Positions 1 to 64,000 of a DNA stretch of 64,000 nt are shown piece after piece. Under the pieces are notes generated by a model. That model saw only the letters and a program-made list of their open reading frames with translations. It was not told where the DNA came from and made no database searches. A program made the translations under genes and the position numbers. Source of the DNA: Dermabacteraceae bacterium TAE3-ERU5 (GTDB lineage: Bacteria > Actinomycetota > Actinomycetes > Actinomycetales > Dermabacteraceae); assembly GCA_019218375.1 (NCBI GenBank), contig JAHUUK010000003.1:1-64000 (forward strand), read 5' to 3'. The first letter of the stretch is position 1, and each line of letters starts with the position of its first letter.

Positions 1-591
1 GCCCGCCTCCCCGGTGTAGAGCGCGGCGGTGTGGCCCGACAGTTGCGGCTGCGGGGTTATCAGCCCGGCCAGGCGGCCCGCCTGGTCGGAGGCGAGCGCG
101 TTCATCGGGTAGAGCAGCAGCGCCTTGGTGCCGCTGATGCCCATTCGGCGGGCGCGGGCCACGTGGTCCAGCACCGGGTAGAGGAACGATTCGGTTTTGC
201 CGGAGCCGGTGCCGGTGGTGACCAGGGTGGGGGCGGGGATGCGCATCCCCGCGCCGTCGCGCTGCCCGCCCGGCCAGGTCGGGTTGCTGGTGAGGCGGCG
301 GAACGCGTTTTCCTGGTGCACATAGGGCGTGAAACCGGCGGGCAGCCAGGAAAGCGGGCGGGCGGGTGGGATGCCGCCGCCGTAGGCGCTCTGCGCCCGG
401 TATTCGGCGCTGGGCCGGTAGGGGGTGCGGGCGCGCAGGTAGGGGCCGATAACGATGCCGTCTTCACCCTCCAGGAACGCCGCGAGGGCGTTCTTGGCGG
501 GCTGATCGGCCAGCGAAATCGAGGTGGTGATGTATTCGCTGACGGCCCGCACCAGGTTTTGGGCCTGGCGGGTGGGGAGTAGCTCAGCCAT
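1..591 (-). CDS. drmA: DrmA-like DISARM helicase, N-terminal 197 residues (cut by window edge)
   Basis: Reading the minus strand from the ATG at 591 gives 197 open codons running off the window. A Walker A motif TGTGSGKTE is followed by LLLYPMNALASDQ, the helicase Ia-type segment typical of DrmA, and a Q-motif-like FTPYVHQENAF lies upstream. In DISARM, DrmA is an SF2-type helicase that binds DNA together with DrmB. The start codon overlaps the end of the methylase gene by 8 nt (ATGGCTGA), with GAAGAGGC upstream as ribosome site, so the two are translationally coupled. The C-terminal helicase lobe, and drmB and drmC if present, would lie left of the window. A generic DUF1998-type helicase is the alternative, but order and neighbours favour DrmA. 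Confidence 0.82.
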   Translation of the reverse strand, partial: MAELLPTRQAQNLVRAVSEYITTSISLADQPAKNALAAFLEGEDGIVIGPYLRARTPYRPSAEYRAQSAYGGGIPPARPLSWLPAGFTPYVHQENAFRRLTSNPTWPGGQRDGAGMRIPAPTLVTTGTGSGKTESFLYPVLDHVARARRMGISGTKALLLYPMNALASDQAGRLAGLITPQPQLSGHTAALYTGEAG

Positions 592-3500
592 GGTTTGCCT
601 CTTCGCCGTTCGTTTCGGTTTCCGCGCCGGTGCCGCCCGCCGCCGGGTCCGCGCCGCCTGCGGCGCGCAGCACCTCGGCGAAGTGGGCGTGGGCCTGGAT
701 CAGGCCCGCCTCGCGGTCCAGCAATTCGCCCGCTCCCTTGGGGTGCTGTTTCCCGGCCAGCGTGCCGTCCGGCAGGTAACGATAGGAGGTGCCGGAGCGG
801 CCGGTGCCCCGGTCGTAGTTGCGCAGCACGCCGAACTGGGTACGGTAGATGGTGGCCAGGGTTTCGGCGTCCACGCCGCAGACGTGCGCCATGATCGCGT
901 CCAGTTCGATCAGGGCCTGGCGGCGGTCCTCGTCCAGCCGCAGCGGGGTGGCGGCGTTCCATTCGGGGCCGACGCCGCCGAGCGCGGGCCGGTTCTCGCG
1001 CTCGCGACCGCCTGCCCAGGCATCGCGGGCGAAGGAAGCATCCCAGCAGGCCTCCCAGAGCGGCGCGTAGGCCTCCGTGAGGCAGTTCAGGCGCAGCGCC
1101 CGCAGCAGGGCGTGCGGGGCCAGCGGGTGATCCTCGGGGATGCGGGGCAGGCGATCTACAGCTTTACCCAAAATATCGGCAGCAACCGTGGCGCGAATCA
1201 TGAAATCTGCTAATAAGCTACTCATTGAAGCAGCAGCTAAAGCAGTTCGACGAATCCCCTGAGAACCTAAGTAACCATGTGCCTGCACGGTAAAGACATG
1301 CGCTGCACCTGGCGGAAAAACGGCAGGAATTAGGGTCCTCTCCCCCGTCAGCGCAGCCATACGCCGCCAGAACACCCGGAACGTATCTCGCACCGGCACG
1401 GTCTCGCTCCCAGCCTCTCCCAGCGGCCACTCCCCGTAGGCCGCGTCGTATTCCGCCCGGCTCCGGCCGCTCTCGGCGGGCGAAAGGTAGAGCGGCTTGT
1501 ATTCGGTGATCGGCAGGGCGTCCGCGGGCAGCTCCCGCAGATCCACCGGCGTGTAGTCCTGGTTGCCGCCCATGGTGGCGTTGCGGGACTTGCTAAACGG
1601 GGTGCCGATGTGGAAGTACGGGCCCTGCAGGATCGCCTCGCGCCAGCTCGGGGCCTGGCCCCAGCGGGAGTGGAAGAAGCCGTCCCGCCTACCGTACGTC
1701 TCATTCCAGCCGGTGGAGTACCCGTGCGGCCACTCCCCCAATCTGGGGGCGGCAGCCAGAGCCGCCAGGGCCTCGGCGGCGGAGGCATTCACGGCGCTCA
1801 CCATGCGGGCGCTCAGCGGGCTGGCCTCGGGGGCCTCCATCATGTCCCGCCAGACTGCCAGCGCCGAAGAGTCCACCCTTTGCAGGCGGGCGCGGTGCGG
1901 GCGCAGGTCCCAGTTGCCCTCATCATCCCTAAACCCCGGCTCCGGCCCGGAGCCGTCGTGGCGCAGCGAGCGCAGGGCCGTCTCCGGGTGATACAGGCTC
2001 ACCGCGTTCAGGAACAGCGGGCTTTCCCGCCTGCCCCCGTAGACGTTCACGCTGTAGGCAACCAGGTGGTGCACCTCGGCAAAGAGCTGCTTTTCGTTGA
2101 TGAACCCGAAGTGGCGGCGCAGCCGCGCGTAGGTGGCCTTCCGCAGCGGGTACGCCTTGGCATCGCTGAAGTGGGTGGGCGGGTGGAGCAGGCAGGTCAC
2201 GCCGCCGCTGGCCTGGTGCCGCCAGGTCTGCGCCATGAACGCCCGGTAGAGGTCGGGCCTGCTACCCGCGATCTCCGGGTAGAGCGCGGGAGCCGTCAGG
2301 GTCTCGGCCAGCGCCGTCGCCTCCCCCACTTGCCGCAGCACCGTCTTGCGCGCGCCCGGCAGGCCCAGCGTGAACGGCAGGCGCTCGCGCTTTTGCGGCT
2401 CGGAAGGCTTGTCGTGCAGCCCCCACCAGGGGTCGTGCTCGGCGTAAAGCTCGTTCAGTTTTACATCGGGCCTCACCCAGGGAGGGTTGCCCACCTGCAG
2501 ATCGAACCCGCCGCGCGCGAACACCTGCGGGAACTCCAGCTCCCAGTGGAAGAAGCGCTGTTCCGCAGCAATATCTCGCACCGTATCCAGCCACGGGTGC
2601 TCCGCCCGCACCTTCGCCACCGGCTCCATGCCCGTGGCGCGCAGGTTCAGCAGCTCCTCCGCCGCATTTAGCTGCTCCCAGCTCAGGCCCGCCACGTCCT
2701 CGGCCGCGCCCAGCACTATATCGCTCGCGCCGGGGCTAACGGCCTTCGCCAGTTCCTTATCCAGGTGGGAATCAAAATCGCCCAGCAGCGCCCGGCAGGC
2801 CTCCAGGTATTTCGCGCGGCTCGGCGGCAGCCAGCTCGCGGCGGCACCATCGCCCGCCGCCTCCGCAGCGCCGCCCGCAGCCGCGCCGTACGCAGCAGCG
2901 CAACCCGCGCCGTCCTCCGGCACCGGCCAGAACCAGAACGCGCACCAGGCATCCATCACCAGCCGCAGGCGCTGATACGCCGAATCCTCGTCGGCCAGGC
3001 CCGCCTCGATCTGTTCGCGCGTGGCCCTATTGACCCGCTTCTGCGCGGGCAGAAAATCGGCCCGCCACACCTGAAGATCGCGGCGCGTATCGGCCTCCGC
3101 CAGCTCCAGGCGGCGCTGCACCAGGTGCCAAAGCTGCTCGATCCGCTGCGAAAGGCCCTGCAAAACTTCTACCTGATCGTTACTGAAACGCTCCGTGTGC
3201 CCCGCCAGCCACTCGCGCAGCAGCTTCGCGTTCGCGGGCGCGAGCTGCTTCACGTCCTTCTGCCCGGCGGCGGCACCCCAGCCCTCACCCGGCAGCAAGA
3301 ACTGGAAAATATGGCCCTTCGGTAGCGGCTCGCTGAACGGCAGCGGCTCGCCCGCCTCCTGCCAGAAAGACTTCGGCAGCCGCTTCGCCGCCACCCCCTT
3401 CGCCTTCGCCGCCGCCTTATCGTCGGCCCCCAGCGCGCTGCGGGAAAGCACCGTGCGGCGCGCACCCACCAGGGAATTACCGTTGCGCAGGCGCAGGCCA

Positions 3501-5719
3501 AACCAGGGGGCGCTCAGGCCCTTGGTCATCGTATCCAGCCAGAGCGAAACCTCCGCCAGTTCCACCGCCGTGGAGTTCAGATCCACGCCGTACACGTTGT
3601 GCAACGCAATATGCGCCTTCACCCGCTGCAGCTCGGTGGCGTAATCCTCCGGGTCCACCCGCAGGCCCAGCTCCGCCTGGCGGCGGCGCAGATACTCCGC
3701 CGCGAGCTGACGCACCGCCTCGATGGCGAACGCGCCGGAACCCAGCGCAGGCTCACACACCGTCAACTTCAACACTTCCTCGGCGCTCGTGCGCCTGCGC
3801 ACAACCGCCTCGCCCCACACGTTCGTGCCGTGGAACAGGCCGCCCGATGCGGTCGCCGCCGCCGTATCCGCGTCGGCAAAAACCCGCTCCCCGGCGGGCG
3901 GCTCCGCCACCACCGGGTCAAGCAGTTCCGCGAGCGCCTGCGAAACCGTGAAACGGGTCAATACCTCCGGCGAATAGTAGGAGGCCGAACGCTGCCTATC
4001 GCGGCCCGAAAGCCTGAACACGAACTCGCCCTCGCCGTAGCGCTTCGCCTCCCGGCCGTGATCAGTCTCCCTGCTGACCACGAAATCCTCGTATTCGTCG
4101 GCCACCGAACCCATGCCGCCCGGAGTCTCCGCCACCAGCCAAGAACCGTTCTCCGGATCGCCGCCGCGCGCCACCTCAACCATATTGCGCTTCGCAAACG
4201 AACCCGTGTAGCTCATCAAAGATTCATAGACCGCACCCAACTGGTTAATGCCCAGGGTCGCGTAACTGACGTAGCCACGGCCCTTACCCTTGCGCTCCCG
4301 CTGCAACAGCAGCAGCTCCAAAACCTTCTGCAAAACGCCGTTGCCCAGGCCCACCTCGGGGCCGCCCGGCTCACCCATGCCAGCCTGGCCATCAATCAGG
4401 GAAATGCTGCCCGGCCTAAACAGATCGGCCCGCAACGGCTCAAACCGCAGCGAATCGCCAGCTCCCGCCGCCGCAGCGTCGGCCAAGCCTTCCGTGCCCG
4501 CAGCCGCGCGCTCATCCTCCGGTATGTGCCCCTCATCCACCAGGGTGAACAGCAGGCGCAAAGACTCATACAGGTACGTGCCCTGCCGGTCCCCGTCGCG
4601 CGCCGGGCGCAGCGCAAAATCGCGCAGCCGCGAAAGCGAATAGCCCTCCTTGTAGGCGGCCGCTCCCACCGGCAAAATTTCCAGCTCCGGCGAAGCCTCC
4701 GCAAAAAGCAAAAACAGGATGCGATACAGGTAGCGCAGAGACTGCCGCGCAAGCAGCGCCGCCTCCCTATCCGTTTTGAGCGGCGGCAGGCCCTGCTGCG
4801 CACGGCGGTGCACCACCTCGTTCGCAATCAGCTCGATGCTTTCCCGCACGCCGTCACGCAAATCGGCCGAAACACCCACCGCGTTCAACACCGAAGCGGC
4901 CAGCACCCCCGTGAACCAGACCTCGCCAGTCGGGCCGGGCAGCAACGCCGGAGCCGAAACGCACGCCAGCGCCCGCGCTAGCTCGCCATACTGTTTCGTA
5001 TCGTGACGCTCCACCACCGTCTGCAAATCAATCGCCAGATAACGGCTCTCCGCCCAGTTCGCGGACGCCCCCAGCAGGGCGAAACGGCCCGCCAGCACCA
5101 GCAGGAACTCCGGCGGGTTATCCCCCACCGCCAGGGCGGAAAGCAACGTGGAAACCGATTCCGTGGTTTTGTCGGCCATACCCGGCAGCGGAACCGCCAC
5201 CGGCAGCGTACGCGCATCCCGCACCAGCAAATCCTGCCACGAACCCACCGGCAGCGCCTCCACCAGCGCCAGCGACGGCGCGTCTGCCACGCCCTCCACC
5301 GGGTTGGCGGTGTACAGACTCAACGGGCCGTCCTGACTAAAACGCACGTGCGCAGGCACCTGGTGACGGGCCAGGCCCAGCACCTCAAGCAGCAGCTCGT
5401 TCAGTTCGCTGCGCACAAACACCGCTTCCGGCTGCACCGGCGCGGCAGAAGCGGCCTGCGCACCGGCGGGGCGCGGATCGGCCTCCCGGGACTCCTCCGC
5501 GAAACGCTCCGCCTCCACCCCGGACCGCACCAGCAGCGACAACAAACGTTCACGGTTAGCGGTGTAGCGGCGCCACGGCGAATCCGGTTCATCCTTCAAC
5601 CCGGCCCACAGATCGCGCACCATCGCGCCGAACGAAGCCGTGCCCGAACCGTCATCGGAAACGAAAAAGAACTCGCTGACGAAATCACCAACCAGATTCA
5701 GCGCATCACTCGCCGCCAC
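584..5719 (-). CDS. drmMI: DISARM class 1 N6-adenine DNA methylase DrmMI
   Basis: A very large (about 1711 residue) Eco57I/type IIG-like adenine methylase. The SAM-binding motif EPALGSGAF lies near residues 656-664 and the catalytic NPPW motif (gamma-MTase, N6-adenine) near 1078-1081; a long target-recognition/C-terminal region follows. I prefer the GTG at 5719, preceded by GAGGCGGGGG: it gives the family-like start VAASDALNLVGDFVSEFFF and overlaps the drmD end by 14 nt. The frame stays open upstream to 5821 but that part lies inside drmD. In class 1 DISARM this enzyme marks self DNA. There is no nuclease motif I can recognise, so it is not obviously a stand-alone type IIG restriction enzyme; order drmD-drmMI-drmA matches class 1. 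Confidence 0.85.
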   Translation of the reverse strand: MAASDALNLVGDFVSEFFFVSDDGSGTASFGAMVRDLWAGLKDEPDSPWRRYTANRERLLSLLVRSGVEAERFAEESREADPRPAGAQAASAAPVQPEAVFVRSELNELLLEVLGLARHQVPAHVRFSQDGPLSLYTANPVEGVADAPSLALVEALPVGSWQDLLVRDARTLPVAVPLPGMADKTTESVSTLLSALAVGDNPPEFLLVLAGRFALLGASANWAESRYLAIDLQTVVERHDTKQYGELARALACVSAPALLPGPTGEVWFTGVLAASVLNAVGVSADLRDGVRESIELIANEVVHRRAQQGLPPLKTDREAALLARQSLRYLYRILFLLFAEASPELEILPVGAAAYKEGYSLSRLRDFALRPARDGDRQGTYLYESLRLLFTLVDEGHIPEDERAAAGTEGLADAAAAGAGDSLRFEPLRADLFRPGSISLIDGQAGMGEPGGPEVGLGNGVLQKVLELLLLQRERKGKGRGYVSYATLGINQLGAVYESLMSYTGSFAKRNMVEVARGGDPENGSWLVAETPGGMGSVADEYEDFVVSRETDHGREAKRYGEGEFVFRLSGRDRQRSASYYSPEVLTRFTVSQALAELLDPVVAEPPAGERVFADADTAAATASGGLFHGTNVWGEAVVRRRTSAEEVLKLTVCEPALGSGAFAIEAVRQLAAEYLRRRQAELGLRVDPEDYATELQRVKAHIALHNVYGVDLNSTAVELAEVSLWLDTMTKGLSAPWFGLRLRNGNSLVGARRTVLSRSALGADDKAAAKAKGVAAKRLPKSFWQEAGEPLPFSEPLPKGHIFQFLLPGEGWGAAAGQKDVKQLAPANAKLLREWLAGHTERFSNDQVEVLQGLSQRIEQLWHLVQRRLELAEADTRRDLQVWRADFLPAQKRVNRATREQIEAGLADEDSAYQRLRLVMDAWCAFWFWPVPEDGAGCAAAYGAAAGGAAEAAGDGAAASWLPPSRAKYLEACRALLGDFDSHLDKELAKAVSPGASDIVLGAAEDVAGLSWEQLNAAEELLNLRATGMEPVAKVRAEHPWLDTVRDIAAEQRFFHWELEFPQVFARGGFDLQVGNPPWVRPDVKLNELYAEHDPWWGLHDKPSEPQKRERLPFTLGLPGARKTVLRQVGEATALAETLTAPALYPEIAGSRPDLYRAFMAQTWRHQASGGVTCLLHPPTHFSDAKAYPLRKATYARLRRHFGFINEKQLFAEVHHLVAYSVNVYGGRRESPLFLNAVSLYHPETALRSLRHDGSGPEPGFRDDEGNWDLRPHRARLQRVDSSALAVWRDMMEAPEASPLSARMVSAVNASAAEALAALAAAPRLGEWPHGYSTGWNETYGRRDGFFHSRWGQAPSWREAILQGPYFHIGTPFSKSRNATMGGNQDYTPVDLRELPADALPITEYKPLYLSPAESGRSRAEYDAAYGEWPLGEAGSETVPVRDTFRVFWRRMAALTGERTLIPAVFPPGAAHVFTVQAHGYLGSQGIRRTALAAASMSSLLADFMIRATVAADILGKAVDRLPRIPEDHPLAPHALLRALRLNCLTEAYAPLWEACWDASFARDAWAGGRERENRPALGGVGPEWNAATPLRLDEDRRQALIELDAIMAHVCGVDAETLATIYRTQFGVLRNYDRGTGRSGTSYRYLPDGTLAGKQHPKGAGELLDREAGLIQAHAHFAEVLRAAGGADPAAGGTGAETETNGEEANHG

Positions 5720-8633
5720 AAGAAACCCCCGCCTCAACGTCGGCCATATCCTCCGGCACCACAACCAGCACCGGCCGCGCAAACACCGCTCTCTCAGAAA
5801 CCCGGCCCGCCTGCGGATCAAGCATCCCCCGCTGGCGCAAAACCTCCGGGTTCATCCACGCCAGCGCCTGCTCCCACTGCGCATTCGCGGCCTCACGCAC
5901 CGCCTCCATATAGGTGCGCGAACACTCCAGGGCGGGCTTCACCAAGGCCCCGAAACGCTCCGGCTGCGCCACCGCGATACCGGGAGAATCCGGGCCCAGG
6001 CCAAGATCTGCAAACAGCTCCCGGGGAGACGCCGCCGCCTCCGGGCTCCAACCCGTGAAATCGTTTTTACTGCACCGCAACAGAGCGGAAGAAAGCGTAT
6101 AACCGAACTGGTTGACCGCGGAAAGCTGCACCAACACAGTCGGGGTATCCACCTTGCCCACCACCGTGAAGACCTTATCCGGCGGCTGCTTCGCCCGCAC
6201 CCGATTCGCCACCCACTCCAGCGCCGGATGCAGCGGCGAAAGGAAATGCGTATCCGGCCAGAACGAAGACGAATCCACGCCCCGCGCCGCCACCAGGCGC
6301 TCCCCCGCGAGCGCGCGGTCCTCGGTCAAAACCAGCCGGTTCATCACGCCGCGCTCGTCCCGATACTGCTTCGGCAAGACCTCCAGTCGCGCCCGCAAAT
6401 CGGTATCCGGCACGAAACTGAGCGTGCCACCCGTACCGTCGGCCCCCGGATCGCCCTCCCGGCGGAAAGCGATACCGCCATCTTTCGGGTCCCGTTCCGG
6501 CTTGCCGTCAAACAGGCGCACCACGCCCGCCTCCAAAAAGTCACTGCGCGAACGCCACAGGCCGGTAGCGGCCGCATGATCCATACCCTGATCGGCCTGC
6601 CCGGCGGAAACGTCGGCACGCGCGGCGAGCGCGGCCTGCACCCCCGCCAGGTCACCGTTCAACAACATGCGCGCCCAATCCGTGCCGACCTCACCCGCAG
6701 CCACGGCGGCCACCGACGGCACCGCCTCATCGAAGTCCACGCGGCCCTCCAGCACGCGCGTAATCGCCTTCTCTTCCAGGTCAGGGCTGTACGCACCCAG
6801 CAGGGAACCCGAATCGCCAAGCGCCCGGTGCGCCTCACGTTCACGCTCCAACAGACGCTGCAAAACGTGCACGTCACCCACCAGCTTCGGATGAGCAAGG
6901 CGCAGCAACAACGCGTAAATCTGCGGCGGCACCCGCTGGCCATAACGGTCAATCCTGCCGTTACGCTGCTCAATACGGATCAGCGACCACGGCACGTCAT
7001 AGTGCACCAGGCGGTGACAGTGCGCGTGCAGATTCACGCCCTCGCTCGCCACATCGCCCGTAACCAGGATGCGCAGCGGGGAACGGCCCCGCTTAAACTC
7101 CTCCACCAGACGCTGCTGGTCCACGTCATCCATGCCGCCGTGCATGATCGCAATGTTTTCTTCCGCCAAGCCCGTGTCGGCCAGCAGATTCTTACGCAAC
7201 CATTCCAAGGTGGGCACGCGCTCCGCGAACACCACCACGCGCTCCGGCGAAAGCGTGCCATCCGGGCGCAGGCCCACGCCCATCTCGGCCAGGCAGCCGC
7301 GCAGCCGCACATACTTCGCGCTCAAAGACGCATCGTGCAGGCACGGCTCATTCAGGGCGCGCAGCCGCACCAGCGCGGCCCGCTCCCTAGCAAGCTGTTC
7401 CAGCCGCAAAGAATCCTGCGCAGCAACCGCCGCCTGCTCATGCCTATCAAGCACCCGCAACCGGTTATGCAGCGTCTCATCCAGCGCGCTGGGGGAAGAA
7501 AAGAACGATTTTGCGATAGTCCACGGGAACAGGCGATCACTCCCGCCGGAAACCGGCGACGCGCCGGTAACCGGGTGGGTCCACACGTCAGCGATCTCGC
7601 TACCCACCGCGTTCTCAACCTCGGACGCGGGGATCAGTTCATTACGAGGTTCCTTAGCCACCGCCCACGAATCACCAACCACACCCTTCACTTCGTCCGA
7701 GTGGCGATGTCGGCGCACCATCACGTCGGGCAGCCGCTCCTTATCCACCTGCCCCCCGGAAACCAGGGACGGATCGAGCAGCTTCACCAGCTCCGCGAAA
7801 GAATCCTCACGGCCGTTGTGAGGCGTGGCCGAAGCCAGGATCAGCGTGTCCGTATGCGGGGCCAGCAACTGCGCCAACCTGTTATTTTGCGTATCCCGAT
7901 TGCTGACGTTATGCGCCTCATCCAGCACCACCGCATCCCAGTGGTAGCGGCGCAGATCGTTCTTGAAAACGTCCTTTTTCAGGGTGTCAATCGAAATCAG
8001 CACGCGCTGGTAATGAGCAAACGGGTTCTGCGTGGCGGGCAACTTCTGCTTAATCGCCTTCACGCCGCGCGAATCCAGGCGCATGAACGGGATCGCGAAA
8101 CGCGTCCACATCTCATGCTGGAACTGCTCCAACACCTGGCGGGGAGCCACCACCAGGATGCGGTCACCGCGCTTGCGTCGGATCAGCTCAGACAAAATCA
8201 TGCCGATCTCCAGCGTCTTACCCAGGCCCACCGCGTCGGCAATCAACATGCGCGGATGCATACCCGGCGTCTTCAGAGCCTTAGAAACGGCGCTGAGCTG
8301 GTAAGACAGCGGATCGGCCAGGCAATCCCGGGACACGGTCAAATCGGTGTACCCCATCGGCACCGCGGTGGCAGCCAGCACCGATTCCAGCCAAAGCCGC
8401 GTATTGCGGTAATGCGAAGAATTATCCGCAACCGTTTTCACGTTGCTCATATCGAACGGCTTAATGTTTTCCAGCTTCGTGAAAAACACGGCCTCTTTAT
8501 CGGCCACGAAATTCGATACGCCGCGCACGCGCAGCAGGCTGCCATCGCCGGTCTGCTCAACGGCGTTAATCATCCAGGTTTCATCACGCGCATTCACCAG
8601 GCTCCCCGAAGCAAAAACGGTATCGGCACCCAC
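5706..8633 (-). CDS. drmD: DISARM class 1 SNF2-like helicase DrmD
   Basis: 975 residues, GTG start at 8633 with AAGGAG nine bases upstream. SF2/SNF2 motifs are in order: Walker A ADAVGLGKT (132-140), DEAH box (238-241), motif III SAT (268-270), motif V TGDVASEGVNL (525-535) and motif VI QRNGRIDRYGQ (556-566). This is the layout of DrmD, the class 1-specific helicase; RapA/HepA-like helicases are similar, but the following methylase and DrmA settle the call. It is the first gene of the minus-strand operon; its upstream region carries only the repeat-rich gene-free stretch, so the promoter should lie just right of 8650. No frameshift or missing motif is seen, so the gene looks intact. Confidence 0.87.
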   Translation of the reverse strand: MGADTVFASGSLVNARDETWMINAVEQTGDGSLLRVRGVSNFVADKEAVFFTKLENIKPFDMSNVKTVADNSSHYRNTRLWLESVLAATAVPMGYTDLTVSRDCLADPLSYQLSAVSKALKTPGMHPRMLIADAVGLGKTLEIGMILSELIRRKRGDRILVVAPRQVLEQFQHEMWTRFAIPFMRLDSRGVKAIKQKLPATQNPFAHYQRVLISIDTLKKDVFKNDLRRYHWDAVVLDEAHNVSNRDTQNNRLAQLLAPHTDTLILASATPHNGREDSFAELVKLLDPSLVSGGQVDKERLPDVMVRRHRHSDEVKGVVGDSWAVAKEPRNELIPASEVENAVGSEIADVWTHPVTGASPVSGGSDRLFPWTIAKSFFSSPSALDETLHNRLRVLDRHEQAAVAAQDSLRLEQLARERAALVRLRALNEPCLHDASLSAKYVRLRGCLAEMGVGLRPDGTLSPERVVVFAERVPTLEWLRKNLLADTGLAEENIAIMHGGMDDVDQQRLVEEFKRGRSPLRILVTGDVASEGVNLHAHCHRLVHYDVPWSLIRIEQRNGRIDRYGQRVPPQIYALLLRLAHPKLVGDVHVLQRLLEREREAHRALGDSGSLLGAYSPDLEEKAITRVLEGRVDFDEAVPSVAAVAAGEVGTDWARMLLNGDLAGVQAALAARADVSAGQADQGMDHAAATGLWRSRSDFLEAGVVRLFDGKPERDPKDGGIAFRREGDPGADGTGGTLSFVPDTDLRARLEVLPKQYRDERGVMNRLVLTEDRALAGERLVAARGVDSSSFWPDTHFLSPLHPALEWVANRVRAKQPPDKVFTVVGKVDTPTVLVQLSAVNQFGYTLSSALLRCSKNDFTGWSPEAAASPRELFADLGLGPDSPGIAVAQPERFGALVKPALECSRTYMEAVREAANAQWEQALAWMNPEVLRQRGMLDPQAGRVSERAVFARPVLVVVPEDMADVEAGVSCGGE

Positions 8634-8950
8634 TAGAAACGGCTCCTTAACGCGTGGCTGGCAGTGACTTTTCCAGTCTACCGGCCAGGGGTGGCGGCAT
8701 ACTTACGCGAGGCAGCCCCTCTAATCTGCCAACGCTTAACACCGCGACCCTCGGCCTCTCCCTTCGCCCTGCCTGCCCTCGCCCCTTCCTGCCCTAGCCC
8801 CTCCTGCCGCATCCCCATCTCGCCCTCCTGCCGTATTCCCTCCCCTCCCTCCTGCCCTTCGCTGCTATCCCCGCCCCCTTCTCTTCTTCTCTTCCCCCTC
8901 CCTCCTCTACGCCCTATTCACCCTCCCCCTCCCGCCTCCCCGGCCCACGT

Positions 8951-9090
8951 TTTAACGTTTGGGTGCACTTTCCGCAGATAACCCCCACCCCTTAACGTTT
9001 GGGTGCACTAACTGCTGCGAAAACCCCTTTTAACCCCCACAAAGTGCACCTGAACGTAAGGGACAGCAAAAAGTGCACCCAAACGTCACC
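8951..9090 (-). repeat. Composite GTGCAC repeat, copy 1 (reverse orientation)
   Basis: Four copies of the motif ACGTTTGGGTGCACTTT or its complement: two direct on the plus strand near 8954 and 8994, two inverted near 9041 and 9069, arranged around a core with GGTTAAA on the minus strand. The same architecture recurs at 9438, 11581, 13580, 18128, 19183, 37674 and 55666. Confidence 0.9.
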
Positions 9091-9437
9091 CTCCCACCGC
9101 TTTTCCTGGCCGCAATCCACTGGCAGCCAACCCCAAAATAAAAACGCACCCCGCCGTACCTAAGCCCAGGCAAACCCAAACCCACTCAGCCAACTGCCCG
9201 CCCAAAGCCGGGAACGGCACTCACCCAAGGCCCTTCCCCGAAAACCCCTGCCGCCTCACGCCTCAAGCAATTACCAACATCGTGAGCCCGTTACCTCACG
9301 CCCAAATGTCGCCTCCCGCTACTTTTCCTGCCCCACCACATGCCCTATTTCACTCACCCCTGCTGCATCTCCTTGCCCGCCTGTCGTATTCCCTCTGCCC
9401 TCCTGCCTCCCCTCCTGTCCGCATCCCCGGCCCAGGT

Positions 9438-9577
9438 TTTAACGTTTGGGTGCACTTTCCGCAGGTAACCCCCACCCCCTAACGCCTGGGTGCACTAAAC
9501 GCTACGAAAACGCGGTTTAACCCCCACAAAGTGCACCCAAACGTCACGCCCAACCAAAAGTGCACCCAAACGTCACT
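9438..9577 (-). repeat. Composite GTGCAC repeat, copy 2 (reverse orientation)
   Basis: Same four-motif structure and core as copy 1. The core reads GCTACGAAAACGCGGTTTAA on the plus strand. The left flank (CCCGGCCCA.GTTTTAACG) is shared with copy 1 and, inverted, with the right side of copy 4. Confidence 0.9.
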
Positions 9578-9654
9578 GCCAGCGGCACAAAAGTCAGCGG
9601 AAAGAGCCCCCGCCCCTCCCTCCATTTCCCTCAGCCGCTTTCCTGACCCGCCCG

Positions 9655-9775
9655 CTGCTTATCCCGGCCACCCCCTATATCCCCGCTGCACCTCTATCCC
9701 GCCACACACCCCCTATATCCCGTCCAGGCACTCCTCTATCCCGGCTAAACACCACCTCTATCCCGGCCAGATAAA
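9655..9775. repeat. Degenerate ~20-nt tandem repeat (CTCTATCCCGGCCA-like)
   Basis: About six units related to CTCTATCCCGGCCA follow each other every 18-24 nt on the plus strand. No protein frame is convincing across it. Function unknown. Confidence 0.6.
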
Positions 9776-10178
9776 GGTTTAAGAAAGGCCGGGGCTGCGC
9801 CCCCGTTCTTTCCATGCGCACGGCCCCGTCGGCACCAAAACACCGGCGCACCCAGCACCCCGGCCCCCTTCATCTCGCCCCCTTCATCCCGGCACCCAGC
9901 ACCCCGGCGCCTCCGACCCGGCACCCTAGGCTCCCGCCTAAGTCGCTCCGCTCCGCATCTCCCCGCCTCTAACCCCAGCTCCCGGCCCCCTCCGCCCCGG
10001 CCCCGGCCTCTATCCCCAACACCCAGCCCCCAAACACCCAAAACGCACCCTCCAACACCTAGTCCCCATCCGCCCACGCCCCTGCCCCTCCCTTCCCTTC
10101 CCTTGTCCACCAGCTACTTCCCCGCGCACCTATCCACATCTCCCCGGCCCGCAAAAAGAAACCCGGCACGCTGGCCAC

Positions 10179-11174
10179 ATGTCTCGTCCAGTTGCTCAGC
10201 TCCCTCGGCCGCTTGCGAAGGCGGGCGCGTTCCCGGTTTCTTTGGCCCGCGCCCACGGGGTTGGCCGCTACCGGCTGCTCCGGCAGGACGTAATGCGCCT
10301 AGCCAAGGGAATGTATTGCCGCACCGATCCGCCACCCACGGAACTAGAGGTAATCCGGGCGCTGCTTTTCGCGCGTGCCAATACTCGCGATGATCTGGCT
10401 CTTTACCCGGTTTCGCATTTTTCTGCCGCCCGGATTTGGGGGATGCCGCTACCCACCCACAGCGCCAGCTACACCCGGGGGCAACCGGTTGATATGACCT
10501 ACTTTTCGGGGGCGCCTTCTCGCCGAAATACACTGGTCAAATGGCATAAAGCGGTGCGTTACGGGGCCGAGCCAGGGATAACCGAACCCGCTATCTATCG
10601 CGCCGAAACCATCTGCCTAACTTCCCGTTGGCGCACCCTTTTGGATCTGACTCCCCTGCTGCCACCGGATTATCTGGTGATCATCGCCGATCACCTGGTG
10701 CGTCAGCCCCGGCAAAATCTGGAGCAACGCAGCAAGCCCTACGCGGCTCTGTCGGATCTGGAACGCGCGGCGCGAACCTGCCTAAGCATCCGGGCAAAAA
10801 GAAAGTTACTGCGGGCCCTTTCCTTGAGCCGCGTAGGCAGCGATTCTCCGCTGGAAACTCTGCTGCGGCTTCGGCTTGCAGAAGCCGGGCTGCCGGAACC
10901 TAACCTGAACGTGCATATCACCGATGATGACGGTAGACCGCTGCATCAGCCGGACATGTCTTGGCCCCGGTATCGGGTAGCGCTCGAATATGAGGGCCGA
11001 CATCACGGCTTGCCCGAACAGATTAGCCGGGATATTTCCCGTGCTGAAAGGTGCCGCCAGGCAGGCTGGCTTGAGGTGCGGATAGAGAAAAGCATGATGT
11101 ACAACCGGGCCGAGGTCGCCGTGGCAAAGGTTGCCCAGGCGCTACGCGAACGTGGTTGGGAAGAGCAACGCTGA
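10179..11174 (+). CDS. AbiEi/DUF559-like protein with PD-(D/E)XK nuclease-type C-terminus
   Basis: 331 residues. The N-terminus (about 20-50, GRYRLLRQDVMRLAKGMYCR) resembles the winged-helix start of AbiEi-type antitoxin-like proteins. The C-terminus has the pattern of Vsr/DUF559 endonuclease folds: SPLE (223-226), D259 in HQPDMSW, and ALEYEG (268-273) with R/K residues after. Many actinobacteria carry such proteins, with unknown role; DNA cleavage is inferred from the motif only. It stands alone, divergent from the DISARM operon, and both sides are repeat-filled gene-free DNA, which fits an accessory gene. I see no partner toxin next to it. The start ATG at 10179 is the first in frame and lacks a strong ribosome site. 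Confidence 0.7.
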   Translation: MSRPVAQLPRPLAKAGAFPVSLARAHGVGRYRLLRQDVMRLAKGMYCRTDPPPTELEVIRALLFARANTRDDLALYPVSHFSAARIWGMPLPTHSASYTRGQPVDMTYFSGAPSRRNTLVKWHKAVRYGAEPGITEPAIYRAETICLTSRWRTLLDLTPLLPPDYLVIIADHLVRQPRQNLEQRSKPYAALSDLERAARTCLSIRAKRKLLRALSLSRVGSDSPLETLLRLRLAEAGLPEPNLNVHITDDDGRPLHQPDMSWPRYRVALEYEGRHHGLPEQISRDISRAERCRQAGWLEVRIEKSMMYNRAEVAVAKVAQALRERGWEEQR

Positions 11175-11277
11175 GGTTAGGCATGGGTGTTCCTGCGAAG
11201 ATGGGGCGATTTTCCGTTTCCCTGCTGCTGTTTCTTCCCAAAACGGGACGCCTTCCCCTACCCCTCCCTATATCCAG

Positions 11278-11545
11278 CCTCTAGAAACAAGGTGCCATCG
11301 CATAGCCACACTCACGTCGGTCTGGCCCTCTAGACGCTGGCCGCCTGCCGCACCCCTAACGCCCACCCCTGGGCACCGGCCACCTGCCCCTTTAACACCC
11401 AGCCCCTAGAAGTCAGCCGTTTGCCGCACTTCTTCGATGACCACCCTGTAGGGAAACCCTAGAGAAACAAAGGCCCGCCCCTAGAGACAAGGGCCCACCC
11501 CTAGTCGTAATTCCCCGGAGGTCAATCTCTAGAAATGAGGCCCAT
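11278..11545. repeat. Cluster of short CCCTAGARACAAGG-type repeats
   Basis: Units at about 11279, 11403, 11458, 11479, 11499 and 11527 share the core CTAGA(A/G)AC(A)AGG, the best being weakly palindromic (CCCT...AGGG). A matching CCCTAGAAACGAGGG lies at 25135-25149, just upstream of gyrB. Function unknown. Confidence 0.55.
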
Positions 11546-11580
11546 TCCGTGGCCGTGTTCCCCTCTACCTCGCTCCCCTC

Positions 11581-11818
11581 CTTAACATCTGGGTGCACTT
11601 TCGGTTGGCCCTTACGTTCAGGTGCACTTTCGGTGGGTTAAAAGGGGTTTTAGCAGCACTTACTGCACCTAAACGTAAGGAGGTGAGAGTTAACAGCACT
11701 AAGTGCACCTAAACGTAAAGAGGGGGAGGGTTAGCCGCGCTTAATGCACCCAGGCGTAAGGGAGACCAGCCGTAAGGGAGACCAGGAGTTACCACCAAAA
11801 AGTGCACCCAATCGTCAG
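11581..11818 (+). repeat. Composite GTGCAC repeat, copy 3 (forward, enlarged)
   Basis: Two left motifs (about 11587 and 11613), core GGTTAAAAGGGGTTTTAGCA, then four inverted motifs (about 11660, 11699, 11743, 11800) instead of two. It is the longest copy and shows that half-sites can multiply. Confidence 0.85.
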
Positions 11819-12050
11819 GTGCTTAAGCGTCAGGTCGCCCGCAAACTTCAGATCACCCCAAAGCGTCAAGTCACTCACCCAGGCATCAGCAAGTACGCAG
11901 CCGCCGGATTAACCAGCCGCTTAATTAACCAGCCAAACGTCGGCCCATCGCGCAGCCACAGCCCAGCGCCGAAAACCCCATCAGCCCCTGCCCCCGCAGC
12001 TTCAACCCTCGAACCTCACCCCTCGCAACCACCGGGGCGGAACCCGCCGC

Positions 12051-13445
12051 TCACTTTGCGCTCAGGTAGCGATCCAGGCGTTCCAGGGCCTCGGCCACCA
12101 CGTGCTCCGGCGTCGCGATGCTGGCCCGGAACCAGCCTCGGCACCATTCACCGTAGTCGCAGCCGTCGGCCAGCAGGACCCCGGTTTTCTTAGCTAGATC
12201 GTCGGAAAGGCTGCAGGTAGAGATGCCGCTCCCCACAGCGGCGGGAACCTTGTCCGCCGCTAACGGGTCCGGTTCGCTCACGGCCGCCGCATCGGGGCAG
12301 GAAACCAGGCGGCTCGCGTCTACCCAAACCAGGTAGGTGGCGTCGGCCCGCAGCAGTCGCAGCGAATGTTTTTCGCAGAACCTCGCAACCCGGTAACGGT
12401 TTCGCGCCACCAGGGCCAGCATTTCATCGAGCCACACGCCATCCCCGCCCCAGGCGGTGCCGAGCGCGGTCAGCGCCATCAGGTTCGGGTTCGTGAAACC
12501 GGCGCGGCGCATCCCGGCGCTTATCGCTTCGCGCAGCTCAAAATCCGGTATGACCAGCGCGGCGGCCTCCACCCCGGCCAGGTTAAATCCCTTGGCGGGA
12601 GAAAACGCGGTGATGGTTTTCAGAGCAAACGTTTCGGGCGCGGCCGGTTCGGGCACGGGCGTTTCGGTCATGGGCGCGGCCGTTTCGGGGTTTGGCGCGC
12701 CCGTTTCGCCCGCAGGCAAAGTCGTTTCAGGCCCAGGCGCGGCGTCGGCACCGCAAACACCGCCTCCAGCGCTCACTGAGGTAAGCGCCGCCAGCGCAGG
12801 CAGGTGAGTTCCCGCCGGGGCCAGATCGGCATGTACCTCGTCAGAAACCAAAATCGTGCCGTGAGCTGCGCAAAGCTCGAACAGGGGTTGCAACTCTTCG
12901 CGCGACCACACCCGGCCCGTCGGGTTGTGCGGAGTGCAGAGAATGAAAACGTCCACCGGCTCGCGAAACGCCTCGCGCAGTGCGGCGCTATCAATTTCCG
13001 CGCGCGGGCCCGACATATTGAGCGGCACATGATCCACGCGGCAACCGTTCGCCCGCACCACGTTATCGATCGGGCCGTAGGACGGCGAGAAGGTCACGAA
13101 ACGCGCGCCCGGCCTGAGCACCACGTTGCACAGAACCGCCATCGCGTTAATCAGGCGGGGCACGAAAACCACGTGCGACGGATCGACCGGCAAGCCGTGG
13201 CGTCGGCCCAACCAGTTCGCAACCAGGGAGCCGAACGTGGGCGAATAATCCTGGTAACCGTACGCGCCCGCGTCGATCACGCCGCGCAACGCCGCCGTGA
13301 TTTCGGGGGCGGCAGGGAGGTCGGGTTCGGCCGTGGTCAGCGCGATGACGTCATCGCCGTAGAGCGCGCGAGCGGGCGGCCACTTCACGCCGTTTTCGCT
13401 GGTGCACAGTTCGCCGAACACATCTCCCCCTAGCTTTTGGACCAT
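12051..13445 (-). CDS. MalY/PatB-type PLP-dependent C-S lyase (aminotransferase fold)
   Basis: 464 residues, fold type I PLP enzyme. The motif CTPHNPTGRVW and DEVHADL precede SPAKGFNLAG, whose lysine (about 285) should form the Schiff base. MalY/PatB enzymes cleave cystathionine or similar C-S substrates to pyruvate, ammonia and a thiol; the exact substrate is unknown. Two unusual low-complexity insertions are visible: a Pro/Glu/Thr-rich stretch at about 237-281 just before the PLP lysine, and another near 390-415; these explain why it is longer than the usual ~390 residues. ATG at 13445 chosen as first in frame; no good ribosome site is visible. It stands alone between two repeat-rich spacers. 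Confidence 0.8.
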   Translation of the reverse strand: MVQKLGGDVFGELCTSENGVKWPPARALYGDDVIALTTAEPDLPAAPEITAALRGVIDAGAYGYQDYSPTFGSLVANWLGRRHGLPVDPSHVVFVPRLINAMAVLCNVVLRPGARFVTFSPSYGPIDNVVRANGCRVDHVPLNMSGPRAEIDSAALREAFREPVDVFILCTPHNPTGRVWSREELQPLFELCAAHGTILVSDEVHADLAPAGTHLPALAALTSVSAGGGVCGADAAPGPETTLPAGETGAPNPETAAPMTETPVPEPAAPETFALKTITAFSPAKGFNLAGVEAAALVIPDFELREAISAGMRRAGFTNPNLMALTALGTAWGGDGVWLDEMLALVARNRYRVARFCEKHSLRLLRADATYLVWVDASRLVSCPDAAAVSEPDPLAADKVPAAVGSGISTCSLSDDLAKKTGVLLADGCDYGEWCRGWFRASIATPEHVVAEALERLDRYLSAK

Positions 13446-13579
13446 CGGACGGTTAAAGCCTAACGCTTATGCCTTGGGAGATGCTTCAAATATGACTTAA
13501 TGGGTCGCGAAAGCTGGGCGGGCGGCCGGTCACCGCCTCGGCCACTACCCTCACCGCCTGCCGGGATTCACCCTCCTCT

Positions 13580-13769
13580 ATGACGTTTGGGTGCACTTTT
13601 TGCTACCCCTTACGTTCGGGTGCACTTTGTGGGGGTTAAAAGGGGTTTTAGCAGCAGTTAGTGCACCCAGACGTAAGGGGGTGGGAGTTTACCGACCAAA
13701 AGTGCACCCAAACGTTAAAACGTGGGCCGAGGGGAGGTAGAGGGAAGGGTAAAAGTGCACCCAAACGTC
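13580..13769 (+). repeat. Composite GTGCAC repeat, copy 4 (forward, with extra motif)
   Basis: Two direct motifs (13582, 13611), core GGTTAAAAGGGGTTTTAGCA, two inverted motifs (about 13660, 13698) and a fifth inverted motif (about 13752) after a purine-rich spacer. Closest in core sequence to copy 3. Confidence 0.88.
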
Positions 13770-13951
13770 AAGGGGTAGTCGCTCCGGGCCAAAAGCACCC
13801 CGAACGCAGCACCCCAAAAACGCCACCCGCTCAACACCACCGGGCCAAGGGGTGCAGCAGGCAGATGCGAGCCAGCAACACGCCTCCCCCAGTAACACGT
13901 ACCCTCAGCAACACACTCCCCCACGGCCGCCCCCCTTACCGCCCCAAAACT

Positions 13952-13986
13952 AATGGCCGACAGGCAAAACGCACCTGTCGGCCATC
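13952..13986 (-). terminator. Rho-independent-like terminator of the Asp23/sigma operon
   Basis: A 12-bp stem (ATGGCCGACAGG and its complement) with a 10-nt loop. On the minus strand it is followed by TTAGTTTTG, directly after the stop at 14035. Confidence 0.7.
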
Positions 13987-14034
13987 ACTGCGGTCATGCC
14001 GCCCGCTCCCCGGCAGTAAACCAAACAAACTCTC

Positions 14035-14376
14035 TCAGCCCAGCGACTGCACCTTAACCAACACGGTGCGTCCGTCATTCCCCAGGGCCTGCGCCACAGT
14101 GCGCTGGATATCAACGACCGTCTCACGCACGGCGCGCGGCGCAATCTCCAGGCCCACCTCTACGGTCACGGTTTCCTCATCCAAGATCACGCCGTAGCGG
14201 GCCCTATCGCTGGCGCTATCGTCACCGCCGGTGAGTTCCGACGCGGCGCTACGCAGGCGCGCATCCAGGGTGCGCAGGGTGCTGGCGATACCCGGTTCGA
14301 TCCCGGCAACCCCCGGCAGGGCGGTCACCAGTTCCACCAGGGTCGCCGCGTTTACGGCAACGCTCTGTTCACTCAT
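14035..14376 (-). CDS. Small Asp23/Gls24-like protein (last gene of stress operon)
   Basis: 113 residues. The central and C-terminal part (VTVEVGLEIAPRAVRETVVDIQRTVAQAL...VLVKVQSLG) has the alternating strand-helix-strand pattern of the Asp23/Gls24 family, which form peripheral membrane-associated envelope stress proteins. It overlaps the previous gene by 8 nt and is followed by the terminator at 13952-13986, so it ends the operon. The family call rests on pattern and neighbourhood; similarity is weaker than for the two larger Asp23 genes upstream in the operon. Confidence 0.6.
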   Translation of the reverse strand: MSEQSVAVNAATLVELVTALPGVAGIEPGIASTLRTLDARLRSAASELTGGDDSASDRARYGVILDEETVTVEVGLEIAPRAVRETVVDIQRTVAQALGNDGRTVLVKVQSLG

Positions 14377-14866
14377 GCAGATCCTCTATGTGTATATCGA
14401 CCGGGATGTCGTCCAGGCCGAGGTGATCGGCGCAAGCCCGCGCTACGGATGCGCGCACAGCCTCCGCCACACCCGGCAGATCGGGCGTGCCAACCTGCAC
14501 CGTTAAACGACAGCTAACACCCACAGGTGTACCACAAACCAGCAGGTTAGAGGCATTTTCTGCGTAAGTGAAGACGGTGCGCAAGGCGCGTACGCCCGGC
14601 ACCGTGTCGATAGTCTCACGAACCAGGGTGCGCAGGGCTAGCTCAGACACCGTGTAGGGGCCCGCCTCGGTTTCGGGCATCTCTACCTGGCTGCCGCGAC
14701 GCGCATCGGCCTTAACGGATTCCTTGATCGTGGACAGCGCCAGGGTGGAAAGCTGCACGGAACTATCGCCGGCGGCTTCGAGCTCGTCCCATTCCCGGTG
14801 TACGTCCCGGATCAGGTCTAGGTAGCTGCGTTCGGGGTCGTTGTCTTGGATACGGCTCACCTCCAC
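14369..14866 (-). CDS. Asp23/Gls24-related protein downstream of the sigma factor
   Basis: 165 residues, soluble. The segment from about 75 on (TVSELALRTLVRETIDTVPGVRALRTVF...GVSCRLTVQVG...VAEAVRASVARACADHLGL...VDIHIEDL) matches the Asp23-like layout of helix, 'PGV' turn and two strands. The N-terminal 60 residues are acidic and probably helical. GTG start at 14866 overlaps the sigma-factor gene by 10 nt; a second GTG two codons later is an alternative. A position right after an ECF sigma gene would suit an anti-sigma role, but it has no membrane span and no zinc-binding anti-sigma motif, so I keep the Asp23 call. Confidence 0.55.
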   Translation of the reverse strand: MEVSRIQDNDPERSYLDLIRDVHREWDELEAAGDSSVQLSTLALSTIKESVKADARRGSQVEMPETEAGPYTVSELALRTLVRETIDTVPGVRALRTVFTYAENASNLLVCGTPVGVSCRLTVQVGTPDLPGVAEAVRASVARACADHLGLDDIPVDIHIEDLHE

Positions 14867-15450
14867 TCCTCCATTCGCTCCATGATTCTGGTGCGGGCAC
14901 GCGCAATCCGACCGCGCACGGTGGATTCGCTCAGGTTCAGGTTTTGGGCAATCTCTTGATAGCTCATTTCCTCGACTTCTTTAAGCACCCAGCAGGCACG
15001 TAGCTCCGGTTTGAGGGTTGATAGCACCCGCGCCAGGGCACTCATTTTCGCGTTCACTTCGCTGGTGTGTGCGGGATCGGCAGGCGGCACCGCCCGGCCC
15101 GGATCGTTCGTGTCTGGGCCGACGTCGAGCGCCTCCAGCGTTTCTCCCGGCTGCGCGCTCGTGGCCCGCCGCGCCTGTCGGCGCACCGCGTCCGTGGCCC
15201 GATGGGTGCAGATTTTGCGCAGCCAGCCGCGAAACGCGTCCGGGTTCTCCAGCAGGTGGATCCGCTTCCAGGCCAGAATGAACGTCTCTTGGACAACGTC
15301 TTCCGTGTCTTGCCTGTTGCCCAAAATCATGTAGGCGGTGCGGAAGAGCCGGGCCTGGTAGATATCTACCAGTTGCCCGAACGCTTCCGCATCGCCATCT
15401 TGCGACCGCAGTACTAGGTGGCGATCACGCGCACCGTTTTCGCTGCTCAT
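14857..15450 (-). CDS. ECF (RpoE-like) sigma-70 factor
   Basis: 197 residues with both ECF domains. Region 2 runs about 20-88 (FGQLVDIYQARLFRTAYMIL, then QDTEDVVQETFILAWKRI) and region 4 about 135-190 (MSYQEIAQNLNLSESTVRGRIARARTRI, a clear helix-turn-helix). The linker is Pro/Asp/Gly-rich. It starts with ATG at 15450, overlapping the preceding AmaP-like gene by 4 nt (ATGA), so it is made from the operon transcript. It probably directs transcription of this operon or other envelope-stress genes; the target promoter cannot be told from the window. Confidence 0.88.
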   Translation of the reverse strand: MSSENGARDRHLVLRSQDGDAEAFGQLVDIYQARLFRTAYMILGNRQDTEDVVQETFILAWKRIHLLENPDAFRGWLRKICTHRATDAVRRQARRATSAQPGETLEALDVGPDTNDPGRAVPPADPAHTSEVNAKMSALARVLSTLKPELRACWVLKEVEEMSYQEIAQNLNLSESTVRGRIARARTRIMERMEEWR

Positions 15451-16088
15451 GCCGGGGATGATACCCGGGTTTCGCTGCCGCCAAGCACCGCTTCGCTGTT
15501 GTTTCCGCGAGCGCGGGAGCTGCGCAGGGTGACCAGGGCGTCAATCTGTCGCGGCTCCACGCCGAGGGTCTGGCGAACATCGTCGGCCAGCATGCGCCGC
15601 GCGGCATCAACGGACCAGCCGGTTTCGGCGTCCTCAGCCACGTCAAGCTGCGCCTGCAGCCAGGGCTGCTTCGCGGTGCCGCTCACCTCTACCGAGGCGC
15701 CGACGATACCGGAAACCTGCTCCTCTACGTGTTCCGCGAGGGCCAGGCCCAGCACGTCCGGCTGAAAGGTGCCGAGCAGGGCACCGTCGGCATCGCTAAT
15801 GCGCAGGGTCGAGGTGCGCGGCTTCTTCGGGGCCTGGCCGATAACCAGGTAGAGGCCGAAAAGAACCGCGACCAGGCAGACCGCACCAGCGGCCGCCGGG
15901 AGCCACTGCGCGTGCATTTCCAGCAGCATCGCAGGGGTGGTTTCGCCGTGCGCCAGGTACCGATCAAAATCGGGCAGCTGCTTCGTGTAGCCGAACGCGG
16001 CCACACCCAGCCAGGCCGCCGCCGCCAGGGATAACACCCCGGCTAAAGCCAGCACAAACCTATTTTTGGTGCCGGAGATGGAACGCAT
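15447..16088 (-). CDS. AmaP-like alkaline-shock membrane anchor protein
   Basis: 213 residues with two membrane segments near the N-terminus (about 11-33 and 63-84) and a basic loop after the second, then a cytoplasmic domain (about 95-195) containing an Asp23-like helix-strand pattern (LADDVRQTLGVEPRQIDALVTL). AmaP in Firmicutes tethers Asp23 to the membrane; the same job is inferred from topology and from lying among four Asp23-type genes. ATG at 16088 with CAGATGCG context; no other start fits. Confidence 0.65.
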   Translation of the reverse strand: MRSISGTKNRFVLALAGVLSLAAAAWLGVAAFGYTKQLPDFDRYLAHGETTPAMLLEMHAQWLPAAAGAVCLVAVLFGLYLVIGQAPKKPRTSTLRISDADGALLGTFQPDVLGLALAEHVEEQVSGIVGASVEVSGTAKQPWLQAQLDVAEDAETGWSVDAARRMLADDVRQTLGVEPRQIDALVTLRSSRARGNNSEAVLGGSETRVSSPA

Positions 16089-16118
16089 CTGCGCCTCCTT
16101 CAGTAATTTGCTGCCTGA

Positions 16119-16667
16119 TTAGCTGATCTGTTTCACGGTGACACGGCTGGCCAGTTCGCTGGCCGGTCGCAGTTCCCGCAGGGCCTCCGTGACGGCCTCT
16201 TCGGCCGCGCGGCGTACCTGCTCGGGTTCGTCCACCACCGTCGCCACGCGTACGTCGGCACGCTGGGAGCCGACGCGCACGTCGGCGCTATACACGCCGT
16301 CCACGCGCAGCACGCGCATCTTCAGGCGGCGCGCTACGTCGCTGCGGGCGATGGCGGTTTCACCGGGAACGTCGCTACCGAAAGCGCCCATGCGGGACGG
16401 CTGGCCCGGCCAAAGTGCGCAGATCAGCAGCACCAGGCCGATCAGGGCCAGCACTACCGCGGTGGTCTGGAAGGCGGTCGAATCGAAACGCAGACCGGCG
16501 GCCTGTTCCAGGGAGGCGGAGATGTCGGGCGGCAGCTGCGCACCGGCATAGTGACTGCCCACAACCCAGCAGCCGAAGCCACCAAGGGCGATTAGGGCGA
16601 TGCTGAGGATAGTCGCGGGGACTGTGCGGGTGGGCCGCCTGGTAAGACGGCGGGGTGTGTTACTCAA
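16119..16667 (-). CDS. DUF6286-type membrane protein of Asp23 operon
   Basis: 182 residues: basic N-terminus, two membrane segments (about 20-41 and 68-86) and a C-terminal soluble domain (about 100-180) with VLRVDGVYSADVRVGSQRADVRVATVVDEPEQVR, typical of the DUF6286 proteins found beside Asp23 in actinobacteria. The start is a TTG at 16667, embedded in TTGA so that it overlaps the stop of the upstream gene. Function unknown; probably part of the same membrane-bound complex. Confidence 0.65.
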   Translation of the reverse strand: MSNTPRRLTRRPTRTVPATILSIALIALGGFGCWVVGSHYAGAQLPPDISASLEQAAGLRFDSTAFQTTAVVLALIGLVLLICALWPGQPSRMGAFGSDVPGETAIARSDVARRLKMRVLRVDGVYSADVRVGSQRADVRVATVVDEPEQVRRAAEEAVTEALRELRPASELASRVTVKQIS

Positions 16668-17032
16668 CGTAGCCCCCTAACGATGCGGCTTTGCGGATTG
16701 AGCCAGGAAACTTCCACGTCAATACGGCCAACCTCAACACCCGCCAGGTGTTCCACCCGGGAACGGACGTGCTCGCGCAGTCCGTGCAGGGTCTTTTCCA
16801 GCGGGGCGGGGAAGGCAACGCCGACGTTCAGGCGCAGGACGGCGGTGGTGCCGTACAGATCGCAGTCGGCGGCCGGGCGGGAATCGAAGTTGCGCCTAGC
16901 TCCCAGCCCGAGCACACCACCGGCGTCGGAGCCGATGTGCGGGGCCTCGGAGGCAGCCTGCTGCGCAATCTTCGCCACGACCCGGGCGGGCACTGTGGTG
17001 GTGCCGCGCGATTCAACCGGGCTGTGTGCCAT
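16664..17032 (-). CDS. Asp23/Gls24 family envelope stress protein
   Basis: 122 residues spanning little more than the Asp23 domain: VPARVVAKIAQQAASEAPHIG at the start, then TAVLRLNVGVAFPAPLEKTLHGLREHVRSRVEHLAGVEVGRIDVEVSWL. The ATG at 17032 follows the mini-protein gene after 2 nt. The family forms polymers at the membrane under alkaline or cell-wall stress; here the role is inferred. Confidence 0.78.
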   Translation of the reverse strand: MAHSPVESRGTTTVPARVVAKIAQQAASEAPHIGSDAGGVLGLGARRNFDSRPAADCDLYGTTAVLRLNVGVAFPAPLEKTLHGLREHVRSRVEHLAGVEVGRIDVEVSWLNPQSRIVRGLR

Positions 17033-17034
17033 GA

Positions 17035-17211
17035 TTACCGCCCCCGACGGTCAGTGATGCCCTGAATGTCGATGCGCCCCTCGATGGCAAGACCAACGGC
17101 AAGGCCGATCACGCCGAACACGGCGACCAGGAAAAACTGGGTGAAGGAACCGAACGCGAGGACCGCGCCGAGGAAAAGGCCCACGAGTAGGGCAAGATGC
17201 GTTGTCTTCAA
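17035..17211 (-). CDS. 58-residue DUF2273-type membrane mini-protein
   Basis: Minus-strand TTG start at 17211 with GGGAGA seven bases upstream. The product begins MKTTHLALLVGLFLGAV, has two short membrane spans (about 5-21 and 24-43) and a charged C-terminus (IEGRIDIQGITDRRGR). Small DUF2273 proteins sit next to Asp23 genes in Gram-positive bacteria. The ATG of the next gene follows after 2 nt. Easily missed because it is short and starts with TTG. Confidence 0.72.
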   Translation of the reverse strand: MKTTHLALLVGLFLGAVLAFGSFTQFFLVAVFGVIGLAVGLAIEGRIDIQGITDRRGR

Positions 17212-17249
17212 GGTTGTCTCCCAAAGTTGAGGGTTGGACTGGGGTGGAA

Positions 17250-17316
17250 CGTAAGGGTGGGGGCCGACGAGGCCCGGGTAAGGGGCCGTCGGGAAGGCCG
17301 ACCCCCACCCGTTACG
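17250..17316 (-). promoter_or_regulatory. Long hairpin between first and second gene of Asp23 operon
   Basis: An inverted repeat of about 16 bp (plus strand CGTAAGGGTGGGGGCCG at 17250; its near-complement at 17300-17316) lies in the 113-bp gap after the first Asp23 gene. It has no U-tract, so it may reduce readthrough or protect the upstream mRNA rather than stop transcription. Confidence 0.5.
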
Positions 17317-17324
17317 CGTTTAAA

Positions 17325-17843
17325 TCACTTGAGCTCGGTACCGCGCGAGTGGCTCTTCTCTTCTTCTTCGTCCTCGGTGGGCAGGTGCACGTCGGTGACG
17401 TTCACGTTGACCTCGATGACCTCGAGGCCGGTGGTGCCCTCAACCTGCTCGATGATGTTGCGGCGGATAGCGTTGCCAACCTCGACGATGGAGGCGCCGT
17501 ACTCGACGACTACGGTCACGTCGATCGCGGTCTGGGTCTCGCCCTTTTCGACGCTGATGCCACCGGCAACGTTGGTCTGAGCGTTCGGGATGCGGTCGGT
17601 GACGGCGTTGAAGGCGCGGCGGGCGGCGTTACCCATGTCGTAAACGCCGGGAACCTCGCGGGCTGCCATGCCGGCAACCTTCGCTACAACGGCGTCATCG
17701 AGGGTGGTTACACCGCGGGAGGTCTGCAGCGGGCCGCGCAGGGTCTTCTCCTGGGCCTCTTCCTGCTGCTTGCGTGCTTCCTTCTCGGCGGCTTCGCGAG
17801 CGATTTCCTGCTGCTGACCGGTCTTGGGAATCGAGTTCGACAC
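17325..17843 (-). CDS. Asp23/Gls24 family protein (first gene of stress operon)
   Basis: 172 residues from a GTG at 17843 that has AAGGAG six bases upstream; the frame is open further up but without a ribosome site. The N-terminus is charged and helical (QEIAREAAEKEARKQQEEAQ), the Asp23 domain covers about 50-155 (GVTTLDDAVVAKVAGMAAREVPGVYDMG, then TAIDVTVVVEYGASIVEVGNAIRRNI and LEVIEVNVNVTDVHLP), and the tail is acidic. It is the most canonical Asp23 member here and probably the most abundant product, since a hairpin follows it. It heads an eight-gene minus-strand operon ending at 14035. Confidence 0.85.
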   Translation of the reverse strand: MSNSIPKTGQQQEIAREAAEKEARKQQEEAQEKTLRGPLQTSRGVTTLDDAVVAKVAGMAAREVPGVYDMGNAARRAFNAVTDRIPNAQTNVAGGISVEKGETQTAIDVTVVVEYGASIVEVGNAIRRNIIEQVEGTTGLEVIEVNVNVTDVHLPTEDEEEEKSHSRGTELK

Positions 17844-18624
17844 GTTTACTCCTTCTTGTCTGACTGCCCGGAAAGTCGGGCGGTACTTCACCGGCGCTTG
17901 GCCGGCTGTTCCATGCGGACACAAGTAAGACGTGGCGTGCTCGGGAATCCTCACGCAAAAGTTTGGTGAGCTGGGTCACTGCTTTTTTCGTATGGGTTTC
18001 AGGGGGCGCACGACCCCGCGCCGGTGTCTGTTTCTCATCCCTCCCCGCCACCGGCTTATCCATCGCCTCCTCCTGCTCATCTTCTTTCCCGTGCCGCTCC
18101 CTTCCCCCACCGTCTCTCTGCCGCGGTGACGTTTGGGTGCACTTTTGGCTGCCCCTTACGTTCAGGTGCACTTTGTGGTGGTTAAACCGCGTTTTCGTAG
18201 CGTTTAGTGCACCCAAACGTACGGTGTCTGGGTTACCTGCAGAAAGTGCACCCAAGCGTTACCCAGGTGCGATCGGGTGAGCTTCTGCCGAGTCTGCAGA
18301 TGATGCGGCCAGGGAAACCCCCGGGTAGGAAAAGCCCAGGAAGGAAAGGGCGAACCGACGGCACGGGGGTGTAGGTGTGGGGAGGGAACGGGTGACAAGA
18401 GGGTATGAACGTGGACGAGTGAACAGGGAGCAAGAAGGCGTGAGCGTGGAGCGAGCGCGCTGCGAGGGGCATGGGCGGGCGCGGTCGTGCGAGATTTGGC
18501 CGCGTTCACGCATGCGGCCGACTGTGGCACGTGGCGCCGTCGACCAAAAACCGGCTGTTTTAGCGGCGGAAACCGGAACGTCGGCACAAAAAAATCACCC
18601 CGCATAACGAGGTGATTTCTATTG
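17844..18624. other. Upstream region of Asp23 operon with composite repeat
   Basis: About 780 bp. The part next to 17843 should hold the operon promoter, which I cannot point to. A pyrimidine tract (18040-18120) leads into composite repeat copy 5. From 18265 to 18624 I see no gene or clear motif. Confidence 0.6.
18128..18264 (+). repeat. Composite GTGCAC repeat, copy 5 (forward)
   Basis: Two direct motifs (18129, 18158), core GGTTAAACCGCGTTTTCGTA and two inverted motifs (about 18207, 18244). With its left flank (from 18103) it is almost identical to the reverse complement of copy 6 over some 110 nt. Confidence 0.92.
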
Positions 18625-18697
18625 TGGAGCCTAGGAGATTCGAACTCCTGACATCCGCCTTGCAAAGGCGGCGCTCTACCAACTGAGCTAAGGCCCC
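18625..18697 (-). tRNA. tRNA-Ala(UGC)
   Basis: 73 nt on the minus strand. The acceptor stem GGGGCCT pairs with AGGCTCC, the D-arm and T-arm (GTTCGAATC) are normal, and the anticodon loop reads TTTGCAA (anticodon TGC). CCA is not encoded. Confidence 0.97.
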
Positions 18698-18726
18698 TAA
18701 CGGCTGCTGCCCTACCGGGCAACTAC

Positions 18727-18861
18727 CTAGTTATTGAACGGAAGGTTTTCGGCCTCGGCCCATAGGTCAGACTCAAGATTCTTCTTCTCGGCCTGCCTCC
18801 AAGCGGCTACGCCGCCAACAACCAGGGTGAGAATTCCGAAGATCTTCGCTATGCGCTTCAT
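18727..18861 (-). CDS. DLW-39-type mini-protein between two tRNAs
   Basis: 44 residues, ATG at 18861 with GGAGGA upstream. It starts MKRIAKIFGILTLVVGGVAAW (one membrane-like segment) and contains the signature SDLWAEAENLP near the end. DLW-39 family proteins are tiny conserved actinobacterial proteins found near gyrA and tRNA-Ile/tRNA-Ala; the function is unknown. The position between these two tRNAs supports the call. Confidence 0.85.
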   Translation of the reverse strand: MKRIAKIFGILTLVVGGVAAWRQAEKKNLESDLWAEAENLPFNN

Positions 18862-18880
18862 GCGTTCCTCCGATCAATGG

Positions 18881-18954
18881 TGGGCCTAACTGGACTTGAA
18901 CCAGTGACCTCTGTCTTATCAGGACAGCGCTCTAACCGACTGAGCTATAGGCCC
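18881..18954 (-). tRNA. tRNA-Ile(GAU)
   Basis: 74 nt on the minus strand. The acceptor stem GGGCCTA pairs with TAGGCCC, the anticodon loop reads CTGATAA (anticodon GAT), and the T-loop is GTTCAAGTC. The bases at 18878-18880 encode CCA. Confidence 0.97.
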
Positions 18955-19182
18955 ATCAACCGTTTCGCAACGATCTACCGACGAGCCGTAACCCGTCGAC
19001 GATTAACTCTAACCGACCTAGGGCCGTGAGTCCAACTCGTCACGGGGCCTGTTTTGGAGGTCACACCTAAGAGGGCGCGTTAGGCGTTCTGACCCGGGGT
19101 TATGTCGGCGCGCGCTGCTTTTGCGCTTGCAGTGCCGGGTTCCCCTAGCCCCGGTTCTCCGCGCCGTAGTTGGCCCACCGGA

Positions 19183-19319
19183 TAACACCTGGGTGCACTT
19201 TCTGCTGGTACCCCCGACGCCGTTACGTTTGGGTGCGCTAAACGCTACGAAAACGCGGTTTAACCCCCACAAAGTGCACCTGAACGTAAGGGGCAGCCAA
19301 AAGTGCACCCAAACGTCAC
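19183..19319 (-). repeat. Composite GTGCAC repeat, copy 6 (reverse)
   Basis: Near-exact inverted copy of copy 5. Together they flank the tRNA-Ala, DLW-39 and tRNA-Ile genes with arms of at least 110 nt extending to 19345. Confidence 0.92.
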
Positions 19320-19342
19320 CGCGGCAGAGAGACGGCGGGGGG

Positions 19343-19399
19343 AAGGGAGAGGGGGACGGTGAAGGGAGAGGGGGACGGTGAAGGGAGAGGGGGACGGTG
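19343..19399. repeat. Three exact copies of a 19-bp unit
   Basis: The unit AAGGGAGAGGGGGACGGTG occurs three times head to tail, then decays into similar purine-rich sequence to about 19445. Confidence 0.95.
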
Positions 19400-19530
19400 A
19401 AAGAAGAGGGGTGGAGGGAGAGGGGTGGGAGGAAGAGAGGGACAAAAGGAATAGAGCGGACGGAGAGAGACGAGAAGACCCCGGGAGGAAGAGGCAGCAC
19501 GCGGGACAGGCATCACGTGCTGAAAAAGAG

Positions 19531-19559
19531 AAGGGCCGGGAAATCATTTCCCGGCCCTT
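19531..19559 (-). terminator. Terminator of the gyrB-gyrA-DUF3566 operon
   Basis: A perfect 14-bp inverted repeat with a 1-nt centre. On the minus strand it is followed by CTCTTTTTC, 54 bp after the DUF3566 stop. Confidence 0.85.
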
Positions 19560-19613
19560 GACTTAGCTTGCAGCGACGCCCTTATCCAGCCCGCCGCCCG
19601 CGGTTGCTCTTAC

Positions 19614-20177
19614 CTACTCGTCCGTGAACGTGACTCGCAGGCCGCCGATGAGCGACGCGATCAGGTTGTAGACGAACGATGCCAGCGTGCACAGCGCGGT
19701 CACGATGACGGTGTTCATCACGGCCAGCAGAATCGAGAAGCTCATGATCTTGCCGAGCTGGAAGTATTCGAGGATCGGCACCGGCTTGCCGCCGTTCATT
19801 TCCATGCCGACCTTCTGCACGCGATCCCACAGGCCGATCGCGTCCACCATCGTCCACAGCAGCACGGTGGCGAAAACGGTGGCCACACCAAGCGCCACGG
19901 CGCACAGGAAGGACAGCTTCATGACCGACCACGGATCGAAACGCGAAAGGGTCAGGTGAACCTGGCGCACCGGGGCGTCGCCGGGGCGCTCCTCCTGCTG
20001 CGGCAGGCTGGCCTGCGCCGCCTTCAGGCCGGCGTTTACCTTGGCCTGCGCGGCGCGTACGCCCTGGCTGGCGCGCTGCTTGAAGCCGCCCTCGGGCTGG
20101 GCCGCGCGCGTGGTGCGGCTGCCGCCCCTGCCTTCAACTTTCACGGCGGGCATTTTCTGAGTCTTGTCGTCAGCCAC
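19614..20177 (-). CDS. DUF3566 transmembrane protein
   Basis: 187 residues: a basic disordered N-terminus (about 1-75), then VHLTLSRFDPWSVMKLSFLCAVAL opening the DUF3566 domain with two membrane spans (about 88-112 and 145-175). DUF3566 proteins are actinobacteria-specific neighbours of gyrA; the function is unknown. It begins 2 nt after gyrA and ends before the operon terminator, so it is co-transcribed with gyrase. Confidence 0.88.
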   Translation of the reverse strand: MADDKTQKMPAVKVEGRGGSRTTRAAQPEGGFKQRASQGVRAAQAKVNAGLKAAQASLPQQEERPGDAPVRQVHLTLSRFDPWSVMKLSFLCAVALGVATVFATVLLWTMVDAIGLWDRVQKVGMEMNGGKPVPILEYFQLGKIMSFSILLAVMNTVIVTALCTLASFVYNLIASLIGGLRVTFTDE

Positions 20178-20179
20178 GT

Positions 20180-22834
20180 TTACTCCTCGGTTTCGCCATC
20201 GGACTGGGGCGTGCCGACAGCCCCGCTGGCGTTAAGAATACTCTCCTCAGCAGATACCGCGCCCGGTTCCGTAGCGGTAGCCGCCGCGTCACCGTCGGCC
20301 TCGCCAGCCGCTGCCTCCGCTTCGGTTTCTTCCTCGGTTTCCGAGTTCTTCGCTACCGCGATGATGCGGTCGCCACCGTCGGGCTTGGCGAACACGACGC
20401 CCATGGTGTCGCGGCCCTTCGCGGGCACACCCGCAGCGAGCGAGCGCACCACCTTGCCGCGCTCCATCACTACCAGCACCTCGTCGCCGTCCTCCACGAT
20501 CAGCGCACCGACCAGGTGGCCACGGCCGTCGGGCAGCTTCGCTACCTTGATACCCAGGCCACCACGGCCCTGCACGCGGTATTCCTCGATCGGGGAGCGC
20601 TTCGCGAAACCGCTATCGGTCACGGTGAATACGTAGGTGCCTTCGCGCACCACGTCCATCGCCAGCAGCTGATCGTCCTCGCGGAACTTCATGCCGGTAA
20701 CGCCGCTGGTGGCGCGGCCCATCGGCCGCAGCACGTCATCACTGGCGGGCATGCGTACCGACTGACCGTTGCGGGAGACCAGCAGCAGCTGGTCGTCGGC
20801 GCTTACGGCGCGGGCAGCCACCAGTTCGTCGCGGGCCGACACCCCGTCTTCACCTTCGACCTCGCGCAGGTTGATGGCGATTACGCCGCCGCTGCGGTTG
20901 GAATCGAACGCGTTGAGGGCGGTCTTTTTGACCAGGCCGCGACGGGTCGCCAACACCAGGTAGTCGGCGTCATCGTAAGACTTGAGCGCCATCACCTGGG
21001 CGATGTGTTCGTCGGGCTGGAACGCCAGCAGGTTAGCCACATGCTGGCCCTTCGCGTCGCGGGGCGCTTCGGGCAGTTCGTACGCCTTGGCACGGTAAAC
21101 CCGGCCCAGGTTGGTGAAGAACAGCAGCCAGTGGTGGGTGGTGGTGGTGAAGAAGTGTTCCACCACGTCGTCTCCGCGCAACGCCGCGCCGCGCACGCCC
21201 TTACCGCCGCGCTTTTGCGCCCGGTACTGGTCGGTGCGGGTGCGCTTGGCGTAGCCACCGCGCGTGATGGTGACGACCACGTCCTCTTCGGGGATGAGGT
21301 CTTCCATCGACATATCGCCGTCGAAAGGCACGATCTCGGTGCGGCGATCATCGCCGTACTTATCGACGATCTCGGCCAGTTCCTCGGAAACGATCTCGCG
21401 CTGGCGCTCCGGCGAAGCCAGGATGCCCTCGTATTCGCGAATCATCGCGGCCAGACGATCGTGTTCCTCGATGATCTTCTGGCGCTCCAGCGCGGCCAGG
21501 CGGCGCAGCTGCATCGCCAGGATCGCGTTGGCCTGGATTTCGTCAATATCCAGCAGCTCCATCAGGCCGACGCGGGCGTCGTCCGCGTTCGGGGAGCGAC
21601 GAATCAGCGCGATCACTTCGTCGAGCGCGTCCAGCGCCTTCAGGTAGCCACGGTAGACGTGAATCTGCTCCTCGGCCTTGCGCAGGCGGAAGCGGGTGCG
21701 GCGCACGATCACGTCGATCTGGTGCTTGGTCCATTCGCGCACGAACGTATCAATGCTGATGGTGCGCGGCACGCCATTAACCAGGGTCAGCATGTTGGCG
21801 GAGAAGTTCTCCTGCAGCTGGGTGTGCTTGAACAGGTTGTTCAGCACCACCTTCGCCACGGCGTCACGCTTGAGCACCAGCACCAGGCGCTGGCCGGTAC
21901 GACCGGAGGTTTCGTCGCGGATGTCGGCGATGCCCTGGATCTTGCCGAGCTTCACCATCTCCGCGATCTTGCGGGCCAGGTTGTCGGGGTTCACCTGGTA
22001 GGGCAGCTCGGTGACAACCAGGCACATGCGGCCCTGGATTTCCTCGGTGCTGACCACGGCGCGCTGCGTGATGGAGCCGCGACCGGTGCGGTAGGCGTCC
22101 TCGATGCCGCGTCGGCCCAGGATGGTCGCGCCGGTCGGGAAGTCGGGGCCCTTAATGCGGGCCAGGCACTGCTCCAGCAGTTCTTCCTTCGTGGCTTCGG
22201 AGTTCTTCAGCAGCCACTGCACCGCGTCAGCCACCTCGCGCAGGTTGTGCGGCGGAATGTTGGTGGCCATGCCGACGGCGATGCCGGAGGAGCCGTTTAC
22301 CAGCAGGTTCGGGAAACGCGCGGGGAGGACGGCGGGTTCTTCGATGGTGCCGTCGTAGTTATCGACCATATCGACGGTTTCCTGGTCGATATCGCGCACC
22401 AGTTCCATCGCGAGCGGTGCCATCTTGCACTCGGTGTAACGGGGGGCTGCCGCGCCGTCGTCACCGGCACTACCGAAGTTGCCCTGGCCGAGGATCAGCG
22501 GGTAGCGCATCGCCCACGGCTGTACCAGGCGCACCATGGCGTCGTAGATCGCGCTGTCGCCGTGCGGGTGGAAGTTACCCATCACGTCGCCGACCACCTT
22601 GGCGCACTTCGAGAAGGAACGGTCGGGGCGGTAGCCGCCGTCGTACATGGCGTAGACGATGCGGCGGTGCACCGGCTTGAGTCCGTCGCGCACGTCGGGC
22701 AGCGCACGGCCCACGATCACGCTCATCGCGTAGTCGAGGTAGGAGCGCTGCATCTCCTGGTTGAGGTCTACCTGCTCAATGTGGTCGCCGGGCTTTACCG
22801 CGTCGACTACCGTTTCCGGGGTCTCTTCACTCAT
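20180..22834 (-). CDS. gyrA: DNA gyrase subunit A
   Basis: 884 residues. The breakage-reunion domain carries the active-site tyrosine (Y133 in PRYTE) and the quinolone-resistance region [10 protein letters not shown] (residues 89-98) with Ser94 and Asp98, the residues associated with drug sensitivity. The C-terminal beta-pinwheel has the GyrA-box-like QRRGGKGV version [10 protein letters not shown]. The last ~50 residues are a very acidic Ala/Glu/Asp tail (about 835-884), longer than usual. It follows gyrB after 143 bp that hold weak GC hairpins but no gene. It introduces negative supercoils with GyrB. Confidence 0.98.
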
Positions 22835-22977
22835 CGTCTGCTTCTTCTTTCCCCGCCCCAGGGGCGGGTTCTACCGGGAGCTGCTGGCCCTGTATCTGCT
22901 GACTTCTGTCTGGTGGGGCGCGCCGTTTTCTTTGCCGATTCTTGGCCGACGCGCCCGCTTTAGGTTTTCGCTGTGGC

Positions 22978-25047
22978 TTAGATGTCCAGGAAGCGGACGT
23001 CTTTCGCGTTTTCCTGAATGAACGTGCGGCGCGCCTCGACGTCGTCACCCATCAGCACGGAGAAGATCGTGTCGGCGTCGGCGGCCTCCGCGATGGTCAC
23101 CTGCTTGAGGGTGCGCACATCCCGGTCCATGGTGGTGGTCTGAAGCTCGCGCCAGTCCATCTCGCCAAGGCCCTTGTAACGCTGGATGCCGTTGTCCTTC
23201 GGGATGCGCTTGCCCGCCGCGCGACCCTCGGCCAGGCGGGTGTCGCGTTCCTCGTCGGAATAGACGTATTCGTGCGGGGCGTTCGACCACTTCAGGCGGT
23301 ACAGCGGCGGCATTGCGATGAACACGTGTCCCAGTTCAATCAGCGGGCGCATGTAGCGGAACAGCAGCGTCAGCAGCAGGGTGCAGATGTGCTGGCCATC
23401 CACGTCGGCGTCGGCCATCAAAATGATCTTGTGATAGCGCAGCTTGGTGGCTTCGAAATCTTCGCCGATGCCGGTGCCGAACGCCGTAATCAGGGAGCGC
23501 ACTTCCTGGTTATCGAGCGCACGATCCAGGCGCGCCTTTTCCACGTTCAGAATCTTGCCGCGGATCGGCAGGATCGCCTGGGTACGGGGGTCGCGCCCCT
23601 GCACTGCCGAACCGCCTGCCGAGTCGCCCTCCACGATGAAGATTTCGCTTTCGGCGGGGTTGCGGGACTGGCAGTCCTTCAGCTTGCCGGGCATGCCGCC
23701 CGATTCGAGCGGGGACTTACGGCGGGTGGCGTCGCGAGCCTTGCGGGCCGCCTCGCGCGCAGCCGCCGCCGACTGCGCCTTGCGGATGATGTCGCGCGCC
23801 TCGTTCGGGTGGGACTCAAACCAGTCGGTCAGCTGGTCGGTCATGACCTTCTGCACGAACGTGCGGGCAATGGTGTTGCCCAGCTTCGTCTTGGTCTGGC
23901 CCTCGAACTGCGGTTCGCCCAGCTTCACGGAGACGACGGCGGTTAGGCCCTCACGGATGTCGTCACCCGTCAGGTTGCTGTCCTTTTCCTTCATGATGCC
24001 CTGGGCGCGGGCGTAGCGGTTCACGATGCCGGTCAGGGCGGCGCGGAAGCCCTCTTCGTGGGTGCCGCCCTCGTGGGTGTTGATCGTGTTCGCGTAGGTG
24101 TGCACCGACTCGGAATAGGCGGTGGTCCACTGCATCGCGATCTCGACGCTGATCATCGCCTCGGTGTCTTCGGCCTCGAAGTCGATGATGTCGGGGTTTA
24201 CCAGGTCGGAACGCTTTTGCCGGTTGATGTAGGCGACAAAGTCCTTGAGGCCGTTCTCGTAGACGTAGGTGACCTCTTTCGGCCCGGCCGGCTTCTTTTC
24301 GTCGGCACCGTCCACGTCGAGCGGCTCGTCGGCGTCGGTTTCCTCGGCTTCCACCGGGCGCTCGTCGCGCAGCGTGATCTTGAGGCCCTTGTTCAGGAAC
24401 GCCATCTGCTGGAAACGCTTACGCAGCGTCTCGAAGTCGTAGACGGTCGTCTCGAAGATTTCCGGATCGGCCCAGAACGTGACGGTGGTGCCGGTGCGGT
24501 CAGTCGCCTCCCCCTTCGCAAGCGGCGCTTCCGGAACGCCGCGCAGGTAGGACTGCCGCCACACGTAACCGTCGCGGTGAATCTCTACCGACAAGCGGGT
24601 GGAGAGCGCGTTCACCACGGAGGAGCCGACGCCGTGCAGACCGCCCGATACGGCGTAGCCGCCGCCACCGAACTTGCCGCCCGCGTGCAGCACGGTCAGT
24701 ACCAGTTCGACGGCGGGCTTGTTCTCGGTCGGGTGCATATCGACGGGGATACCGCGACCGTCGTCCGAGACGCGCACGGCGCCATCTTCCAGGATCGTTA
24801 CCTTGATGTCGCTCGCGTAACCGGCCAGCGCTTCGTCCACGGAGTTATCCACGATCTCGTAGACCAGGTGGTGCAGACCGCGTTCACCGGTGGAACCGAT
24901 GTACATACCGGGGCGTTTGCGTACAGCTTCGAGCCCCTCCAGGACGGTGATGTCGGATGCGTCGTAATGCTGCTGATTCAACGCTTCGTGGTCGTTACTT
25001 GAGGGTGCCGCGCTATCGCTCACGAAGTGGTCCGTTCCTTGGCTCAT
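22978..25047 (-). CDS. gyrB: DNA gyrase subunit B
   Basis: 689 residues from the ATG at 25047 (MSQGTDHFV). The open frame extends to 25116 but that part looks untranslated. GHKL ATPase motifs: [15 protein letters not shown] (about 37-51), [17 protein letters not shown] and [21 protein letters not shown]. An acidic insertion ([18 protein letters not shown], about 235-252) is absent from most GyrBs. It is separate from recF-dciA by about 250 bp (25048-25296), where its promoter must lie; that gap also has a CCCTAGAAACGAGGG repeat and a doubled CCTGTACGG. Confidence 0.98.
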
Positions 25048-25296
25048 ACAGTCTCTGCCGTCGGCCGGAAAAACTTGCCCGGCCGCCAGCACGGGCGCGG
25101 TGCGCCCATAGAGCACTATTCTACCGCACGCATTCCCTAGAAACGAGGGCGAAGATCACCCTAGACCCTGCCTGTACGGCCCTGTACGGCCCGTGCAGCG
25201 AACAAAACCTCCCCTCGATGTGGCTTGCTATACCAACGGGGGCCAAAAACGATCACAGCGGCCCTCTAGCGAATCGGCGCGGGTGGCTCTATTTAA

Positions 25297-25860
25297 CTAC
25301 CCGTAGGTATCGCGCGGCCCGCGCCATTTCACGGTGCGCTTGCCCTTTGTCCAGGAAACGGTGGCCGGTCCCTTCACCTCCACCTTGGTGACCAGGTTCC
25401 GGCCCACCTCCTCGTGAATCCGGCCGATAAGCACCGGTGTCAGGTAGCGCATCTGTGCGGCCCAGGCCGACGAATCGGCCCTCACGATCAGCACCCCCTG
25501 GTCGAATGAGAGCGGCGTGCAGTGCTCCGCCACCGCCTCGCCGACGATGCTTTCCCAGTCGGCCATGACGCGGCCCATCGCGATGCCGTCGCTCCAGCCC
25601 AGATCGCCCATCACGCGCGCGAGCACCTTTTCTATGCCCTGCGGGTCGCGCGGATCGGGGTGCGCGCCCGAATAACCGGGGGCGCTGGTGGAGCGGTCAC
25701 GCACGTCGCGGCGGCCCCGGAAACGGTTGGTCGGGGCGAGCCCCATTTCGCGGGCTCGCGCACGGGCCTGATTCAGCGCGCGGCGGGAATATTCGGAGGG
25801 ACTGGGGACGTAGGTTTCTTCCTCTGCCTCCGGCTGCGCGGACGAAGATTCCTCGTTCAC
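25297..25860 (-). CDS. dciA: DciA (DUF721) replicative helicase loader/operator
   Basis: 187 residues. The N-terminus is disordered (about 1-75); the DUF721 KH-like domain (about 78-165) includes VMADWESIVGEAVAEHCTPLSF and GVLIVRADSSAWAAQMRYL. DciA is the ancestral bacterial helicase operator found in place of DnaC/DnaI, acting on DnaB at the origin. The ATG overlaps the recF stop by 4 nt (ATGA), giving the conserved dnaN-recF-dciA block. Confidence 0.9.
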   Translation of the reverse strand: MNEESSSAQPEAEEETYVPSPSEYSRRALNQARARAREMGLAPTNRFRGRRDVRDRSTSAPGYSGAHPDPRDPQGIEKVLARVMGDLGWSDGIAMGRVMADWESIVGEAVAEHCTPLSFDQGVLIVRADSSAWAAQMRYLTPVLIGRIHEEVGRNLVTKVEVKGPATVSWTKGKRTVKWRGPRDTYG

Positions 25861-27125
25861 CAGCTCTTTTCCTCCCTTTCGGGGCGGGGGGTGGCGCTGC
25901 CCTTGGTCACGTCAATGATCTTGTGGGACAGCTGGGCCAGGCTTTCGGGAATGTCGCTATCGTTCGCGGTAGTGATCAGCACCTGATTCGCGTCGGCAAT
26001 GATCCGGCCGAGCCTTTCGCGGCGCTGCACGTCTAGCTCCGAAAAAACGTCGTCCAGTATCAGGATCGGTTCCCCGCCGCCGAGGTCCCCTTCCTCAAGC
26101 CGCAACAGATCGAATGCCCCGAGGCGCAGGGCGAGCGCCAGCGACCAGGATTCGCCGTGGGAGGCGTACCCCTTGGCCGGGAATCCCGACAGTTCGATAG
26201 TGAGATCATCGCGGTGTGGGCCGACCAAGCACTGGCCGCGTTCGATCTCTTCCTGCCTGCGGGCGGTCAGCTCGGCATGGATCGCCCTGGCAAGTTCCCG
26301 CGTGGCCGGCAGCGGCTTATCGCGGTAGACCTCTTCGATACCGGGGGCCGTGTAGCGGATCGTGGCCGGGGAATCCGTGGGTTCTTCGCGCTGATCCGGG
26401 GAGAGCGCCAGCGCGGCGTCGGCCCCGGCATCGCTGGAAACCCGCAGGTAGGCGTAGCGAAAATGGGGGCGCAGCCGATCCACCAGGTGCAGGCGGGCCC
26501 GCAGCAGTTCCGCCCCCTTGAGGGCGAGCTGCATGTCCCACACATCGAGCGTCGCGTAGGCGCTTTCTTCCGGGTCCAGACCGGCGATGCTTTTCGCGCC
26601 CTTGCCCCGGCTCATGCCGCGCAGCTGTTTTAGCAGGTTAGCGCGCTGTTTCAGCACTCGGTCGTAGTCGGCCTTAACTCCCGCGTAGCGGGGAGCGATC
26701 GTGAAAAGCAGTTCGTCCAGGAAGCGGCGGCGCGATTCCGGATCGCCCTTCACCAGACTGAGGTCCTCCGGGGCGAAAAGCACCGCGCGCACGTAACCGA
26801 GCACGTCCCGCACGCGGGGCTGGGGAGCGCCCTGAATCTTGGCCCGGTTAGATTTTCCGGGCGCGATCTGCACGTCTATTTCGACCCGGCGTTCGCTGCG
26901 CTGCACCGCGGCACGGATCAGCGCGTAGTCGTCTCCGCGATGCACCAGCGCGCCGTCGTGCGCCACCCTGTGGCTAGACAGGGTGGCCAGGTACCAGACC
27001 GCCTCCACAATGTTGGTTTTCCCCTGCCCGTTCGGGCCGACGAAAACCGTTACGCCCGGCTCGAAAGCGAGCTGCAGGGTTTTGTAGGAGCGGTACTGTC
27101 CCAGGCTGAGTGCGAGCAGGTGCAT
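25857..27125 (-). CDS. recF: DNA replication/repair ATPase RecF
   Basis: 422 residues. Walker A GPNGQGKTN (30-38), the ABC-type signature in the C-terminal half (YASHGESWSLALALRLGA) and Walker B EPILILDDVFSELD are all present. RecF loads RecA at gapped DNA with RecO and RecR. It starts 13 nt after dnaN and overlaps dciA, so the three form one operon. Confidence 0.97.
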   Translation of the reverse strand: MHLLALSLGQYRSYKTLQLAFEPGVTVFVGPNGQGKTNIVEAVWYLATLSSHRVAHDGALVHRGDDYALIRAAVQRSERRVEIDVQIAPGKSNRAKIQGAPQPRVRDVLGYVRAVLFAPEDLSLVKGDPESRRRFLDELLFTIAPRYAGVKADYDRVLKQRANLLKQLRGMSRGKGAKSIAGLDPEESAYATLDVWDMQLALKGAELLRARLHLVDRLRPHFRYAYLRVSSDAGADAALALSPDQREEPTDSPATIRYTAPGIEEVYRDKPLPATRELARAIHAELTARRQEEIERGQCLVGPHRDDLTIELSGFPAKGYASHGESWSLALALRLGAFDLLRLEEGDLGGGEPILILDDVFSELDVQRRERLGRIIADANQVLITTANDSDIPESLAQLSHKIIDVTKGSATPRPEREEKSW

Positions 27126-27138
27126 CGCGGCGCGCCGT

Positions 27139-28272
27139 TTAGCCGATACGCATCGGCATGATCAGGTAGCGGTAGGAATCATCGGGAGTTCCTTCCAGGC
27201 TTTCCTGACCAGCGATAACCACGGGCTTCACCGAATCGACGAAGTTGAGGCGGGCGAAATCGAAGCCGCCGAGGGCGTTCAGCCCCTCTTTGAGGAATTC
27301 GGCGTTGAAGCCGACGACCAGTTCTTCGCCGTCCAGCGTCGTCTCGATGGTTTCGGAGGCGTGCGCATTTTCGCCCGCGCCCGCTTCGAGGACCGCTTCC
27401 GAACCACGGAAGGTGATCCGCAGCGGAGTGTTGCGCTCGGCCACGAGGGAAACACGCTTGGCCGCTTCGAGCAGCGGCTGGGTTGCCACGACGACGTGGG
27501 TGGGCGGGTTCTCCGGGAAGAGGCGACGCACCTTCGGGTAGTCGCCGTCGATCAGGGTCGAGGTGGTGCGGCGGCCGCCCGCTTCGAAACCGATCAGACG
27601 GTGCCCGCCCTCTTCGCCGGAAAGCGCCACGGTTACCTCGCCGCCGGTCGCCACGGAACGGGCCACCTCGGAAAGGGTGCGGCCACGCACCAGAGCGGTC
27701 ATGGAAACGTTCGGGTCCTTCGGCTGCCAGGTCAGTTCGCGCACGGCCAGGCGGTAGCGGTCGGTCGCGATGAGGGTCATCTTGTCGCCCTCGATCTCGA
27801 TCTGAACGCTGGTCAGCAGCGGAATCGTCTCGTCCTTGGAGGCGGCAACGCTCACCTGGTGGATGGCCTCCGCCAGCACGTCGGAAGCAACCGTTCCGGC
27901 AACCTCGGGCATGGCGGGCAGGTTCGGGTATTCCTCAACCGGCATGATGCCCAGCTGGAAACGCGAGGAACCGCAGGTGACATGCAGTTTGCTGCCTTCA
28001 AGGTGGACCTCAACGCTCTGCTTCGGCAGGGCCTTCACGATGTCGGTCAGCATCTTGCCCTGCACCAGCACCACGCCGGGTTCATCGACCTGCGCGGGAA
28101 TGCGAATTTCAGCGCTGACCTCGTAGTCGAACGTCGAAAGCGTCAGCTCACCGGTGGTTTCGGCACTGATCCGCACCCCTTGCAAAATCGGCATCGTGGA
28201 GCGATTCGGCAGAGCACGCGTGCCCCACGAAACCGCCTCCCCGAAGATTCCTCGATCAAGGCGAAACTTCAC
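27139..28272 (-). CDS. dnaN: DNA polymerase III beta sliding clamp
   Basis: 377 residues from the GTG at 28272 (VKFRLDRGIFGEAVSW), chosen because AGAGGGA lies nine bases upstream; longer starts up to 28332 lack a ribosome site. Three repeated clamp domains are recognisable (NRSTMPILQGVRI; VLAEAIHQVSVAAS; PLLEAAKRVSLVAER), with the conserved C-terminal YLIMPMRI that forms the partner-binding pocket. Confidence 0.97.
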   Translation of the reverse strand: MKFRLDRGIFGEAVSWGTRALPNRSTMPILQGVRISAETTGELTLSTFDYEVSAEIRIPAQVDEPGVVLVQGKMLTDIVKALPKQSVEVHLEGSKLHVTCGSSRFQLGIMPVEEYPNLPAMPEVAGTVASDVLAEAIHQVSVAASKDETIPLLTSVQIEIEGDKMTLIATDRYRLAVRELTWQPKDPNVSMTALVRGRTLSEVARSVATGGEVTVALSGEEGGHRLIGFEAGGRRTTSTLIDGDYPKVRRLFPENPPTHVVVATQPLLEAAKRVSLVAERNTPLRITFRGSEAVLEAGAGENAHASETIETTLDGEELVVGFNAEFLKEGLNALGGFDFARLNFVDSVKPVVIAGQESLEGTPDDSYRYLIMPMRIG

Positions 28273-28746
28273 CGTCGTCACTTCCCTCTCTAGGCGTTTA
28301 GTTGCTCCAAGGGTAACCGCTGGCGCGTTCACGCGTCATGTCGTGAGCTCGCTTGGCTGCTTTGGTCACCCCGTCTCGCATTTGGGCTGCGATCCACATC
28401 CACACCCTCGCGCGATAAGTAGATCTTCTAGGAAACCTATTAACGGCTGTTGATTCTGTGGAAAACCGTTGTTTTTGCTGGTAATTACAAAAATCTTGCC
28501 GTGTAGGCCCTGTGCGTTCCCGCTTCGCTACCGTGAGCTCAGTGTGTATCCGCAAGAAACCTTGAAATTACAAGCTCTCGCGCTATCCACACGAGCAGTT
28601 TTTCTTCCCTGCCTAATTACAAAGTTCGTGCACATTATCCACATTTTCATCCACAGCCGTGGATAGTGGCTCTGACGTGCAGGTTTGTAGTTACAGAAAG
28701 AAAAGTGATCTGCGAAACATAGCTCGGGCGGCGCCTCGGCTTAGGT
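28273..28746. other. dnaA-dnaN intergenic region, candidate oriC
   Basis: 474 bp, more AT-rich than its surroundings. One perfect DnaA box TTATCCACA lies at 28635-28643. Near boxes lie at 28390-28398, 28395-28403, 28457-28465 (reverse TTTTCCACA), 28583-28591 (CTATCCACA) and 28647-28655 (TCATCCACA). Position between dnaA and dnaN is the usual oriC site in actinobacteria. A competing cluster of better boxes lies at 36.1-37.6 kb. Confidence 0.75.
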
Positions 28747-30279
28747 TTACGCGGGCGGAGTAGCGTTCTTAATCCGTGCCGTAAGTTCCGTGACCTGGTT
28801 AAACAGCGACTGCCGCTCGCCCATCAGGGCAGCGATCTTCTTGTTTGCGTGCATCACCGTTGTATGGTCACGGTCCCCGAACTGCTGTCCGATACCGGTC
28901 AAGGGCACGTCGGTCAGTTCGCGGCACAGGTACATCGCGATCTGACGCGCGGTAGTGATGTGCCTGGTCCTTGCCTTACTGCAAAGATCGTCCACCGTTA
29001 CGTTGAAGTAGAGGGCGGTCTGATGCATGATCGACGGCACCGTGATCGCAGCGGAATCGTCGGCAGCCAAAAGATCCTGCAGCACCGTTTCCGCCATCGC
29101 TACGTCCAGGGGCTGGCGGGAAAGCGAATGCAGCGCCAGCACGCGCGTAAGCGCGCCCTCAAGCTCGCGAATGTTGGTGTTAATCCGGGAAGCGATGTAC
29201 TGCAGCACATCCGGCGGCACCTCGCTGCGCTGCTCCGTCTCCACCATCTTGCGCAGGATCGCAATCCGGGTTTCGAGGTCCGGCGGCTGAATGTCCACCA
29301 TCAGCCCCATCTCGAAGCGCGAACGCATCCGATCCTCGAAACCGTCCAGCTGCTTCGGCGGCAGGTCAGAGGTGATCACGATCTGCTTGTTCGCATTGTG
29401 CAGCGTGTTGAACGTGTGGAAGAAGGCCTCCATCGTTTCGGGCGCACGCTGCAGGAACTGGATGTCATCGATTAGCAGAATGTCGATGTCGCGGTAACGG
29501 CGGTGAAATTCCTGGGTTTTGCCGTACTGGCCGGACTGCACCGAGTTAATGAAGTCGTTGGTGAACTCCTCCGAGTTCACGTAGCGCACCTGAATCTTGT
29601 GGTTCAGTTCGATCGCGTAATGGCCGACAGCGTGCAGCAGGTGGGTTTTGCCCAGCCCAGAACCGCCATAGATAAAGAGCGGGTTGTAGGCGCGGGCCGG
29701 GTTTTCTGCGACCGCACCGGCTGCGGCGTGCGCAAAACGGTTGGAGGAACCGACCACGAAGCGCTCAAACGTGTACTTGTCGTTAAGGCGCGTTACCGAG
29801 CCGAGCCCGCCTTCCTGCGGCGGGGCACTCTGCGCCACCGACGGCGCAGTGGTCTGCGTCACGGCTGGTCGCGCGGGCGTTTCGGGAGGGTTTTCCGCAG
29901 TAAATCCCGGTTCTTCCACAGGATTGTGCACAGCATTTTCGGGCTGCGCGAAAGCGGGCCGAGCCGGGGCTGCGGGGGCGGGCGGCAGCGGCTCATCGGC
30001 ATCATCGGCAAACAGGTTTTCTTCGATCGTTACGGCGAAAGAAGTAGCCCGGCCGCGCACGCTGCTGAGGGCGTGCCGCACGTTATCGGGAAAACGCTGC
30101 TCTACCACGTCTTTTGCGTAGTTTGAGGGGACCGCAAGAAGGGCGGTGTCCCCGAAGAATCCGGTGAGGCGGGAAAGCGTCAAAAACGCCATGGCGCGAT
30201 CGGAGACTTCGGCATCGTTGCGCAGCAGAGTTAGGCACTCGCTCCAGATCACGTTGTTCTGCATGGATTCGTCGGGCAT
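28747..30279 (-). CDS. dnaA: Chromosomal replication initiator DnaA
   Basis: 510 residues from the ATG at 30279; a later ATG at 30264 or an earlier one at 30297 are possible, none with a strong ribosome site. Domain I is at about 1-80, a Pro/Ala-rich linker (domain II) at 95-160, the AAA+ domain with Walker A GGSGLGKTH (205-213) and Walker B ILLIDDIQFL, and domain IV with the box-recognition helix FGDRDHTTVMHANKKI near the C-terminus. All initiator motifs are intact. Confidence 0.98.
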   Translation of the reverse strand: MPDESMQNNVIWSECLTLLRNDAEVSDRAMAFLTLSRLTGFFGDTALLAVPSNYAKDVVEQRFPDNVRHALSSVRGRATSFAVTIEENLFADDADEPLPPAPAAPARPAFAQPENAVHNPVEEPGFTAENPPETPARPAVTQTTAPSVAQSAPPQEGGLGSVTRLNDKYTFERFVVGSSNRFAHAAAGAVAENPARAYNPLFIYGGSGLGKTHLLHAVGHYAIELNHKIQVRYVNSEEFTNDFINSVQSGQYGKTQEFHRRYRDIDILLIDDIQFLQRAPETMEAFFHTFNTLHNANKQIVITSDLPPKQLDGFEDRMRSRFEMGLMVDIQPPDLETRIAILRKMVETEQRSEVPPDVLQYIASRINTNIRELEGALTRVLALHSLSRQPLDVAMAETVLQDLLAADDSAAITVPSIMHQTALYFNVTVDDLCSKARTRHITTARQIAMYLCRELTDVPLTGIGQQFGDRDHTTVMHANKKIAALMGERQSLFNQVTELTARIKNATPPA

Positions 30280-30441
30280 GGGAATAGTTTTCCACATTTT
30301 GGGGATACTTTGGGGTTAAACCTCTCCACAGTGGAAAACAAGCCCCGTCGGCTGTGAGCTGCAACCTACACATTGACCTGGGGCCATGTAAGCGCGTAGC
30401 GTGTTCCAGTCTGTGCTGTCCTAGTACACAGGGAGATCAAA
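30280..30441. promoter_or_regulatory. dnaA/rpmH divergent promoter region with DnaA boxes
   Basis: 162 bp between two divergent genes. TTTTCCACA lies at 30289-30297 and a second imperfect pair CTCCACAGTGGAAAA near 30333-30348, consistent with DnaA autoregulation. A candidate rpmH promoter has TTGACC at 30373-30378 and TAGCGT at 30397-30402 (18-nt spacer). Confidence 0.5.
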
Positions 30442-30579
30442 GTGAGCAAGCGGACTTTCCAGCCGAACAACCGTCGGCGCGCCAAGAAGCATGGCTTCCG
30501 CGTACGTATGCGCACCCGCGCTGGTCGTGCGATCATCAACGCCCGCCGCCGTAAGGGCCGCGTAGAGCTTTCGGCCTGA
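30442..30579 (+). CDS. rpmH: 50S ribosomal protein bL34
   Basis: 45 residues, GTG start at 30442 with GGGAGA upstream. The product [19 protein letters not shown]...[18 protein letters not shown] is the standard basic bL34 sequence. It heads the rpmH-rnpA-yidD-yidC-khpB-rsmG run, divergent from dnaA. Confidence 0.97.
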
Positions 30580-30609
30580 TTCTCGGCCCGCGCATAAAGC
30601 GCTAGCGAG

Positions 30610-30990
30610 ATGAAAGCCCGACACCGTCTGCGTAACAGTCGGCAGTTTCTGCTGATTACGCGCACCGGTGTGCGGAGCGCACGAACCCACGTGGTGGCGC
30701 ACCTCGCCAGTATTGGCGGGGCTGATGAAACGCCCCGCGTGGGTTTTGTCGTGTCCAAAAAAGTGGGCAACTCGGTGGTACGCCACCGCGTGACACGCCG
30801 TCTGCGTGCGCTGGTTGACGCCCAAATTCCCCTGCTGCCCCCCGGTAGCGGGGTAGTTTTGCGTGCCCTGCCGGGGATAGCTGACACCACCCCGGCGGAA
30901 CTTGCGCAGGAAGTAAACGGTGCGCTCGCGCGCGCCCGCGAAAAGCACGCGCAAAAACAGGCCCGACAGAACGCCGCAGCAAATGGTTAA
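30610..30990 (+). CDS. rnpA: Ribonuclease P protein component
   Basis: 126 residues. Typical start [20 protein letters not shown] and the signature [20 protein letters not shown] (the actinobacterial RH variant of the RNR motif). It binds RNase P RNA for tRNA 5' maturation. Its last 8 nt overlap yidD. Confidence 0.96.
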
Positions 30991-31270
30991 GGTCCGCGAA
31001 CTGCCGAGCCGCGCGCTGATGCTGCTGGTGCGGGGTTATCAACTGGGAATATCGCGCTACACCCCTCCCAGTTGCCGCTATTACCCGTGCTGTTCCCAGT
31101 ACGGATACGACTCCCTGCGCATCCACGGGGCGGTAAAGGGAACCCTGCTAACCGGCTGGCGCCTGCTGCGCTGCAACCCATTCAGCCACGGCGGAGTGGA
31201 TCATGTACCACCTTTAGGGGCCTGGAAACCGCCCGAATATCGCGGGCCGGGCACTACTCCCGTACCCTAG
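30983..31270 (+). CDS. yidD: Membrane protein insertion efficiency factor YidD
   Basis: 95 residues from the ATG at 30983, which lies inside the end of rnpA. The signature [23 protein letters not shown] and a second motif [19 protein letters not shown] are complete. A small peripheral membrane protein that assists YidC. Confidence 0.95.
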
Positions 31271-31344
31271 GTTAAACACCGTACTATCGACCGTCCGATC
31301 GCATGACCGACATGCGCCTCCCGGCGGCAAGAAAGAACAGGTCA

Positions 31345-32391
31345 ATGGATATTCTCTACCCCATCGAATGGGCAGTTGCCTGGATCATGGTCCAGTTCCA
31401 TTCGCTATTTACGCTGATTGGTCTGGACAAGGATTCCGGATGGGCGTGGGCACTTTCGATCGTCGGCCTGACGGTCGTGGTGCGAATCCTCATCTTCCCC
31501 CTGTTCGTGAAGCAGATTAAGTCTTCGCGCGCGATGCAGATGGTCGCGCCCCGGATCAAAGAGATCCAGAAGAAGTACAAGGGCAAGACCGACCCGGCCT
31601 CGAAGCAGGCGATGACGGAAGAAACCATGGCTGCCTACAAGGAAGCCAAGGCCAACCCGTTCGCCTCCTGCCTGCCGATCCTGCTGCAGATGCCGATCTT
31701 CTTCGCGCTCTTCCGCATGCTTTTCTACAAGCTCCCCGAAGCCGCGCAAAAGAGCCAGGACTTCGGTCCGCTAACCGCCGAACTGGCCAAGAGCGCCGAA
31801 CATTCGGTGTGGATCCTCGGCGTCGGTATCTCCCAGTCGTTCATGTCCTCCGGCTGGGAACCCAAGCTGGTAGCGGGCATCATCATCGCCCTCATGTCGC
31901 TGGTCACCTTCATTACCCAGAAGGAACTGACCATGCGCAACATGCCGAAAGAGGCCCTCGAAGGCCCGATGGCAAGCACGCAGAAGGCCATGCTCTACAT
32001 GCTGCCCTTCATCTACGTCATCACCGGCCCGAGCATGCCCATCGGCATCCTGATCTACTGGCTCACCACCAACCTGTGGACCTTCGGCCAGCAGTGGTGG
32101 GTTATTAGCGCGACCCCGACCCCCGGTTCCGAAGCGGAAAAGAAGCGCGAAGCGCGCATCAACGCCCGCCGCGCCAAGAAGGGGCTGGAGCCGATTGACT
32201 TTGCGGCGAAGCGACGCGCAGAAGAACTTAAAAACAAGCCCGAAACCATCCGTGTGCAGCCCGTCGGCAAGAAGCGCGGCGGCAAGAAGCTTTCCGACGA
32301 GGAAAAGCTGCGCCGCGCCCGCGAAACCCGCGAACGCCTAAAGGCACAGCGCAACAACGGCAAGGGCAAGGGTAAGAAGGAGAAGCGATGA
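31345..32391 (+). CDS. yidC: Membrane protein insertase YidC
   Basis: 348 residues from the ATG at 31345 (MDILYPIEWAVAWIMVQFH); the open frame reaches further up but the preceding 42 nt are not needed. Five membrane spans as in Gram-positive YidC, with the conserved NPFASCLPILLQMPIFFALF region. The C-terminal tail (about 265-348) is long and basic, as in actinobacterial homologues, and probably contacts ribosomes. It ends overlapping khpB by 4 nt (ATGA). Confidence 0.96.
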   Translation: MDILYPIEWAVAWIMVQFHSLFTLIGLDKDSGWAWALSIVGLTVVVRILIFPLFVKQIKSSRAMQMVAPRIKEIQKKYKGKTDPASKQAMTEETMAAYKEAKANPFASCLPILLQMPIFFALFRMLFYKLPEAAQKSQDFGPLTAELAKSAEHSVWILGVGISQSFMSSGWEPKLVAGIIIALMSLVTFITQKELTMRNMPKEALEGPMASTQKAMLYMLPFIYVITGPSMPIGILIYWLTTNLWTFGQQWWVISATPTPGSEAEKKREARINARRAKKGLEPIDFAAKRRAEELKNKPETIRVQPVGKKRGGKKLSDEEKLRRARETRERLKAQRNNGKGKGKKEKR

Positions 32392-32933
32392 CCACCCCCG
32401 AACGCGAAGAGAATCTCCCGGCCGAGGCAGAGGTAGAAGAAACCAAGCCTGCCCGCACCGCAGAGGAAAAGCTGCGCCTGCTGGAAGAAGAAGGCGACAT
32501 CGCCGCCGACTATCTGGAGGAACTGCTCGATATCGCGGACCTCGACGGTGACATCGACATCGACGTGGACGGCGACCGCGCCTCACTGGAGATTCGCAGC
32601 GCCGACCAGCTCAGCGACATGAACGGCAGCCGCGGCGAACTGCTGGAGGCCCTGCAGGAACTCACCCGCCTGGCCGTGCAGACCAAGACCGGCAACCGCT
32701 CCCGCCTGATGCTGGACATCGGCGGTTTCCGGGCGCAGCGCAAGGCCAGCCTGGAAGAGCGCGCCGAGGACGCCATCGAACAGGTAGCAGAGACCGGCCA
32801 GCCGGTGCACCTGCAGCCGATGAACGCGTTTGAGCGCAAGGTTATCCACGACGTTGTACGCGAGGCCGGCCTGGCATCCGCGTCCGACGGCGAGGGCAAG
32901 CAGCGCCACGTCATCGTTTACCCCGCGAAGTAA
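32388..32933 (+). CDS. khpB: RNA-binding protein KhpB/Jag (R3H domain)
   Basis: 181 residues: an acidic N-terminus (about 1-35), then a KH-like domain (about 45-110), and an R3H domain with MNAFERKVIHDVVREAGLASASDGEGKQRHVIVYP at the C-terminus. KhpB/Jag binds RNA and affects cell division and sRNA use in Gram-positives. Standard neighbour of yidC and rsmG. Confidence 0.93.
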   Translation: MTTPEREENLPAEAEVEETKPARTAEEKLRLLEEEGDIAADYLEELLDIADLDGDIDIDVDGDRASLEIRSADQLSDMNGSRGELLEALQELTRLAVQTKTGNRSRLMLDIGGFRAQRKASLEERAEDAIEQVAETGQPVHLQPMNAFERKVIHDVVREAGLASASDGEGKQRHVIVYPAK

Positions 32934-32936
32934 ACA

Positions 32937-33581
32937 GTGGACTGCCCGAGCGAGTACCGCGCCCTCGCCGAAGAACTTTTCGGCGAGCGGCTCCCCATGG
33001 CGCAGGCCTACGCTAAGCACCTCGCCACCAGCGGGGTGGAGCGGGGGCTGATCGGCCCGCGCGAAACGGAGCGTCTCTGGGAGCGTCACATCCTCAACTG
33101 TGCGCTGCTCGCGCGCGCCGTTCCTGAGGGCACCCGTACCGTGGCCGACGTCGGTTCCGGCGCTGGCCTGCCCGGTATGGTGCTGGCGATTGCCCGCCCC
33201 GACCTGTCGGTGACCCTGATCGAGACGATGCTGCGCCGCACCACCTGGCTGGAAGAGGTAGCGTCGGAAATCGGTCTGGAAATCGAGATCGTGCGCAGCC
33301 GCGCCGAGGAGCTGCACGGGCAGCGCACCTTCGATGCCGTCACCGCGCGTGCGGTGGCCGCGCTCGATAAGCTGGCGCGCTGGTGCCTGCCCCTGGTGGC
33401 CGACGGCGGCAGCCTGCTGGCGCTGAAGGGGCTTTCCGCGGCGGAAGAGATCGAAAAGGCGCGCAAGGTGCTCAAGAAACTGGGCGGCGGCGAAAGCCAG
33501 ATATTAACCATTGGCGAAGGCGAGCTTCCCATCCCCACTAGAGTGGTACGGGTAAGTGTTAGCCGTGCGGCGAAAGGATGA
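32937..33581 (+). CDS. rsmG: 16S rRNA (guanine-527 N7) methyltransferase RsmG
   Basis: 214 residues, GTG start at 32937, three bases after khpB. The SAM-binding motif is VADVGSGAGLPGMVLAIARP (residues 60-80 region) and the substrate-loop residues are in LWERHILNC. It methylates G527 of 16S rRNA; loss gives low-level streptomycin resistance in other bacteria. It overlaps parA by 4 nt (ATGA). Confidence 0.96.
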   Translation: MDCPSEYRALAEELFGERLPMAQAYAKHLATSGVERGLIGPRETERLWERHILNCALLARAVPEGTRTVADVGSGAGLPGMVLAIARPDLSVTLIETMLRRTTWLEEVASEIGLEIEIVRSRAEELHGQRTFDAVTARAVAALDKLARWCLPLVADGGSLLALKGLSAAEEIEKARKVLKKLGGGESQILTIGEGELPIPTRVVRVSVSRAAKG

Positions 33582-34486
33582 CCGGCGTGGCCGTTGACCC
33601 CAACGAAACCCCACTGATGCGTCAGCTTCAGCGCGATCACGAACGCCGCCGCGAACTAGAGGGCGCAGTTTTTGAGCCGCCCGCGCAGACCCGCATCTTC
33701 ACCATCGCAAACCAGAAGGGCGGGGTTGGCAAGACCTCGTCGGCCGTGAACATGGCTGCCGCGCTGGCACTGGGTGGGCTGCGGGTGCTGGTGGTAGACG
33801 TCGACCCGCAGGGCAACGCTTCCACGGCGCTTGGTATCGACCATCATTCCGAGGTGTCCAGCATGTACGACGTGCTGGTGGACGACATGCCGATGAAGGA
33901 CGTCGTGCAGCCCTGCCCGGACGTGGAAAACCTGCTTTGCGCACCGGCAACGATCGAGCTTTCGGGCGCAGAAATCGAGCTTGTTTCCCTGGTGGCGCGC
34001 GAAAATCGCCTCAAGAACGCGATCGCGCAACTGCTGGAAGATCTGGATAAGGCGGGCGCGCGCCGCATCGATTACGTGCTGATCGACTGCCCGCCCTCGC
34101 TGGGCCTGCTAACCGTGAACGCTCTGGTGGCGGCCAAGGAAGTGCTGATCCCGATCCAGTGCGAGTACTACGCCCTGGAGGGCCTGTCCCAGCTGCTGAA
34201 GAACGTGGAGCTGATCAGGACCCACCTGAACCCGCAGCTCGCAGTCTCAACCATTATGCTGACCATGTTCGATGGGCGTACCAGGTTGGCGGCGCAGGTT
34301 GCCGAGGAAGTGCGCGAGCATTTCCCGGATCAGACTCTGAACGTGACGATCCCCCGGTCGGTGCGTATCTCGGAAGCCCCGAGCTACGGGCAGACGGTAA
34401 TTACCTACGATCCTTCGAGCACCGGCGCGCTGGCTTACCGCGCCGCCGCGAAGGAACTTAACGAGCGCGCAGCCCAGCAGGGCTGA
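33578..34486 (+). CDS. parA: Chromosome partition ATPase ParA (Soj)
   Basis: 302 residues with an N-terminal extension of about 38 residues before the MinD/ParA fold. Deviant Walker A KGGVGKT (47-53), switch region DVDPQGNASTALG and DCPPSLGLLTVNAL are intact. ParA dimers on the nucleoid move ParB-parS complexes. It is followed by parB after 74 bp and the parS array lies just downstream. Confidence 0.97.
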   Translation: MTGVAVDPNETPLMRQLQRDHERRRELEGAVFEPPAQTRIFTIANQKGGVGKTSSAVNMAAALALGGLRVLVVDVDPQGNASTALGIDHHSEVSSMYDVLVDDMPMKDVVQPCPDVENLLCAPATIELSGAEIELVSLVARENRLKNAIAQLLEDLDKAGARRIDYVLIDCPPSLGLLTVNALVAAKEVLIPIQCEYYALEGLSQLLKNVELIRTHLNPQLAVSTIMLTMFDGRTRLAAQVAEEVREHFPDQTLNVTIPRSVRISEAPSYGQTVITYDPSSTGALAYRAAAKELNERAAQQG

Positions 34487-34560
34487 GCGCACCTGAATAC
34501 GTAAATTCTTGCCCGTTGGTGGGCGAGGTTATTTGATTTTTAGTCGAAGGATGCAGCGAA

Positions 34561-35973
34561 ATGACGCAGAAGCGAGGACTCGGACGCGGTTTGGGCGCCC
34601 TGATTCCGGGCGCTACCGGCAGTAGCAAACCGGGCGGCGCAGCAGCTCAGCGTCAGCGCGGCGGAGTGCTCGGCGCGCTCGGCACGCCGGCGGAGGCTGC
34701 TCCCGCAGACGAGGCTCCGCAGCAGGTTGAGGAAGCTCCGGCGGCGAACGAAACCCCCGTTGAAGAGGGCAAGGCGCGGCCGGTAGACATGTTCTTCAGC
34801 GGTCCGCCCAGCCGGAAACTTTCCAGCTCCATCGACCTGGTGGGTGACCTACAGAAGTCGGCCGTGGCGCGGAAGGGCCGGGGCAAGAAGAAGCCCGCCG
34901 CCGCAGCCAAGCCAGAGCAGGCGAAGGACAGCGAGAAGGTAGCCGCAAGCGCTACTGAAAAGGCCACCGAAGCCCCGCAGGGCGCGTCGGCCGAGCAGAA
35001 GCAGGAGAAGCCCGGCAAGGACGTGAAAGCGGCTGAGAAGGCCGCTGCAGCGCCCGAGAAGGCTGTGCAGGCGGAGGTAGGGGCAACCGGAACCAACACG
35101 GGCGCTACCGAAGCAGTCAAGCCCTCCCCCGAAGACGAGGGCCTGCGGCCGGTGCCGGGCGCTACTTTCGCGGAAATCCCGATCAGCGAGATCCGGGAAA
35201 ACCCGCGCAACCCACGCACCATGTTCGATGAGGACGCGCTGGATGAACTGGCGTTCTCCCTGCGCGAGGTGGGCGTTTTGCAGCCCGTGGTGGTGCGCAC
35301 GATTCCGGCCACGGACGAGGGTGAATCTTTCGAGCTGGTGATGGGCGAGCGCCGTTGGCGTGCAGCGCAGCGGGCCGGGCTGGACACCATTCCCGCGATC
35401 ATTCGGGAAACTACCGACGATGACCTGTTGCGGGACGCGCTGCTGGAGAACCTGCACCGCGCGCAGCTGAACCCGCTGGAAGAGGCGGCCGCCTACCAGC
35501 AGTTGTTGGAAGATTTCGGTTGCTCCCACGATGAACTTTCGCAGCGGATCGGGCGTTCTCGGCCGCAGATTTCTAACTCGCTGCGCCTGCTGCGCCTGCC
35601 CCCGCTGGTGCAGCGCCGCCTGGCAGCCGGGGCGATCACGGCGGGTCACGCACGCGCCCTGGTGACGCTGGATAACCCGACGCTGGTGGAAGAACTGTGC
35701 CAGCGCATCATCACCGAGGGGCTTTCCGTACGCGCCGTGGAGCGGCTGGTCGGGCAGGGCACCATCGCTGCGGTTAAGCGAGTGCCGCGGCGTACCAGCT
35801 ACGATCCGCACGTTGTTGAGGCTACTTCGCGTTTGGCCACCCGGTTCGAGGCCCCGGTGCGGATCGATGTGGGTAAGCGCAAAGGCAAGATCACCATGGA
35901 GTTCACGAACATGGAGGATCTGGACCGGCTGCTGGCGAAACTCGGTATCGAGACCGATCTGGAAAGCGAGTAG
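34561..35973 (+). CDS. parB: Chromosome partition protein ParB with long linker
   Basis: 470 residues, much longer than the usual ~300-330. It starts with the ParA-stimulating KRGLGRGLGALIP. A low-complexity Ala/Glu/Lys/Pro-rich region follows (about 20-195). The CTPase/N-domain runs about 200-315 with GERRWRA (262-268) and ENLHRAQLNPLEEA (296-309), the helix-turn-helix about 322-343, and the C-terminal dimer domain ends the protein. It binds parS and spreads as a CTP-dependent clamp. The linker is in frame and without codon-use break, so it looks native. Confidence 0.96.
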   Translation: MTQKRGLGRGLGALIPGATGSSKPGGAAAQRQRGGVLGALGTPAEAAPADEAPQQVEEAPAANETPVEEGKARPVDMFFSGPPSRKLSSSIDLVGDLQKSAVARKGRGKKKPAAAAKPEQAKDSEKVAASATEKATEAPQGASAEQKQEKPGKDVKAAEKAAAAPEKAVQAEVGATGTNTGATEAVKPSPEDEGLRPVPGATFAEIPISEIRENPRNPRTMFDEDALDELAFSLREVGVLQPVVVRTIPATDEGESFELVMGERRWRAAQRAGLDTIPAIIRETTDDDLLRDALLENLHRAQLNPLEEAAAYQQLLEDFGCSHDELSQRIGRSRPQISNSLRLLRLPPLVQRRLAAGAITAGHARALVTLDNPTLVEELCQRIITEGLSVRAVERLVGQGTIAAVKRVPRRTSYDPHVVEATSRLATRFEAPVRIDVGKRKGKITMEFTNMEDLDRLLAKLGIETDLESE

Positions 35974-36121
35974 GGCAAGAACCCCCTATTTGTATCAAAT
36001 ATGCGATACATAGGGTGCCTCTAGTGCGCTTTTAAGTGCTGTTTTCGTGCAGTTTTAGGGCAGAAATCGCAGGTTAAACGACTGATAATAAAACCATATG
36101 TGCTGGTCAGAGCCATATTTG

Positions 36122-36151
36122 TACCCCGTGCCTTGGCACGGGGTATTTTTT
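36122..36151 (+). terminator. Rho-independent terminator after parAB
   Basis: An 11-bp GC-rich stem (TACCCCGTGCC and complement) with a TT loop and TTTTTTA tail, 150 bp after the parB stop. A weaker hairpin at 35981-36014 precedes it. The tail overlaps a perfect DnaA box. Confidence 0.9.
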
Positions 36152-36197
36152 ATCCACATTTTTCTGCACAGTGTGTGAAAAAGGTACGTTTGCTTCG

Positions 36198-37478
36198 GTT
36201 TCACATGAAACTAGATCCGCTGCGGAGGCCTGCGCAGGCTAAAAGTGATGCTTTTGTTGCGAGAGCCTGAGGCTAGTCCTCTTAAAAACCAAATTTTCAT
36301 GTGGGGCACTCCTCTGCTTATAGCTAAGGCCGTGAGTTACAGATGGAAGATCCTCTAGTTATCCACTGATTACACACAGATGTGGAATTAACTGTTTCAC
36401 GGGAAACATACAAGAAAGCGAGCGAGCGGTACGAATAGGCATCTAGCACTTAGCGGATGATCGGGTGCGATGTCGCTACGTTGCTGCGTCCAAGTTGGAC
36501 GTGTAATTAGGTGCGGTTTCACGTGGAACAGCTCCAGTGGGAGCAAAAAGTTTGGCGCCGCAGGAAAGAATTCAGCAAAAAATCCTGTTTCACGTGAAAC
36601 TTAGGAGAGAGGAGGATGGCGGTGGTTTGCCCATATTTTGCTAGGTGCGTAAATTGCGGAAAACAATCGCAGACTATGCACACTAGACGATCCTATTCCC
36701 GGTGTTTCACGTGAAACCTCAGCCGCGATGTTTTGGGATTTCTAGATGCATGCCGTTTCACGTAAAACTAGGTCTATCGCTTGACGACGATCAATGGGTG
36801 TTACGAGCACCCAAGTTTCACGTGAAACCGAGGGTTCACCACCATAACGATTAGGCATGGTTACCAGCGCACGTGTTTCACGTGAAACGCACGAATCTCT
36901 GCTTTTTAGCGTTTTCGGATTAGCAACGCTTACGCACACCCATGAATCTATGAAAACAACCCAGGCATAGCCCTGCATGAGTGTGCGGGAGGGTCAGAAA
37001 AGGGCCGCTATTCCTAGGTGACTGGTGACTAGGTTTCACGTGAAACAGGAGAAACGATAGTCAGGCGTAAGTACTTGTGTTTTACGTTTTAACGGGTTCA
37101 CGTGAAACCAAAAGTTTCCTGCGATTCCGCGGCCGTCACTCCCTTTATGTTTCACATGAAACCTTCTTCGAGCATTGCTGGTTATTGCAAGAAAGCACCT
37201 CTGTTTCACGTGAAACGGAGCCACTAGGTGTCGCGTACCGATGGGATTCAGTATGCCGGTAAGACACCAGCCCCTACCCCTCCTTTTAGGGACGAAATTA
37301 TTGGCTACTCATCCTCATGGGGGTCTAGGCGACTGGGTAGCCATGTCGACTGGGCAGCCGTAGGCAACGGGAAACCGCAGGTATGGGTGAGCGAATCGGT
37401 GGCTAAAACCGGAACGCGTTTCGTGTGGGAGGCGCCATTTTGTATCCGTGAATAGGGCTGCAATGTTTCATGTGAAAC
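36198..37478. promoter_or_regulatory. Array of thirteen parS-like centromere sites
   Basis: Six exact copies of GTTTCACGTGAAAC at 36587, 36704, 36815, 36875, 37033 and 37203. One- or two-base variants lie at 36198, 36394, 36516, 36755, 37095, 37149 and 37465. The sequence equals the conserved parS core bound by ParB. Sites are 50-220 bp apart, all between parB and trxB. Confidence 0.93.
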
Positions 37479-37523
37479 GCCTGTGGGAGCCTGGCTTTCA
37501 AGAACAGCTCATAGAGAAGTAAC

Positions 37524-37628
37524 TTATCCACAGCGCGCGTTACCGCGTGCAAAAATTGGCGCATAACAGCGCAGGGCGTCGCACCTTATCCACATTATTT
37601 GCCCAAATAATTCATATCCTGTGGATAA
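37524..37628. promoter_or_regulatory. Cluster of three perfect DnaA boxes
   Basis: TTATCCACA at 37524-37532 and 37586-37594 on the plus strand and TGTGGATAA (reverse box) at 37620-37628, with an AT-rich run ATTATTTGCCCAAATAATT between the second and third. This is a candidate origin element, richer than the dnaA-dnaN gap. Confidence 0.8.
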
Positions 37629-37673
37629 CTAGCGCCCCGCCCCCCTATCTGTGAACCAGATCACTAATAGGGT

Positions 37674-37741
37674 GTGCGTTTAGGTGCACTTTCGGTGGGT
37701 TAAAGCAGGTTTTCATAGCAGCAAGTGCACCCAAACGTTAT
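37674..37741 (+). repeat. Composite GTGCAC repeat, copy 7 (short form)
   Basis: Only the inner half: one direct motif (GTTTAGGTGCACTTT), a core with GGTTAAAGCAGGTTTTCATA and one inverted motif AAGTGCACCCAAACGTTA. The outer motifs are missing. Confidence 0.85.
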
Positions 37742-37809
37742 CCCTTGGCCTCCGCTTCGGGGCCGCAGCCGCAAAACGGCCCAATAGTAAACGGGCCAAT
37801 ATAGTGAAC

Positions 37810-37846
37810 GGGCCTGGAGAAACGGCTAAGCCGTCTACCCAGGCCC
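37810..37846 (-). terminator. Hairpin after trxB operon
   Basis: Two nested inverted repeats, GGGCCTGG/CCAGGCCC outside and ACGGCT/AGCCGT inside, about 35 bp after the trxB stop. No long U-tract on the minus strand, so termination is likely but not certain. Confidence 0.55.
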
Positions 37847-37880
37847 GGATCAGTAGCCCGCCAAAGACGGGCCGGAAAGA

Positions 37881-38813
37881 TTATTCGCCCAGCGCAGCCA
37901 GGTAACGCTCCGCATCCAACGCAGCCGCACAGCCGGAACCGGCAGCGGTAATCGCCTGACGGTAGGTGTGGTCCACCACGTCACCGCAGGCGAAAACGCC
38001 CGGCAGGGAGGTGCGGGTAGAACGGCCCTCGACCACGATGTAGCCCTCGTCGTCCAGATCGATCTGTCCCTGCATCAGCTCGGTGCGGGGCAGGTGACCA
38101 ATCGCCTCGAACAGCGCGGCAACCTCAAGCCTGCGCTCGGAGCCATCAACGGTATCGCGTAGGGTGATTGCCTCCAGTGCGTTTTCACCGTGCAGGGCAA
38201 CCACTTCGCTGTTCCAGGCGAAGCTCAGCTTCGGATCGTCCTCGGCGCGCTTGGCCATGATCTTCGAGGCACGCAGCGTATCGCGGCGGTGAATCAGGGT
38301 AACGGACTTCGCGAAACGAGTCAGGAAGGTGGCTTCCTCTACGGCGCTATCGCCGCCGCCCACCACCGCGATGTCGCGATCCTTAAAGAAGAAACCATCG
38401 CAGGTGGCGCACCAGCTAACGCCACGCCCCGAAAGGCGCTTTTCGCCGTCAATGCCCAGCTCGCGATACGCGGAACCGGTGGCCAAAATAATGGCCTTGC
38501 CCTCGTAAACAGTGCCATCTTCGCAGGTCACACGCTTAGCGGCCAGATCCAGTTCGGTGGCATCCTCATACAGCAGCTCAGCGCCGAAACGTTCGGCCTG
38601 TTCCTGCATGTTAGTCATCAGTTCCGGACCCATGATGCCCTCGGGGAAACCGGGGAAGTTTTCTACCTCAGTGGTGTTCATGAGGGCACCGCCAGCGGCA
38701 AGCGAACCCGCAATGACCAGGGGGTTTAGACCCGCGCGGGCCGCGTACACGGCGGCGGTGTAACCGGCAGGGCCGGAACCGACGATGATTACTTCACGCT
38801 GAGTCTCGCTCAT
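37881..38813 (-). CDS. trxB: Thioredoxin-disulfide reductase
   Basis: 310 residues. FAD-binding GSGPAG (12-17), redox-active CATC (C135, C138), NADPH-binding [10 protein letters not shown], and the C-terminal FAD motif [20 protein letters not shown]. It reduces thioredoxin with NADPH. No thioredoxin gene follows, unlike many actinobacteria that have trxB-trxA here; the gene ends the murJ operon and faces parB across the parS region. ATG at 38813 with AAGGAGCACC upstream. Confidence 0.97.
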
Positions 38814-38864
38814 GGTGCTCCTTAAAGAACCTCAAAGAATTAGTACTGCCCCAGATTACCCGGC

Positions 38865-39410
38865 CTATTGCCTGGCCGCGCTATCACTGTGTTTTACCGC
38901 CCCCACCATCACGGTGCCAGACCAATACACCTGCGGCGGAGCATCGCCCTTAGCAGTGCAGTTCGGGCTTACCACCACAGCGTTTACGGAACCTCCGGTG
39001 CTGCGAATGTCGGCCAAGGTGCGGGTGGAATGCAGGATTAGCCAGCCGGGAGTGCTCTGCTGCCCCCACTGCACCTGTTCAAGCGCAAGCGCCGTCTCGG
39101 AAACATCTATCGCCCCCAGGCAGTCGGAAACCTTGAAAGGCGCACTGGAACCGGCACGGCCATTGCTGACCACGGATTCAACCTCTTTACCCACGTCTAG
39201 CGGGGAAACGATGGGAAGCGCGTTAGTGCTTAACGGAACGTCGGCCGATACGGCGCCGGAACTTGCCGGGGATTCCTGCATGGCAGAGGTTGAAAGCACC
39301 AGCGCCCGCGAAAGCAGGACCCCCATCAGCAAAGCAACCAGCACGAAAACCACCATCATGCCCCTGGCGGGGCCGTTCAGGCGGCCGCGTGTGCGGAAAG
39401 CTCGGCGCAC
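38865..39410 (-). CDS. Uncharacterised single-pass membrane protein of murJ operon
   Basis: 181 residues with one N-terminal membrane span (about 18-40, MMVVFVLVALLMGVLLSRALV) and an outside Ser/Ala-rich then beta-strand-like domain with two cysteines (in SDCLGAID and SPNCTAKG) that could form a disulphide. The GTG start overlaps the stop of the pseudokinase gene by one base (TAGTG), a coupling signal. I do not recognise a family. Its place between the pseudokinase and trxB suggests an envelope role. Confidence 0.7.
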   Translation of the reverse strand: MRRAFRTRGRLNGPARGMMVVFVLVALLMGVLLSRALVLSTSAMQESPASSGAVSADVPLSTNALPIVSPLDVGKEVESVVSNGRAGSSAPFKVSDCLGAIDVSETALALEQVQWGQQSTPGWLILHSTRTLADIRSTGGSVNAVVVSPNCTAKGDAPPQVYWSGTVMVGAVKHSDSAARQ

Positions 39411-41878
39411 TATTCGACGCCAATCGAACCGATCTTGATGCGGAAGCCCTTGGGATCCGGCGGCAGCTTATTGATCCAAACCGCGAAACGCTCCAGATCG
39501 GTGTTCGGAGGTAGCTCCAGGCGGGTTTCGCCCTCGCCGTTAAATTCGCCCTGAGCCAGCACATCTCCGGGAGCGCCGTCCGCGTTTACGCGACGAATCT
39601 CCAGGTTGCCGCCACGGTTAGCGCCACGCAACAAAACCGCCTTCACGGGAGCCTTCTGGGCCAGGTTCACCACGAAGCCCTGCCCCTTGCTGAGGCCGCC
39701 GAAGTCCTCCCGCTTGTAATACTTGGTCGGCCACTGCTTGTTCGGGTCCCCATCCAACATGCGATCCAGCAGGTCAGCATGGTCCAGATCGCCGCCTATA
39801 GCGCTCAGACCGCTAATTTCAGGCTTAGCCGCGGGTGCCGGTTCCGGTTTCTTTTCCGGTTCGGCCTTCTTTTCGGCGGGCTTCTTTTCTTCGTTTTGCG
39901 CGGCCTGCTTGGGTGCCGACTGGGTGCTGTTCGGGCTATCCGGCACCGCCGCGCGATTACGGCCGACAGAGGTCAGCGTCGTAATCGCAAGGATCAATGC
40001 CAGCACGAGCAGGAGCGCTGCACCGAGCACTATCCAGCGGCTCAGCAGCGGGCGGGTCGTATCGTTGCGCTGCTGGGGAGTATCGGCTGCGAAAGCAACA
40101 TTAACCACGTCCTTGAACAGTTCCGAACTGTTCGGCGCGGCATCCACCGCGCTTCTGCCCGGCACCCGGATCGTGCCCGCCGTGGCTAGCTGTTCGCCGT
40201 TTGCGACCTTCACCTTAGGCAGCTTCGCGGTCGGCAGCACCTGCGGGTTATCGCTAGGCGTGACCCGCGCCTGCTGACCCTCACCGACGGGGATCGGGGC
40301 CGCCAGGATGCGCGGCTCGCTGGGCCGCGGGCTGCCGGGATCGATCACCGGATCGGCGGGAGAATCGGAAACGTCCGCGAACAGTTTCGGCTTTACCGGC
40401 AGCGGAGAGGGGAAGCTGGAGGCTTCGCGCGGTGCCAGCAGGGTGTTTAGTCCGGCCTCGGCGTCAGCGGAGCCGGATGCTGCCTCTGCCTCTTCCGGGG
40501 ATTGTTCCGCTGCGGGTTCTTCCTCGGGAGTCGGTACTTCCGCTGCTGCGTCCTGTTCCACGGGTGCAGCCTGGGGTTCCGGATCGGATTCAGTGTGCGG
40601 GGCAGGATCCGCGGCGGAAGCGGTTTCCTCGCCATCGGCAGCAGCGGTTTCCTCGCCACCGGCAGCAACTGGGGCCAGCAGCATGGTTTCGTCCGTTGCC
40701 TGGCTCAGGGGCTCTGCCGGTGCCTGCGGGGCGGGGGCGGGTTCCTCATCGGCCTGCGCTTCATGGCTAGGCTCAGCGGGGTCCTCTTCGGGGGCCGCGA
40801 CAGCAGGTTCTTCGACAGTAGGTTCTTCACGCTTCGGTTCCTCCTGCGAAACAGGGGAAAACACCGCCGTCTCGTCGGCGGCGGGCTGCTGCTGCGGGGC
40901 GGGCGCTTCCTCTTCCGCGAGCGGGAGCGGCTTAATCACGCTGGTTTCGTCGCTATCGGCGGCGCGCGAAGCGAGGGCGCTACCTGCCGCCAGGGCCCCG
41001 CCCGCCAAAACGGCACCTCCGGCGGCGTCCGAAACGCTACCGGTGGTAACCGGCCGGGTGCCGCTGCTGAGCACCTTCGCGGTGAGCTGGCCGGGAATGT
41101 CCTGCGAATCCCACGCCTCCAGGGTGACGGGAATCGACTGCCACGGCTCCAGGCTCGCGGCCAGGCCCCGCACGGTGCGGGGGGTGAGCAGGGAGGGGCC
41201 GGTGCCATTCAAGATGGCATCGCAAAGCTGCACCAGTTCGTCGGGCAGGGGGCGTTTGGTGGCTTCGCTGGCGGGAGCGACCACGCCCTCCTCGGGCACG
41301 ATCACGCCGGTCATCATTTCGTAGAGCAGCCCGGCCAGTGCGATCGTGTCGTTATGCGCCGCGTCGGAATCCGTGTCCGACAGTTCCAGTGCGGCAGCGA
41401 AAACGCCGGTGCCCCGGACGTGCACCAGGTTGCCGGGCACATCAACAAAAATATGTTCCGGAGCCAGCACCTGGTGATGCACACCGCGCCTGCGGGCAAC
41501 CTCCAGGGCCTCCGCTACCTGGCCGGTAATGGCCCGCGCGGTTTCGGGGCGCAGCAGCCCCTTTTCAAGTAGCTCTTCCAGCGAAGGAGCGTTCACTCGC
41601 TCAATCGGGATGCAGGCAACCGGGCCGGAGTCGGTCACTAGCAGGGAAGCGTCAAGGATGTGGCAGAGGCGGTCGTCCTCAACCAGCATGGTGCGGCGGG
41701 CGGCATCCACTACCTCGGCTGCGCTGTCTCCCGGCACCACCAGGAGGTCTACATCCTGGCGGTCTTCACGGGAGCGGGCATGCCACAGTAGCGGGCTGCC
41801 CTGTTCGTCGCTAAGCGGGATGTGCGAAAACAGCTCCCACTGCTTCCCGACGGCGTCCACGTATGCTTGCTCGTTCAC
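39410..41878 (-). CDS. MurJ-associated pseudokinase with extracellular C-terminal domain
   Basis: 822 residues. The N-terminal ~240 residues follow a protein-kinase layout, but the catalytic loop reads HHQVLAP (H134, H135, Q136) in place of HRD and no DFG is seen, so it should be a pseudokinase. A long Pro/Glu/Ala-rich acidic linker (about 320-560) comes next, then one membrane span (about 628-652), a Lys/Glu/Pro spacer, and an outer beta-rich domain (about 700-822) resembling the jelly-roll end of mycobacterial MviN. In mycobacteria these parts are fused to MurJ; here they are a separate gene 62 bp after murJ. Probably regulates lipid II export. Confidence 0.75.
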   Translation of the reverse strand: MNEQAYVDAVGKQWELFSHIPLSDEQGSPLLWHARSREDRQDVDLLVVPGDSAAEVVDAARRTMLVEDDRLCHILDASLLVTDSGPVACIPIERVNAPSLEELLEKGLLRPETARAITGQVAEALEVARRRGVHHQVLAPEHIFVDVPGNLVHVRGTGVFAAALELSDTDSDAAHNDTIALAGLLYEMMTGVIVPEEGVVAPASEATKRPLPDELVQLCDAILNGTGPSLLTPRTVRGLAASLEPWQSIPVTLEAWDSQDIPGQLTAKVLSSGTRPVTTGSVSDAAGGAVLAGGALAAGSALASRAADSDETSVIKPLPLAEEEAPAPQQQPAADETAVFSPVSQEEPKREEPTVEEPAVAAPEEDPAEPSHEAQADEEPAPAPQAPAEPLSQATDETMLLAPVAAGGEETAAADGEETASAADPAPHTESDPEPQAAPVEQDAAAEVPTPEEEPAAEQSPEEAEAASGSADAEAGLNTLLAPREASSFPSPLPVKPKLFADVSDSPADPVIDPGSPRPSEPRILAAPIPVGEGQQARVTPSDNPQVLPTAKLPKVKVANGEQLATAGTIRVPGRSAVDAAPNSSELFKDVVNVAFAADTPQQRNDTTRPLLSRWIVLGAALLLVLALILAITTLTSVGRNRAAVPDSPNSTQSAPKQAAQNEEKKPAEKKAEPEKKPEPAPAAKPEISGLSAIGGDLDHADLLDRMLDGDPNKQWPTKYYKREDFGGLSKGQGFVVNLAQKAPVKAVLLRGANRGGNLEIRRVNADGAPGDVLAQGEFNGEGETRLELPPNTDLERFAVWINKLPPDPKGFRIKIGSIGVE

Positions 41879-41940
41879 GATAGGTACGGTCCTTTGCGGT
41901 TAGCTAGATAGCCCCATGCTACGGGGCGGACGAGAGTTGT

Positions 41941-43788
41941 TTAGGCGCGACGCAACACTTTTCGTTTCAGGGTGGCCATCACCGCATCCAGTTCCTGCAC
42001 CTTCAACAGCAGGGTGATGCCGACGAAAACGGCGGTGATTACGGCACCCACCACGCTGCCGAGCAGCACTGCGGTGAGTCGGTTAAGCCAGACGTATTCC
42101 CACACCAGCCAGAGCACCCCGAGGCCCACCAGCGCGCTGGCCAGCGAAGCCGCAATCAGCTTCAGGTACACGAAAACCGAAGGTATGATGTCCATTTTCA
42201 GCCCGCGTTCACGCAGCTGGCGCGAAAGTACCCAGGCGCCAAGAATCCAGGCGAAACAGGTGCCCAGGGAGGAAACCAGGGCGGCGGTAGCCGTTGCCCA
42301 GCGCGGGTCCACGAAGTGCAGGATCGGCCACACCGCCATCAAAGAGGTGAGCGTGATCGGGATCTGCATGAGGAACGGTGTGCGGGCGTCCTCATAGGCG
42401 TAGAACATGCGCTTCATCAGATAGGTGGCGGCGAACGGCACCAGGCCGATCATGTAGGCCGCGAGTACCCAGCCCAGCGCGATCGACCCCTGCTGGCCGC
42501 TGCGGCCCACGATCACCCACATGACGGGCGCTGCCAGCACGCTGAACAGCACGGTGCACAGCATCATCGGAATCGCCAACATCCGCGACATCTGCGTGTA
42601 CTGGTTGTGCGCCTGGGCATGGTCCTGGGCAGCGGCAGAACGGGAGATAGCCGGGAAGATCGCCGTCACCAACGAAACGGTGATGATCGATTGCGGCAGC
42701 ATGAATGCCAGGTAAGAGTTATCTATTGCGCTGATAGCCGGGTAGCTGACATAGGCGGCGTCCCCGGCCCGCTGCAGGCGTTCCGAAGTCTGGGAAGCCG
42801 TGGTGGTGGACCAGCGGGTAGCGAATACGGCAACCTGCCCCAGCGTAAGCATGGCGATCGACCAGCCGCCGATCTTGCCGAGCTTCGTCAGCCCCATGCC
42901 GCGGAAACCCCACTTGGGGCGCAGCTTTAGCCCCAGGCCGCGAATCGCAATCCAGACCAGCACCCCCTGCGCGGTGCTGCCGCCCAGGTTGATGATGGCG
43001 AGGGTGACGACCATCGACATGGTCCAGCCGTGCTGGCCGGTTTGTGTGCCGTACATGAACAGGAACGCGACCGCGCCGATAATGGCTACCACGTTGTTTA
43101 GGGCCGGTGCCCAGGCGTAGGCGGCGAAGGCGTTGTGGGCGTTCAGAATGTGTCCGCACAGCACATAGAACGCGGAGAATACGATCTGCGGCATCAGCCA
43201 GTACCCGAGGGTCAGCGCAAGCACGTATTTTTCTGCGGGCAGCACACCGTTTGCGATGGGTAGCAGCAGCGGCACCGCGAGCGTGCATAGCACCGTTAAG
43301 CCGCCCGCCAGCAGCATCACCAGCGTCATGAGGCGAGAAATATAGTCGGCCCCGCCGTCGTGGTTTTTCATTGCCCGCACGACCGCCGGTACGAGAATCG
43401 CGTTCAGGGTGCCGCCACCTACCAGGATCCATACCGAGTTAGGCAGCACATTGGCGGCGCTGAAAGCGTCCGCAGCGATGGTCTGGCTGCCGCCAAAAAC
43501 CATCCCCATCAGGAAGTTTTTAACGAAGCCGAGAACGCGGCTGACAATGGTTCCCGCCGCCATGATGGCGCTGGCGCGCAGCAGGAAAGAGCGTGATGCC
43601 GGATCGTCCTTTGACCGGCCACGGGGGCTGCTGATGCGCGGTTCCTCCGGTGAGGGCGCGCCCTGCGCAAGTTCCCCCTGCGCCTCCAAAACGGCGCTGA
43701 AGGGCTTCAGTTCCGGGTTGAAATCGGGCTCATGTTTGCCGATGTAGCGGCGGGGCCGCTTACGGGGGGTTCTGCCCCTGGGCGTCAT
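41941..43788 (-). CDS. murJ: Lipid II flippase MurJ (MviN)
   Basis: 615 residues with a cytoplasmic basic N-terminus (about 1-75) and about fourteen membrane spans of the MOP fold. Motifs typical of MurJ: GTIVSRVLGFVKNFLMGMVFG, SAANVLPNSVWILVGGGTLNAILVPAV, and ASQTSERLQRAGDAAYVSYPAI. It flips lipid II for peptidoglycan synthesis. The start overlaps the DUF6049 stop (ATGA, 43785-43788). Confidence 0.95.
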   Translation of the reverse strand: MTPRGRTPRKRPRRYIGKHEPDFNPELKPFSAVLEAQGELAQGAPSPEEPRISSPRGRSKDDPASRSFLLRASAIMAAGTIVSRVLGFVKNFLMGMVFGGSQTIAADAFSAANVLPNSVWILVGGGTLNAILVPAVVRAMKNHDGGADYISRLMTLVMLLAGGLTVLCTLAVPLLLPIANGVLPAEKYVLALTLGYWLMPQIVFSAFYVLCGHILNAHNAFAAYAWAPALNNVVAIIGAVAFLFMYGTQTGQHGWTMSMVVTLAIINLGGSTAQGVLVWIAIRGLGLKLRPKWGFRGMGLTKLGKIGGWSIAMLTLGQVAVFATRWSTTTASQTSERLQRAGDAAYVSYPAISAIDNSYLAFMLPQSIITVSLVTAIFPAISRSAAAQDHAQAHNQYTQMSRMLAIPMMLCTVLFSVLAAPVMWVIVGRSGQQGSIALGWVLAAYMIGLVPFAATYLMKRMFYAYEDARTPFLMQIPITLTSLMAVWPILHFVDPRWATATAALVSSLGTCFAWILGAWVLSRQLRERGLKMDIIPSVFVYLKLIAASLASALVGLGVLWLVWEYVWLNRLTAVLLGSVVGAVITAVFVGITLLLKVQELDAVMATLKRKVLRRA

Positions 43789-46052
43789 CGGGCGTCCTCT
43801 CTAGCCTGTTCGTCCGGAACCTCTTCAGCCCCTCGTTCGGCGGGAGCGCGCGTGTCCGAACGGGTGCGTCGTGCGCGCACAACGCCGATGGTTACCAGCG
43901 CCGCCATGCCCAGCACGAGAACGAGCGTCGTGGTGTTTTCCCACTCGGGATTAACAACCAAGGAGACCGTCTGGGTATCCCCGAGCGGCACGTCGTTCAC
44001 AGTAGCCAGGCTGATGGTTAAATCTACCTTGCCCGACATGAGGGCTTCCACGGGGACCGTCACAGTGGCCTGCCCGTAGGGGGCGATCGTCACCGGCTCA
44101 ACCTTGCCCGCGATCTTTAGGATCGGGCGCGACACTTTCAGGGACGGACGTACCTGCACGCTGGTCGGAAGGTTATTTTCCACCGTTACCGGCACTCCGG
44201 CGGAGGACGAAACCAGGTTGTAACTGGAGGCCGGCAGCACCTGCACCGAGTTATAGAACTTACTTAGCTGTGAGGTGGTTTCCTGCAGCCGGTTACGCAG
44301 ATCGTCGCTGCTGCCGCGCAGGGGTGGGCCGACGATTGCCAGCAGGCTGCGCACCAGGGAGTCAGAGACACGGGGCTGCCCGAAAGAGCTGCTCACCGTG
44401 GCTAGCTTCTGTAGCCGCAGGTTCACGCTTTCGATGGTGGCCAGTTGATTTTCGGTAACCACCGGCTCCTGCGCATTTCCCGCAGAGGTCAGTTCGCGCA
44501 CCGTGCCGCGGGTTAGGAGCGGCCCGCTGGCGGGGGCGACGCGGGCTGCGCTTTCCGTGACCGGTTCGTTCACCGAGGTATCGGCCGCGAGAAGCTGCGA
44601 AGTGCGCGCGGGGGCCAGCCAGCTCGCGCCCGACAGGGAATCCAGCACGGCACTGACATCATCGCTGGTCGGATCGAAATTGGTCTGCGGGGAAATCAGA
44701 ATCTGCCTAGCCTGCGCGGTTGGCTGCGCCGCAATCAGGGCGGTGTCGGCCAGGATGCGCTGGCGCGAAAGAACCCGGTTTTCGGGGGTGAGGCGGTTGA
44801 TTACCCCCGATAGGCGGGCATCGGACACCAGCATGCGTGTGCCGTGTTCCCCATCGTTCGCGGAGGCTATGCCGGAAGGGGTAACGGAGCTTTCCTTGCC
44901 GGGCAGGTTTTCGGAGGAGGCCAGTATCGTCTGCGGGTCGGCATCCAGGGTCGCGTGAAGCAGTTTTGTGTTCACGTTTTTTCCGCTTAAACGGATCGCC
45001 GAGCCGTCGGAATGGATCCGGCTTTCTTCCTGGCTGCGTTTCGTGGCTTCGGAAACCTGGGCCGTGATGGCGGCGGTGGTGGCCGGATTGGCCGATGCAA
45101 TCGCAGGCAGATCCACGTTTTGGTAGGGCATCAGCAGCACGGTGCGGCCCTGGGAAACCCGGCTTAGTTTTTCCGCGTAGTCTGCGGCTGCACGCATGGG
45201 GCTGGCCGACACGCCACCTTCGGCGCTGGGTGATGCGGAGCTATTGGCGGCCGCCTGCGCCGACTTTGGAAACACCAGCGGCGGGTCAAGCAGCGAGGGG
45301 TCGAGCAGCCAGTCCACTTCGGGACGCTGCGCCAGGGTGAGCAGGGAATGGAGGCGGCCACCTTCAACCGACTGGCGGAAATCGTCGGGGGCCAGAATTT
45401 GTTCGGCTGCCTGGCGAGTGGTGATCGGCAGCAGGAAAGAATAGGAAAGCCTGTCGGGGGTGACGCCGCTGGGGATCCACACCAGGAATGTGCGCAGCAC
45501 TGAGAGGGGCTGCCCCGCACCGTCGGAAAGCGTGATGCTGAGCCTGCGCGGGCCCCATTCTTGGGCGTCGGTGGTGAGGTTTAGGGAGTCCGCGGGAAGC
45601 GTGAAACGCACTTTCGCGGTTTGGTCGGGTGCCAGGTTCGGCAGGGCGGGGATTGCGTCGGCCCCTTCCTGCGGAGCTTTCCCGGTGGTGGCGAGCTTGC
45701 GCCCGGTTTCTTCCGTATCAGTGCGGGAAGCCCAGGCCGACAGTTCCTCGCGGGAACGTACCGGGGCGTCCAAAATCCCCAGTGTTGCCTGGGGGGAGGT
45801 GAGGGTGCGGCCCGAAATGTTTCGGAGCGATACTTCGACGTCCAGGGTCATGCCGGGGCCGAGCGCGGGCGTGACCTTTTCTAGTTTTAGCAGTGAGGTT
45901 TGTCCGGCCGGGGAATCGGGGGCCGCCGGGGCCGCGCTAGAATGGGGCGCGAGCGTGACGACGGCGAAACTAACCGCCAACACCGCGCACAGAAACAAAG
46001 CTGCGGCTCTGCGGCCACCCTCTAGGAGTGCTGCGAGTGAACGTCGAGACAT
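43785..46052 (-). CDS. DUF6049 family secreted/membrane protein
   Basis: 755 residues: signal peptide (about 15-41, AALFLCAVLAVSFAVVTLA), a large extracellular part with immunoglobulin-like ends, and one C-terminal membrane span (about 706-723) with a basic/acidic cytoplasmic tail. DUF6049 proteins are actinobacterial and lie directly before murJ; the function is unknown, an envelope role is inferred. It starts 62 bp from the divergent cca gene. Confidence 0.82.
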   Translation of the reverse strand: MSRRSLAALLEGGRRAAALFLCAVLAVSFAVVTLAPHSSAAPAAPDSPAGQTSLLKLEKVTPALGPGMTLDVEVSLRNISGRTLTSPQATLGILDAPVRSREELSAWASRTDTEETGRKLATTGKAPQEGADAIPALPNLAPDQTAKVRFTLPADSLNLTTDAQEWGPRRLSITLSDGAGQPLSVLRTFLVWIPSGVTPDRLSYSFLLPITTRQAAEQILAPDDFRQSVEGGRLHSLLTLAQRPEVDWLLDPSLLDPPLVFPKSAQAAANSSASPSAEGGVSASPMRAAADYAEKLSRVSQGRTVLLMPYQNVDLPAIASANPATTAAITAQVSEATKRSQEESRIHSDGSAIRLSGKNVNTKLLHATLDADPQTILASSENLPGKESSVTPSGIASANDGEHGTRMLVSDARLSGVINRLTPENRVLSRQRILADTALIAAQPTAQARQILISPQTNFDPTSDDVSAVLDSLSGASWLAPARTSQLLAADTSVNEPVTESAARVAPASGPLLTRGTVRELTSAGNAQEPVVTENQLATIESVNLRLQKLATVSSSFGQPRVSDSLVRSLLAIVGPPLRGSSDDLRNRLQETTSQLSKFYNSVQVLPASSYNLVSSSAGVPVTVENNLPTSVQVRPSLKVSRPILKIAGKVEPVTIAPYGQATVTVPVEALMSGKVDLTISLATVNDVPLGDTQTVSLVVNPEWENTTTLVLVLGMAALVTIGVVRARRTRSDTRAPAERGAEEVPDEQAREDAR

Positions 46053-46114
46053 GCTGCAACTCTAAAACGTAACCCCCGAGCCGTGCGCTCCCAACCAGGA
46101 TCGGCCTTCTGCTT

Positions 46115-47569
46115 GTGACGAAACCCGCCGCCCTCACCCCCGAATTGGCGCAGCGCCGCGCGCGCACCCTGTTTGCCGCCCTACCGCAGGAAATCCAGGA
46201 ACTCGGCGAGCTGTTTCGCGCCGCCGGGCACCGCCTGGCCCTGGTGGGCGGGCCGGTGCGTGATGCGCTGCTGGGTCGTTCCAGCAGCGACTGGGACTTC
46301 ACCACTTCGGCGCGTCCGGACGAAACGGAGGCGCTGCTGCGGCAGTGGTCCCGTTCGATTTGGGACATGGGGCGCGAATTCGGCACCATCGGTGCCGCGC
46401 GCGGTGAGCTGAAGGTGGAGATCACCACCTACCGCACGGAGGAATACGATCCGGCCTCCCGCAAACCCGCGGTTAAGTACGGGGACACCATCGAAGGCGA
46501 TCTGAGCCGCCGCGATTTCACCGTGAACGCGATGGCGGTTTCGCTGCCCGACCTCGAATTTATCGACCCGTTCAACGGCCTGCAGGACCTCGCGGACGGC
46601 CTGCTGCGCACCCCCGTGGAGCCGGGGCAGTCCTTTAGCGACGATCCGCTGCGCATGATGCGGGCCGTGCGTTTCGTGGCGCAGCTCGGCTTCGAAATCG
46701 AAGCGGGCACGGCCGACGCCATCACTCGCCTGGCCGAACGCATCGAAATTGTGTCCGCCGAACGGGTGCGCGACGAACTGGTGAAGCTTTTCCTGGCCCC
46801 CGCTCCGCGGCGCGGTCTGGAACTGATGGTGGAACTGGGGCTTGCCGAACGGGTGCTGCCAGAACTGCCTGCGCTGCAGCTGGAGATCGACGAACACCAC
46901 CGTCACAAGGACGTTTTTGTGCATTCGCTGACGGTGCTGGATCAGGCGATTGCGCTGGAATCCGCCCCCGGCAGCGGCGGCCCCTGCGAAAGCCCGGACC
47001 TGGTGCTGCGCATCGCCGCGCTTTTGCACGACATCGGCAAGCCCGCCACCCGCCGTTTCGAGCCGGGCGGCGCGGTTTCGTTCCGCCACCACGACGTGGT
47101 GGGCGCGAAAATGGCCGCCAAGCGCATGAAAGCGCTGATGTTCGATAAGGAAACCACCAAGGCCGTGGCGCGCCTGGTGGAGCTGCACATGCGTTTCCAC
47201 GGTTACCGTGAGGCGGCCTGGACGGATTCCGCCGTGCGCCGTTACGTCACTGACGCAGGCCCGCTGCTGCAGCAGCTGCACAGGCTTACCAGGGCCGACG
47301 TAACCACCCGTAATAAGCGCAAGGCCGCCACCCTGGCGTCGGCCTATGACGAACTGGAACGCCGGATCGCGGAGCTGGCGGAAAAGGAAGAGATCGCGAA
47401 GATCAGGCCCGACCTGGACGGGGCGCAAATCATGGAAATCCTTGGCCTGGCACCTGGCCGCGAGGTGGGGCTGGCGCGTAACTTCCTGCTAGAGCTGCGG
47501 ATGGAAGAAGGTCCGCTGGGAGAAGAAGAGGCGAAGCGCCGACTGCTGGAATGGTGGCAGCAGCGCTAA
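46115..47569 (+). CDS. cca: CCA tRNA nucleotidyltransferase
   Basis: 484 residues, GTG start at 46115. Nucleotidyltransferase motif LVGGPVRDALLGRSSSDWDF, the RRDFTVNAMA motif and FDDPLRMMRAVRF-like SFSDDPLRMMRAVRF are complete; a C-terminal HD domain has HDIGKPATR and HHDVVGAK. It adds or repairs the 3' CCA of tRNAs, needed here because tRNA-Ala and tRNA-Leu do not encode CCA. Divergent from the murJ operon. Confidence 0.95.
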   Translation: MTKPAALTPELAQRRARTLFAALPQEIQELGELFRAAGHRLALVGGPVRDALLGRSSSDWDFTTSARPDETEALLRQWSRSIWDMGREFGTIGAARGELKVEITTYRTEEYDPASRKPAVKYGDTIEGDLSRRDFTVNAMAVSLPDLEFIDPFNGLQDLADGLLRTPVEPGQSFSDDPLRMMRAVRFVAQLGFEIEAGTADAITRLAERIEIVSAERVRDELVKLFLAPAPRRGLELMVELGLAERVLPELPALQLEIDEHHRHKDVFVHSLTVLDQAIALESAPGSGGPCESPDLVLRIAALLHDIGKPATRRFEPGGAVSFRHHDVVGAKMAAKRMKALMFDKETTKAVARLVELHMRFHGYREAAWTDSAVRRYVTDAGPLLQQLHRLTRADVTTRNKRKAATLASAYDELERRIAELAEKEEIAKIRPDLDGAQIMEILGLAPGREVGLARNFLLELRMEEGPLGEEEAKRRLLEWWQQR

Positions 47570-47692
47570 TTGTGCGCCGCGACACATTTGCTTTGTGGGG
47601 CGTGTGACGCTTACTGACGTTAATTCACCCCTTGCGCGCGCCTTGCCCATACTTGGGGTGTCAGTAATTTCCCGGAAACAGGAGACTCTCAC

Positions 47693-50140
47693 GTGAGCGA
47701 TGGGTCAACGCCTAAGGGCCGCTCCCGCACCAAGGGGCGCCGCCGCGCCGCCGCGCCGGTAGCAGCAGCCAGGCCTGGCAGGGCGCGGAAAGCAGGCAAG
47801 AAAAACCTGCTGAATTACCCCCGCGCGGGCAAAACCAACCCGTGGCGCTGGCTGCCCTCGCTGCGGCTGCTGGTAGTGGGAGCCTGTGTTTCCGTGCTGG
47901 CGATGCTGGGCCTGTTCGCCCTGGCGTACAGCCTGACCAAGGTTCCCGAGCCGAACCAGGTGGCGCTCGCGCAGACCACCACCGTCTACTTCTCAGACGG
48001 TAAGACCCAGATGGGAACGTTCAGCGACGTAAACCGCACGATCATTCCCGAAAACGAGATCCCGCAGAACATTAAGGATGCCGTGGTGGCATCCGAGGAT
48101 TCGACCTTCTACGAGAACCGCGGCATCAGCCCCAAGGGCATCGTGCGCGCCCTCATCAACAACCTGACGGGTGGCGCCCGCCAGGGTGGCTCCACCCTCA
48201 CCCAGCAGTACGTGGAGAACTACTACCTGGGCCGCACCACCGGCTACCTCGGCAAGATCAAGGAAGCGCTGATGGCGCTGAAGGCCGACGAACAGCTGAG
48301 CAAGGACCAGATTCTTTCGCGCTACCTGAACACCATCTATTTCGGGCGCGGCGCGTACGGCGTGCAGCAGGCCGCGAAAGAATTCTTCGGTAAGGACGCA
48401 AAGGACCTCACTAATTCCGAGGCAGCCATGCTGGTGGCGATCATCCCCGCGCCCTCCGCCTACGATCCCGCGAAGAACCCGAAGAAGGCGCAGCAGCTCT
48501 GGGACCGTGTGGTGAAGCGCCAGGTGGAGGTCACCAAGACCCTCACCGCGCAGCAGGCTGCGGAAATGAAGTTCCCCGAAGTTAAGGAACGGGTACGCAA
48601 AAACCGCCTGGGCGGCACCAACGGCTACCTGCTCAGCATGGTGCGTAGCGCCATGGTGAACCACGGCATCGACGCCGACAAGATCGATACCGGTGGCTAC
48701 AAGATCATCACGACGGTAGACGTCAATGTTCAGAAGAACACCGTCGAAGCGGTAGCCAAGCTGCCCAAGAACAGGCCTGAAAACAACCGCGTCGGCACCA
48801 TGACCCTGGACCCGCGCAGTGGCGCTATCCGCGCTGCCTACGGTGGCCCCGACTACATCAAGCAGCAGCGTAACGACGCCACCCAGGCGCGCATGCAGGC
48901 CGGTTCGATCTTCAAAACCTTCACCCTGATCGCGGCTTTGCGTGATGGGGTCTCCCTCGGTTCGCAGTGGCCGGGTAACACGCCCTTCGTTTACCACGAC
49001 TGGACGGTAAAGAACTTCGATAACGCCAACTACGGCAACCGGATCGATTTGATCTACGCGACCGCGCACTCTTCCAACACGGCGTTTGCGGCGTTGAACG
49101 TGGCGATCGGCCCGAAGAAAACCAAGGAAACGGCTGAACTGCTCGGCTTGACCGACGTGCCCGGCCTCGATTCCGTGCCTTCCAACGTGCTCGGTTCGGC
49201 ATCGCCGACCGTGAAGCAGATGGCGCAGGCGTACGGCGCTATCGCCTCCGGTGGGGTTTTCCACGAGGCCTACATCCTGGAGAAGGTGACCGATCCGAGC
49301 GGAGAGGTCGTCTACGAACACAAGGACAACGGCAAGCGCGTATTCGATGAGGCCGTGGCGGCGAACGCCACCGTGGCCCTGCAGGGGCCGACCGGAAAGG
49401 GCGGCACCGCCCGACAGGTCGGCGCCTCCATGGATCGCCCCGTGGCAGGCAAGACCGGCACGGCAGAAAAGTTCCGTGCGGCATGGTTCGTGGGTTACAC
49501 CCCGCAGCTTGTTACCGCGGTGGGCATGTTCCAGCCATCCGCTGACGGCAAACTGGAAGAGGTGCTTACTCCGTTCGGCGGAGAGCGCCACATCACCGGC
49601 GGCACCTTCCCGGCGCAGATCTTCGTGAACATCATGAAGCCGTCGCTGAAGGGCCAGGAGGTTATTCCCTTCCCCAAGCGGGTTTACGCGAACCTGCGTG
49701 AGAAGCAGCGGGATACCCAGCCCGCGCGCCCGGTGCGCAAGCCGCGTAACGAAGGGCCCGTCGAAAAGCCCGCGCCCGCGCAGCCGAATGAGCAGCCGCA
49801 GCCGAGTGAGCAGCCGCAGCCCGCCGCGCCGGAGCAGCAGCCTGCTGAGCAGCCCGCGCCCGCGCAGCCGAGCGAGCAGCCGCAGCAGCCCGCCGCGCCG
49901 GAAAAGCCCAAGGAATCGGAGAAGCCGAAGGAACCGGAAAAGCCTAAGGAGCCCGAGAAGCCGAAGGAACCGGAAAAGCCTAAGCAGCCGGAAAAGCCGA
50001 AGGAATCGGAGAAGCCTAAGCAGCCGGAAAAGTCGAAGAAATCCGACGCTGAAAAGGAAGCCGAGCGCAAGCGGGCGGAGCGTAAGCGCGACCACGAGCG
50101 CAGCAGGCAAAAGCAAGCTGAAAAAGAAAACAGGGGCTAA
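47693..50140 (+). CDS. Class A penicillin-binding protein (PBP1-type)
   Basis: 815 residues. Basic cytoplasmic tail, one membrane span (about 57-81), glycosyltransferase domain with catalytic E135 (VASEDSTFY) and GGSTLTQQY (166-174), and transpeptidase domain with SIFK (405-408), SSN (460-462) and KTG (587-589). It polymerises and crosslinks peptidoglycan. The last ~150 residues are a Pro/Glu/Lys/Gln repeat tail (EKPKEPE units, encoded by an 18-bp repeat at about 49908-50040) ending in a basic segment. GTG start with AGGAGACTCTC upstream. Confidence 0.96.
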   Translation: MSDGSTPKGRSRTKGRRRAAAPVAAARPGRARKAGKKNLLNYPRAGKTNPWRWLPSLRLLVVGACVSVLAMLGLFALAYSLTKVPEPNQVALAQTTTVYFSDGKTQMGTFSDVNRTIIPENEIPQNIKDAVVASEDSTFYENRGISPKGIVRALINNLTGGARQGGSTLTQQYVENYYLGRTTGYLGKIKEALMALKADEQLSKDQILSRYLNTIYFGRGAYGVQQAAKEFFGKDAKDLTNSEAAMLVAIIPAPSAYDPAKNPKKAQQLWDRVVKRQVEVTKTLTAQQAAEMKFPEVKERVRKNRLGGTNGYLLSMVRSAMVNHGIDADKIDTGGYKIITTVDVNVQKNTVEAVAKLPKNRPENNRVGTMTLDPRSGAIRAAYGGPDYIKQQRNDATQARMQAGSIFKTFTLIAALRDGVSLGSQWPGNTPFVYHDWTVKNFDNANYGNRIDLIYATAHSSNTAFAALNVAIGPKKTKETAELLGLTDVPGLDSVPSNVLGSASPTVKQMAQAYGAIASGGVFHEAYILEKVTDPSGEVVYEHKDNGKRVFDEAVAANATVALQGPTGKGGTARQVGASMDRPVAGKTGTAEKFRAAWFVGYTPQLVTAVGMFQPSADGKLEEVLTPFGGERHITGGTFPAQIFVNIMKPSLKGQEVIPFPKRVYANLREKQRDTQPARPVRKPRNEGPVEKPAPAQPNEQPQPSEQPQPAAPEQQPAEQPAPAQPSEQPQQPAAPEKPKESEKPKEPEKPKEPEKPKEPEKPKQPEKPKESEKPKQPEKSKKSDAEKEAERKRAERKRDHERSRQKQAEKENRG

Positions 50141-50300
50141 AAGGACGGTTAGCTCGCATCCGCTTCCACCGTCGCGGTGGGGCGGGTAGACTTTGACGGT
50201 CCATGCACTTTCGGCACCCGTCGGAAGTAATTGGATGGCATGACCCTCCTGCCACGGAAGGACCGTGGCCGCGTTAGACCACAGGAGGTGGGTGAAACGC

Positions 50301-50588
50301 ATGCGTAAGTACGAAATGGTCGTGATCCTCGACTCGGATGTCGATGAGCGCACTGTGCAGGGCTCCTTCGAGAAGCTCGTGCAGGTGGTTCCCGCCGAAG
50401 GCGGCACCATTGACAACATCGATATCTGGGGCAAGCGCAAGTTTGCTTACGAGATCAACAAGAAGTCCGAGGGCATCTACGTGATCCTCAACTTCACCGC
50501 GGAATCGAAGACCGCTCAGGAGCTGGATCGTCAGCTGGGCCTGAACGAGACGGTTGTACGCACCAAGCTGATGCGGGTCGAGGCCTGA
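50301..50588 (+). CDS. rpsF: 30S ribosomal protein bS6
   Basis: 95 residues from the ATG at 50301 (MRKYEMVVILDSDVDE) with GGAGGTG upstream; the frame is open from 50265 without a ribosome site. The central WGKRKFAYEINKKSEGIYV is standard. First gene of the rpsF-ssb-rpsR-rplI operon. Confidence 0.97.
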   Translation: MRKYEMVVILDSDVDERTVQGSFEKLVQVVPAEGGTIDNIDIWGKRKFAYEINKKSEGIYVILNFTAESKTAQELDRQLGLNETVVRTKLMRVEA

Positions 50589-50641
50589 TTCGCACCCCCA
50601 AGCTCTAGTAACACCCCGCAAGATACGTCCAAGGAGGATCC

Positions 50642-51205
50642 ATGGCAGGCGAAACCGTCATCACCGTGGTTGGAAACCTGACCGCTGACCCGGAGCTGCG
50701 CTTCACCCAGTCGGGTGCCGCCGTAGCGTCGTTTACCGTGGCTTCTACCCCGCGTACCTTCGATCGCCAGTCGGGCGAGTGGAAAGACGGCGAAGCCCTC
50801 TTCCTGCGCTGCTCGGTATGGCGCGATGCTGCCGAAAACGTTGCGGAATCCCTCGAAAAGGGCAACCGCGTGATCGTGCAGGGTCGGCTGCGCCAGCGTT
50901 CCTACACGGACCGCGAAGGCAACAACCGCACCTCGCTCGAGCTCGACGTAGACGAGGTCGCACCCTCGCTGCGTTACGCAACCGCTAAGCCGCAGCGCGT
51001 ACAGCGCGGTGGCGGCGGATTCGGTGGCAACAACGGTGGCGGCAACTTTGCCGCGGGCGGCGGAAACTTCGGTGGCGGGCAAAACGCCGCCGGTGGTTTC
51101 GGCGGCGCACCGCAGCAGGGTGGCTTCCAGAGCCAGGGCAATACCGAGGACCCCTGGAAGGGGATGTCCTCGGGTGGTGGCTACGACGAACCCGCCCCGT
51201 TCTAA
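50642..51205 (+). CDS. ssb: Single-stranded DNA-binding protein
   Basis: 187 residues. OB-fold at about 1-110 ([37 protein letters not shown]), a Gly/Asn-rich linker and the acidic tip DEPAPF that recruits partner proteins. Strong ribosome site AAGGAGG seven bases before the ATG. Confidence 0.97.
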
Positions 51206-51342
51206 CGGGCAGGTGGCGGCCCGGCCGCTGCCATTGCGAGATCATCGCAGCTACAAAAATCTTTCATTTCAGGTCTCGCCGTTAAGCGAGATTCCATCCC
51301 GGGTCACCGCCCGGGCTCCCAGATGCTAAAAGGAGCACCACG

Positions 51343-51579
51343 ATGGCAAAGCCAGTTCTTCGCAAGCCGAAGAAGAAGCAGAACCCTCTCAAGACCGCCG
51401 GTGTTGAGGCTGTCGATTACAAGGACGCCGCTCTGCTGCGTAAGTTCATCTCGGACCGCGGCAAGATCCGCGCGCGCCGCGTAACCGGCGTGTCCGTGCA
51501 GGAGCAGCGCAAGATCGCAAAGGCTGTTAAGAACGCCCGCGAGATCGCCCTGCTGCCGTACTCGTCCTCCGGCCGCTGA
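51343..51579 (+). CDS. rpsR: 30S ribosomal protein bS18
   Basis: 78 residues: a basic N-terminus with KPKKKQNP, then [50 protein letters not shown]-type sequence of bS18. AAAAGGAGCACC precedes the ATG. No CXXC zinc ligands are seen, so it is the zinc-independent form. Confidence 0.95.
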
Positions 51580-51603
51580 GCCTAACCCCGAGGGAGAAGA
51601 ACT

Positions 51604-52059
51604 ATGTCTACGAAACTGATCCTCACCCACGAGGTGTCCGGCCTCGGCGCCGCTGGCGACGTTGTGGAAGTTAAGGACGGCTACGCCCGTAACTTCCTGC
51701 TGCCCCGCAACCTGGCCACCCCGTGGACCAAGGGTGCTGAGCGCCAGCTCAACCAGATCCGTGCGGCACGCAGCAAGCGCGCCATCGAGAGCCTGGAAGA
51801 GGCGCAGGCCATGCGCGACCTGCTGCAGAGCAAGCCGGTCGTCGTGTCCGAGCGTTCGGGCGAGAACGGCCGCCTGTTCGGCGCCGTTACCCAGGCCGAC
51901 GTGGCCGCCGCTGTTGAGACTGCTTTTGACAAGCAGATCGACAAGCGCAAGGTTGAGTTCCCGACCCCGATCAAGTCGCTCGGCTCGCACACCGCGACCG
52001 TGCGTCTGCACGACGAGGTTTACGCGAACCTGACCGTTCAGGTCACCGCTGCTAAGTGA
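51604..52059 (+). CDS. rplI: 50S ribosomal protein bL9
   Basis: 151 residues, typical length. N-domain with [18 protein letters not shown] and C-domain ending in [14 protein letters not shown]. Last gene of the operon; a terminator follows at 52081. Confidence 0.97.
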
Positions 52060-52080
52060 TTTAGCAAAGCCTTTTAACAA

Positions 52081-52118
52081 CGAACCCCGTGTCATATGAC
52101 ACGGGGTTCGTTGCTTTT
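52081..52118 (+). terminator. Terminator after rplI (perfect 30-nt palindrome)
   Basis: A perfect 15-bp inverted repeat without unpaired centre (52081-52110), followed by TTGCTTTT. It stops the ribosomal operon before the permease gene. Confidence 0.92.
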
Positions 52119-52187
52119 CCATAACGAAATGATGAACTATTAAGCAGAAATGGCGGATAGGGACTTTTCCGCCGTAATGTACCGGTC

Positions 52188-53576
52188 ATGTCAACCGTAA
52201 AATCCAACGAACTAAAACGCTCTCTGGGCCACGGCCAGATGGCGATGATTGCCATGGGATCGGCTCTTGGTACGGGCCTGTTCCTCGGTTCCGGAGCCGC
52301 CATCGGTGTGGCTGGCCCCGCAGTAATCCTCGCCTTCGCGTTCGGCTCCCTGATCGCAGCGTGTATCGCCGCCTGCATGGGGGAAATGGCTTCCCGCTAT
52401 CCCGTGCGCGGTGGCTTCGGCACCCTCGCTTCCGCCTTTATCGGCCCGTTCTGGGGCTACCTGGCGCGCTGGTGCTACTGGTTCGTTACCGTCGCCGTAA
52501 CCGGCGTGGAACTGGTCGCGGTCGCTAAGTACCTGCAGTACTGGGTTCCCGGCCTCGATCTGTCGGTAAGCATTCTGGGATTCGCGGCCCTTATTTTTGC
52601 GCTGAACATCTTCAGCGTAAAGAGCTTCGGCGCGGTCGAATTCTTCCTTTCCTCCATTAAGGTAATCGCCGTATTCGCGTTCATTATCGTGGGTGCGCTG
52701 CTGGTATTTGTCGGCCTGCCCGGAACTCCCGCGGTGGGAGTAGCGAACCTGACCAACGACGGCGGCTTCGTGCCGAACGGCTTCAAGGCTGTTTGGCTGA
52801 GCATGTCCATCGTGATCTTCTCCTTCGGCGGTATCGAGCTGATCAGCATTTCCGCCGCCGAGGCGAAGGATCCGGGGCGCAGCGTCAAGACGGCGGCACG
52901 CTCCACCATGGTGCGCCTGGCGTTCTTCTACGTGGCGGCCATCGCGATCATCGTCTGCCTCGTGCCCTGGCAGCAGGCTGCGCAGGTGGATGGCGTAGAG
53001 GCCAGCCCGTTCGTGCTGGCGTTCAACCAGGCGGGCATTCCGGCGGCTGCCAGCGTCATGAACTTCATCGTGCTCGTGGCCGCGCTGAGCGCCGCCAACG
53101 CCAACCTTTACGCCGGCGGGCGCATGATGCATTCGCTGTCGGCCGATAGGTTCGCGCCGCAGGCGTTCGGCAAGACCTCCTCCGCGGGCGTTCCCGTGGC
53201 GGGCCTGGTCGCCTCCTGCGTCGGCATCATCGCCGCGGCATCGCTGGCCTACTTCGAGGTGAAGGACCTGTTCGGCATTATGATGTCGGTAGTGGTGTTC
53301 TCCGTGATGGTGGTGTGGCTACTGATCCTGACTAGCTACCTGTTCTACGCCAAGCACCGCGACGGTAAGGCGCCGTTCAAGGTGCCGGGCGGGCGCTTCG
53401 TGGCCGGTTTCGGTATCTTCGGCGTGCTTTCCATCCTGGCCACGGCCGTGGAGATGGATGGCATCTGGACCGCCATGAAGATGGGCGTTCCGTTCATCCT
53501 GCTGCTCGCGGTGTTCTACTACGCCGTGGTGCGCAAGAACGTGCAGCCGATTGGCGATCTGGACGCGATCAGCTGA
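52188..53576 (+). CDS. APC-family amino acid permease
   Basis: 462 residues with about twelve membrane spans. The start is typical of the AAT branch: LKRSLGHGQMAMIAMGSALGTGLFLGSG, then GEMASRYPVRGGFGTLA. It should import an amino acid with protons; the substrate cannot be told. It stands alone between two terminators. ATG at 52188; the ribosome site is weak (GTACCGGTC), which may mean leader-poor translation. Confidence 0.9.
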   Translation: MSTVKSNELKRSLGHGQMAMIAMGSALGTGLFLGSGAAIGVAGPAVILAFAFGSLIAACIAACMGEMASRYPVRGGFGTLASAFIGPFWGYLARWCYWFVTVAVTGVELVAVAKYLQYWVPGLDLSVSILGFAALIFALNIFSVKSFGAVEFFLSSIKVIAVFAFIIVGALLVFVGLPGTPAVGVANLTNDGGFVPNGFKAVWLSMSIVIFSFGGIELISISAAEAKDPGRSVKTAARSTMVRLAFFYVAAIAIIVCLVPWQQAAQVDGVEASPFVLAFNQAGIPAAASVMNFIVLVAALSAANANLYAGGRMMHSLSADRFAPQAFGKTSSAGVPVAGLVASCVGIIAAASLAYFEVKDLFGIMMSVVVFSVMVVWLLILTSYLFYAKHRDGKAPFKVPGGRFVAGFGIFGVLSILATAVEMDGIWTAMKMGVPFILLLAVFYYAVVRKNVQPIGDLDAIS

Positions 53577-53588
53577 TTAGGCGTGCGA

Positions 53589-53620
53589 GGGCGGGAGGCT
53601 GGTTAGCCTCCCGCCCTTTT
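53589..53620 (+). terminator. Terminator after the permease gene
   Basis: A perfect 12-bp stem (GGGCGGGAGGCT) with a GGTT loop, followed by TTTTCTTT. Confidence 0.93.
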
Positions 53621-53640
53621 CTTTGCCCAAAATCGTCATA

Positions 53641-53703
53641 TTGCTTGATGGTGCACTGGATCACTCCTATGGTGATAGATGCAAGCCCTCGCATATGCGA
53701 GGG
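53641..53703 (+). promoter_or_regulatory. Candidate promoter and operators before the dehydrogenase gene
   Basis: A perfect 18-nt palindrome CCCTCGCATATGCGAGGG lies at 53686-53703, with a second inverted repeat ATCAC-N7-GTGAT at 53660-53676. A possible -35 TTGCTT at 53641 and -10 TCCTAT at 53665 would place the palindrome just after the transcription start, as in repression by a dimeric regulator. Confidence 0.5.
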
Positions 53704-53731
53704 GTGCCACCCACTCAAGGAGGAGAGCGTT

Positions 53732-54805
53732 ATGCGCGCTGCCCGGTACTACGACAATCGCGACATCCGTATCGAAGAGGTAGAGGCTCCTGAGCCCGGA
53801 CCGGGGCAGGTTCTGGTGGAGGTTGCCTGGTGCGGCATCTGCGGCACCGATCTGCATGAATATCTTGATGGGCCTATCTTCATTCCCCCGGCGGGGCACC
53901 CCCACCCCGTGAGCGGTGAGGAAGCGCCCCTGACCATGGGGCACGAAATGTCCGGCACCGTCGCCGCGCTCGGTGAGGGCGTGACCGACATCGAGGTGGG
54001 GCAGCCGGTGGTGGTTGAGCCGTACATCATCGACGAAAAGTTCTCCACCGAACCGGAGGACAACTACCACCTCAGCGAAAACATGAACTTCATCGGCCTC
54101 GGCGGTGGCGGTGGCGGCCTTGGCGAAAAGATCGCCGTGGATCGCCGCTGGGTGCATCCCATCAGCGAGAAGATTCCGCTCGATCAGGCGGCCCTGATTG
54201 AGCCGCTCGCCGTCGGTCACCACGCCTTCGTGCGTTCCGGCGCAAAGGCCGGGGACGTCGCCCTGGTGGGCGGCGCAGGCCCCATCGGGCTGTTGCTTTC
54301 GGCGGTACTCAAGGCGGAGGGGCTCAGGGTTATCGTTTCCGAGCTTTCCTCCCTGCGCCGCGAGAAGGCGATGGAATCGGGCGTGGCCGACCACGCGATC
54401 GATCCGCGCGAAAAGGACGTGGCCGAGGCCGTGCGCGAACTTACCGACGGTAAGGGGGCCGACGTCGCCTTCGAATGCACCTCGGTGGACGTCGTGCTTA
54501 ACACCCTGCTGGACGCGGTGCGCCCCGGTGCGGTGGTAGTAAACGTGTCCATCTGGGGCCACCAGCCGAAGATCGACATGCACAAGCTCGTGCTCAAGGA
54601 GATCGACCTGCGCGGCACCATCGCCTACTGCGGCGACCACCCCGCCACCATCAAGCTGGTCGAGGAGGGAAAGGTAAACCTGGAGCCCTTCATCACGGGC
54701 AAGATCGGGCTCGATGACCTGATCGATGAAGGGTTCGATACCCTGATCAACCGCAACGAAACGGCGGTTAAGATCCTGGTTTCGCCCTCCGGCAAGGGGC
54801 TCTAA
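53732..54805 (+). CDS. Zinc-dependent 2,3-butanediol dehydrogenase-like (MDR family)
   Basis: 357 residues from the ATG at 53732 (AAGGAGGAGA upstream). Catalytic zinc motif GICGTDLHEYLDGP with GHEMSGTVAALGEGV, a long insertion typical of butanediol dehydrogenases (PHPVSGEEAPLTMGHE), and the Rossmann motif GGAGPIGLL. It should interconvert acetoin and (R,R)-2,3-butanediol with NAD(H), though related sorbitol or alcohol dehydrogenases cannot be excluded. The four Cys of a structural zinc site are not evident. Stands alone behind a palindromic operator. Confidence 0.85.
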   Translation: MRAARYYDNRDIRIEEVEAPEPGPGQVLVEVAWCGICGTDLHEYLDGPIFIPPAGHPHPVSGEEAPLTMGHEMSGTVAALGEGVTDIEVGQPVVVEPYIIDEKFSTEPEDNYHLSENMNFIGLGGGGGGLGEKIAVDRRWVHPISEKIPLDQAALIEPLAVGHHAFVRSGAKAGDVALVGGAGPIGLLLSAVLKAEGLRVIVSELSSLRREKAMESGVADHAIDPREKDVAEAVRELTDGKGADVAFECTSVDVVLNTLLDAVRPGAVVVNVSIWGHQPKIDMHKLVLKEIDLRGTIAYCGDHPATIKLVEEGKVNLEPFITGKIGLDDLIDEGFDTLINRNETAVKILVSPSGKGL

Positions 54806-55246
54806 AGGGGGCGCTGCGGGAGCAGATAACTGAATACGTGCGCGGGGCGGGTTGCCGGTTAGGTGGTCCGCCCCGTCCGCATGCGGCGGCTGGCGGCCCG
54901 GTTTGTTCCCGGTAGGCCTGGTAAGTCTGGTAGGCCCGGTGAGCCTGGTGAAAGGTTGCCCGCCCGCCCCACAAAAGGGGGACGGGGCGGACGGGCTTTG
55001 AGGGGGAACGTCTTAGTTGGTCTGCGCGGCACAGGAAACCGGCTGAGACACAAGCGCTCCGCCTTCAGATTACGGCGAGGGTAGGGGGCCGACCAGGGAA
55101 ACGCTCTGATTGATATCGGACCGATACATTTACCGGCTTGTGTCTTACGTCTCTACCCGCGCCCTGGATTGTGTGTTTGTGCTGCGGGGAGGTAATATTT
55201 TTCTTGCCTCGTTGTCAGACTGATAACAGCTGGTGGTGGGGTAATT
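54806..55246. other. Gene-free spacer with 9-nt tandem repeat and inverted arms
   Basis: 440 bp. Four 9-nt units (GGTAGGCCT-like) run at 54911-54946, framed by the inverted 11-mers CCGCCCCGTCC (54868) and GGACGGGGCGG (54980). In one frame the unit reads as Gly-x-y, but the frame has no ribosome site. The rest up to tRNA-Leu shows nothing clear. Confidence 0.6.
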
Positions 55247-55330
55247 GCGCGAGTGGCGGAATTGGTAGACGCGCACGGTTCAGGTCCGTGTGTCCTAACA
55301 GACGTGGGGGTTCGAGTCCCCCCTCGCGCA
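55247..55330 (+). tRNA. tRNA-Leu(CAG)
   Basis: 84 nt, class II tRNA with a long variable arm (TGTCCTAACAGACG region). Acceptor stem GCGCGAG/CTCGCGC, anticodon loop TTCAGGT (CAG), T-loop GTTCGAGTC. CCA is not encoded. Confidence 0.97.
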
Positions 55331-55336
55331 CAGCGA

Positions 55337-55373
55337 GAAAACCCCGTGAACGGCTTAGCCGGGCACGGGGTTT
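55337..55373 (+). terminator. Terminator after tRNA-Leu
   Basis: An 8-9 bp stem (ACCCCGTG/CACGGGGT) with an inner GGCT/AGCC pair, followed by TTCTTTAT. Confidence 0.85.
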
Positions 55374-55665
55374 CTTTATGCCTAAAAGTTGGTGCTGGGC
55401 AAAGCTGGCACTGGGCAAAGTTAGCAGTGGGCGCGAGTAGGCGCTTTTGAGCGGGAACCGCGCTAGGAACGGGACGATTACGACGGCGGCGCAGGCGGCG
55501 GCGCGAATTCGGGCTTTTGGCTTTGTGTAAAGACGGCGATTCGTGGCCGTGGTTTAGGCGGCCGTAGTTTAGAAGGCGTTTTAGCGGGTGGGGTAGAAGG
55601 GGCCTTTTCATGGGCGTTTCACTGCTGGTTTGGCCGGGCGTGCGCAGCCCTGCATGTCTGGGTGC

Positions 55666-55815
55666 GCGTTTGAGTGCACGTTTGGGTGCACTTTTAGTTG
55701 CCCCTTACGTCTGGGTGCACTTTTGGTGGGTTAAACCCCGTTTTCGCAGCGTTTAGTGCACCCAAACGTTAAGGGGTGGGGATTATCTGCGCTAAGTGCA
55801 CCCAAACGTTATCCC
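55666..55815 (+). repeat. Composite GTGCAC repeat, copy 8 (forward)
   Basis: Direct motifs near 55666 (degenerate), 55679 and 55708, core GGTTAAACCCCGTTTTCGCA and inverted motifs near 55755 and 55795. It ends with GTTATCCCC. Confidence 0.9.
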
Positions 55816-55855
55816 CAGCGGCCTCTCCGCAAAAACAGCCGGCACCGACAGCCGT

Positions 55856-56036
55856 CCCCGACGGTCAGCACATGCGACCAGCATCGACGATCAGATCCGA
55901 CGGCCAGCCTCGATGCTCAGCCTAGACAGCCATCACCGATATCCAGGCCGATGGCCGCCCCCCGTCGGCCACCCCCGACATCCATCCCCGCAGGCCCCTC
56001 GACAACCACCCCCGACGGTCAGCACATGCGACCAGC
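55856..56036 (+). repeat. 27-nt direct repeat pair in CGACGG-rich tract
   Basis: The 27-nt stretch beginning CCCCGACGGTCAGCACATGC occurs at 55856-55882 and again at 56010-56036. Between them lie degenerate related words (GACGATCAG, GACGGCCAG). Confidence 0.85.
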
Positions 56037-56093
56037 CCCGTCGCCAGCAGGCTATTCCCGCGCGCGGGGCTCAGGCGGTTTCGTGCGCGATAA

Positions 56094-56131
56094 AAAGCGG
56101 CGGCCGCACCGATGGGTGCGACCGCCGCTTT
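56094..56131 (-). terminator. Terminator of the symporter gene
   Basis: A stem of 17 bp with one mismatch and a GATG loop. On the minus strand it ends in TTTTTATC; the plus strand has TCTCTCTC, so it acts mainly on the symporter transcript. Confidence 0.88.
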
Positions 56132-56187
56132 CTCTCTCGCGTGTACGGTGCCGCTCCTGAGGTCAGGGCGATACCGGGGCGCCGAAA

Positions 56188-57453
56188 TCAGAGCTTGATC
56201 TGTTCCTCCGGGGAGTCGCTATCGTCACCCAGCACGTCCGCTACTTCGCCGCGCGAGATCTGATCGTCTAGCTCGTTGCGCGAAATATTGCCCTTGGCCA
56301 GTTTGTTTATCACCAGGGCGATTGCGCCATCGCCGGTTACGTTGCAGGCGGTGCCGAAGGAATCGATGGCGATGTAGGCGGCAATCATGATCGCCACCTG
56401 GCTTTCGTCGAATCCGAGCATGGAGGCCAGCAGGCCGGTGGCGGCCATGATCGCGCCGCCGGGAACGCCGGGAGCGGCAACCATCGTGATGCCGAGCATC
56501 AGGATGAAGCCGAACGCGGTGGCCGGGCTGAGGGGCATGCCGTTCATGTGCATGATCGCGAAAGCGAACAGGCTGATCTTCAGCATGGAGCCGGCCAGGT
56601 GGGTGGTGGCGCAAAGCGGCACGGTGAAACCAGCGACAGTGGAGGCGACGCCGTTCTTCTTGGTGCAGGCGTAGGTCACGGGAATGGTGGCGGCGGAAGA
56701 AGAGGTGCCGAGCGCAGTCAGGTATGCGGGAAGCATGTTTTTAAACGCCGTGACGGGGTTCTGGCGGGCGATGGCCCCGGCGATCGCGTACTGGATCATT
56801 AGCAGCACGATGGTCATAACGATCGCTACCAGCAGCACCTTCGCGAAGGCCGACAGGGTGGCGGTGAGATTTCCGTTCATCCCCATGGATAGGAACATGC
56901 CGTAGATGAACACGGGCAGCAGCGGAATGATGAAGGCGGAGATGACGCGCATGATGACGCGTTCCAGATCGCGCACGCCCGCATAAAGGGTTTCGCTACG
57001 CACGGCGGTCATGGCCACGCCGATTGTGAATGCCAGCAGCAGCGCGGTCATGACCCCGAACGGGGCGGGCATCTCGATAGCGAAGTAGGGGGTTAGCGCG
57101 CCCTTATCAACATCCATCGCTTCGCTGGTGGTCTGTCCGGCCAGCAGGGTCGGGTAGAGGGATACCGACGCGAGGTAGCCGAGCAACCCGGCAAACACGG
57201 TAGAGCCGTAGGCCACCCCGGTGGTGATCGCGAGCCACTTGCCCGCGCCCTTGCCCAGCCCGGCGATCGCCGGAGTGATGAGGGCGAAAATCAGGACGGG
57301 GATGAAGAAGCCGAGGAAGTTGCCGAACAGGCTGTTAAAGGTGACGAACACGCGGGCCAGCCAGGCGGGGAAAAACAGGCTGGAAATAATTCCCAGAATT
57401 ATCGCGAGCGCGACCTTAAACAGGAGTGACGAGAATGCTTTGCGCAGATTCAT
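56188..57453 (-). CDS. Dicarboxylate/amino acid:cation symporter (DAACS family)
   Basis: 421 residues with eight or more membrane spans. The serine-rich re-entrant loop is TALGTSSSAATIPVT and the substrate/Na+ motif is ACNVTGDGAIALVINK-like near 360-380. It resembles the serine/threonine transporter SstT branch as well as general DAACS carriers; the substrate is open. The tail is acidic. Monocistronic, with its own terminator; a GGTGGGTC-type hairpin lies in its 123-bp upstream gap. Confidence 0.88.
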   Translation of the reverse strand: MNLRKAFSSLLFKVALAIILGIISSLFFPAWLARVFVTFNSLFGNFLGFFIPVLIFALITPAIAGLGKGAGKWLAITTGVAYGSTVFAGLLGYLASVSLYPTLLAGQTTSEAMDVDKGALTPYFAIEMPAPFGVMTALLLAFTIGVAMTAVRSETLYAGVRDLERVIMRVISAFIIPLLPVFIYGMFLSMGMNGNLTATLSAFAKVLLVAIVMTIVLLMIQYAIAGAIARQNPVTAFKNMLPAYLTALGTSSSAATIPVTYACTKKNGVASTVAGFTVPLCATTHLAGSMLKISLFAFAIMHMNGMPLSPATAFGFILMLGITMVAAPGVPGGAIMAATGLLASMLGFDESQVAIMIAAYIAIDSFGTACNVTGDGAIALVINKLAKGNISRNELDDQISRGEVADVLGDDSDSPEEQIKL

Positions 57454-57576
57454 TGGAGAGGCCTTAGACCGGGGGGTGGGTATGAAAACGGGGCGGTGTC
57501 ACGCGCCATGAAGGTATGTGACCCACCCCGCTGTTAGGTGGGTCAAAGTTTAACAGAGGCCCGCCTTACCGAAAGG

Positions 57577-58320
57577 TTATGGGGCGCGTAATATTAAATC
57601 CGCGCTGATTGGCCGATGATCCGACGCCTCGCTATTGATGATGCGATAGTTCGCAACGCGCGTTTCCCGCGTGAAGATGTAGTCAATCCGAAAAAGCGGT
57701 GTGCGAACCGGGAATGAGCCTTTTTGCCCGTATTTATCCGCGCACGCCGCACCGGCGTCGGTAAATCCCGCAGCGGTTATTTCCCGTACCTCGGGGTTTC
57801 TGGGGATCGAATTAAGGTCCCCCATCACCACCAGCGGGCCAGAAACCGGCTGCAACTGCGCGACTAACTGCTGCGCCTGGGTTAAGCGTTGCAGTGGTTC
57901 AACGTGGTCGAAATGGGTGCAGCCCAGGGTCACCCGCTGCCCGGAAATAACGGTTTCGGCCAGGAGCAGCACGCGGGTTTCGTCGGCACTCACCGTGGGA
58001 TCGGGCCGGAACGTGACCGTGCGGCTTTTGCTAAAGGGGCTGCGGCTGAGCAGGGCGTTGCCGAATCTGCGCTCCCGCCTACCGTCGCTCCCGGGGCGCA
58101 CTATGCCCGGCGCATAAAGCACGTGCATACCCAGCATTTCTGCCAGCAGCCGCGGCTGGTCATCGAAGTTAGTGGCATCCCGGTAGGAATCCTCGACTTC
58201 TTGCAGGCCCACTACGTCGGCACCCGAGGCAGCGATCACCTCCGCGATGCGGGAAAGGTCGTAACGGCCATCAAGGCCGATTCCGGCGTGAATGTTGTAG
58301 CTGAGTGCGCGCAAGCTCAT
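57577..58320 (-). CDS. Endonuclease/exonuclease/phosphatase (EEP) family hydrolase
   Basis: 247 residues covering one EEP domain: LRALSYNIHAGIG at the start, VVGLQEVED (catalytic Glu), LVVMGDLNSIPRNPEV (Asp/Asn) and the C-terminal SEASDHRPISADL (Asp-His). These Mg-dependent enzymes cleave phosphodiesters in DNA, lipids or small molecules; the substrate is unknown. No signal peptide. Divergent from the VanZ-like gene by 37 bp. Confidence 0.88.
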   Translation of the reverse strand: MSLRALSYNIHAGIGLDGRYDLSRIAEVIAASGADVVGLQEVEDSYRDATNFDDQPRLLAEMLGMHVLYAPGIVRPGSDGRRERRFGNALLSRSPFSKSRTVTFRPDPTVSADETRVLLLAETVISGQRVTLGCTHFDHVEPLQRLTQAQQLVAQLQPVSGPLVVMGDLNSIPRNPEVREITAAGFTDAGAACADKYGQKGSFPVRTPLFRIDYIFTRETRVANYRIINSEASDHRPISADLILRAP

Positions 58321-58357
58321 GGGGTAAGGGTAAAGGGGTTTGGCCTAGCATGGAGGA

Positions 58358-58795
58358 ATGGAAACTCTGCGCCGCGCCCTCGATGACATAGCCGACCACG
58401 GCTATTCGCGTTCTTTGCGGATTGGCCTAGCGGTTTTGGCGCTCCTGCTTAACATCGGTTTCTACCTGCCGAAAGTTCCCGGTGGAGGGGAACTGGGAGT
58501 CGGGGCCTTTGCCCATGCCGACAAGGTGTTTCACGCGCTCGTTTTTGCTTTCACCGTCTGGACCGTAGGCAGACTGCTTGCCCCCGTGCGCCGTTTCCCC
58601 ATCGGCTGGGTGGTGCTGGCGGCGATATTTAACGCCCTTTTCAGCGAGGCTTTTCAGGGCCTCTTCTTGCCCTCGCGCAGCGCCGACTTTTTCGATCTGG
58701 TGGCCGATTCGCTGGGGATCGCGCTAGGCGCTGCGGCCTGGCGCTACGAACAGTTGCGGGCAGGGCTGCAAAACCAAAACGAAGAAATTAACTAG
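58358..58795 (+). CDS. VanZ-like family membrane protein
   Basis: 145 residues with about four membrane spans. The pattern ADKVFHALVFAFTVWTVGRLL and FSEAFQGLFLPSRSADFFDLVADSLGIALG (conserved E-Q and D-x-x-x-D-x-x-G) is typical of VanZ-like proteins. The family role is uncertain (teicoplanin tolerance for VanZ itself). It converges on the epimerase gene 38 bp downstream. Confidence 0.82.
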   Translation: METLRRALDDIADHGYSRSLRIGLAVLALLLNIGFYLPKVPGGGELGVGAFAHADKVFHALVFAFTVWTVGRLLAPVRRFPIGWVVLAAIFNALFSEAFQGLFLPSRSADFFDLVADSLGIALGAAAWRYEQLRAGLQNQNEEIN

Positions 58796-58833
58796 CGCGC
58801 CGCACGCGTTTTAAGGCGTTAGCGCGCGCCCGG

Positions 58834-59754
58834 TCAGGCCAGGGCGGCCCGCAACGCCCCCTCCAGCAGGGGATGGCTGAAGTTAAAGCCGCTTTCCATA
58901 ACCCGGTGGCAGCTGACGTTTTGATCGGTGTGCACCAGTTCCCGGGCACCCTCCCGCCCCAGCACCAGCGCCGGGCCAAACGGCGGCGCTGGTAAAAGCG
59001 CGGGACGGCGCAGCACGGCCCCCAGGGTGCGGGCGAATTCGGTTGCGGTCACCGGCTGCGGCGCTACCGCATTAACCGGCCCGTTCAGGCTTTCTGCCGT
59101 CACGGCGTGCACGTACATGCGGGCGATGTCGGTGAGCGAGATCCAGCTCTGGTAAGCCCCGGCGCGGGTTATGCGCCCGCCCAGTCCCAGGCGAAATAGT
59201 TTCAGCTGCGGCGGCAGGCTGCCCCCGTCAGCGCTCAGTACCAGGCCGGTGCGCAGGTAGACGCTGCGGGTGTCGGAACCGGGATTTCCCGCCTCCTCCC
59301 AGGCCGCACAAAGGTCGGCCAGGAAACCGCTACCAGCCCGCGAGGTTTCCGTGAGCAGCTCGCCGGGCCTGCGCGGGCCGTAATAGCCGATAGCGCTGGC
59401 CTGCACGTAGGTGGGAACTTTGGCGCGGGCGGCGGCGTCGGCCAGCAAAGCCGCGCTGTCTAGCCGCGAACGCAGCATTTCCCGTTTGGCGGCGCGCGTG
59501 AAGCGGGTGCCGATGCTGCGCCCGGCCAGGTTGATTACCGCGTCCACCCCGGCAAGCGATTCCGGAGCGAGCTTTCCTTGCGTAGGGTCCCAGGGGATAT
59601 TTGGGCCGACATCTGCGTTTGCCCCGCGCACCAGGCGGCGCACCTCGTGGCCTCCCGCGCGCAGCAGGGCGCAGACCTCGCTGCCTATCAGGCCGGAGGC
59701 TCCGGCGACTGCGACTGTCAGCTTTGGCTTGGGCGAAGTTTCTTCTGCGGCCAT
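58834..59754 (-). CDS. TIGR01777 family NAD(P)-dependent epimerase (SDR39U1-like)
   Basis: 306 residues. Rossmann motif VAGASGLIGSEV near the start, DAVINLAGRSIG, and the C-terminal DUF1731-like region ending in FNFSHPLLEGALRAAL. The SDR tyrosine lies in IGYYG. The substrate is unknown; no SRPBCC domain is fused. Divergent from gdhA. Confidence 0.9.
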   Translation of the reverse strand: MAAEETSPKPKLTVAVAGASGLIGSEVCALLRAGGHEVRRLVRGANADVGPNIPWDPTQGKLAPESLAGVDAVINLAGRSIGTRFTRAAKREMLRSRLDSAALLADAAARAKVPTYVQASAIGYYGPRRPGELLTETSRAGSGFLADLCAAWEEAGNPGSDTRSVYLRTGLVLSADGGSLPPQLKLFRLGLGGRITRAGAYQSWISLTDIARMYVHAVTAESLNGPVNAVAPQPVTATEFARTLGAVLRRPALLPAPPFGPALVLGREGARELVHTDQNVSCHRVMESGFNFSHPLLEGALRAALA

Positions 59755-59817
59755 AGAACATAGCTAGCACGTATCCCCCTGACGTGCAGGAATGTTACAG
59801 ACGTGTCCAATATGTGA

Positions 59818-61230
<1,413 letters not shown>

Positions 61231-61257
61231 TCGTCGTATCTGACTAGAAATTAAGAG

Positions 61258-61290
61258 GAGGGGGTCTGCTGCGGCAGACCCCCTCTCTTT
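61258..61290 (+). terminator. Terminator after gdhA
   Basis: A stem of at least 11 bp (GGGGGTCTGC with its complement) around TGCG, followed by TCTTTGTG, about 30 bp after the stop. Confidence 0.9.
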
Positions 61291-61369
61291 GTGCGTTGGA
61301 GTTGGGGGTCACCGAACCCAGCCTTATGCAAGTGGCCTAGATCATAATTTTATCGGGTTTGCGTAATTG

Positions 61370-61388
61370 TGTAGTGAGGCTCGCCTTA
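61370..61388 (+). promoter_or_regulatory. Candidate DtxR/MntR-type operator
   Basis: TAGTGAGGCTCGCCTTA, an imperfect dyad with the AGGCT centre and CCTTA right half of DtxR-family boxes, lies 15-30 bp before the metal-binding lipoprotein gene. The partner regulator may be the gene beginning at 63953. Confidence 0.45.
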
Positions 61389-61402
61389 TTTATGGTTTCG
61401 GT

Positions 61403-62371
61403 ATGCTGAAAAATATTTCCCGTCGCTTCGTCATGCGCGCCGTCGGCGCCCTGGCGGTAGCTTCCCTCGCAACCGCCTGCTCCACCGGGCAGGCCCCCAA
61501 GACCGATAGCGCAAACACGGAAAAGCCCGCTCAGCAGCAGTCGGCTACGACCGACAAGAAGCCTGTTGTGCTTACCTCCTTCTCGATTCTGGAGGACATG
61601 GCTAGCAACGTTGGCGGCGAGTACGTAGAGGTTCACTCGATCGTGCCGCGCGGCTACGAGATTCACGAGTTTGAGCCGACCCCGGAGCAGGCCAACGCGG
61701 TCGCGAAAGCGGACCTCATCCTCTCCAACGGCCTGGGCCTCGAGCACTGGCTCGACAAGCTGACCCAGCGCTCCAAGGCACCGACCGTGGTCGTTTCCGA
61801 GGGCGTAGAGCCGATGCCGATTGAGGGCGACGCCAACCACCCGAACCCCCACGCCTGGATGAGCCCGGACGCCGCCATGGTTTACGTGGACAACATCAAG
61901 ACCCAGTTCGTGAAGCTCGACCCGAAGCACAAGGACGAGTACGAAAAGAACGCCGAGGATTACAAGAAGAAGATTGCCACGGTGAAAGAGGGCCTGATGA
62001 CCAAGCTGGGCTCCCTGCCGGAAAAGCACCGCGCGCTCGTTTCCTGCGAAGGTGCGTTCTCCTACCTGGCTCGCGATGCGAAGATGACCGAGTACTACAT
62101 CTGGCCGGTTAACTCCGATGCGGAAGCTACCCCGCAGCAGATCAAGAACACCATCGAGAACGTTAAGAAGGACCAGGTTCCGGCGGTATTCTGCGAATCC
62201 ACCGTTACCGACAAGCCGATGCAGAAGGTGGCCGACGCTACCGGTGCTCGGGTTGGTGGCGTGCTCTACGTGGACAGCCTCACCCCGGCTGGTGGCGATG
62301 CCCCCACCTTCCTGGATCTGCTCAAGCACGACGCGGAAACCATCGCTAACGGTCTCACCAACAACCAATGA
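61403..62371 (+). CDS. Mn/Zn ABC transporter substrate-binding lipoprotein
   Basis: 322 residues from the ATG at 61403. Signal with twin-arginine-like SRRFVMR and lipobox LATAC (Cys26). Cluster A-I metal ligands fit His88 (YEIHEF), His150 (NPHAWM), Glu216 (CEGAFS) and Asp291 (YVDSLT), the His-His-Glu-Asp set seen in manganese binders such as PsaA; the His-rich loop of zinc-specific ZnuA is missing. Manganese is therefore my first choice. The stop overlaps the ATPase start by 4 nt (ATGA). A longer frame to 61367 has no ribosome site. Confidence 0.9.
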   Translation: MLKNISRRFVMRAVGALAVASLATACSTGQAPKTDSANTEKPAQQQSATTDKKPVVLTSFSILEDMASNVGGEYVEVHSIVPRGYEIHEFEPTPEQANAVAKADLILSNGLGLEHWLDKLTQRSKAPTVVVSEGVEPMPIEGDANHPNPHAWMSPDAAMVYVDNIKTQFVKLDPKHKDEYEKNAEDYKKKIATVKEGLMTKLGSLPEKHRALVSCEGAFSYLARDAKMTEYYIWPVNSDAEATPQQIKNTIENVKKDQVPAVFCESTVTDKPMQKVADATGARVGGVLYVDSLTPAGGDAPTFLDLLKHDAETIANGLTNNQ

Positions 62372-63120
62372 GCCATCCCGCTCTAGAGACTGAACATGTC
62401 ACCGTGCGCTACCGGGAGGTGCTGGCGTTAGACGACGTCACCCTCACGGTGGCGCACGGGAAAGTGACGGGCCTGATCGGCATGAACGGGGCTGGCAAGT
62501 CCACCCTGCTGAACGCCGTGGTAGGCGCCGTCACCCCGACGAGCGGACAAATAAAGCTAGAGGGAGGCGACCCCGCCGCCGCGCGCCGCGCGGGGCGGGT
62601 TGCCTTCGTTCCGCAGTCTTCCGCCATCGGCCGCCACGCACCCGTCACCGCTTGGGACATCGTTGCCACCGGCCGTTACCCGCACCTCCCGGTATCCCGC
62701 CGTCTGCACGCAAAAGACCGCGATATCGTGCGTGATTCTCTGGCAGCCGTAAACATGCTGGAACTGGCGAAGCGCCCGCTGGCAAACCTTTCCGGCGGTC
62801 AGCGTCAGCGCGTACTGGTAGCGCGGGCCATGGCGCAGGAAGCGACCCTGGTGCTGCTGGACGAACCTTTCGCGGGCCTGGACGCGGGCAGCGAAGACCT
62901 ACTGATGGAGCAGCTACGCAAAATGGCGGAGCGGGGAGCCGCGATCATCGTCTCCACCCATCACCTGGAAGGCGCACGCGTGCTGTGCGACGACGCGATT
63001 TTGCTGCGTACCCGCGTGCTGCGCCACGGTTCGGCGCGTGAGGTGCTAACTACCGACGCGCTCGCCGAAGCGCTCGGGCTGACCGATAAATCCGTTTCGA
63101 CACTACCGAAGGGGGAATGA
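62368..63120 (+). CDS. Mn/Zn ABC transporter ATP-binding protein
   Basis: 250 residues. Walker A GMNGAGKST, Q-loop VPQSSAIGR, signature LSGGQRQRVLVARAMAQ, Walker B LVLLDEPFAGLD and H-loop STHHLEG are complete. Translationally coupled to the binding protein upstream and one base from the permease. Confidence 0.95.
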   Translation: MSHPALETEHVTVRYREVLALDDVTLTVAHGKVTGLIGMNGAGKSTLLNAVVGAVTPTSGQIKLEGGDPAAARRAGRVAFVPQSSAIGRHAPVTAWDIVATGRYPHLPVSRRLHAKDRDIVRDSLAAVNMLELAKRPLANLSGGQRQRVLVARAMAQEATLVLLDEPFAGLDAGSEDLLMEQLRKMAERGAAIIVSTHHLEGARVLCDDAILLRTRVLRHGSAREVLTTDALAEALGLTDKSVSTLPKGE

Positions 63121-63121
63121 C

Positions 63122-63943
63122 GTGTACGACTTCCTGATCTCCCCTTTCGAGTACGAGTACATGCAGATTGCGTTGCTCGTCGGCATTATCGTGGCGGTTG
63201 CCTGCGCCCTGCTTTCCTGTCTGCTTAATCAGCTCGGCTGGTCCCTGATCGGCGACGGCGTATCCCATGCGGTGCTGCCCGGTGTGGTGCTGGCCTACAT
63301 TCTGGGCTTGCCGTTCGTGGTTGGCGCGCTCGTGTTCGCCCTTTTGGCAGTAGGCCTGATAGGTGGCGTGAGGCGCGCCGGTACGGTGCGAGACGACGCC
63401 GCCATCGGCATCGTGTTCACCACCCTGTTCTCGTTTGGTCTGGTGCTTATCACCTGGACTCCCTCGTCCGTGGACCTCGGTCACATCCTGTTCGGTAACC
63501 TGCTGGGTGCCTCGAATCAGGACGTTATCCAGGTGACCGTGCTGGCCGTCATCGTGATCGTGGCGCTCGCCTGGCGCTGGCGGGACTTCCTGCTGCTCGC
63601 GGTAGATCCCTCCCATGCGCACGCGATCGGCCTTAACGTCGGCCGTCTCACCGCCGCCGTGCTGGTGCTGCTGGCGCTTACCACGGTGGCCGGTATGCAG
63701 GCGGCTGGCGTCATCCTGGTGGTCGCGCTACTGATCATTCCGGGAGCGGCGGCGGCCCAGCTCACCTGGTCGTTCGGACACATGATGCTGTGGGCGGCGC
63801 TGCTGTCCTCCCTCGCCACGGTGATGGGTATTCTCTGCGCCTACCACTTCAATAGTTCTCTGGGCGGCATGATCGTGATCTGCCAGTCCGCGATCTTCGT
63901 AATTTGCCTGCTCGCGGGCAAACGAGGAGTGATCCGCCGCTAG
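63122..63943 (+). CDS. Mn/Zn ABC transporter permease (ABC-3 family)
   Basis: 273 residues, GTG start at 63122 one base after the ATPase stop. About eight membrane spans; the ABC-3 features GWSLIGDGVSHAVLPGVVLAY and SVDLGHILFGNLLG are clear. It completes the importer; a regulator gene begins 9 bp downstream. Confidence 0.95.
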   Translation: MYDFLISPFEYEYMQIALLVGIIVAVACALLSCLLNQLGWSLIGDGVSHAVLPGVVLAYILGLPFVVGALVFALLAVGLIGGVRRAGTVRDDAAIGIVFTTLFSFGLVLITWTPSSVDLGHILFGNLLGASNQDVIQVTVLAVIVIVALAWRWRDFLLLAVDPSHAHAIGLNVGRLTAAVLVLLALTTVAGMQAAGVILVVALLIIPGAAAAQLTWSFGHMMLWAALLSSLATVMGILCAYHFNSSLGGMIVICQSAIFVICLLAGKRGVIRR

Positions 63944-63952
63944 AGTTGGGGG

Positions 63953-64000
63953 ATGGCTAACCCGGCATCCGTATCCGCGATCTTCGAGAACTATTTGAAA
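63953..64000 (+). CDS. Probable DtxR/MntR-type metal regulator, first 16 codons
   Basis: ATG at 63953 after TTGGGGG; product MANPASVSAIFENYLK then window end. The ENYLK motif is where DtxR/MntR proteins begin their helix-turn-helix, and the place after a Mn/Zn importer fits. Too short for certainty. Confidence 0.5.
   Translation, partial: MANPASVSAIFENYLK

Follow-up and report, generated by a model that had tools for sequence, protein, structure and literature searches.

What are the composite inverted repeats that recur between genes in Dermabacteraceae bacterium TAE3-ERU5 (genome G000, 1.92 Mb), and do they serve the cell? The window analyzed here is a 64,000-nt stretch of this genome. A sequence-only reading of it had described a new family of eight intergenic repeats built on GTGCAC, with REP/MITE-like mobile DNA, a binding array for a protein and a structured RNA as possible roles. 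The eight copies turned out to be only the window's share, as there are 46 array loci in G000 and 40 in Dermabacteraceae bacterium TAE3-ERU27 (G001), the sole other genome of the genus in our comparison. They form a family of composite intergenic repeats that is new and, in the collections searched, restricted to the genus, and they belong to none of the named families tested.

Composition and geometry of the arrays

All eight copies were found where they had been placed or within a few bases. The motif GGGTGCACTTT, with at most one mismatch, has 24 matches in the window, far above shuffled sequences (mean 1.46, maximum 5). The description of the full unit as two direct plus two inverted motifs holds for seven copies, whereas the remaining one is an inner half only. 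The full four-site arrays at 8953..9088 and 9440..9575 lie on the minus strand. The former has the highest score (159.2 bits) among the copies listed for the two genomes, and G001 has a single array where these two lie. The arrays at 11583..11718 and 13581..13717, both on the plus strand, have orthologues in G001 (C1:138715 and C1:140434, respectively). Each contains a full unit and carries extra right-hand sites, two at 11719..11817 (plus strand, ~41 and 58 bp further out) and one at 13741..13770 (plus strand). The array at 18127..18261 (plus strand) adjoins two tRNA genes, and the one at 19183..19318 (minus strand), which has an orthologue in G001, lies between tRNA genes and gyrA. These two are near-copies in inverted orientation (92% identity over 178 nt); the G001 gap corresponding to the former has no array and contains a glycosyltransferase gene instead. 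The half array (inner site-core-site, 37675..37740, plus strand) adjoins oriC and a parS cluster, and its G001 counterpart is, by eye, a decayed trace only. The last full array, at 55676..55811 (plus strand), has degenerate extra sites immediately to its left.

A covariance model (R1) was built from seven window copies; their alignment also yielded an HMM, which was run on stretches of G000 and G001 to place arrays. The resulting HMM clusters, 50 in G000 and 41 in G001, were merged into the 46 and 40 loci. The full unit is 136 bp long (135–137 nt) and consists of site-site-core-site-site, the sites facing inward. Centers of GTGCAC in the usual full unit are 29, 41 and 40 bp apart: the first two sites share their direction (29 bp), then come an inverted site (41 bp) and a second inverted one (40 bp). 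The 41-bp middle contains the core, GGTTAAA-N5-TTTT-N3-AGC. Over 69 full copies, GGTTAAA is 90–100% and TTTT 94–100% constant, with approximately five variable G/C-rich bases between them. Both cores named in the sequence-only reading do occur, but as points in this range. In the same 69 copies the heart of the site (GGTGCACT/AGTGCACC) is 86–100% constant per position at all four sites, while the spacers and the outer positions of the sites are more variable.

The geometry is close to fixed. In both genomes taken together, the innermost two sites are 41 bp apart at 84 of the 86 loci, 48 of which have exactly two sites on each side of the core. Spacing at 43 of these 48 plain four-site loci is exactly 29-41-40 or 29-41-39. 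Other loci have additional sites further out, often ~40–43 bp away, and at some the outer units are lost. Short and long outer spacings are exchanged at three loci (G000 C7:27400, G000 C7:55383 and G001 C23:55546, the last two being orthologues), as judged relative to the better-scoring strand, although both strands score nearly equally there.

Site sequences are largely confined to the arrays. The 12-mer TGGGTGCACTTT, with at most one mismatch, occurs 97 times in G000 compared with once for its reversed control. All 59 exact occurrences are within 60 nt of an array, as are 32 of the 38 one-mismatch occurrences; the six others lie away from arrays, so that near-sites do occur alone. In 455 kb of G000, GGTGCACTTT was found on either strand only once outside the HMM-bounded arrays, at window position 13752, where array 13581 has its additional outer site.

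Restriction to the genus and position on the chromosome

In a family search with R1, performed with stricter filters and with at most 70 candidates scored per genome, just 2 of 47 genomes matched, namely G000 and G001; by the same search, arrays were not found in the 45 other Dermabacteraceae genomes. The family is thus restricted to the genus among the genomes of the family searched. Of 297 genomes sampled across the order, the exact core pattern was detected in one, G000 itself (the sample did not contain G001), and was absent from the 296 others. In a collection of 84,980 species it matched 16 stretches, 15 of them from TAE3-ERU27 and one from an Anaerolineaceae MAG, which we took as a chance match; a stricter pattern had no match. 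These collections may omit records very near the window's own genome. Viral contigs gave no matches to the pattern, and one array copy compared with plasmids and phages had none either. No comparable dispersed 12-mer family was present in sister genera (G010, G005 and G004, 120 kb of contig starts in each). G004 does have G/C-rich 12-mers in up to eight bins. Literature searches, which covered titles and the opening lines of abstracts, returned no description of this repeat, and we claim its absence from print for these searches alone.

The arrays had been described as intergenic and present in both orientations, which applies throughout. Using our own simple ORF predictor, we placed 89 of the 91 clusters relative to genes (2 of the 50 G000 clusters, which had no neighbor on one side, were left out, and clusters belonging to one locus were counted separately). 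Not one of the 89 overlaps a predicted gene by >40 nt; predicted intergenic DNA makes up 18% of the stretches examined.

The window contains oriC, as indicated by parA, parB, gidB and a YidC-like gene, and by DnaA boxes and a parS-like cluster recognized by eye at 36.2–37.5 kb. Arrays are enriched around it. In windows picked after looking at the data, 16 of the 46 G000 loci fall in 96.7 kb around oriC (2.3 expected) and 10 of the 40 G001 loci within 60 kb of it (2.4 expected). Local duplication feeds this cluster, and when neighbors are collapsed, 12 of ~41 G000 loci remain in it. On G001 contig C12, no loci occur in the initial 292 kb (5.8 expected); because GC skew is weak, the position of the terminus is only a guess.

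Maintenance in place and competing explanations

By our count, 36 of the 46 G000 loci have an orthologous array in G001. The other 10 have no counterpart and the half copy next to oriC looks decayed there, so that single arrays are dispensable. We aligned 33 orthologous pairs and counted substitutions in the 26 that are complete in both genomes with 60-nt flanks. Sites differ at 108 of 1768 positions (6.1%), the core at 73 of 754 (9.7%), spacers at 161 of 988 (16.3%) and flanks at 817 of 2728 (29.9%); the flank rate includes coding DNA and forced alignment and is therefore a rough yardstick. The difference between sites and spacers is highly significant (p=4e-17). This gradient, from sites through core and spacers to flanks, indicates maintenance of the arrays in place. 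Some of the apparent constraint could instead stem from gene conversion between copies. Nevertheless, the order is the same in the 16 pairs that are at least 91% identical (sites 4.0%, core 5.8%, spacers 9.7% and flanks 23.4%), and since the spacers of these pairs differ by just 9.7%, purifying selection on the arrays is the better reading of the aligned sequences.

The main rival explanation is that the arrays are old non-autonomous intergenic repeats of the ERIC, BOX or MITE kind, which spread in the ancestor of the genus, have no cellular role and owe their uniformity to common descent, with one copy now and then duplicating or converting another. We consider this a serious contender, if a rather doubtful one. 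The intergenic location in both orientations, the restriction to the genus, and the gain and loss of units would all be expected from it, and the copy number resembles that of some such families (PMC10969869, PMC3049150). The outer sites form terminal inverted repeats of ~17–19 nt, as in MITEs. Some copying still happens: the G000 copies at C8 9002/9695 are 99.3% identical over 146 nt, where the match stops. Flanks are shared to a varying extent between copies, and as the shared stretches overrun the unit by differing amounts, no fixed end is seen. Against old dispersal alone stand the 36 loci common to both species and the finding that, in the pairs compared, sites have diverged by 4–6% and flanks by 23–30%, with the same order in the 16 close pairs, where conversion is unlikely.

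The search for a mobilizing enzyme, which the sequence-only reading had proposed as a check, was negative for the four transposase families it covered. Y1 (PF01797) had no match in six genomes including G000 and G001 (controls matched in 5 of 14). Likewise, rve, Transposase_mut (IS256-type) and DDE_Tnp_1 (IS4-type) had none in G000 and G001. Four family relatives have 6, 1, 8 and 19 rve matches; for Y1 and DDE_Tnp_1, the relatives searched gave no match either. There is no evident sign of target-site duplication: among 37 full G000 copies, five have a match of at least 5 nt, compared with 2.0 in shuffles, and the mean longest match is 1.92 versus 1.46 (sd 0.28). The lone candidate for an empty site is a replaced gap rather than a clean one. 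The arrays are thus not evidently mobile now, and the suggestion of a mobile MITE finds no transposase of the searched families to go with it, although an old dispersal of such a kind is possible. The suggestion of a REP in the strict sense fails, with no Y1 transposase, no GTAG head seen and no compensatory changes.

Another reading, which we regard as improbable, is that the arrays are recombination (attachment) sites that take up gene cassettes in the manner of integrons or pdif. It derives from G001 C1:315217-316492, where a 47% GC glycosyltransferase gene lies between [site-site-core-site] and [site-core-site-site] and G000 has one intact array. This resembles a gene inserted into an array with its inner half duplicated. 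Four further insertions, each confined to one genome, either adjoin an array or occupy a place that lacks one; they comprise Fic, HipA (next to a probable HTH partner gene, as judged by eye), a restriction system of the NgoMIV type and another glycosyltransferase. However, array parts are present on both sides in the first case only. Moreover, in a comparison of 455 kb of G000 with G001, based on an event list compiled by hand, indels of at least 500 nt touch 4 of 21 array gaps versus 11 of 72 other intergenic gaps of at least 150 nt (p=0.74). As this shows no excess at arrays, we dropped the cassette as the main reading. There are two tyrosine recombinases of Xer-like size in G000 and three tyrosine recombinases in G001. 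Neither genome has an intact serine recombinase or resolvase; stops interrupt the sole resolvase match in G000, and G001 lacks any.

More improbable still is a structured RNA, or a bidirectional 3'-end or terminator element, working through a hairpin. The nested hairpins of ~140 nt described earlier are there as a strong predicted fold of a 135–137-nt unit (z from -4.1 to -10.7 for six full copies, -2.0 for the half copy), but the conservation does not concern pairing. Were the stems important, two arms of the same copy should resemble each other more than arms taken from different copies. They do not: within-copy similarity compared with shuffled gave p=0.88 (37 G000 copies) and 0.81 (32 G001 copies) for m2-m2', and p=0.53 and 0.60, respectively, for m1-m1', so that neither stem pair covaries in G000 or in G001, whether G-U pairs are counted or not. 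The two right-hand sites do tend to agree (p=0.014 in G000, 0.051 in G001), but they are direct repeats and do not face each other in a stem; in G000, agreement between m1 and m2' is somewhat below that in shuffles (p=0.998). None of 48 predicted pairs in the seven-copy alignment has a kept double change. The hairpin reading was rejected on covariation.

Gene context and terminator-like signals are in part in its favor. Convergent gaps harbor 37 of the 89 clusters that could be placed (in G000, 20 of 48) but represent 4 of 46 other gaps of at least 150 nt. With a fuller background, based on the same ORF predictor, the comparison becomes 7 of 21 versus 11 of 72, which is not significant (p=0.11); the excess depends on the background chosen, and we do not rely on it. 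Four terminator-like hits in the stretch scanned fall on array cores followed by TTTT (two overlapping at 18174-18191, and those at 19254-19271 and 9511-9528), but the core hairpin is lost, by eye, in copies whose variable bases are unable to pair with the Gs upstream of them. Relative to tandem genes, the core shows no strand preference (same versus opposite orientation, 13 versus 10 in G000 and 12 versus 8 in G001). An Rfam covariance-model search of the window at the gathering score, the other check proposed earlier, recovered only three tRNAs and nothing on the arrays.

Finally, we rejected GTGCAC as a restriction or methylation signal, because the hexamer is not avoided outside arrays but occurs there near expectation (112 versus 101, 62 versus 66 and 23 versus 27 in 455 kb of G000) and so is not the signal by itself.

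A putative binding array and its relation to known systems

Of the three roles suggested originally, a binding array fits best, given the conservation per site, the near-invariant spacing, the constraint in place and the lack of arm covariation; what did not stand is GTGCAC as such being the signal. A protein complex engaging several sites would require just this pairing of conserved sites and near-invariant spacing. Judging from sequence, we tentatively favor, at somewhat less than even confidence, DNA-level binding arrays for a sequence-specific putative protein. Each array would normally offer four copies of a 17–24 bp asymmetric site (ACGTTTGGGTGCACTTT...), two per side of the conserved GGTTAAA-N5-TTTT-N3-AGC core, and the 29-41-40 bp spacing would let a complex of fixed geometry form. 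With ~45 intergenic arrays, denser around oriC, the likeliest role would be organizing or marking the chromosome, be it nucleoid-, segregation- or division-related, in the way NBS, SBS and parS sites work. Protein binding, oligomerization across the array and the chromosomal role are all three what we infer.

Some observations sit uneasily with binding arrays. They include the 10 loci unmatched in G001 and the half copy at oriC that looks decayed there, and the recent C8 9002/9695 copy also fits a spreading repeat.

A wider proposition, possible but held with less assurance than binding itself, is that the arrays constitute a genus-specific chromosomal address system. In it, ~45 oriC-rich four-site arrays of near-fixed geometry, with a putative protein that organizes or marks the nucleoid, would have evolved in one Dermabacteraceae lineage, in which no transposase of the four families examined turned up. 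Should the arrays prove to be protein sites, one lineage has gained a new genome-wide DNA-binding system not found in sister genera, and the birth of such a system is open to study. If they are merely a repeat family, its rigidity and constraint are unusual, and it could readily serve to type strains of the genus.

Among known systems, ERIC elements are inverted repeats of ~127 bp which, compared by description alone, share the intergenic location with the arrays. ERIC is reported from Enterobacteriaceae and Vibrionaceae, with 30 copies in E. coli K-12 and up to 711 in Photorhabdus (PMC10969869). These hosts are not actinobacteria, and the arrays differ in the selection on their sites and spacing. 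Pneumococcal BOX is a composite repeat whose internal modules vary in number (PMC3049150). Again by description alone, the arrays are likewise composite and vary in module number, but the modules and the host are different, and over half of the loci keep exactly 2+2 sites around the core.

BIMEs and REPs resemble the arrays as intergenic composites of inverted repeats. According to PMC2817692, gyrase and IHF are among the proteins bound by BIMEs, and palindromy is preserved in the REPs of Stenotrophomonas BIMEs. The arrays, at ~45 copies, lack two features that define REP/BIME membership, namely a cognate RAYT (no RAYT/Y1 was found, nor a GTAG head seen) and palindromy kept by complementary changes. 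By analogy, the arrays may work like BIMEs or like the dispersed nucleoid sites NBS and SBS, as their conservation resembles that of a protein-binding array. PMC4726725 describes NBS (~70 sites, 14 bp) and SBS (24–52 sites) as dispersed palindromic sites, scarce in the terminus region. The likeness, by description, lies in tens of dispersed sequence-specific sites, here 40–46 loci enriched at oriC. The difference lies in form: theirs are palindromic sites, whereas these are four-site arrays with near-fixed spacing around a conserved core.

Genes at array places, several of them in one genome only

Several places occupied by the 136-bp array differ in gene content between the source genome (G000, TAE3-ERU5) and its congener (G001, TAE3-ERU27). 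An NgoMIV-type restriction enzyme and a C5-methylase (47% GC) adjoin an array at L016:2981-4834, a stretch of G000 contig C7, and the corresponding gap of the congener is without this pair. A gene resembling HipA, accompanied by what is probably its HTH partner (an identification made by eye), adjoins an array at L053:571-2357 (G000 C10); the pair stands beside an array in G000 alone. At L021:2518-3793 (G001 C1) it is the congener that carries the additional gene, a glycosyltransferase (47% GC) flanked by two complementary partial arrays, whereas its G000 counterpart is a single intact array.

In the window, the cluster where arrays lie most densely has at its centre a gene (10242-11174, plus strand) whose product is weakly REase_MTES_1575-like (23.9 bits, under the Pfam cut-off of 38.2); this DNA aligns with that of the congener at 85%. 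A 19-nt purine-rich tandem repeat (window 19339-19425) adjoins array 19183.

Rearranged and divided arrays

In G000 C6:96794 and G001 C12:459919, as judged by eye, the core, or the inner half (site-core-site), seems to be turned round with respect to the outer arms. Exchanged outer spacings suggest the same for G000 C7:27400 and for the orthologues G000 C7:55383 and G001 C23:55546. Since the G000 contig ends C2:7671 and C11:388 each match one and the same G001 array locus, they may stem from a single locus that was divided or doubled where the assembly breaks.

The oriC region

The oriC intergenic region lies at window 36199-37476, beside parA/parB. A count by eye gives some ten parS-like sites in it (GTTTCACGTGAAAC and variants), and DnaA boxes are present too.

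DISARM-like genes at the window start

DISARM-like defence genes occupy window 1-8633 (minus strand). The final 3 kb of this stretch are ~99% identical between the two genomes, and G000 C8:1-8934 shares 98% identity with its congener counterpart, the average being ~92-93%. With arrays on either side of the stretch, its recent exchange is possible. The genes, all on the minus strand, encode a type IIG/DrmMI-like methylase of 1711 aa (584-5719) and a DrmD-like SNF2 helicase (5706-8633); at the edge of the window there is also a fragment of SNF2 type.
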